The position numbers and the translations under genes are program-made. A stretch of 21,739 nt of DNA from a virus: IMG/VR virus record IMGVR_UViG_3300025115_000059, positions 1 to 21,739 of that record; one strand, written 5' to 3'. Under the pieces are notes generated by a model that made no database searches, had not been told where the DNA came from, and worked only from the letters and a program-made list of their open reading frames with translations. Position 1 is the first letter of the stretch. Each line of letters starts with the position of its first letter. Shown here one piece after another: positions 1 through 21,739 of the stretch.

Positions 1-1
1 G

Positions 2-313
2 GCAGGTAGTGGCACGCTGTTCTCCAGCGGTGTTCAGGGCGGTGTTGGTTCAACACAAAGCCAAATGGCTGGCAACCTCAATTATATGTCGGACATTGCT
101 GACACTCAAACTGCCTATGGGCAAGGGAGTCAGATGATGGGACAAGCCCAACTAGCCTACGGACTAGCACAAGGAGACATGGCTAGGGCACAAGCCTTCA
201 GTGCTCTTGGTGGCACCATCTTCAGTCAGGCTGGTGGATTTAGTGCGTTTGGTGGTGCTAAAGCAGACAACTATCGACCTGTTGTAGACTCTTCTGGGTG
301 GTCTAAGAACTAA
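2..313 (+). CDS. 3' end of a small Gly/Ala-rich virion protein gene (partial)
   Basis: The reading frame is open from the first complete codon at base 2 to the TAA at 311-313, so the gene begins upstream of the window. About 103 residues are visible. They are rich in Gly, Ala, Gln and Ser with short repeats such as GGAKA and GQAQLAYGLAQGD, which resembles the flexible tail of a small internal or neck/tail protein. The stop overlaps the next start (TAATG), so the two genes are probably translated together. Its place just before two very large virion-type genes is that of a T7 gp14-like internal core protein; this role is inferred from order only, and I recognise no domain. An internal ATG at 65 also exists, but the open frame before it argues for a longer protein. 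Confidence 0.7.
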   Translation, partial: AGSGTLFSSGVQGGVGSTQSQMAGNLNYMSDIADTQTAYGQGSQMMGQAQLAYGLAQGDMARAQAFSALGGTIFSQAGGFSAFGGAKADNYRPVVDSSGWSKN

Positions 314-3300
314 TGGAAAACACCACTCTGTCTCAGGCACCAGAGGTGCCCATTCCTGAAGGACAAGTTGTTGCCACCAATCCTATTGATGTTGGTGTTG
401 CCGACATTCAGTCGTTTAGTTTGGACGAACAACTTGTGGACAAAACACAGCCCACCATTAGTCAGGAAGCCTTTCCCATTGTAGAAACCACCCCTGAGAT
501 GGTGGCCTATTCGTATGCAGCGATGGACTTTGCTGCTCCTCCTGAGTATGTTGCCCAAAGCATGAGTAGGTATGTTAGTCCTAGTGGGGCCACCACTGAT
601 TTGGCACAAGGCATTGTTCAATCGGAGTTGCGTGCTCTTAAGAACGATTTTGGCAGTGCCACATCTTCTGGCAATGTTGATTTGTCAGCAATGTTTGTTG
701 AAGCCTACAAACAACAAGAACAATTGGCTAAAAACATTAGTGCTGCTAAAGCAATGTCCATTGTCACCACCAAGGCTGTTGAAAACACTGCCACTGCCAC
801 TCCCTCTGCTGTTGAGAACAACTCAATTGAGCATTTGGCTAAAGTGGCTAAGGAACAGGGACACAACGCTGCTAGGGCCATATTGTTGGAACAGCGTGTT
901 AAGGCCAAGTATGGGAGTGCTGTAAGCACCACTGAGGCTGTGGGTAGTTTGGTGGCTGCTGTTGGTGGTGTGATTTTGGCTGGTGTTGCAAACCCCTTGT
1001 TGGGTTTGGCTGCTGGTGCAGCACTGTCTGTGAACGCAATTGCCGATCAGAAAGCATTTAGAGATGCCATTAAGAAGCACACTGGCATAGACGCCAAAGA
1101 AGTGTGGGGCATTACGGACACTCTGGAGAAATACAATAGGCTGTTAGCCACATTGCCAACTGAGCAAGCACTTGCAATTGACAGCAAAGTGTTGGACGAC
1201 ATCATTGCCAATAGTGATCGCATTCCATTTCTAGGGAAGGTGTTTGCAGCAGGTAATGCTGCAAGTTTGCATGTAGGCGTACATAGTGCTCCCGGCCTAG
1301 ACATCAGTGCTCGTACACGTGATTGGTTGGATGGCATCGGTGTTGCAGGTGATGTTATTGGTGCTCTCAAATATGTTAAGTATGTGGGTAGTCCTGCCAA
1401 GAGTTTGGAAGTTGCTGCTGGTGGAGATGCTGTTGGAAGGCAAGTGGCCTCTGACATTGCGGCTGGTAAGAACACCCTCAATGTGCCTGAAGCACAACAA
1501 ATTGAGTGGAGTTTGTCTAACAACTTTGAACAAATAATTCCTGAAGGAGTGAGTGGAACTGCTGGCAGTGTTCAAAAAATCCTCATGGAGAACACGAAGA
1601 AGTTGTTGGAAGACCTTGACAGTCGTATTGCTCTAACCGGAGACAAACAGCTTCAGGATGTGCGTACATTTGTAGCCCATCACTTTGAACAGGCTCCCAC
1701 CTCAATTGCCAAATATGATTCGGCAACAGGTGAACTAATTTTACAACATCCGGGTAGGGCTGCTCCTTTCACCAGTGAGGAAACTGCACGTGCCTTTGCA
1801 GATAGGTTGGAGAAAGAAACTGGTTGGAAACTAGAAGTTAAGCCCACTAACTCCCCTTCTCGCCCACTCATCTCGATTGATGATGTGGATGACTACATTC
1901 CTGAGTCGGCGTTTGCTCGCGTTAAAGTTGAGAACGCAGAGTTGGCGAATGTTGTTTCAACGGGGGGTACGGCTAGGGAAGCATTGTATGCCATCCAATC
2001 GTCGTCTAAGAACGACGCAATGAAAGGACTGGCTGAAAGACTCCTCAACAACAAGCAACTCAATTTGGATGCTGTTCCTATAACTAGCATTAGCGACTTT
2101 GAAAAGAAAGCTGCTGGTAGCAAGGTGGCAGGACTCTACCGCTATTTGGAAGACACCATTGGCATTGATGCTGTACGACGTATCCCGTCTGAAGCCACAG
2201 TTGTACATGAAATTTTACACAGTGCTACTAGCCAAATTATTGATGCAGTGTTGTTGGCAGGTAAGAAAGTTGGTAAAGCATCAATTAGCGCAGTACATGT
2301 GTCTCCAGAACAACGCTTTGCTGTTAAGGCGTTGGATAAGGTGTATAAGGCACTTGCCAACAGCAACATCAAGCTCGCGTTTATGGACGGCAAGCACTCC
2401 ATTGATGATATTCGTGGCCTTGGGTTGGACGCTGCCGCACTCTCAGAACACAAGGACTTTGCCAAATATTATGGATTCACCAACATCCATGAGATGATTG
2501 CAGAAGCCACAACCAACAAAGACTTTGCTCGTGTTCTTAAGAACATTCCAATTGGTCGCATCATTAAAGACGACACTGTGTTGGAGATGCTCGGTGGTAA
2601 GGTGAGGACTGTGTGGGACGCACTTGTAAACACATGGCGTAAGATGTTGGGTGTTAAAGAAGGTGCTGAAGCGTCTGCACTAGATGTCGTTATAGAAAAC
2701 ACCATGAAACTGGTGGATAATGCTACTGAAGGACAACGCACCTACTTCAAGCAACTGGCTGATAAGAAACTACTCACTGAAGCAGACTTTGAAAATGTTA
2801 GAGGTGCTGCCGCATCCTCCACTCTATCTCATGGCTACTATGTCCATCTAGCTCCGTCGTCTCGTCAGATGCACAGTGCAGAAGACATTGCAACACGGTA
2901 TGGCGGTGGTCTTGATCCTAAGCACCAAGCCTCTATGGAGAGTATGCATGAGCGATTTGTAGCGCTGTTGCAAGAACAGCGTGATAAGAAGCTGCTGTCC
3001 AATTACATCTCCACCACCATCGGTAAGCTCAACAAGGCTGAGTTTCAGAAGGTGAATAAGGTGCTAATGGAAGGAGACACTGTAGGTAAGGAATTTAATG
3101 ACATGGAGTTGTTTGCTCGTGGCATTAAGAGTGACAAAGAAAAGGTTGCCTACTATGCTTTCCGTACCTTAGAAAACATTAGCCTACGCATTAAAAACCA
3201 ACACATTGTTAAACAACTGTCTCGTGATGGATGGAGTCAGGGATATGTTAGTGTTGGTGGTAAAACAATTACAACCCCAGTGTCACAACTAAACGCTACA

Positions 3301-5862
3301 CAATATGTCGGTAAGAAGGCATACAACATCTCCACTGGACAATGGGACACTCTAAAAGGTAGTGAGTCCAATTTGTTCCGTACCCGCAATGCCATTGATG
3401 TTGGTGGAGAAGATGCCACCATGTTCTTAAGAACGGGAGACGATGTTAAAATTGGTGGTTGGGTACAACAACTCCCAATGCTTCCCGGCTCCTATCGTCG
3501 TATTTACAACCAAGACTACTTTGGTAGGGTGGTGGTTAGTAAGAAGGTGAACGGAGAGATGGTGGAGGACACTCTTCACATGCGCACGTCCAATAGTGGT
3601 AGGGACATGGTGAAGTGGTCTGAGGGAATGAACAACATTCTAAAACAAGTGAAGGGCAATCCTTCTGCGGTTAGTTTGCGCTACATTGAAGAACAAGTGG
3701 GGCAGTGGGAAGATGCTTCTAAAGTTCTTAAGAGCATTCAAGATGGTGAGTGGGACAACTATAAAGTGGGCAGTTTCAATCACCACTATGACAGAGATAG
3801 TGACAACTACATTACGTCCCTAACTAAAGCTGCGTCCGATTCATTCGATTTTGAACGTAGAGCACGAGGCATTAAGTTGGAATCCATCGACCATGTGGAT
3901 AACACCCTGTCTCCTATGGATGCACTTGGATCGGAGTTGTCCAACATTAGCCGTATTCGTAATGTGGCAGAATGGAGAGACAAGTGGGTGGATGTTTGGT
4001 GGAACACCTTTAAGGACACCATTGATGTAGACTTTGTTCGTGGACGTAGGCCAATTGAAGTGATTAGTGATGCCAACTTTACACAAAGCATGTACACTGG
4101 TGGACTCAATGCAGCTAAGTTTGCTGAGAGTCAGCGCAAATACATTTTGCAACAACTGGGTGCTCAAACACTTAGTGAGCGCACTATAGAAGCCACCATG
4201 CGGCGTCTTACGTTCAATCACCTGACCAAGTATGTTAAGTTGCCGCTCATGGACGAACCTGTGCATTTGGGACATGCCATTCGCAGCTTTGACCCAATTC
4301 AGTTTGCCCGTAGCTTCAACTTCCACACCATGCTTGGTGCATTCAACCCTGCTCAACTCATTGTGCAGAGTCAGGCAATGGTGAACATTGTAGCCGTCAG
4401 CCCAGTTCACGGCATGAAGTCTGCATTGTCTATGCCCGTAATTCGCACTGCCCTTATGAGTGATAATGAGAAGGTTTGGCGCACATTGGCAACCACGTCT
4501 GGACTGTCTGGAGATGAGTTTGTCAGTGTTGTAAAATCCATTCGTCGTAGTGGCCTCATTGATGGCATTGGTGCAACCTCCCTACATAACGTAGAGGCTG
4601 GAGCATTCAATATGTTCAATGGGGTTGCTGGAAAGGTGTCTGGTAGCGGTGCTGCATTCTTCAACAGAGGTGAGGAAGCTGCTCGTATCACTGCGTTTGA
4701 AACTGCCCGTAGGGAATGGATGGTGGCTAACAAAGGGGCTGATTGGACAACCAATGCCTCTATGGGTGCCATTTTAGCACGTGCAGACGACCTAACACAG
4801 AACATGTCTCGTGCCAACCTTGCGTTCTACCAACGTGGGTTGTGGAGTATTCCTGCTCAATATTTGCAATATAACATCAAACTTGCTGCCAACATCATTA
4901 GTAGTTTCTTACAACAAGGTGCAGGTAGGGGCTTTACACGTGGGGAAGCAAGCCGCATTATGGGTGCCCACCTCCTTGCCTATGGTGCTGCTGGCAACGG
5001 GTTGATGATGTTCTATGACGAAATTGCAGGTGGATATGAACAGGCCACTGGACAAAAACTGTCTGAAGAACAGAAGTTGGCTATTGTGGAGGGTGGATTT
5101 GCATGGATGGCTGATGCAATGTCTCAAGCACTCACTGGTGAAGAAATGAAACTAGGCTTAGGAAAGCGCCTAGGTACATTCAACTGGTATAACGAAATTC
5201 TTGAGGCCGCTGTAAACTCCGATGCTGCATGGTGGGAAGCCGCCTTGGGTGCTAGTGCCACCATTCCTAAGAAAATTGGTAGCCTAAAATACTTGGCTGA
5301 TCCGTTCACAACAGGTGATTTGTCTCCAGAAGCGTTCTTGTCTGCCACTAACAAAGTTCTTAAGAACACTTTCTCAAGCTGGAACAACGCCACTAAGGCA
5401 GTTTATGCAATGAACAATCAGGGACGTATGGTGAGCAATCAGGGCACCATTATGGCTAATGCCACAACTCCTGAAACATTTGCACAAGCTGTTGGTATGC
5501 CTCCTGCTGAAGTGACTGCTTGGTATAGGTGGATGGCAAGTGAGAAAGACTTGCGCAATGCTACTAAGGATTTTGCTAAGGAGTATATGCGTCTTGATGA
5601 AATTAGAGTGGACTTGTTACGTGAGACAGGGGGTGTTTATAATGAACGCATTAACGAATATACGAAGGCACAAGCTGCCCTGTATAAGAGTGTCCCTGTA
5701 GGAATGCAAGACACTTTCGACGCAGAACGCAAACGTATTTGGGCACTACGTAATAGCGAAACAGGTAAGCCTCGTCTTGTTGAGAAATACATTGAGCTAC
5801 TGGACAAGGGTGCTAAGGCTAAGGATGCCCCTCTAATTAAAAACTATGGTGTGGAGAACTAA
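313..5862 (+). CDS. Giant (1849 aa) putative internal virion / DNA-ejection protein with HExxH motif
   Basis: This is a single open frame of 1849 codons starting at the ATG that overlaps the previous stop. Residues about 211-240 form a Gly/Ala-rich hydrophobic stretch (GGVILAGVANPLLGL) that could insert into a membrane. Residues 632-636 read HEILH within a hydrophobic context (TVVHEILHSATS), the zinc-binding HExxH signature of metallopeptidases. The rest is mostly mixed helical sequence without a domain I can name. Size, location and the 726-residue neighbour fit the ejection proteins of T7-like phages (gp15/gp16), the largest of which carry an enzyme domain, often a lytic transglycosylase. 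I see no clear transglycosylase motif here. A protease-bearing ejection or tail protein is the best inference. Four copies and one variant of the palindrome family lie inside this gene. It ends directly next to the following ATG. Confidence 0.75.
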   Translation: MENTTLSQAPEVPIPEGQVVATNPIDVGVADIQSFSLDEQLVDKTQPTISQEAFPIVETTPEMVAYSYAAMDFAAPPEYVAQSMSRYVSPSGATTDLAQGIVQSELRALKNDFGSATSSGNVDLSAMFVEAYKQQEQLAKNISAAKAMSIVTTKAVENTATATPSAVENNSIEHLAKVAKEQGHNAARAILLEQRVKAKYGSAVSTTEAVGSLVAAVGGVILAGVANPLLGLAAGAALSVNAIADQKAFRDAIKKHTGIDAKEVWGITDTLEKYNRLLATLPTEQALAIDSKVLDDIIANSDRIPFLGKVFAAGNAASLHVGVHSAPGLDISARTRDWLDGIGVAGDVIGALKYVKYVGSPAKSLEVAAGGDAVGRQVASDIAAGKNTLNVPEAQQIEWSLSNNFEQIIPEGVSGTAGSVQKILMENTKKLLEDLDSRIALTGDKQLQDVRTFVAHHFEQAPTSIAKYDSATGELILQHPGRAAPFTSEETARAFADRLEKETGWKLEVKPTNSPSRPLISIDDVDDYIPESAFARVKVENAELANVVSTGGTAREALYAIQSSSKNDAMKGLAERLLNNKQLNLDAVPITSISDFEKKAAGSKVAGLYRYLEDTIGIDAVRRIPSEATVVHEILHSATSQIIDAVLLAGKKVGKASISAVHVSPEQRFAVKALDKVYKALANSNIKLAFMDGKHSIDDIRGLGLDAAALSEHKDFAKYYGFTNIHEMIAEATTNKDFARVLKNIPIGRIIKDDTVLEMLGGKVRTVWDALVNTWRKMLGVKEGAEASALDVVIENTMKLVDNATEGQRTYFKQLADKKLLTEADFENVRGAAASSTLSHGYYVHLAPSSRQMHSAEDIATRYGGGLDPKHQASMESMHERFVALLQEQRDKKLLSNYISTTIGKLNKAEFQKVNKVLMEGDTVGKEFNDMELFARGIKSDKEKVAYYAFRTLENISLRIKNQHIVKQLSRDGWSQGYVSVGGKTITTPVSQLNATQYVGKKAYNISTGQWDTLKGSESNLFRTRNAIDVGGEDATMFLRTGDDVKIGGWVQQLPMLPGSYRRIYNQDYFGRVVVSKKVNGEMVEDTLHMRTSNSGRDMVKWSEGMNNILKQVKGNPSAVSLRYIEEQVGQWEDASKVLKSIQDGEWDNYKVGSFNHHYDRDSDNYITSLTKAASDSFDFERRARGIKLESIDHVDNTLSPMDALGSELSNISRIRNVAEWRDKWVDVWWNTFKDTIDVDFVRGRRPIEVISDANFTQSMYTGGLNAAKFAESQRKYILQQLGAQTLSERTIEATMRRLTFNHLTKYVKLPLMDEPVHLGHAIRSFDPIQFARSFNFHTMLGAFNPAQLIVQSQAMVNIVAVSPVHGMKSALSMPVIRTALMSDNEKVWRTLATTSGLSGDEFVSVVKSIRRSGLIDGIGATSLHNVEAGAFNMFNGVAGKVSGSGAAFFNRGEEAARITAFETARREWMVANKGADWTTNASMGAILARADDLTQNMSRANLAFYQRGLWSIPAQYLQYNIKLAANIISSFLQQGAGRGFTRGEASRIMGAHLLAYGAAGNGLMMFYDEIAGGYEQATGQKLSEEQKLAIVEGGFAWMADAMSQALTGEEMKLGLGKRLGTFNWYNEILEAAVNSDAAWWEAALGASATIPKKIGSLKYLADPFTTGDLSPEAFLSATNKVLKNTFSSWNNATKAVYAMNNQGRMVSNQGTIMANATTPETFAQAVGMPPAEVTAWYRWMASEKDLRNATKDFAKEYMRLDEIRVDLLRETGGVYNERINEYTKAQAALYKSVPVGMQDTFDAERKRIWALRNSETGKPRLVEKYIELLDKGAKAKDAPLIKNYGVEN
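634..645. repeat. Palindrome family, 1 mismatch (GCTCTTAAGAAC)
   Basis: Member of the GTTCTTAAGAAC family inside the 1849-codon gene, read as A-L-K-N. Confidence 0.75.
2533..2544. repeat. Palindrome family, exact copy (GTTCTTAAGAAC)
   Basis: Exact 12-bp palindrome inside the 1849-codon gene, read as V-L-K-N. Confidence 0.9.
3423..3434. repeat. Palindrome family, exact copy
   Basis: Exact palindrome in the 1849-codon gene but in a shifted codon register, giving F-L-R-T. This shows that the DNA, not the peptide, is conserved. Confidence 0.9.
3724..3735. repeat. Palindrome family, 1 mismatch (GTTCTTAAGAGC)
   Basis: Read as V-L-K-S; only 301 bases from the previous copy, the closest pair in the window. 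Confidence 0.75.
5356..5367. repeat. Palindrome family, exact copy
   Basis: Near the 3' end of the 1849-codon gene, read as V-L-K-N. Confidence 0.9.
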
Positions 5863-8043
5863 ATGGCTAAAGAAAAAGCTGGATGGATGGCTAGGAATAT
5901 CGGCGAAGCAGACACTCCTGTTGCTCCCAACTTCGGACTCATTGAACAGGCGGGTGCCCATAGGGGCACTGCTGCCCGCATTGCGGGAGAGAGTGATGCT
6001 GCCACCATTAAGGCACTAGGGGAAATGGGTACCACTGCCTACCAAACCTACCAATATACAGAGAGTGCTAAAGAAGCCAGAGAGGTGATGGAGAGGCTGC
6101 AATCACCTACGTGGCAAGGCAAGAAGGCGTTTGAGGCAGAAGAAACTCTGCGAGGTGTTGACGCCCTTACGCTAGGTAATAAAAAACAAGCTCAAGAAGA
6201 GTTTGGGAAAATTGTAGACGCTGCTAAGAACGATGCCATTACTCCTGAACGTGCTCAAGCAGAACTTGCTGCTGCCATGCGTAAGCGCATTGCTGCCAAT
6301 CCCGGTGCTGCTGCCTCAATTCGTGCTGCTTACAACGAGTTTAGTGGACAAGGCAATTGGGACATTAGCGAAATGCAGCGTGCCTTTCAAAGTGGCAATG
6401 CTGCTGCTGATGAGCAGAAACGTCTGCTGGAACAGGCTAAAACAATCCCTGCTGGCTTTAGGGCCATTGTGAATGAGAAGGGCGAGACTGTGGGGGCATT
6501 CACTGATGCCGACTATGCACAGGCATTTAAAACACAGAGTGGCCCTGCATGGAACAGTGTGTTGTCCTACTACAACCACGAGAGACAGAAAGCAGGGTTG
6601 GTTGCACTAGAAACTGCCGCAAAGACTGAGGGCGTAGTGTCTGAACGACAAGCCATTGGTGTTAACAATGCCGTGTCTATCGGTAGAGAAGCAGCCATGC
6701 ACAGTGTGGACATTAAGTTTGCTGGACAGAGTTGGGAAGGACTTCCTCCAGACAAACTCGTTGAAGGAATGGCTACCTACCGCACCGAGATGCAAAACTC
6801 ATGGAGCAAGTTTAAAACACAGGCTCTTGAGCGCATCAATGCGGTGAAAGACCCCGTTGCTCAAGCTGCCATGATTAAGCACCTAGACGAACAAGACAAA
6901 CTTGCTAGAAGTCGCATTGATGGTATTACGAAGGACACAGGGGAGTTTTTGTCCCACATGCGTACAATGTCCTCAATCACCAATGACAAGGCACAGGGTG
7001 CTCTTGCCAATGCTCAAATGATGGACAAACTCATTGGGTTTGGTTTCACTAGCAGTGAGATTGATCGCATGAAGAATGAGAACGGTAGGCGTGAGATTTT
7101 GGAAAGCACCAAGAATGATCCTTCCAATCCCATGCGTAAGATGGTAGTGTATTTTGACCAGCTACGCACTGCTGTTGCGTCTGGTGACTTCAACCTGATG
7201 TCTTCTGCTATGATGGAAGGCAATAGGCTTCAGAAAATCACCACCACTGCTGACGCACTTGCTAAGGGTGAGAAAGTGGTTGATGGCAAACCAATTGATC
7301 CCACTGATCCAGACACCATTGCTGCTGTTAAGCTACGTGAGGAACGTGCTGCACAGGCTGCTAAGAAGGATGTTGTAGACTTGTCAGACAAGGATGTGGT
7401 GGCTTTACGTGAAACCGCTCCAGACCTGTCCGACAAAGAGTCGTCCATTGACAGCTTCCTAGCCTTCTTCAGGAGTGGGAAGATTGATAAGGTGGATAAG
7501 GGTAATGCTGAATTCATCCGTACCAACGTAGCCAATCGTATGCAACAGTGGCTTATGGGTGATGAACAAGTGCACTATCCTGCACGTCTTGCAACCGTTC
7601 TTAAGAACAATCAAATGCAAGTTGATGCGTCAGGCAATCTCACCATTAAGGTTGGAAGAAATAAATGGAACCAAGCAGGAGATGCTGCTAGGTTGGTGTC
7701 TCGTGCCAACAAGATGTTGGAGTTGGCTAGTGCTGCAAGTGGCATTGATAAGAAAGAATTGGCTCAACAAGTGTTGGAAAAAACAAAATCCTATTCGCCA
7801 GCCAAGCAAGGAGACACCTTCAGTGCTTCCTTCACTGAGGAAGACATTATGCGTATGGGGCCAGAAACAGCCAAGGCATCATTGCGCAAGATGGGAGTTC
7901 CTTCTCAATACATTGACGCCATTGTGAAGGACATGGAAGCCACACGACAATCTGCCACTAAGGTGGAGCAGCCTAAGAAAGAACCAGTGTTCGGTGGGGT
8001 TAAGTGGGGAGACACACGTGGCTCGCAAAAAGCCGGTGGTTAA
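5863..8043 (+). CDS. Putative internal virion protein, 726 aa, Ala-rich and helical
   Basis: The ATG follows the upstream TAA with no gap, and the GGAG in the upstream 3' end supplies a ribosome binding site. The 726 residues are rich in Ala, Lys, Glu and Gln, with no Cys in the stretches read, no signal peptide and no membrane segment. Long stretches look like helices or coiled coil. I recognise no catalytic motif. By size (T7 gp15 is about 747 residues) and position beside a giant protein, it is a candidate core/ejection structural protein; this is inference from synteny. Codon usage matches the neighbouring late genes. An exact copy of the palindrome lies at 7597-7608. The last 26 bases overlap the next small gene. 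Confidence 0.65.
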   Translation: MAKEKAGWMARNIGEADTPVAPNFGLIEQAGAHRGTAARIAGESDAATIKALGEMGTTAYQTYQYTESAKEAREVMERLQSPTWQGKKAFEAEETLRGVDALTLGNKKQAQEEFGKIVDAAKNDAITPERAQAELAAAMRKRIAANPGAAASIRAAYNEFSGQGNWDISEMQRAFQSGNAAADEQKRLLEQAKTIPAGFRAIVNEKGETVGAFTDADYAQAFKTQSGPAWNSVLSYYNHERQKAGLVALETAAKTEGVVSERQAIGVNNAVSIGREAAMHSVDIKFAGQSWEGLPPDKLVEGMATYRTEMQNSWSKFKTQALERINAVKDPVAQAAMIKHLDEQDKLARSRIDGITKDTGEFLSHMRTMSSITNDKAQGALANAQMMDKLIGFGFTSSEIDRMKNENGRREILESTKNDPSNPMRKMVVYFDQLRTAVASGDFNLMSSAMMEGNRLQKITTTADALAKGEKVVDGKPIDPTDPDTIAAVKLREERAAQAAKKDVVDLSDKDVVALRETAPDLSDKESSIDSFLAFFRSGKIDKVDKGNAEFIRTNVANRMQQWLMGDEQVHYPARLATVLKNNQMQVDASGNLTIKVGRNKWNQAGDAARLVSRANKMLELASAASGIDKKELAQQVLEKTKSYSPAKQGDTFSASFTEEDIMRMGPETAKASLRKMGVPSQYIDAIVKDMEATRQSATKVEQPKKEPVFGGVKWGDTRGSQKAGG
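7597..7608. repeat. Palindrome family, exact copy
   Basis: In the 726-codon gene, read as V-L-K-N. Confidence 0.9.
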
Positions 8044-8251
8044 ATTCCTCTACCCTTCAATTCCTGTAATGGAATTGGAGAAGGGGGAGCAATACACCTT
8101 GTTTCATCGACGTGTTGACAAAGTTGATTTGCCACATGACGACAATAACGAAGAGTGTTGGTGCTCCCCCATTGTTATGCGGGATTCAGATGTCCCGCCC
8201 GACTACACATACAAAGACTACATTGCTATTGTTGCAACATCTGTACACTGA
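8018..8251 (+). CDS. Small hypothetical protein (77 aa), last gene of the late operon
   Basis: I chose the GTG at 8018 because GGGGAG lies six bases upstream and the product then begins MARKKPVVKF, a typical small-protein start. An in-frame GTG at 7994 would add eight residues but lacks a good binding site. The product is soluble, contains a CWC pair at about residues 48-50 and ends in a short hydrophobic stretch (YIAIVATSVH). No family is recognised. It overlaps the 3' end of the 726-residue gene by 26 bases. Its own 3' end overlaps the convergent - strand gene by 26 bases. It is the final + strand gene before the terminator at 8327. Confidence 0.6.
   Translation: MARKKPVVKFLYPSIPVMELEKGEQYTLFHRRVDKVDLPHDDNNEECWCSPIVMRDSDVPPDYTYKDYIAIVATSVH
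8058..8077 (+). other. Perfect 7-bp hairpin just after the 726-aa gene
   Basis: CAATTCC (8058-8064) and GGAATTG (8071-8077) pair perfectly around a six-base loop, 15 bases after the stop of the ejection-protein gene and inside the next small gene. There is no T run, so it is not an intrinsic terminator. It could be an mRNA stability or processing hairpin. The function is inferred only. Confidence 0.35.
8083..8170. repeat. 9-bp inverted repeat with 70-bp spacer
   Basis: GGGGGAGCA at 8083-8091 is the exact reverse complement of TGCTCCCCC at 8162-8170. Both arms are inside the 77-codon gene near the end of the late transcript. They could close a long-range RNA stem around the coding region, or the match could be chance. 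Confidence 0.3.
8179..8198. other. GC-rich hairpin downstream of the - strand operon end
   Basis: GCGGGA (8179-8184) pairs with TCCCGC (8193-8198) across an eight-base loop. On the - strand it lies about 28 bases past the last stop codon (8226), where a transcript end is expected. No T run follows, so it would be at most a weak or factor-assisted end signal. Confidence 0.3.
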
Positions 8252-8393
8252 ATCCTTCTAATGATAGTAGTCGATGTCCATACATTGACAACAACCATCG
8301 ACGAGCAGCATTACGTGCTTCTTCATAACTGCTGAATGTGTTCTTAAGAACCTTCGGCAGTTTTTTATTTGTGCGTTTAATTGTGTAGGTCAT
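8226..8393 (-). CDS. Small basic hypothetical protein (55 aa), last gene of the - strand operon
   Basis: ATG at 8393 has a strong binding site, AAGGAG at 8401-8406, seven bases upstream. The start overlaps the preceding gene's stop as ATGA, which strongly supports translation. The product begins MTYTIKRTNKKLPKVLKN, is Lys/Arg-rich in its first 35 residues (EEARNAARRWLL follows) and turns hydrophobic near the end. It has one likely amphipathic helix and no recognised family. The VLKN codons are the palindrome at 8340-8351. The gene encloses the + strand terminator on the opposite strand, and its last 26 bases overlap the end of the late operon. Confidence 0.65.
   Translation of the reverse strand: MTYTIKRTNKKLPKVLKNTFSSYEEARNAARRWLLSMYGHRLLSLEGFSVQMLQQ
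8327..8366 (+). terminator. Intrinsic terminator of the late (+) operon
   Basis: AACTGCTGAA (8327-8336) pairs with TTCGGCAGTT (8353-8362) with a single T-G wobble, followed by six T residues at 8361-8366. The 16-base loop contains an exact copy of the 12-bp palindrome (8340-8351), so the loop can itself fold into a second hairpin. It acts in the + direction, 75 bases after the last late gene. It lies antisense inside the last - strand gene, so the same DNA is both terminator and codons. Confidence 0.75.
8340..8351. repeat. Palindrome family, exact copy in terminator loop
   Basis: Exact copy in the loop of the + strand terminator and, on the - strand, V-L-K-N codons of the 55-residue protein. 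Confidence 0.9.
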
Positions 8394-8596
8394 TTCCAAT
8401 CTCCTTGTTGTTCCCTAATGCGTCCTTTAAGTGCTTCGCAATAGACAGCAGCATCGCAAAGCTCCTCCTGTAAATGCTGTATCCAATCCAGAATGTCTAG
8501 GTCGGTACGCATTGTTGTTGTGCCATACTTATTTAGCCCAACCAAACTCCTGTTGTGCAACATCTTCATCACCTTCTGCACGTTTAAGTCTTCCAC
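8390..8596 (-). CDS. Small conserved-looking hypothetical protein (about 68 aa)
   Basis: The core reads VGLNKYGTTTMRTDLDILDW followed by IQHLQEELCDAAVYCEALKG. This compact helical pattern with an EExxD-like acidic motif superficially resembles the metal-binding helix of MazG-like pyrophosphohydrolases. I would not assign that activity. The start is ambiguous. GTG at 8596 sits nine bases after AAGGAGG, a TTG at 8602 is three bases after it, and an ATG at about 8563 follows AAGGTG with good spacing. The stop overlaps the next gene as ATGA. The 5' part overlaps the upstream gene in another frame by about 68 bases. Confidence 0.6.
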   Translation of the reverse strand: MEDLNVQKVMKMLHNRSLVGLNKYGTTTMRTDLDILDWIQHLQEELCDAAVYCEALKGRIREQQGDWK

Positions 8597-8774
8597 CTTC
8601 AATGGCCTCCTTCAACAAGTTTACAACCGCATATTCAAGCAACATTGCCACTTCCTCTTGGGACATGTCCCATTGTGTAATGGCACTGCCATCGGGCTTC
8701 TCCACAATGTTCAGTAGCTTCATGTCAGCACCCGTCACCAGCACTAGGCCGCCGGTTAGTTGGTGAATAGTCAC
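8529..8774 (-). CDS. Hypothetical protein (81 aa)
   Basis: The GTG start has AGGAGG six bases upstream, which decides it over internal ATGs. The product begins MTIHQLTGGLVLVTGADMKL and continues with an acidic helical section (WDMSQEEVAMLLEYAVVNLL) and a charged tail. It may fold as a small alpha/beta protein. No known family is recognised. It overlaps the upstream gene by 50 bases and the downstream one by about 68, so its tail is encoded in sequence shared with its neighbour. Confidence 0.55.
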   Translation of the reverse strand: MTIHQLTGGLVLVTGADMKLLNIVEKPDGSAITQWDMSQEEVAMLLEYAVVNLLKEAIEGGRLKRAEGDEDVAQQEFGWAK

Positions 8775-8976
8775 TCTCTGCCTCCTCCCAATCTTTCAAC
8801 ACATCTGCAAAATGCTCCACCCACTCTTTGTGGTTGAGAGGAAAACTACACCCACGAAGGAAATAGAAGAAGTGTTCTACCAGCGTAGGCCACGACTCGT
8901 GTTCCAAATCGTGATTATGTTGAATTTCCAACCCACTATTGTAGTCGTTGTACAGAAACTTAAGTTTGCCTTCCAT
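8725..8976 (-). CDS. Hypothetical protein (83 aa)
   Basis: ATG at 8976 follows AAGGAG by six bases; a longer frame from 9009 would run into the end of nrdJ and lacks such a site. The product (MEGKLKFLYNDYNSG at its start) is acidic and aromatic, with several His and Trp residues (HESWPTLVEHFFYFLRG, HKEWVEHFADVLKDWEEAE). It looks like a small soluble helical protein. No family is recognised. It is the first gene after nrdJ, with a 13-base gap. Confidence 0.6.
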   Translation of the reverse strand: MEGKLKFLYNDYNSGLEIQHNHDLEHESWPTLVEHFFYFLRGCSFPLNHKEWVEHFADVLKDWEEAESDYSPTNRRPSAGDGC

Positions 8977-8989
8977 TGTGTTCTCCTTA

Positions 8990-10624
8990 TTAAATGCCAC
9001 ACACACCACTCTTACAACCTGCGTCTATGTTTTCTTCGTAAATTATTCCTTTGTGCTTGACGGCTTCCCCATATTCAACTTCTGTAAGAGGTTGTCCACC
9101 ACGACTTCCGTCGGGATAGCATGTAAATCCGCGAAGTCTTGGAGCATATCGAGATAGTGTCTCTGCAAAATGCGCAACTTTCGCTTCGTTGTTATCTTTT
9201 GTCCCCCAAGCAGGGAGATTAATTGTGCTTGAGATTGACATATCGACATAATCTTGCACATCTGCTTGGAAAGCAATTCTTCGTTCATACTGTGTAGAGA
9301 GTCCATACGCTGTCTGTATCCTTTCTGGAGCTATTCCGTCTTTAATTAGCATTTCTGCCGTGGCATCCACGCAATACTCATAGTGCCATCGGGTTCCGTC
9401 TTTAAGATAACGCCGCTTGTATGCAACCGCGAATAGCGGCTCAATGCCAGTTGTCGTTCCGGCCAAGATTCCAATAGTGCCGGTGGGGGCAATGGCTCGA
9501 TAAGCAGCAGGGTGACTAATGAAGAGCCTATCACAATGTTCATTTGCAGATGCCTCACTTTCTTCTTTATACACCATCAACCATTGATGAAGTTCGGGAG
9601 TCACTTCATACTCATATCCTCGCTTGAGGAGCCACTCGTGGATTCCCATGAGTCCAAGCCCAAGTCTACGATTGCGCTCCCGCACTTGGTAAACTTTATC
9701 GTAAGGGAGGTCTGCTCGGAGCGTTCCACAAACAAGGAATTTTGCTGCCAAAGAAACGATGGCCTTAAACTCGTCCAAACTTTCCACATTGCCCAAATTG
9801 ACACTTCCAAGATTGCAAACGTCGCTATCATCTTCTGATGTAACTTCAGTGCATGCGTTCCGTAGAGTTTCATTCTGCTTATCCCCAAAGTTGAAACTAA
9901 ATCCCGGTTCACCTGTCTCCATAGCCTGTCGACAGTTGTCGTAGAACGTAGAGTGCAGGTGCCTACCTTCTCCGGCGTTGAGCCACGCATCATCATAATT
10001 GACACTAATGTTGGTCATGTCTAGCGGAGCAGCGGCATTGAAGTCGGTGTTCTTAAGAGCACGAATTTCTTCACTCCAATTTTTAGCAACAAGAAAATCA
10101 CGAATGTCATCGTGCTGCCAATTGAGTGAGGCATAAATTGCTGAACGCCTACTACCACCTTGCATTACATTTCGACCAATTTCATTAACCATATGCATAA
10201 GACTAATAGGGCCACTAGACGTGCCGCCAGTACGGCGAATAGGCTTTCCTTTAGGCCGTAGAATAGAATAGTCGACACCAATGCCACCTCCAGTCATCAA
10301 GCAGCTTGTAGCCCTCCATGCAATGTTTGCCCACTCTTCACGACTGTCTTCCTCTGCACGAAGCAAATAGCAGTTGTTGAAGAAACTGTTGGGCCTACCT
10401 GCATAATAAATGTATCGCCCACCGGGAACAAACTTAAACGTGCGAACATATTCTGCCAATTGCTTACGGTCTTCCTTGGTCATAATGGGATGTGTTGTTC
10501 CCCCACGTGTCCCACAAACATCCTCTACAAGTCGCTCAGACAAATTGGCCCACGTATCATTCGGGCCTTGAGCATACTTAAAGCGGAAAACATTCTCACC
10601 CAAATTGCTACGAAATTCACTCAT
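8990..10624 (-). CDS. nrdJ: Adenosylcobalamin-dependent (class II) ribonucleotide reductase
   Basis: This enzyme reduces ribonucleotides to deoxyribonucleotides for phage DNA synthesis. The 544 residues carry the full active-site set: C85 (FFNNCYLL) and C270 (SDVCNLGSVNLG) as the redox pair, and N256/C258/E260 (NACTE) with C258 as thiyl-radical cysteine. The nucleotide-binding loop reads APTGTIGILAGTTTGIEP. The C-terminal C537 and C542 pair (CKSGVC) would be recharged by thioredoxin. TGGGIGVDYSILRPKG and GSRRSAIYASL are typical of B12-dependent NrdJ. No small subunit (NrdB) or activase (NrdG) is nearby, which fits class II. It is shorter than the roughly 740-residue monomeric enzymes and comparable to compact forms. 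The start overlaps the upstream stop (ATGA) with GAGGTG before it. A palindrome variant is at 10049-10060. Confidence 0.93.
   Translation of the reverse strand: MSEFRSNLGENVFRFKYAQGPNDTWANLSERLVEDVCGTRGGTTHPIMTKEDRKQLAEYVRTFKFVPGGRYIYYAGRPNSFFNNCYLLRAEEDSREEWANIAWRATSCLMTGGGIGVDYSILRPKGKPIRRTGGTSSGPISLMHMVNEIGRNVMQGGSRRSAIYASLNWQHDDIRDFLVAKNWSEEIRALKNTDFNAAAPLDMTNISVNYDDAWLNAGEGRHLHSTFYDNCRQAMETGEPGFSFNFGDKQNETLRNACTEVTSEDDSDVCNLGSVNLGNVESLDEFKAIVSLAAKFLVCGTLRADLPYDKVYQVRERNRRLGLGLMGIHEWLLKRGYEYEVTPELHQWLMVYKEESEASANEHCDRLFISHPAAYRAIAPTGTIGILAGTTTGIEPLFAVAYKRRYLKDGTRWHYEYCVDATAEMLIKDGIAPERIQTAYGLSTQYERRIAFQADVQDYVDMSISSTINLPAWGTKDNNEAKVAHFAETLSRYAPRLRGFTCYPDGSRGGQPLTEVEYGEAVKHKGIIYEENIDAGCKSGVCGI
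10049..10060. repeat. Palindrome family, 1 mismatch
   Basis: In nrdJ on the - strand, read as A-L-K-N; + strand GTTCTTAAGAGC. Confidence 0.75.
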
Positions 10625-10920
10625 TCAGCCACCTCATATTTGTTTGTTGCCTCTACAATCTCTTCTGGTATATTGGAGAGAATTGATGCAGTCCACCCTG
10701 TCGTCCCCCACCTGTGTTTAAAGCACTTATAAACACTGCCAGAATAACCGTGAAACAGGTAGTGGTCTTCGTGCTCCTCGACGTTGCTGATGCCACTATT
10801 CATGCGCCACTCATCGCTGCCCAAATACCCACCATACCAACCTGCTAACACCTTGTCAATGTGTTCACCAGTGTGGGGGTTACGCAATGTGACAACAATC
10901 CATTTGTCAGGGGTATACAT
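10621..10920 (-). CDS. Hypothetical protein (99 aa) upstream of nrdJ
   Basis: The ATG follows AAAGGACGACG, and the stop overlaps the nrdJ start by four bases. The 99 residues begin MYTPDKWIVVTLRNPHTGEH and include an aromatic, His-rich middle (EEHEDHYLFHGYSGSVYKCF) and a GTTGW turn. It has the look of a small beta-rich protein with no membrane segment. I recognise no family. Coupling to nrdJ suggests co-expression, not necessarily a shared function. Confidence 0.6.
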   Translation of the reverse strand: MYTPDKWIVVTLRNPHTGEHIDKVLAGWYGGYLGSDEWRMNSGISNVEEHEDHYLFHGYSGSVYKCFKHRWGTTGWTASILSNIPEEIVEATNKYEVAE

Positions 10921-11041
10921 CGTCGTCCTTTCCTACAATTAGTCGTACAATTCCTAAATCCAAAATCATCAAGTCATCTTTAAAGTCAAACTCAATGCCC
11001 ACCATAAACCCAGTGATGAGGTGCACACTAATGAACATCAT
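10907..11041 (-). CDS. Very small hydrophobic/acidic protein (44 aa)
   Basis: The ATG at 11041 shares its A with the upstream TAA (TAATG), and GAGGAG lies about eight bases before it. The product begins MMFISVHLITGFMVGIEFDF and then KDDLMILDLGIVRLIVGKDD. It is rich in Ile, Leu, Val and Asp and looks like a small beta-sheet protein, not a clear membrane helix because Asp and Lys interrupt it. It ends 14 bases inside the next gene. Support comes from the binding site and the overlaps; the function is unknown. Confidence 0.55.
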   Translation of the reverse strand: MMFISVHLITGFMVGIEFDFKDDLMILDLGIVRLIVGKDDDVYP

Positions 11042-11220
11042 TATGTGTTCTCCTCAAACCATTTAGCCATGTTCTTCTTGATGAACGGTGCCAAATCGGA
11101 CAACACCCTAGCTACTCCTTCTTCTTCACACATTTTCTCAAACTTGGTGAGCGTCCAGTAGTAGTGGGCTTCCTCTTGGGAGGGGAAGTCTCCTTCTCTG
11201 CTGTCGTATTCGTCAAACAT
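11041..11220 (-). CDS. Small acidic protein (59 aa) overlapping the HNH gene
   Basis: ATG at 11220 follows GAAAGGGG by about six bases. The product begins MFDEYDSREGDFPSQEEAHY and continues YWTLTKFEKMCEEEG, ending FIKKNMAKWFEENT. It is acidic, aromatic and helical and reads as a genuine folded small protein. Its first 109 bases are shared, in another frame, with the C-terminal tail of the HNH gene. Its stop overlaps the next start as TAATG. The smoother amino-acid composition here suggests this is the older gene and the HNH tail runs through it. Confidence 0.6.
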   Translation of the reverse strand: MFDEYDSREGDFPSQEEAHYYWTLTKFEKMCEEEGVARVLSDLAPFIKKNMAKWFEENT

Positions 11221-11636
11221 TGCTTACCCCTTTCACTAGTTGTTTTCTTCTTGTGACACGTCTTACACAAGATTTGTAAGTTGGATGCAGGACAATAGAG
11301 ACGATTGATGTAGGTGTCCCAATTGACAAACCCCTCAGACAAACTCACCACAGGATCAATGTGGTCTACGTCCACTTCTGTAGCAGGGAAAAACTTGCCA
11401 CAACTAGCACATTCATAATGTGATGCTTCCCTATTTGTGCGTTTGTTTTTCCTCTTGCCAACATATGCGTTCTTAAGAGCAGCAAACTTGTTAGGAAACT
11501 TCCTGAACGCTGCCCTCAGTGCGCTTGTTACGAATGCCCGCATCCTTCCGTCTGTCCAATGATCGACTGTTGACATTATTGTGGAAGGGGGCTTTTGCCC
11601 ACCAACTGTTTTTCTTACTCTTGGTTTTCGTTCCAT
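11112..11636 (-). CDS. HNH endonuclease (174 aa)
   Basis: This is probably a free-standing, homing-type HNH nuclease. C76-x2-C79 and C124-x2-C127 form the structural zinc site. D91-H92 in DVDHIDPV is the catalytic beta-beta-alpha core, followed by N119 in NLQILCKTCHKKKT. Residues about 25-56 (WTDGRMRAFVTSALRAAFRK) match the helical N-terminal part common to phage HNH proteins. The ATG is preceded by CAGGAG. The natural domain ends near residue 136. The remaining Ser/Thr/Lys-rich tail (SPPKRKPTTTGRSPS) is encoded over the start of the 59-codon gene, so an original stop may have been lost. A palindrome variant at 11469-11480 lies inside. Confidence 0.88.
   Translation of the reverse strand: MERKPRVRKTVGGQKPPSTIMSTVDHWTDGRMRAFVTSALRAAFRKFPNKFAALKNAYVGKRKNKRTNREASHYECASCGKFFPATEVDVDHIDPVVSLSEGFVNWDTYINRLYCPASNLQILCKTCHKKKTTSERGKQCLTNTTAEKETSPPKRKPTTTGRSPSLRKCVKKKE
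11469..11480. repeat. Palindrome family, 1 mismatch
   Basis: In the HNH gene, read as A-L-K-N. Its presence in a likely mobile gene suggests long residence or site capture. Confidence 0.75.
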
Positions 11637-11665
11637 TGCTGTTAAACTCCTGCATGTGTGGGTAT

Positions 11666-11977
11666 TTAGCGATTGTCACCATTGCCTCCAATTGCATTAC
11701 GTTGTTTACGACTGTCTAGTTTGACGATGTTGGCCTCTGCTATGTCCGATAAATGTAGCTGCAAATCTGCTGCAATTGCAGCCACCATCCACAGCACATC
11801 ACCCAACTCTTTCTTAACATCCTCTACAAACGTGTCTGTTTTTCCATCTCGACGCATCTTGCTAAACTTGCCAGCAACCTCCCCTGCTTCTTCCATGAGG
11901 CCCAACAGGGCATACACATTGTCAGCAGACTCCTTACGAAAACTCATTGCCTTGGCTTGATAGGTGTCAAAGTGCAT
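11666..11977 (-). CDS. MazG-type nucleotide pyrophosphohydrolase (103 aa)
   Basis: This protein would hydrolyse nucleoside triphosphates to monophosphates (dNTP pool clean-up or ppGpp-related control, as for phage MazG). The metal-binding motif E29-E30-x-x-E33 (LGLMEEAGEVAG) and E57-x-x-D60 (KKELGDVLWMVAAIAADL) is complete for the single-domain all-alpha NTP pyrophosphohydrolase fold. I chose the ATG at 11977 because GGAG precedes it and the product starts directly at the domain (MHFDTYQAKA); a longer frame to 12016 only adds out-of-family residues. It overlaps the upstream gene by 11 bases. The position between thyX and nrdJ fits nucleotide metabolism. Confidence 0.85.
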   Translation of the reverse strand: MHFDTYQAKAMSFRKESADNVYALLGLMEEAGEVAGKFSKMRRDGKTDTFVEDVKKELGDVLWMVAAIAADLQLHLSDIAEANIVKLDSRKQRNAIGGNGDNR

Positions 11978-12179
11978 TGTTCTCAAACTCCTTCCACTGA
12001 TCGGTTGTGCTAACATACTTGATGATGCGCTTCAGTGCCTTCAAAATTTTGTCACTGTCAGGCTCACCTTCCCAATGTTTTTGTAGCTCATAACAGTCGA
12101 TGAGATATTGACGAGTACATTCACCAGCAATGTCCCACACCGCATCCCCATACTCATGTGCCCACTCTTTTAGTTTCAT
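11967..12179 (-). CDS. Small hypothetical protein (70 aa)
   Basis: The ATG overlaps the thyX stop as ATGA and has AAAGGAG seven bases upstream. The product begins MKLKEWAHEYGDAVWDIAGE and is amphipathic helical throughout with acidic and aromatic residues (CYELQKHWEGEPDSDKILKA). There is no membrane segment and no recognised family. It is sandwiched between thyX and the MazG gene and coupled to both, so it is probably co-expressed with nucleotide metabolism. Confidence 0.65.
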   Translation of the reverse strand: MKLKEWAHEYGDAVWDIAGECTRQYLIDCYELQKHWEGEPDSDKILKALKRIIKYVSTTDQWKEFENNAL

Positions 12180-12925
12180 TCTTCGTCTCCTTTAACAAGA
12201 ACAGCCCAACTCTCAGGATACAACACTTTCATCTCTTTGTCAAGCATTTTTGCCACAATTTGTGTTTCTTGTTGAGAATGCTTGTCAAGTCGCAAGTTGC
12301 ACACCCTAGCAAAAGCATACAAACTTCCACTCCAAATCCACTCCGTCATAGTGTTTTGAGGCAACACCATGCGTGCTTGTTCAGGACACACTTGTAGCTC
12401 AAGTAAGGCACTATACGTATTAAGACACTTTTCTACGACTTCTTCAGGGAACAGCACACAATTCATGTCAACTTCCATGTCCTGAATGGGAGACAAATCC
12501 ACCACTCCATCTCCGCTACCTTGCTTCTTATTGTACGCTCGCTCTCTCCACTCATTCGGGAAATAAAACTCAGGCTCACTGTCCACATAACGCCGACTCA
12601 CTTCATTCCATGCCAACCCCACTTGATGCTTAACAAGCTGTCGTGCTACGAAGACGGGGGCTTTAATGCGGAAAGATGCGAAGGCATGACTGAAAGGACT
12701 CCAATGATTGTGTGTTGCCAAATAGCGTAGCAGCTTTTTGTCTGCCCCACTCATCTGCATGATGTATTTGCGATTGGTGACATTCCCTTCATCATCAAAC
12801 CACTCCTGAACGCCAACAACGTCAGGCTTACTAGCCTTATCAAAACTCACTCGTGCTGCATTAACAACACTCCAATCATCTCCCATGTGGTCGAGATGTG
12901 TCACCTGCATGTCTGCTGTATTCAT
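12176..12925 (-). CDS. thyX: Flavin-dependent thymidylate synthase
   Basis: ThyX methylates dUMP to dTMP with methylenetetrahydrofolate and FAD. The 249 residues include HNHWSPFSHAFASFRIKAPV, then RQLVKHQVGLAWNEVSRRY at about residues 95-113, then CPEQARMVLPQNTMTEWIWS and a C-terminal helix, all in the ThyX order. The signature region differs from the textbook RHR(X)7S: residues 99-101 are K-H-Q and one more residue separates them from S110. This appears to be a phage-type variant and need not mean inactivity. The start overlaps the sigma gene stop as ATGA with AAGGAG eight bases upstream. Together with nrdJ it lets the phage make its own dTMP. Confidence 0.93.
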   Translation of the reverse strand: MNTADMQVTHLDHMGDDWSVVNAARVSFDKASKPDVVGVQEWFDDEGNVTNRKYIMQMSGADKKLLRYLATHNHWSPFSHAFASFRIKAPVFVARQLVKHQVGLAWNEVSRRYVDSEPEFYFPNEWRERAYNKKQGSGDGVVDLSPIQDMEVDMNCVLFPEEVVEKCLNTYSALLELQVCPEQARMVLPQNTMTEWIWSGSLYAFARVCNLRLDKHSQQETQIVAKMLDKEMKVLYPESWAVLVKGDEE

Positions 12926-13338
12926 TTCAACTTTCTCCTTGCTCTAACTAAGTTGGTTCGATTGCGAGGTACAACACCTTCCATCTTGTCTAGCAATGCA
13001 TCATACTCTGCTGGTGTTAGTTGCTCCATCAGTTCTGCATATTGCCTACCACTAGCTAACAACTCTGGTGTGGTGTCGTCTGCTAAGTCAAACACATCCA
13101 CGTCGCTGTCAATGTCTGGTGCACTCTTCTTCTGCCAATTGATTAGTATGTTTTTAGCAATGGTGTACACCCATGTGTTGAAGGCTACGCTGTGGTCAAA
13201 CTTATCTAGGTGTTCAAATGCTCTTAAGAACGCCTCTTGTACTGCATCTTCTCCTTCTTCTCCCCGCTTATGCACAGCATATCTAACCAACCTACTTCGA
13301 TAGATGTTTGCCAACTCTTCAAATTCCTTCGGAGTCAT
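12922..13338 (-). CDS. ECF-type RNA polymerase sigma factor (138 aa)
   Basis: Residues about 7-72 match sigma70 region 2. EDAVQEAFLRAFEHLDKF is the core-binding helix, and FNTWVYTIAKNILINWQKK is the -10 recognition helix with its conserved Trp and basic end. Residues about 101-138 (YAELMEQLTPAEYDALL, then RNRTNLVRARRKLK) fit region 4, the -35 binding helix-turn-helix ending in the usual RARRKL. At 138 residues it is short for an ECF factor (usually 160-200). The start follows a strong AGGAGG. It would direct host RNA polymerase to phage promoters, probably middle or late ones; the targets are unknown. A palindrome variant at 13220-13231 encodes part of region 2 in a shifted register. Confidence 0.85.
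   Translation of the reverse strand: MTPKEFEELANIYRSRLVRYAVHKRGEEGEDAVQEAFLRAFEHLDKFDHSVAFNTWVYTIAKNILINWQKKSAPDIDSDVDVFDLADDTTPELLASGRQYAELMEQLTPAEYDALLDKMEGVVPRNRTNLVRARRKLK
13220..13231. repeat. Palindrome family, 1 mismatch
   Basis: In the sigma-factor gene, in the shifted register (F-L-R-A of region 2). Confidence 0.75.
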
Positions 13339-13486
13339 CTTCCCCCTCCTTTAAGAAACGCTCAATTTCCTTCTCTGCACGTTTCTTTTCCACCTTCTGC
13401 TTCTTTTGTTGCACGACCTTGTGGTCGTAGTTGTACTCAGGATCGAACAGTGTTTTGTGCTGCTCACCAACTTGACTTGGTTTCAT
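13319..13486 (-). CDS. Small charged coiled-coil-like protein (55 aa) preceding the sigma gene
   Basis: The ATG overlaps the metallophosphoesterase stop as ATGA. The product starts MKPSQVGEQHKTLFDPEYNY and then runs through a Lys/Glu-rich helix (QQKKQKVEKKRAEKEIERFL) to an acidic tail. There is no recognised family. Its last 20 bases overlap the start of the sigma gene, which takes its ribosome binding site from inside this gene, so the two are tightly coupled. A role as a sigma partner is possible but is speculation from position. Confidence 0.6.
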   Translation of the reverse strand: MKPSQVGEQHKTLFDPEYNYDHKVVQQKKQKVEKKRAEKEIERFLKEGEDDSEGI

Positions 13487-14247
13487 TTTCCATATTTCCG
13501 TTCAAGGTAGGATAGGGAGACAAACATGGGGTCAGCCCAACCATCGGCGGCTTCATGCAAGACGACAACACCACGCCAGTGTTTATTTCCCTGATAGCCC
13601 TTATATCCTTCGTCATGTTGATAGAATGCACCGGCAACGATGGCAAGCTGTTTGCTCCCATCCACCAACTCCCTACATGCGAAGTCGAGTTCTTGTCGAT
13701 GCCCCATAACAAAACTTTTTCCGACTCGTTGTAAGAGGGACGCAGCCCTACCTGTGTATGGCCTACCTGACATTGGATTAGCAAAATAGTGGCTAAACAA
13801 AATGTTTTCAATGTTGACAATTTGCAAATAGTCATATGTTTCCCATCCTTTCAAATCAAAGTCGTCATACGACAACATTCCAATTAGTTCTGGATTGCTG
13901 TTGACATAACGCTCTAAACGCTGCTCATGGTTGCCCATTAGGAACACTTTACGTGGGTTATAAATAGGCTTTTTATACCTACGTTGTGCAGCTTGTAGGC
14001 TAATAATGGGCTTCTCCAACAGCCTCATTGCTTCCCTACCTGCTTCAATGTCTGCAACAACTCTCTTCCCTTCGATAGCAGCAGTTCCCTTGTCATAGCT
14101 AGAGAGACTAGGTAGGTCGAAATGATCCCCCAAATGTACAATGATGTCAGGACGAGTGTCCACAATGTATTTACCAAGCCATCCAAGATGGGCATTAGGT
14201 ACTCCGGGTTTACACTGTGTGTCAGGAATTATCAGAATTTTCTTCAT
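13483..14247 (-). CDS. Calcineurin-like metallophosphoesterase (254 aa)
   Basis: This is a two-metal phosphoesterase of the calcineurin superfamily. The motifs appear in order: D9-x-Q11 (IPDTQ; the usual DxH with Gln for His), G40-D41-x-x-D44 (HLGDHFD), G105-N106-H107-E108 (MGNHEQR), H153 (FSHY) and G182-H183 (VMGHRQ). The Gln in motif I and the GHRQ ending are deviations seen in some family branches. The ATG at 14247 overlaps the upstream stop as ATGA, so it is preferred over an in-frame GTG six bases earlier. The substrate is unknown; DNA end repair, nucleotide or protein phosphate removal are all possible. The product lacks a signal peptide and should be cytosolic. Confidence 0.87.
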   Translation of the reverse strand: MKKILIIPDTQCKPGVPNAHLGWLGKYIVDTRPDIIVHLGDHFDLPSLSSYDKGTAAIEGKRVVADIEAGREAMRLLEKPIISLQAAQRRYKKPIYNPRKVFLMGNHEQRLERYVNSNPELIGMLSYDDFDLKGWETYDYLQIVNIENILFSHYFANPMSGRPYTGRAASLLQRVGKSFVMGHRQELDFACRELVDGSKQLAIVAGAFYQHDEGYKGYQGNKHWRGVVVLHEAADGWADPMFVSLSYLERKYGK

Positions 14248-14558
14248 CGCCACTCATCCCAAGATGCCACCATAAATGACAGCCTAACACCCTCAATTTT
14301 CCCATCGTCTGTTAGCCATGCGTGTGCTTCAAACCCACCTGTACCTACAGTGAATGGCCCGACGTAGTCTGGAGCGGTTGTACGGTAGGTTTTTGCTTCT
14401 GTGCATGCGAAGTTTAGTAGTTCGACTGCCCTGCTCTGAAGTTGACTAATGCTAGGAACACCTTCACCACGCCACTCCCACTCAAGTGCCACCATTGCCT
14501 TATGCGTCTTCTCCCAATCAAACTGCTCCAACACATGTTTAATCAACTTGTTCTTCAT
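14244..14558 (-). CDS. Hypothetical phage protein (104 aa)
   Basis: ATG at 14558 has GGAGG six bases upstream inside the end of the nuclease gene; a longer frame to 14585 is less likely. The product has an N-terminal helical half (LIKHVLEQFDWEKTHKAMVA, then LQSRAVELLNFACTEA). A compact beta-rich half follows (VGTGGFEAHAWLTDDGKIEG). It reads like a well-folded conserved phage protein, but I know no function. It overlaps the upstream nuclease gene by 20 bases and the downstream phosphoesterase by four. Confidence 0.65.
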   Translation of the reverse strand: MKNKLIKHVLEQFDWEKTHKAMVALEWEWRGEGVPSISQLQSRAVELLNFACTEAKTYRTTAPDYVGPFTVGTGGFEAHAWLTDDGKIEGVRLSFMVASWDEWR

Positions 14559-15393
14559 TTGCTTCCTCCGTAATTTCAGGAACATTGGGTAGTTTTTCTA
14601 CCACGGTAAGCCACTCAACCCTACCCGCATAGGCAAATCCACGCAAAGAGGGGTAGCACGTTTTCTTAAATGCACAATAGGAACAAGTGGTACACAGCTT
14701 ACGATTGGGACTTGTTGCACTTTGTGGCACATCCTCCATTACGTCTTCTGGTGGCGCATCTTTCGACAGTGTTCCAATAGCTCTGGAGAGGCCGTATTCA
14801 AACGCATCAACGTCTGGAGAGAACGGGAAATAGTGAATGTGTCCGAGTTCCTTTTGAATTGTGAGGAATCCCATCTCGTCGCTCTTAAGAACATTGGCGT
14901 AGCCGTTGAGTTGTCCGAAATATCCGAAGGGGTCTTCTGTGAGGTGGTCATGGAATTTTCGTTCGCTTTGTTTTGTAACACTCTTCACGTCCACGACGCT
15001 GCCATCAATGATAGCATCAATACGACCACGAACACGCCAATCACCGCTAACATATTCCACCTCCTTCTGTTCGGCTTCCACGCAATGCCCTGCATCACGT
15101 GCAAGTTGCAACACCAACTCTTCCAACATGTCCCCATACAAAAACTTAATGCGTGTCACACTGGTGATGTCTTCACCAGCATCAGGTGTGTGATGCTTAA
15201 ACCACATACGACGCAAACAAGTTTCACCAAGTTCTGAGAAGTAAATTGTCTTGGGCTTACGCTCACGTGGCTCACGTTTCCCCATTTGCTTCACATAGGC
15301 ATTCGCCATGTTTGTAGAAAAAGCCGAGGTGGCAAGCCCCTCTGCCTTCCCCACTATGGCATGAATGTCATCAACCAAAGTGGAAACATTCAT
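14539..15393 (-). CDS. Cas4-like PD-(D/E)XK nuclease with Fe-S cluster motif (284 aa)
   Basis: This is probably a DNA exonuclease of the Cas4/RecB-like family. The catalytic core is visible: GDMLEE at 87-92, RGRIDAI with D126, D135-V-K137 (the DxK of PD-DxK), and Q161-x3-Y165 (QLNGYANVL). Four cysteines fit the 4Fe-4S pattern of Cas4 and AddB: C59 (GETCLRR), then C237-x2-C240-x5-C246 near the C-terminus, with an extra C234. No cas1, cas2 or CRISPR array is in the window, so this is a phage DNA-processing or recombination enzyme, not an adaptation module. The start follows the upstream TAA directly with GAGGGGG before it. A palindrome variant is at 14881-14892. Confidence 0.82.
   Translation of the reverse strand: MNVSTLVDDIHAIVGKAEGLATSAFSTNMANAYVKQMGKREPRERKPKTIYFSELGETCLRRMWFKHHTPDAGEDITSVTRIKFLYGDMLEELVLQLARDAGHCVEAEQKEVEYVSGDWRVRGRIDAIIDGSVVDVKSVTKQSERKFHDHLTEDPFGYFGQLNGYANVLKSDEMGFLTIQKELGHIHYFPFSPDVDAFEYGLSRAIGTLSKDAPPEDVMEDVPQSATSPNRKLCTTCSYCAFKKTCYPSLRGFAYAGRVEWLTVVEKLPNVPEITEEANEEQVD
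14881..14892. repeat. Palindrome family, 1 mismatch
   Basis: In the Cas4-like nuclease gene, read as V-L-K-S on the - strand. Confidence 0.75.
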
Positions 15394-15942
15394 TTATTCC
15401 CCCTCAAACGCATTATCACTCTCTTCATCACGTGTCTCTACCTTCTTAGCCGTAGATTTCTCCACTTTAGCCTTTGCTACGGCCAAATCAGCATCGCCAC
15501 AACTGTAGGCTTCAAACATGCGTGCCACTGCAATGATGGCTTCAGCTTGCTTCTCGTAGGACAGCTTCTTATCCACAGTGTCCTTCATAAGCTGCACAGC
15601 GTTTGTCAGCGAGTTTTGCCGGACAATAGCTCGTTGCCCATCCAAAGGAGGAATCGGAAACACATTGCTACGACCACCAAAACCACCACCGCCAGCAGGG
15701 CGAGCGGGAGCAGCAGCAGGAGCAGTAGCACCACCACCAGATTTTTTAAATGAGTCCATATTAACATCTTTGCCATAGGCACCCTCAGTAAAGTCAAACT
15801 CAACAACATCACCTGCATTGACACGGGGGTTTTTAAAGCCACACTTAAACCATTCGCCATTGGCCTTGAACGAATAGGTGGGTTTCTCTCCAAATTTTGT
15901 TTTTACGCTTTTAGTAGAAATCTGTTCAATAGTATAAGTCAT
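15394..15942 (-). CDS. Putative single-stranded DNA binding protein (182 aa)
   Basis: The N-terminal 65 or so residues look like an OB-type beta barrel ([37 protein letters not shown]). A Pro/Ala/Gly-rich flexible linker follows ([19 protein letters not shown]), then a helical section and a strongly acidic C-terminus ([13 protein letters not shown]). That layout, OB-like domain plus flexible linker plus acidic tail, is typical of phage and bacterial SSBs, whose tail recruits replication partners. Sequence identity to a named SSB is not obvious to me. The start overlaps the upstream stop (ATGA) with AAAGGA before it. It lies between the polymerase and Cas4-like genes, which supports a DNA-binding role. 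Confidence 0.55.
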
Positions 15943-16172
15943 AGTTTATTCCTTTCGAGAATGGCTGTAGCAAAATTGAGTAACTGCTCTTGTGTTGCAT
16001 TGCGCTTCATTACATTGGCAAGGAGGCTAATTACCTCTATGTTTCCCCTAATGTATCCTTTTGAGTTGTCTATCCTATCTAAACTGTAGCTGTTGTCCTG
16101 CTTTGTTCCGTGGTTGGACTGTAGAGGCATTTTTAATGGTACTGTTACTGCTACAATTTTCACTTCGCTCAT
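15939..16172 (-). CDS. C-terminal half of an HNH-type endonuclease (77 aa), probably truncated
   Basis: [20 protein letters not shown] followed by [19 protein letters not shown] is the characteristic C-terminal half of a phage HNH family in which SLDRID carries the catalytic region and GN-x-x-VIS-x-x-AN follows. The N-terminal part with its usual Cys residues is missing from this frame. Fragments resembling the N-terminal half lie just upstream in other frames. The binding site before ATG 16172 is weak. The stop overlaps the SSB-like start as ATGA, so the frame may still be translated for coupling. I infer a remnant of a homing-type HNH gene; activity is doubtful. Confidence 0.6.
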
Positions 16173-16356
16173 TATCTATTCTTTCAATTATTCTCCCCCA
16201 ATTAACAACAATAAAATCTTCAATGGCTTTTTCATGGAAAGAGCCATAAAGGGGTTGCCTATCAATTTGTGCCCTAACTATATGTTTTAATCTCATTCTA
16301 CAAATGACTGGAATATCTGTAGAATCCCAAGGCTCCACCCATTCAACATATTTCAT
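16075..16356 (-). CDS. Hypothetical protein (93 aa) overlapping the HNH remnant
   Basis: The ATG overlaps the upstream stop as ATGA but has no clear ribosome binding site. The first 66 residues ([20 protein letters not shown] at the start, [20 protein letters not shown] later) look like a plausible folded protein. The last 27 or so (Ser/Asn/Gln-rich) are encoded over the start of the HNH remnant in another frame and look unselected. It may be an intact small gene with an out-of-phase tail, or part of a frameshifted mosaic with its two neighbours. No family is recognised. Confidence 0.45.
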
Positions 16357-16472
16357 ATACTAATACCCATTTTCTTATTCGCAATAGAATAAGCACGCTG
16401 TCTATTCCGATACTTCTCTGGATTTGCTGCGTATGCTTTACGTTTAGCGATGCGGTGCTCTTCTGTCAACAT
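16353..16472 (-). CDS. Very small basic protein (39 aa), possibly the N-terminal fragment of the HNH gene
   Basis: ATG at 16472 lies six bases after GGAG at the end of the polymerase gene. The product begins MLTEEHRIAKRKAYAANPEK and continues YRNRQRAYSIANKK. This Lys/Arg-rich pattern of the NPEKYR-type is common at the N-terminus of phage HNH nucleases. It stops at an ATGA overlap with the next frame. Together with the C-terminal HNH half 180 bases downstream, it suggests one HNH gene broken into pieces. A genuine independent small gene cannot be excluded. Confidence 0.45.
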   Translation of the reverse strand: MLTEEHRIAKRKAYAANPEKYRNRQRAYSIANKKMGISI

Positions 16473-16473
16473 T

Positions 16474-18426
16474 CTACTCTCCATATTTAGATAGCTCGAC
16501 TTCTTCTAAGTCTTGCCAGTTCTTCCCTACACTACAACCAACACTAAGTGTAACAGGCATCTCAATGTTGTAGTAGTGGTTGATGAAGGCGGTTGTGTTC
16601 TTAAGAATAGTGTAGCACGCTTTGATAAACTTGTCAAGTATTTCTTTCTTACAGTCGAAAACAATTGAGTCGTGAACAGTCATTACAGGAACAACATGCT
16701 CTGACAACCCACTCTTGTACAACTTCTCAACTATAAGGCCCACCATGTGAGGAACCACATCACCTGTTGCAAACCCCTGCACAGGCCAATTCTTCAACTC
16801 AGTGGGGCTAAAGCTAACACCTCCTTTCCAATCGTTGTCATACTCTGTAAACACATAGCGACGACCTGTGGGCATTATCTTGGTGTACACACCTACAGGA
16901 AGGCCCTTAATGCTGCGTTTGGACGACAATGTTCGTCCCTTGGATGCCTCCTCCATAATTGATTCGTGAAACGCGCCTACGCCCTTATAGCGGCTGTAAA
17001 ACACCTTGATGAATTTCTTAGCTTCTGCCACACTACAACCAGCATTCTCTGCCAATGTTTTAGGGCCAGCACCATACACCAGCCCAAAAGACAATCGCTT
17101 AAACCACTTACGCTCATCCTTGGTGCATGCTCTGCCATACATTCCTTTGAACAACTCTGTGTGCATGTCAACACCATTGTTAATGTCATCAGCAAGCTGA
17201 GAGTCGTCTGCAATGGCTGCAAGCCCTGCCATTTCAAGTTGGCTGTAGTCAAAATCAACTAGGCGTCCTTCATCTCCCCACCTGCTAATGTAGGCTGCTT
17301 TAATTCCTCCTTCAACTGTTTGGTTTTGGATGTTGGGTTTGTTACAAGATAGCCGCCCTGTTTTGGTGGAGCAGTGTTGCAGGTTGGGATGGATGCGGTT
17401 GTCGAGGAACGTAAGAGAGCGCATGTTTTCATAGTAGGTTTCACGTTGTTTACTCCAAGTGCGTAAATTGAGAATGGATGTTGCAATGCCTAGTTTGTCC
17501 TTGATGTTCTTAAGAACCGACTCATCGACAGTGAAATAGCCCATCTTTGTAGGAGAGGCACCACACTTAACTGGGTCATACCCAAGCCCATCAGCTACAT
17601 ATTCAACATCTACAGTTTTAAACTTGTCCTTTCCATTCTTATACTTCCCTACAAGGTGTTTCTCACGAACCACATACTTCCCACCAAACAACAAACAGCT
17701 AACGTCTTTAGGACTACTCCACTGCCAAGAAGGATAGGCAGGAGGAAGAACACCAACAACAGATGATGATAGTAGTTCTTCCTCTACATCAATTTGCTCC
17801 TTCAACACCTCACTCTGCCTCTCAACATACCCAACATCAATGTGCATGCCATTGAGTTCCATGATGGTTGTAGCAACAAGAGCACGACACTGGCTGGTCA
17901 CAAGTTGTGACATGTTGTTCTTAGACACTAGTGGTTGTTGTGCTTCGTAAATGAGTAGTGTGTTGTTAATGTCTCCTTGTAAATAGTCTGCCAGCATGTC
18001 AATGGGAATGTCTTCTGTTTGAACACCTGCTTTCCAAAACTCCTTAATGCGATCATCCTTAAGAACACCACCATACTTCTCACTCAATTCATCCAGTGAT
18101 GGGTAGGTGTGCTGTTGCCCAGACAACAAATACTCAACAAGCTGTGTGTCCCAAACTGTTTTGCTAACAAGTTCTTTCTGAGTAATCCAGTTGTTAACAA
18201 GCAGGTAGAGTAGGTCAAATTTAATGTTGTGGCCAACCACTACATCATGCGCTTTCCACCATGCGAGGAAAGTTTCTTTTCCCAACGGGTTGTCCTCAAC
18301 AATGAGAGACACCTCACTGTTCTTCAGTCCGGCCAGCACTATCCGATTGTCCGGCCAGAACGGACTCGCTGGCATGCTGATGGGACTCCTTATTGTCGTC
18401 TCCAGATCGATTATTAGTGCCGTCAT
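16474..18426 (-). CDS. Family A (T7/Pol I type) DNA polymerase with 3'-5' exonuclease (650 aa)
   Basis: This is the replicative polymerase. The exonuclease motifs are D7-x-E9 (IIDLETT), N67-x3-D71 (GHNIKFDLLYL) and Y148-x3-D152 (YLQGDINN). The polymerase motifs are A, D393 in DFDYSQLE; B, R439-x3-K443-x3-F447 ending Y451-G; and C, H585-D586-S587 (TVHDSIVFD). Motif C has Ser where E. coli Pol I has Glu. I start at ATG 18426 because MTALIIDLETT places the first exonuclease motif at the N-terminus as in T7; a longer frame to 18546 only adds foreign sequence. The binding site is weak, so coupling to the overlapping Cys-rich gene is likely. It carries three copies or variants of the palindrome. 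Confidence 0.95.
   Translation of the reverse strand: MTALIIDLETTIRSPISMPASPFWPDNRIVLAGLKNSEVSLIVEDNPLGKETFLAWWKAHDVVVGHNIKFDLLYLLVNNWITQKELVSKTVWDTQLVEYLLSGQQHTYPSLDELSEKYGGVLKDDRIKEFWKAGVQTEDIPIDMLADYLQGDINNTLLIYEAQQPLVSKNNMSQLVTSQCRALVATTIMELNGMHIDVGYVERQSEVLKEQIDVEEELLSSSVVGVLPPAYPSWQWSSPKDVSCLLFGGKYVVREKHLVGKYKNGKDKFKTVDVEYVADGLGYDPVKCGASPTKMGYFTVDESVLKNIKDKLGIATSILNLRTWSKQRETYYENMRSLTFLDNRIHPNLQHCSTKTGRLSCNKPNIQNQTVEGGIKAAYISRWGDEGRLVDFDYSQLEMAGLAAIADDSQLADDINNGVDMHTELFKGMYGRACTKDERKWFKRLSFGLVYGAGPKTLAENAGCSVAEAKKFIKVFYSRYKGVGAFHESIMEEASKGRTLSSKRSIKGLPVGVYTKIMPTGRRYVFTEYDNDWKGGVSFSPTELKNWPVQGFATGDVVPHMVGLIVEKLYKSGLSEHVVPVMTVHDSIVFDCKKEILDKFIKACYTILKNTTAFINHYYNIEMPVTLSVGCSVGKNWQDLEEVELSKYGE
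16597..16608. repeat. Palindrome family, 1 mismatch (GTTCTTAAGAAT)
   Basis: Near the 3' end of the polymerase gene, read as I-L-K-N. Confidence 0.75.
17506..17517. repeat. Palindrome family, exact copy
   Basis: In the polymerase gene, read as V-L-K-N. Confidence 0.9.
18055..18066. repeat. Palindrome family, 2 mismatches (ATCCTTAAGAAC)
   Basis: In the polymerase gene, read as V-L-K-D; the weakest member listed. Confidence 0.5.
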
Positions 18427-18565
18427 AAATGTATAGCTCACATTGATTGTTGAAAATAGGTGGTCGTACAAACCACGTTTGTGTATAGGGATGTGGTGGC
18501 ATAGACACTCGTAAACAACTAACAGACATAGGGCACCCATTCCCACTACATTTGCTAATGTCCAT
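18314..18565 (-). CDS. Small Cys-rich phage protein (83 aa) overlapping the polymerase start
   Basis: The start shares a base with the helicase stop (TAATG). The first 46 or so residues show MDISKCSGNGCPMSVSCLRV, then Tyr/Gln-Thr-Trp-Phe and Pro-Pro motifs, then NNQCELY. This C-x4-C-P-x4-C ... C pattern resembles a small zinc- or metal-binding protein family that I recall as common next to phage replication genes; the function is unknown. The last 37 residues (acidic, Ser/Asp/Gln-rich) overlap the polymerase's first 113 bases in another frame and are probably not part of the fold. Confidence 0.65.
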   Translation of the reverse strand: MDISKCSGNGCPMSVSCLRVSMPPHPYTQTWFVRPPIFNNQCELYIYDGTNNRSGDDNKESHQHASESVLAGQSDSAGRTEEQ

Positions 18566-19815
18566 TAGTATGTCCCCACATATCGTGCAATTGAGGGTTC
18601 AATGGTCACTTCAAACTTTCCATGACGCAATGTTTCGTCTGTCTTGTCACCACCGTACAGCTTGTTCTTAGGAACGTTAATGTAGCGAGTGTATTCGTGC
18701 TCTCCCTTACCGATTGTTACAATGGCATCTGCCTCACCAATCTTGTCTGTCTTACTGCCACGTAGTTGCGCCATGTTAATCCAGTGTTGGTTTTCACCAC
18801 TACCATCCACCTGACTAACAGCAATGACAGGGCCATACTTCTTAGCCAACTCTCGTGCCCACTCATACAGCTTGCCAATGCGGAGGTCTTCACGTTCCAT
18901 CTTACCAAACCCACTCACTTTGTCAAGCTGGTCAAACACAATGAGGCATGGATTGTATTCATCGAACAATGCTGACAGCTTCCTCACATCGTTCATTCCC
19001 TTGTCGTCATTTGTCACCAACACTTTCCCACCGGCCATACTCTTAAACACTTCTTCATAGTGAGCAATGTCTGCATCAATTTCTGCATTGGTAACACCAA
19101 AATAACTCTGCACAATTCGATACATCACCTTATCACTGCTCTCTTCATTATTCACCCAAATAACTGGACGATCATCTGTAATTTGTCCTACGAAATTACT
19201 CACCTCACTAGCCACCATTGTTGTCTTGCCAGTTTCAGGACGTGCTGCAATGATGATGAAGTCCCCTTGGCGAATGGGGCCAAGACTGACATTGAGTTCG
19301 TTGAGACGCCAATTAAATCCACTACTCCCTACAGCCTTACGAATGTACGACAAATCAGTTGAAACAAAGAGATCGTCTTTGGAAACGCTTCTTCCAATTT
19401 CTCGATTGTATTGATGCACCATGTTTGCAATGTCTTCAAGAGAGGCTTCCTCCTTATCGTGTACAACATCCAAGGCTTTATTCATAATGAGAGTGGCGTA
19501 GTCTTTCGTAATGTAGTTCTTAAGAACATCCTCAACAACAATGCTATCCGCATCTTCTGTTTCAATGTTGGAGAACAACTTCTCATAAATTGTGTGACTT
19601 GCTTCCTTCATGTCCTTGGTGTGGAGCATGAAGAAAAACCGTTTAAACTCTGCTACATCAACACTCTCATGGTCGGGATAGGAACGATAGTATTTACCCA
19701 ACGCTTGAATGACACGCCAGCTTTCCTTGCTAACACTGTGTTCTTTTACAAATGGAGACAAGCGAGTATACAAACTCTTGTCTAGTAGTTTTTTAATGAG
19801 GACAACATCATACAT
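18565..19815 (-). CDS. DnaB-like replicative helicase (416 aa)
   Basis: This is an ATP-dependent DNA unwinding motor of the RecA-fold DnaB/T7 gp4 C-terminal class. Walker A is AARPETGKTTM with K197 and T198, matching the RP-x-x-GKT form of DnaB. Walker B is LIVFDQLDKV with D295. AVSQVDGSG and QLRGSKTDKIGEADAIVTIG match the later DnaB motifs. The N-terminal 150 residues are helical and would contact the primase or the neighbouring subunit. ATG 19815 follows AAGGA by seven bases. The gene overlaps the primase stop by eight bases. In T7 primase and helicase are fused; here they are separate adjacent genes. An exact palindrome copy is at 19516-19527. Confidence 0.92.
   Translation of the reverse strand: MYDVVLIKKLLDKSLYTRLSPFVKEHSVSKESWRVIQALGKYYRSYPDHESVDVAEFKRFFFMLHTKDMKEASHTIYEKLFSNIETEDADSIVVEDVLKNYITKDYATLIMNKALDVVHDKEEASLEDIANMVHQYNREIGRSVSKDDLFVSTDLSYIRKAVGSSGFNWRLNELNVSLGPIRQGDFIIIAARPETGKTTMVASEVSNFVGQITDDRPVIWVNNEESSDKVMYRIVQSYFGVTNAEIDADIAHYEEVFKSMAGGKVLVTNDDKGMNDVRKLSALFDEYNPCLIVFDQLDKVSGFGKMEREDLRIGKLYEWARELAKKYGPVIAVSQVDGSGENQHWINMAQLRGSKTDKIGEADAIVTIGKGEHEYTRYINVPKNKLYGGDKTDETLRHGKFEVTIEPSIARYVGTY
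18664..18675. repeat. Palindrome family, 1 mismatch (GTTCTTAGGAAC)
   Basis: In the helicase gene, read as V-P-K-N on the - strand. The change keeps the flanks but breaks the central CTTAAG. Confidence 0.7.
19516..19527. repeat. Palindrome family, exact copy
   Basis: In the helicase gene, read as V-L-K-N. Confidence 0.9.
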
Positions 19816-20632
19816 CTGCAATTCCTTTCAAGTAGGACAATGGTAGTTCTTTAGGCTGCTGGTTCACCATCACGTCACAACGCATTAGCGAGTGTAGCTG
19901 CCTATCAACTTCAAATGCTCCAACCTTCCCTGCTTCATCATCATCAAGCCATATTAGTGCCTCACTGTAGTTGTTAAACACATACACAATGTGGTCTTCC
20001 CTAATTTTAGTACCCATTAGACACACCACATCACACCCTGCCTTGTGCAATTTATAGCTGGACACAAGGTCTTCCACAAGTATAACACGCTTATTACGCT
20101 TGTCAAGCTGCACTTGTTTGCTAATTTGATCTGGATGGGACATCCATGTTAAATATTTGGGCTTCCTGTTAAACCCCCTCCCTTGGTAGTTGGAAGTGGA
20201 AGCACGTAACATTAGCCTACCTGTTTCAGCACTCCATCTAACCCCATATGTGTAGGCATCTTCTTGTTCCAACTCATACCCCATCCACCAGATGCGGGCT
20301 TCAATGGGCCAGTCCACCATATCCCTATACCCGTTCAACCACACTCCTTCTGCACCGGCGTCTGTGACAGCAACAGCTGGTTCAAACCATTCCTTTGTAG
20401 TGTGCAACTCATCTGCTCTTCTAATGTAGTCGGGTGTTCTTAAGAACCCCGTACTCCCACAATGGTGACAATAGAACAACCACCCATCACCGTTGTTTTT
20501 TACGTACAGCCTGTGCTTGTGGTCGCTTCCCGCTGGACACTCGTCGTGATTTAGCTTGTGTTGTTTCCCCACCTCCATCGGCAGGTCGGACACAATGGTT
20601 TGCATCTCGTGCTTCGACAACATGTTGTGCAT
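19808..20632 (-). CDS. DNA primase with zinc-binding and TOPRIM domains (274 aa)
   Basis: The primase makes RNA primers for lagging-strand synthesis. C32 with nearby His residues, and C55-x2-C58 (FYCHHCGSTG), form a zinc-binding domain like that of T7 gp4. The TOPRIM domain shows E187 (VILVEDLVSSYKLHKAG) and D230-D231-D232 (IWLDDDEAGK), the metal-binding catalytic acids. I chose ATG 20632 because GAGGA lies just upstream; an in-frame TTG 33 bases earlier is possible. The length fits the N-terminal half of a T7-type primase-helicase. An exact palindrome copy at 20436-20447 encodes GFLRTP just after the zinc motif, in the shifted register. Confidence 0.9.
   Translation of the reverse strand: MHNMLSKHEMQTIVSDLPMEVGKQHKLNHDECPAGSDHKHRLYVKNNGDGWLFYCHHCGSTGFLRTPDYIRRADELHTTKEWFEPAVAVTDAGAEGVWLNGYRDMVDWPIEARIWWMGYELEQEDAYTYGVRWSAETGRLMLRASTSNYQGRGFNRKPKYLTWMSHPDQISKQVQLDKRNKRVILVEDLVSSYKLHKAGCDVVCLMGTKIREDHIVYVFNNYSEALIWLDDDEAGKVGAFEVDRQLHSLMRCDVMVNQQPKELPLSYLKGIADV
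20436..20447. repeat. Palindrome family, exact copy
   Basis: In the primase gene right after the zinc motif, in the shifted register (F-L-R-T). Confidence 0.9.
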
Positions 20633-20822
20633 GTTTTCCTCGCTGTTTGGGATAGAGTTGAACAACTACAGGACACCTATATTTACTAATGGCAACACTA
20701 CAATCTGAATACATTTCATTCAGTGGGCCTTCTGCCTTACGTCTGTCACAGAAGTTGGTGCACACCTCCAAGAAGCGCCTGTGTCCAACAACCTCACAAT
20801 AGATGATGGGTCGTTCAATCAT
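20487..20822 (-). CDS. Cys-rich hypothetical protein (111 aa) overlapping the primase start
   Basis: ATG 20822 has GGAGGT five bases upstream, one of the best binding sites in the window. The first 63 or so residues (MIERPIIYCEVVGHRRFLEV, VCTNFCDRRKAEGP, YSDCSVAISKYRCPVVV) contain five cysteines and may bind zinc. The last 48 residues are basic and low in complexity and are encoded over the first 146 bases of the primase gene in another frame. The N-terminal part looks like the functional domain. No family is recognised. The start overlaps the preceding stop by eight bases. Confidence 0.6.
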   Translation of the reverse strand: MIERPIIYCEVVGHRRFLEVCTNFCDRRKAEGPLNEMYSDCSVAISKYRCPVVVQLYPKQRGKHAQHVVEARDANHCVRPADGGGETTQAKSRRVSSGKRPQAQAVRKKQR

Positions 20823-21018
20823 CTTTCACCTCCACTTCCTGCCATGCAGGTAGGTGTACAACATTTCCATCTTTGTCATGGCAGTAGGAATACATTCCAT
20901 CAATGTGGTGAAACAACACCCACTCACCTTTCTCAACAGGGCGAGCATCCGGTGGTGCAATTGCATCCTCAATTGGCCTCACCCAACTGTTCCTAAGAAC
21001 ATTGTACAGTTTCATCAT
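20815..21018 (-). CDS. Small hypothetical protein (66-67 aa)
   Basis: Two adjacent ATG codons (21018 and 21015) follow GGAG at three and six bases; the first overlaps the upstream stop as ATGA. The product (MKLYNVLRNSWVRPIEDA, EKGEWVLFHHIDGMYSYCHD, HLPAWQEVEV) looks like a small beta-rich domain in which a DGMYSYCHDKDGN turn presents charged residues. No family is recognised. A palindrome variant at 20989-21000 encodes NVLRNS close to the start. Confidence 0.62.
   Translation of the reverse strand: MMKLYNVLRNSWVRPIEDAIAPPDARPVEKGEWVLFHHIDGMYSYCHDKDGNVVHLPAWQEVEVKDD
20989..21000. repeat. Palindrome family, 1 mismatch (GTTCCTAAGAAC)
   Basis: Near the start of the 67-codon gene, read as V-L-R-N on the - strand. 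Confidence 0.7.
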
Positions 21019-21140
21019 TTACTCCAATCTATATTGTGGCAGTACACTTTGATGTAGTGGCTACCACACCCCCAAGAGTTATAATATTTAATCAGTTTAC
21101 TATGCTCTCTAATGTATTTCATAATGTGTAGTGCGTTCAT
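21015..21140 (-). CDS. Very small basic protein (41 aa)
   Basis: ATG 21140 has GAGGT eight bases upstream, and the stop overlaps the next start as ATGA. The product begins MNALHIMKYIREHSKLIKYY and ends NSWGCGSHYIKVYCHNIDWSK, with two Cys and several His and aromatic residues. It fills what would otherwise be a gap of about 130 bases in a gapless operon. No family is recognised. Confidence 0.58.
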   Translation of the reverse strand: MNALHIMKYIREHSKLIKYYNSWGCGSHYIKVYCHNIDWSK

Positions 21141-21146
21141 GCATGA

Positions 21147-21323
21147 TTACCTCATCAAAAAACTAAGAACATATTGACGCACTTCTTCTAGAGGCACCTC
21201 ATCAGGTCTGCGCCCATCAAATGCTTTGTTAGGTGAGTCCCACCATATCATAACTAGCGTGTCACTACCTAGTATAGCTAGTAGTGCTTCATTCAGTGCT
21301 TGCTTTAGGTTCTGTGTTCTCAC
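21147..21323 (-). CDS. Small Xre/MbcA/ParS toxin-binding-domain-like protein (58 aa)
   Basis: ALNEALLAILGSDTLVMIWW followed by DSPNKAFDGRRPDEVPLEEV matches the pattern of the DUF2384 or MbcA/ParS/Xre C-terminal domain (a Trp, then a SPN-x-A-x-x-G-x-x-P motif). In toxin-antitoxin systems that domain binds RES-type toxins. This copy has no DNA-binding half and no toxin next to it. GTG 21323 follows GGAG by six bases and is preferred; a TTG at 21338 would add five residues. It overlaps the preceding gene by 35 bases. It may be a solitary phage antitoxin mimic or an unrelated protein of the same fold. I rely on motif recall, so the family call is moderate. Confidence 0.5.
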   Translation of the reverse strand: MRTQNLKQALNEALLAILGSDTLVMIWWDSPNKAFDGRRPDEVPLEEVRQYVLSFLMR

Positions 21324-21600
21324 CAAATTCTCCAGCAATAAGATTGGCAGCTACAAGATAGTAGTTGTGAGTGTTAGGTGTCATGTCGTGCATTAGCTTG
21401 AGGTAGTTCACCACTTGTCTGATGGTGTCCTTTCTTACTGTTTCTAACTCGTCGTGTAATTTTTCAATCTCACGGTTAGATGCGTTACGCTGACTGGCAA
21501 ACAAATCACGTTCATCTCTGGTTTGGTTGAGGATGTCTATTACTGCAGCAAGTTCTTCTTCAAACACACACTTGGGGCAAGTATCAAGGTCATATTCCAT
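21289..21600 (-). CDS. Coiled-coil hypothetical protein with N-terminal CPKC motif (103 aa)
   Basis: ATG 21600 follows AAGGAGG by four bases; ATG 21603 is almost inside the binding site. A CPKC pair at about residues 8-11 could bind zinc. A long charged heptad-like helix follows (AAVIDILNQTRDERDLFASQ, ASNREIEKLHDELETVRKDT), then a second helical part with HDMTPNTHNYYLVAANLIAG. It is probably a dimer. No family is recognised. Confidence 0.62.
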   Translation of the reverse strand: MEYDLDTCPKCVFEEELAAVIDILNQTRDERDLFASQRNASNREIEKLHDELETVRKDTIRQVVNYLKLMHDMTPNTHNYYLVAANLIAGEFGENTEPKASTE

Positions 21601-21618
21601 CATTCCTCCTTCAGTGCT

Positions 21619-21739
21619 TTAGTCAGTGCCATGCTGTTGCTCCTCGTCAGGGTGCAGGAATTCACACACGTCGCCGAATACATCACGGCGGCCAACGTTA
21701 TCCTTTTGCAACTTGCCCCATCCTGCGTAACGCATCTCG
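21619..21739 (-). CDS. Small hypothetical protein at the window edge (at least 38 aa, possibly partial)
   Basis: An open frame ending in TAA at 21619 reads MRYAGWGKLQKDNVGRRDVF and then GDVCEFLHPDEEQQHGTD from an ATG at 21735. The codon before that ATG is open up to the window end, so the gene may begin outside. The composition (Trp, Cys, acidic tail) looks like a real small phage protein. No family is recognised. Confidence 0.45.
   Translation of the reverse strand, partial: EMRYAGWGKLQKDNVGRRDVFGDVCEFLHPDEEQQHGTD

Follow-up and report, generated by a model that had tools for sequence, protein, structure and literature searches.

Arrays of cognate sites that extend over a whole phage genome have been described chiefly as the sites of temperate-phage repressors. 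The P1 C1 operators, the conserved inverted repeats of phiC31, and the sop sites of N15 are all cases in which many dispersed sites are served by one phage or plasmid protein. Perhaps the closest described arrays are the stoperators of cluster A mycobacteriophages (L5, Bxb1), in which 20 to 30 short sites per genome are read by one phage protein; these are asymmetric 13-mers that bind a monomer, follow the direction of transcription, and sit in the short intergenic spaces of temperate phages (PMC6550527, PMC9283540). A different arrangement is offered by the Noc-binding sites of bacteria, which are dispersed, orientation-free palindromes that load their protein over most of the chromosome (PMC4331003). 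Specificity in ParB/Noc is reported to be switched by a few residues (PMC7383237).

Here, we analyzed a dispersed palindrome in a 21.7-kb IMG/VR fragment of an uncultured podovirus (the whole stretch of DNA under study, referred to below as the window) and in its relatives, and we describe an early-protein family, for which we coin the name RSAKSV, as the candidate reader. Like the stoperators, the sites are spread in large number through the genome, vary by clade in a manner that tracks a protein, and include a site beside that protein's own gene. Unlike the stoperators, they are palindromic (and therefore carry no orientation), intragenic, and evenly spaced, and no integrase above the family cutoff was seen in 13 records that carry them. 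Stoperators are read by a two-domain helix-turn-helix repressor; RSAKSV gave no profile or fold match, although a missing match does not exclude such a protein. The sites share with those of Noc and SlmA the character of dispersed palindromes without orientation, but the latter lie on the bacterial chromosome, at about 70 sites in megabases of DNA, and Noc belongs to the ParB family. None of 13 motif-bearing records encodes a ParB_N (CTPase) domain, which argues that RSAKSV is not a Noc/ParB member, and Pfam returned no ParB match for 40 RSAKSV sequences.

The palindrome and its copies in the window

The window encodes a phage internal virion protein followed, on the opposite strand, by genes for a probable ribonucleotide reductase, an HNH nuclease, a sigma-region-2 protein, a phosphoesterase, a PD-(D/E)XK nuclease, a DNA polymerase, a helicase, and a primase. 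The contig does not include the early region upstream of the primase, and the window encodes no RSAKSV. Among cultivated phages, the nearest by polymerase belong to the Zobellviridae and infect Vibrio, ICP2 being an example (ca. 35% identity); a megablast search found no cultivated-phage match to the window at the DNA level. The sigma-region-2 protein (12922 to 13338, minus strand) is small, with an apparently shortened region 4, and has relatives in two related genomes (G004 and G009).

The 12-bp palindrome GTTCTTAAGAAC occurs in eight exact copies in the window, where about 0.003 would be expected (0.0026 under an order-2 Markov model); its reversed sequence, used as a control, does not occur there. 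With nine further copies at one mismatch and one at two mismatches, the total is 18, compared with a mean of 0.95 such copies (maximum, 4) in dinucleotide shuffles of the window. The coordinates and mismatch classes of a preliminary description, made from this stretch alone, were correct for every copy. A second contig (IMGVR_UViG_3300010293_000138), whose polymerase is identical to that of the window over 243 residues, carries the same type of site as that at 8340, and the window sequence is thus no accident of assembly.

The first ORF (313 to 5862) holds five copies: a one-mismatch copy, GCTCTTAAGAAC, at 634 to 645 (read as ALKN), exact copies at 2533 to 2544 (VLKN), 3423 to 3434 (FLRT), and 5356 to 5367, and a one-mismatch copy at 3724 to 3735. 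An exact copy follows at 7597 to 7608 in the next ORF (5863 to 8043). The exact copy at 8340 to 8351 had been placed in a terminator loop, but it is more than that, since it lies, again in the VLKN register, in a 57-amino-acid minus-strand ORF (8226 to 8399) that aligns at 52% identity with an 81-amino-acid ORF of G004; all 18 copies are therefore intragenic. Single one-mismatch copies are found in the gene read from its sequence as ribonucleotide reductase (10049 to 10060, in ORF 8990 to 10624; a position common to relatives), the HNH endonuclease gene (11469 to 11480), the sigma-factor-like gene (13220 to 13231), and the PD-(D/E)XK nuclease gene (14881 to 14892; common to seven records among the matches listed). 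The DNA polymerase gene has a one-mismatch copy at 16597 to 16608, an exact copy at 17506 to 17517 whose position is common to seven records, and the weak two-mismatch copy at 18055 to 18066. In the helicase gene, the copy at 18664 to 18675 (GTTCTTAGGAAC) has one mismatch to the window palindrome but is exact to the family-wide form, GTTNYTARNAAC, and its position is common to 11 records, while the exact copy at 19516 to 19527 is present as an identical 12-mer at the same place in eight records. The primase gene contains an exact copy in the FLRT register (20436 to 20447). The last copy, at 20989 to 21000 (GTTCCTAAGAAC), also has one mismatch and is exact to GTTNYTARNAAC.

Most sites read V/A-L-K-N/S, which raises the question of whether a preference for this peptide, or for its codons, simply generates the count. 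This explanation is refuted for the window, and we give it practically no weight. Synonymous codon shuffling within each gene yielded a mean of only 0.18 exact and 1.2 one-mismatch copies, whereas the shuffled genes actually contain 7 and 9, so codon usage does not account for the motif. Moreover, a second register (F-L-R-T/A) is in use, the encoded peptides change with the palindrome core in relatives, and third bases within sites are conserved above background (see below). The two codon registers noted in the preliminary description stand; its terminator loop does not.

Variation and spacing of the sites among relatives

In relatives that were recruited through their polymerase or helicase, the palindrome reads GTTCTTAAGAAC, GTTCCTAGGAAC, or GTTACTAGTAAC. 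Its extended consensus is TGTTCYTARGAACA, and the conserved site measures 12 to 14 bp. The middle of the palindrome is clade specific (CTTAAG, CCTAGG, ACTAGT, or CYRG), and the peptides encoded at the sites shift with it. Exact GTTNYTARNAAC was found 3 to 32 times in 15 of 16 relative records (0 to 2 times in the reversed control), whereas the cultivated Zobellviridae and other relatives lacking RSAKSV hold just 0 or 1 motif copy, with two further such relatives in agreement. At codons specifying the same residue, third-base identity was 75.5% inside the sites and 49.6% elsewhere. Together with the clade-specific variants, this bears out the earlier suggestion that selection acts on the DNA itself. 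Long records contain 11 to 44 sites, about one every 1 to 2 kb, compared with 18 in the 21.7 kb of the window. Some sites hold their position among close relatives, as in the helicase gene, but distant clades place theirs elsewhere, so that density is kept while positions turn over.

The copies in the window are spaced more evenly than chance would allow (coefficient of variation, 0.42 versus 0.93; P = 0.0005), and when 16 genomes were combined, the evenness was pronounced (Fisher P of ca. 1e-12); the background in these comparisons was the set of three-mismatch positions within the same genome. Taken individually, 6 of the 16 genomes lack even spacing at P < 0.11, and G006, G009, G035, and G056 show nothing of it. 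The sites occupy genes on both strands and, despite a weak pull toward intergenic DNA, are mostly intragenic in relatives as well. Site density is about twofold higher on the replication-gene strand in G004, G009, and G056 and even in the other genomes. Such a bias, like the genomes without even spacing, could be explained by a role in regulation. The 120 bp upstream of the RSAKSV start contain a site in 12 of 52 cases (10.6% expected; P = 0.007), a weak enrichment that is compatible with self-regulation.

Several other palindromes came to light during these counts. One 9,560-base fragment (G012, locus L028) has eight ATTAYTARTAAT palindromes where 0.5 would be expected, a form that a G-to-A change at position 1 would produce; this 9.6-kb fragment holds no RSAKSV for comparison. 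In the Methylophilales phages MEP401 and MEP402 (L141 and L144), CTAAAGCTTTAG-like palindromes number 22 to 23 at up to two mismatches, versus about 5, and are possibly a different dispersed motif. We considered GWCCTNNAGGWC in Vibrio phage VP41s3 as a second palindrome system and rejected it, as it is a repeat of one long gene (33.4 to 37.1 kb); the dense GGNCCN palindromes of this phage (L060, 33419 to 37105) come from that single repetitive gene, which resembles a collagen-type fiber gene, and serve as a warning for palindrome counts in general. In the open-access papers that we searched, we came across no description of such dispersed sites for this group of phages.

RSAKSV as the candidate reader

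The RSAKSV family (140 to 195 amino acids; consensus, MPxxWRSAKSV...DxxGxxxGK[ST]x[LVI](E/Q)) emerged from comparisons of gene content, and its distribution was tested in 28 complete or long genomes, 14 with the motif and 14 without. Of 115 families tested, it was the only one present in all 14 motif-bearing and none of the 14 motif-free genomes, counts that represent few independent events because the genomes are related. Families of antisense ORFs over the CobS/CobT-like genes (12 to 13 motif-bearing genomes, 0 motif-free) were set aside as shadows. A profile search recruited 80 IMG/VR loci by protein alone, and most of those long enough to scan yielded a GTTxYTARxAAC-type palindrome de novo; all 22 long records had 6 to 29 motif copies, versus 0 to 5 in the reversed control. 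Two long motif-bearing fragments lack RSAKSV (G020 and G024), but both stop before the part of the genome in which their relatives encode it.

In trees, motif and RSAKSV are found together on at least two unrelated terminase lineages and on a third, very long branch (G055), the terminase tree being a quick version. The helicase of G055 groups with those of motif-free phages, yet this genome encodes RSAKSV, and its top palindrome is GTTCTTAAGAAC (12 versus 1). In G035, a genome recruited through its terminase, RSAKSV is divergent and the palindrome is altered to GTTCCYRGGAAC (10 exact copies versus 0); all 11 GTTn6AAC sequences of this genome are of the motif type, and the 10 that read GTTCCYRGGAAC lack the TA center. 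Since G055 and G035 keep the pair, we conclude that protein and palindrome travel together and change together. Consistent with this, motif distances correlate with RSAKSV-core distances (Mantel r = 0.36; P = 0.008). Two paralogues each were seen in G009, G010, L066, L067, and L101.

Just 1 of 126 usable alignment columns separates the motif types completely, and this column, noticed after the fact and among related sequences, is Gln in 62 of 62 sequences from genomes of the A-containing type and Glu (15) or Ser (3) in all 18 of the C type. The types were defined by the base at motif position 4 (A at a frequency of 0.27 to 0.93 versus 0.00 to 0.08). The residue follows the invariant Gly of GK[ST]x[LVI](E/Q) by five positions and the invariant Lys89 by four, and it is Glu93 in the modeled protein (our column script numbered it 92, probably having skipped one insert residue), on a helix (residues 89 to 98; pLDDT of ca. 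90) that follows a hairpin. Both the G006/G029 group and the marine group, whose backbones are separate, have Gln, and Glu occurs also on a third backbone, that of G055. Pairing of Gln with adenine and of Glu with cytosine is established (PMC12264921).

The AlphaFold2 model is confident (mean pLDDT, 88.8) and all-helical apart from one hairpin. Foldseek and VIA-align picked out nothing convincing from the solved structures, and a sequence search picked out nothing, results that do not prove the fold to be new; the viral library BFVD matched uncharacterized phage proteins only, and fold and profile comparison detected no DNA-binding fold. Because the structure searches were unproductive in this way, we infer DNA binding by RSAKSV from the genetics and not from the fold. 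Searches of Pfam and PHROGs with 40 members gave scattered weak hits and no match, tblastn with five members found no credible relative in cultivated phages (weak hits to Haloarcula viruses had an E value of 0.7), and none was found in the bacterial genomes scanned.

Possible roles of the sites

From comparative sequence evidence of this kind, we consider it likely that RSAKSV binds the palindromes, and the broader proposal of the preliminary description, that they are recognition sites for a DNA-binding protein, is supported by a phage protein family that tracks both the presence and the sequence of the motif. Judging from the position of its gene, RSAKSV would be made early; the symmetry of the site suggests that it binds as a dimer. 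It would then occupy some 11 to 44 sites, scattered along the phage genome at mostly even intervals, with the residue after the GK[ST] turn probably reading motif position 4, Glu (or Ser) going with C and Gln with A or C. The exact sites of the window have C at position 4, and the missing early region of this phage should therefore encode an RSAKSV with Glu at the predicted specificity position. Such a protein would most likely serve to organize the chromosome of the phage or to mark it, whether by compacting it, tethering it, directing its segregation to packaging, or distinguishing phage from host DNA, with sites that work like those of Noc or SlmA and not like promoters. Whether the palindromes really serve organization or marking is, in our estimation, an evenly balanced matter, but of the functions originally suggested, that of a genome organizer fits best, and dispersed sites that are read by RSAKSV and organize or mark the phage chromosome make up the probable explanation as a whole.

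The main competitor, which we regard as unlikely, is that these are operator or stoperator-like sites, RSAKSV acting as a repressor, or as a roadblock to elongation, by which transcription is shut off genome-wide at some stage of infection. Cluster A mycobacteriophages also show such numbers of sites, clade motifs that track the protein, and a site near its own gene, and the denser sites among replication genes in three genomes, like the slight enrichment upstream of RSAKSV, are what one might expect of regulation. Against this, the window sites are palindromes without orientation, 18 of 18 within genes, where stoperators are asymmetric, oriented, and intergenic; control through promoters or terminators would not predict even spacing; and none of 13 motif-bearing records has an integrase above the family cutoff. 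It is for these reasons that we favor an organizing or marking role. Less likely still is that RSAKSV is a passenger and that the reader is another protein of the early or replication module (the SSB-like protein, the CobS/CobT-like ATPase complex, or the polymerase) or a host protein. Early and replication genes do travel together in most motif-bearing genomes. However, the SSB-like protein (14 motif-bearing genomes, 2 motif-free) fails as a reader because both ICP2 and VP41s3 encode it yet are motif free, and the CobS/CobT-like genes (13 and 1) fail in both directions, being present in motif-free ICP2 and missing from motif-bearing G065; PQ867845, in which CobS and CobT are annotated, likewise lacks both RSAKSV and the motif. 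Nearly every genome of either kind has the helicase and a member of the polymerase family, and a host factor would give no account of one RSAKSV residue matching one base.

Six-base palindromic cores distributed over the whole phage are also what a modification or nicking enzyme might target, or what a packaging or recombination signal might look like, and the preliminary description had listed a modification target with core CTTAAG and a packaging signal among its alternatives. We consider all of these very improbable. The enzyme target fits badly because selection covers 12 to 14 bp and the core itself changes between clades, and no methyltransferase or nuclease family among the 115 shows the 14/0 pattern; the packaging signal does so because the motif crosses unrelated terminase lineages.

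Organization or marking of the chromosome by RSAKSV, if true, would offer a way to ask whether lytic phages give their own DNA a structure or a label, and by what means. In this widespread, uncultured group, near-regular palindromes are maintained inside essential genes, and a single candidate reader from a new family can be named, together with a predicted specificity residue; the motif is also usable as a sequence tag by which uncultured contigs can be assigned to the group. A more ambitious picture, which we put forward tentatively and at somewhat less than even odds, is of a probably lytic podovirus group in which a protein of undescribed fold loads even sites 1 to 2 kb apart as the phage's own organizing or self-marking system, one that would have passed from one capsid lineage to another, unrelated one and would change its specificity by a single Glu/Gln switch. 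Sub-threshold tyrosine-recombinase hits were seen at G035:44860-45342 and G010:36020-36457 (L269 and L270, in frames of 365 and 337 amino acids), and these could mean that some members of the group are not strictly lytic.

Follow-up and report, generated by a model that had tools for sequence, protein, structure and literature searches.

Bacterial ECF sigma factors of solved structure, such as SigW and RpoE, possess a complete region 4 with a helix-turn-helix. The late sigma factor gp55 of T4, a small phage sigma, reads mainly the −10 element and needs the sliding clamp and gp33. Two further phage sigma factors, both experimentally backed, are described in the part of PMC8948821 available to us: gp36 of phiEco32, which lacks region 4 and has a promoter with a single element, tAATGTAtA, and gp47 of Salmonella phage 7-11, which has region 4 and whose late promoter is GTAAtg-(16)-aCTA. 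According to the same text, promoter positions are conserved between these phages despite independently acquired sigma factors, and phage 7-11 starts with sigma70 promoters. Roseophage SIO1 is characterized, in the available part of PMC6775973, as distantly related to T7 and as having no RNA polymerase. Searches of the literature on phage ECF sigma factors and late promoters, and on sigma factors of Zobellviridae, returned no direct match.

The DNA analysed, called the window, is the entire 21.7-kb record of an uncultured virus of bacteria. Its genes form two arms that converge, an arrangement shared with SIO1 and VP41s3. The early arm, on the minus strand, encodes primase, DnaB helicase, PolA, Cas4 exonuclease, a metallophosphoesterase, the sigma factor, ThyX, MazG, an HNH endonuclease and ribonucleotide reductase (RNR). 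The features needed below are the following.

313–8043, plus strand: end of the late arm, encoding an internal virion protein of 1849 aa and a protein of 726 aa; it converges with the early arm
8990–10624, minus strand: RNR large subunit, near the early-arm end
11112–11636, minus strand: HNH endonuclease (phrog_1985), in relatives usually the next gene downstream of sigma
12176–12925, minus strand: thyX (Pfam Thy1, 143 bits), overlapping the sigma stop by 4 nt
12922–13338, minus strand: short ECF-type sigma gene, 138 aa; region 2 at about residues 4–72, a linker, and a predicted three-helix, truncated region 4 at about residues 91–137
12925–12963, minus strand: retained recognition-helix-like segment NRTNLVRARRKLK, sigma residues 126–138
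13319–13486, minus strand: highly charged protein of 55 aa; its gene and the sigma start overlap by 20 nt
14539–15393, minus strand: Cas4-type exonuclease (phrog_1990), whose place upstream of sigma is conserved

An earlier note on this DNA had reported a 138-residue product at 12922–13338 and, overlapping its start, the 3′ end of a charged 55-residue protein. Both open reading frames are confirmed, and the strand, which the note did not give, is the minus strand. The sigma gene begins with ATG, preceded by a strong Shine-Dalgarno sequence, AAAGGAGGGGGAAG. Record L002 is 99.97% identical to window positions 8093–17207, and a frame-breaking sequencing error in the gene is therefore unlikely. 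The 55-aa protein matches no family at E 0.001 or better, its best matches reaching only 0.007 and 0.14.

Several other observations concern the window as a whole. A 57-aa protein encoded where both arms converge (8226–8399, minus strand) is 46–57% identical in five relatives. A 77-aa endonuclease VII-like ORF (15939–16172, minus strand) also matches the Srd anti-sigma PHROG 1400 (4e-8), probably via a shared domain. The 1849-aa protein, used as a query for further pieces of this phage, found nothing. For the lineage, the major capsid protein (MCP) of the relative G005 scores 49–50% to those of SIO1, P12053L and ICBM1, with the SIO1 capsid protein (~49%) among the nearest named relatives, and the PolA of the window reaches ~36% at best to ICP2/VP41s3. 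The best reading, short of a formal placement, is that these sequences come from a podovirus that would be related to Zobellviridae/Cobavirinae.

Region 2 establishes the family of the sigma gene product. Residues 13–71 match Pfam Sigma70_r2 (4.9e-13, 49.1 bits against a curated cut-off of 24), and the NCBIfam model TIGR02937 for sigma70-ECF proteins scores 54.2 bits, above its cut-off of 42.9. Among the seven short sigma factors described below, Sigma70_r2 matches all, and TIGR02937 is listed for 7/7 at E ≤ 1. The assignment made in the earlier note thus withstands profile searches, in that region 2 puts the product inside the sigma70 family. This region is common to bacterial ECF sigma factors (SigW, RpoE). 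The SigW profile scores best in NCBIfam, yet far under its own cut-off, and SigW is also the best PDB match of the sequence (1.2e-11). Foldseek with the predicted model gave no PDB match at E ≤ 0.001; predicted domain 1 compares with ECF chains at Z 6–7 and rmsd ~3 over ~70 residues, with the C-terminal part barely covered in a model of pLDDT 73 from a low-depth alignment.

Recognisable regions 2 and 4 had both been claimed for the protein; region 2 stands, and region 4 is truncated. No Pfam region-4 model is listed for the window sigma even at E 10, and PF08281 and PF04545 match none of the seven short members, whereas the full-length ECF sigma factors of cousin phages exceed the PF08281 cut-off in all four cases scanned (L152, L026, L154 and L158; L153, L155, L156 and L157 were left out). 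The C-terminus of the window sigma is 12–14 residues shorter than those of full-length ECF sigmas from related phages. Profiles of the short and full-length groups align end to end (probability 98.9, E 2e-17), and a 12-column gap in this alignment coincides exactly with the part of the helix-turn-helix made up of its first helix and the turn. The helix after the gap is kept, as DRKNLWWAKQ identically in six members, as NRTNLVRARRKL in the window and as YAKKLVWQAKRTI in a full-length cousin; the window segment NRTNLVRARRKLK aligns with DRKNLWWAKQVL of the relatives and with YAKKLVWQAKRTI of the full-length cousins. AlphaFold models give three C-terminal helices and no fourth, both for the window sigma (91–105, 109–119 and 127–137) and for the G005 sigma (91–104, 109–119 and 126–140), with pLDDT near 70–75; because they were built on 7 and 6 sequences, we take them as consistent with the sequence argument. 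By these alignments, the protein lacks the first helix of the helix-turn-helix and retains the recognition helix.

The comparison with the described phage proteins bears on how the product should be named. Like the short clade, phiEco32 gp36 (Kuravirus) matches Pfam region 2 only (18 bits), with no region-4 match; it differs in its length of 214 aa, in its 13% identity to the window protein and in belonging to another phage group. The 7-11 protein gp47 differs in having region 4, according to the available part of PMC8948821 (PF08281 gives 21.8 bits here, under its cut-off), and is 23% identical to the window protein. Judged from its sequence, the window protein is an ECF-superfamily sigma factor with a truncated region 4 and not a canonical two-domain ECF sigma; we file it in this way because the short clade resembles gp36 and the cousins resemble 7-11.

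The short sigma is present in seven distinct IMG/VR phages: the window, G002, G005, G006, G016, G019 and G020. A scan with the single window sequence found only L002, and the six further contigs came from PolA relatives (18 loci) together with an alignment scan. Their sigma factors share 36–42% identity with that of the window (36–41% in alignment A2); region 2 contains invariant residues, and the tail is conserved. No sigma match is present in G031 (49.7 kb), G013 or G017, and Sigma70_r2 matches none of ICP2, ParMal1, VP41s3 and SIO1. In tblastn searches of 50,697 phage records, 6 were matched by the window sigma, 6 by that of G005 and 15 by the full-length sigma of a cousin, mostly unannotated faecal phages with partial matches and none named Zobellviridae; a scan of genome contigs yielded 15 loci, bacterial ECFs 27–41% identical over part of the query.

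In the relatives, the usual gene order is Cas4 exonuclease, other genes, sigma, HNH endonuclease and RNR, and in five of the six the stop codon of sigma overlaps or directly adjoins the start of HNH; for G016 the HNH homologue is absent from the homology table. Between sigma and HNH, the window has thyX, a 70-aa gene and mazG. The coupling of sigma to thyX that had been pointed out earlier is therefore real in the window, where the genes overlap by 4 nt, but is not conserved, and a special meaning for it is unsupported: in five of the six other contigs sigma runs directly into the HNH gene. ThyX genes elsewhere in G005, G006 and G008 are only 23–26% alike to that of the window. Because thyX is not beside sigma in the relatives and its products are so dissimilar, we regard the coupling as local.

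Other features of this neighbourhood vary as well. In three contigs a small ORF immediately precedes the sigma gene (window 13319–13486; G020:2988–3185, 65 aa; G016:28758–28985, 75 aa); these ORFs have no evident sequence similarity to each other, and each is a possible candidate for a sigma regulator. RNR is of one type in the window, G002, G016 and G020 (79–82% between the window and the others) and of a second type in G005 (14474–17234), G006 and G019 (25–26%), where a 323-aa NrdB-like gene, read from the sequence, follows; this is an apparent swap within the group. A conserved early-arm gene pair at G005:2793–5590, the second gene of which matches a 'porphyrin biosynthesis' PHROG (CobS-like ATPase), recalls the CobT/CobS pair of ICP2.

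A candidate promoter for the sigma factor is found in the relatives. A motif first noticed in G005 and G016, in the intervals ahead of their late genes, has the consensus TTGGACA-N15/18-ACTAATRYAT and exactly two sites in each of three ~45-kb relatives (G005, G006 and G016). One site lies in the divergent region ahead of the first late gene, which is tail-fibre-like, and the other precedes the scaffold gene ahead of the major capsid gene. Here 'scaffold' is a label from position, its PHROG being of unknown function; capsid, portal and terminase are identified. The pattern TTGG..CTAATRYAT occurs twice in each of these relatives, once in the 36.8-kb fragment G019 and nowhere else in the four, each time ahead of the first late gene or the scaffold gene; a further 14 sequences that were examined do not have it. 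When all upstream regions within a genome were compared without use of the pattern, the motif pair came first of 1741 in G005, first of 1741 in G006 and first of 2045 in G016. A weight matrix made from these and related sites found no third site above shuffles in the three relatives, and nothing above shuffles in the window, which contains neither promoter position. Thus the shared −35/−10 pair that had been proposed as a check is seen before late genes of the relatives, but not in the window.

The motif was traced at the scaffold position in 80 loci, each carrying a related capsid gene. TTGGACA is found in 12, all within the 16 nearest (capsid at least 73% identical), and variants in the other 4 of these 16 and in L105 (TTGGATT at one locus; TTGTAAC, TGGAACG, TTGAACC and TTAGACA at four), with neither in the remaining 63. 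An exact scan of the whole viral collection is unspecific, being swamped by chance matches: a scaffold or first late gene lies downstream of the TTGGACA pattern in 13 of 116 places, among the matches listed. Sigma and motif are on the same contig in four records (G005, G006, G016 and G019), equivalent to about two independent cases because G005, G006 and G019 are near relatives. A strong hairpin also separates the tail genes from the gene that follows the capsid gene (L057:11801–11866, minus strand; L062:10502–10551, plus strand). It folds at −27.7 kcal/mol (z −4.3), followed by a T run, in G005 and at −21.1 kcal/mol (z −3.0) in G016; the terminator scan does not list it, though folding shows it. 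A hairpin after the capsid region suggests that scaffold and capsid may be their own transcription unit.

Cousin phages with full-length ECF sigma factors (G008, G010, G011, G030, G035, G036, G037, G039, G040 and G041) offer a comparison within the same phage group. Such longer sigmas occur in 7 of 24 records whose MCP is ~69% identical to that of G005, and also in G008, G010 and G011. Despite the profile similarity to the short group noted above, they differ in their intact region 4 (4/4 scanned), in gene position (directly after RNR in G030 and G036) and in their promoter. G030 and G036 carry GGGTAACGT-N16-ACTAAG at the same two late positions, a sequence close to the late promoter of 7-11 as given in the available part of PMC8948821. 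The blind upstream comparison is weaker for the cousins, since their pair ranks 2 of 2039 and 3 of 2228, with ties. Chance matches dominate the collection scan with the cousin pattern too, where 14 of 46 lie directly before a scaffold or first late gene, at constant distances of 60 and 77. The cousins carry another motif at the same two places, so the positions of the promoters are kept whereas their sequence changes along with the sigma. A tree of 164 columns, with weak inner branches, separates the sigmas into short and full-length clades (split support 98 and 100). This tree gives no support for the short sigma having arisen from that of the cousins through a simple deletion; two acquisitions are likelier than one deletion, because the tree keeps the groups apart and the genes lie at different places.

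Early genes of the relatives appear suited to the host enzyme. A perfect TTGACA-N16-TATAAT (12/12) stands at the early-arm start of G005 and G006, though not of G016, and perfect TTGACA/TATAAT pairs are found also in G030, G036 and G039, away from the early-arm start. A single-subunit RNA polymerase was sought with PF00940 (RNA_pol), which has no match in 11 records, several being fragments and two (the window and L002) the same phage; the positive control ParMal1 scored 349 bits in the same search. Two traits of phiEco32 and 7-11 can be compared on this basis. A sigma gene in the early or middle arm, no polymerase of the phage's own and early genes on sigma70 are found together in relatives, the window being a fragment; a shared element before late genes is found in G005, G006, G016 and G019 and is not visible in the window.

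The explanation that we consider likely is that the window gene encodes the late sigma factor of a podovirus lineage free of T7-type polymerase and related to Zobellviridae, in a truncated variant of the phiEco32/7-11 scheme. The early genes, that of the phage sigma among them, would be transcribed by the host polymerase with its own sigma70. Region 2 of this sigma would bind host core polymerase and melt the −10 element (ACTAATRYAT in relatives), and the shortened region 4, with its recognition helix kept, would read or help to read the −35 element (TTGGACA in relatives). The sigma would fire two promoters, one heading the late operon and the other serving as a booster ahead of the scaffold and major capsid genes, and so probably redirects host RNA polymerase to late, particle-building genes. 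The proposal in the earlier note that the sigma, with no T7-type polymerase involved, may direct host RNA polymerase to promoters of the phage is therefore probable, through the relatives' motif and the lack of an RNA_pol match, with the promoters themselves outside the window. The window is without its own late promoters; we infer from the relatives that its phage would have the same layout, that the sigma would read the motif and that the truncated domain would make the −35 contact.

The −35 contact is the part of this explanation most open to another reading, in which the sigma, in the manner of phiEco32 gp36, reads the −10 element only and TTGGACA is bound by another phage protein or a host factor. 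We hold this to be possible, though not the expected outcome. The helix-turn-helix is incomplete in 7/7 members, as gp36 lacks region 4, and the single phiEco32 element is very like ACTAATGCATA of the short-clade relatives, going by the available part of PMC8948821. The −35/−10 distance is 18 in G005, G006 and G019 and 15 in G016 (promoters at 8172 and 43157); this is more variation than expected for one rigid sigma, suggests two elements not bound by one rigid protein, and counts against the explanation that we favour, as do the small number of independent cases, the sigma70 score of the G016 motif given below and the unspecific scan of the viral collection. However, DRKNLWWAKQ is identical in six members, as if kept for function, and the relatives have a conserved element at −35 distance that is absent from phiEco32 promoters as that source describes them.

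Reading of the late promoters by host sigma70, with the phage protein doing something else such as silencing host transcription by occupying core polymerase, is improbable. The G016 motif, as TGGACA-17-TAATAT, scores 9/12 as a sigma70 promoter, and host sigma70 could therefore read it. Yet the G006 late-start and G005 scaffold sites fall under the sigma70 threshold of the scan, the early arm of G005 and G006 has its perfect 12/12 promoter, the conserved element is longer than sigma70 needs, and the motif differs between the two phage groups along with the sigma. That the gene is a decaying, non-functional ECF remnant is very improbable, for despite the truncated region 4 and the window member being the most divergent at the C-terminus, the frame is open behind its strong Shine-Dalgarno sequence and the same shortened form, with its invariant residues and tail, recurs in seven phages.

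Under the late-sigma reading, a truncated region 4 alongside a conserved −35 element raises the question of whether a −35 element can be read without a complete helix-turn-helix. We suggest, tentatively, that a three-helix region 4 with a bare recognition helix reads the specific −35 sequence TTGGACA, as the smallest form of −35 recognition, with the promoter co-evolving with the helix. The window's different recognition helix then predicts a different −35 sequence, and under co-evolution this variant helix would read another −35 element. Two phage groups have different, probably independently acquired sigmas, and their promoters differ although they occupy the same two places in the genome; such a pattern was predicted in the 7-11 paper, so far as its available part describes (PMC8948821). 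For phages like SIO1, this neighbouring uncultured lineage offers a candidate answer to the timing of late genes, in the form of a concrete sigma–promoter pair.
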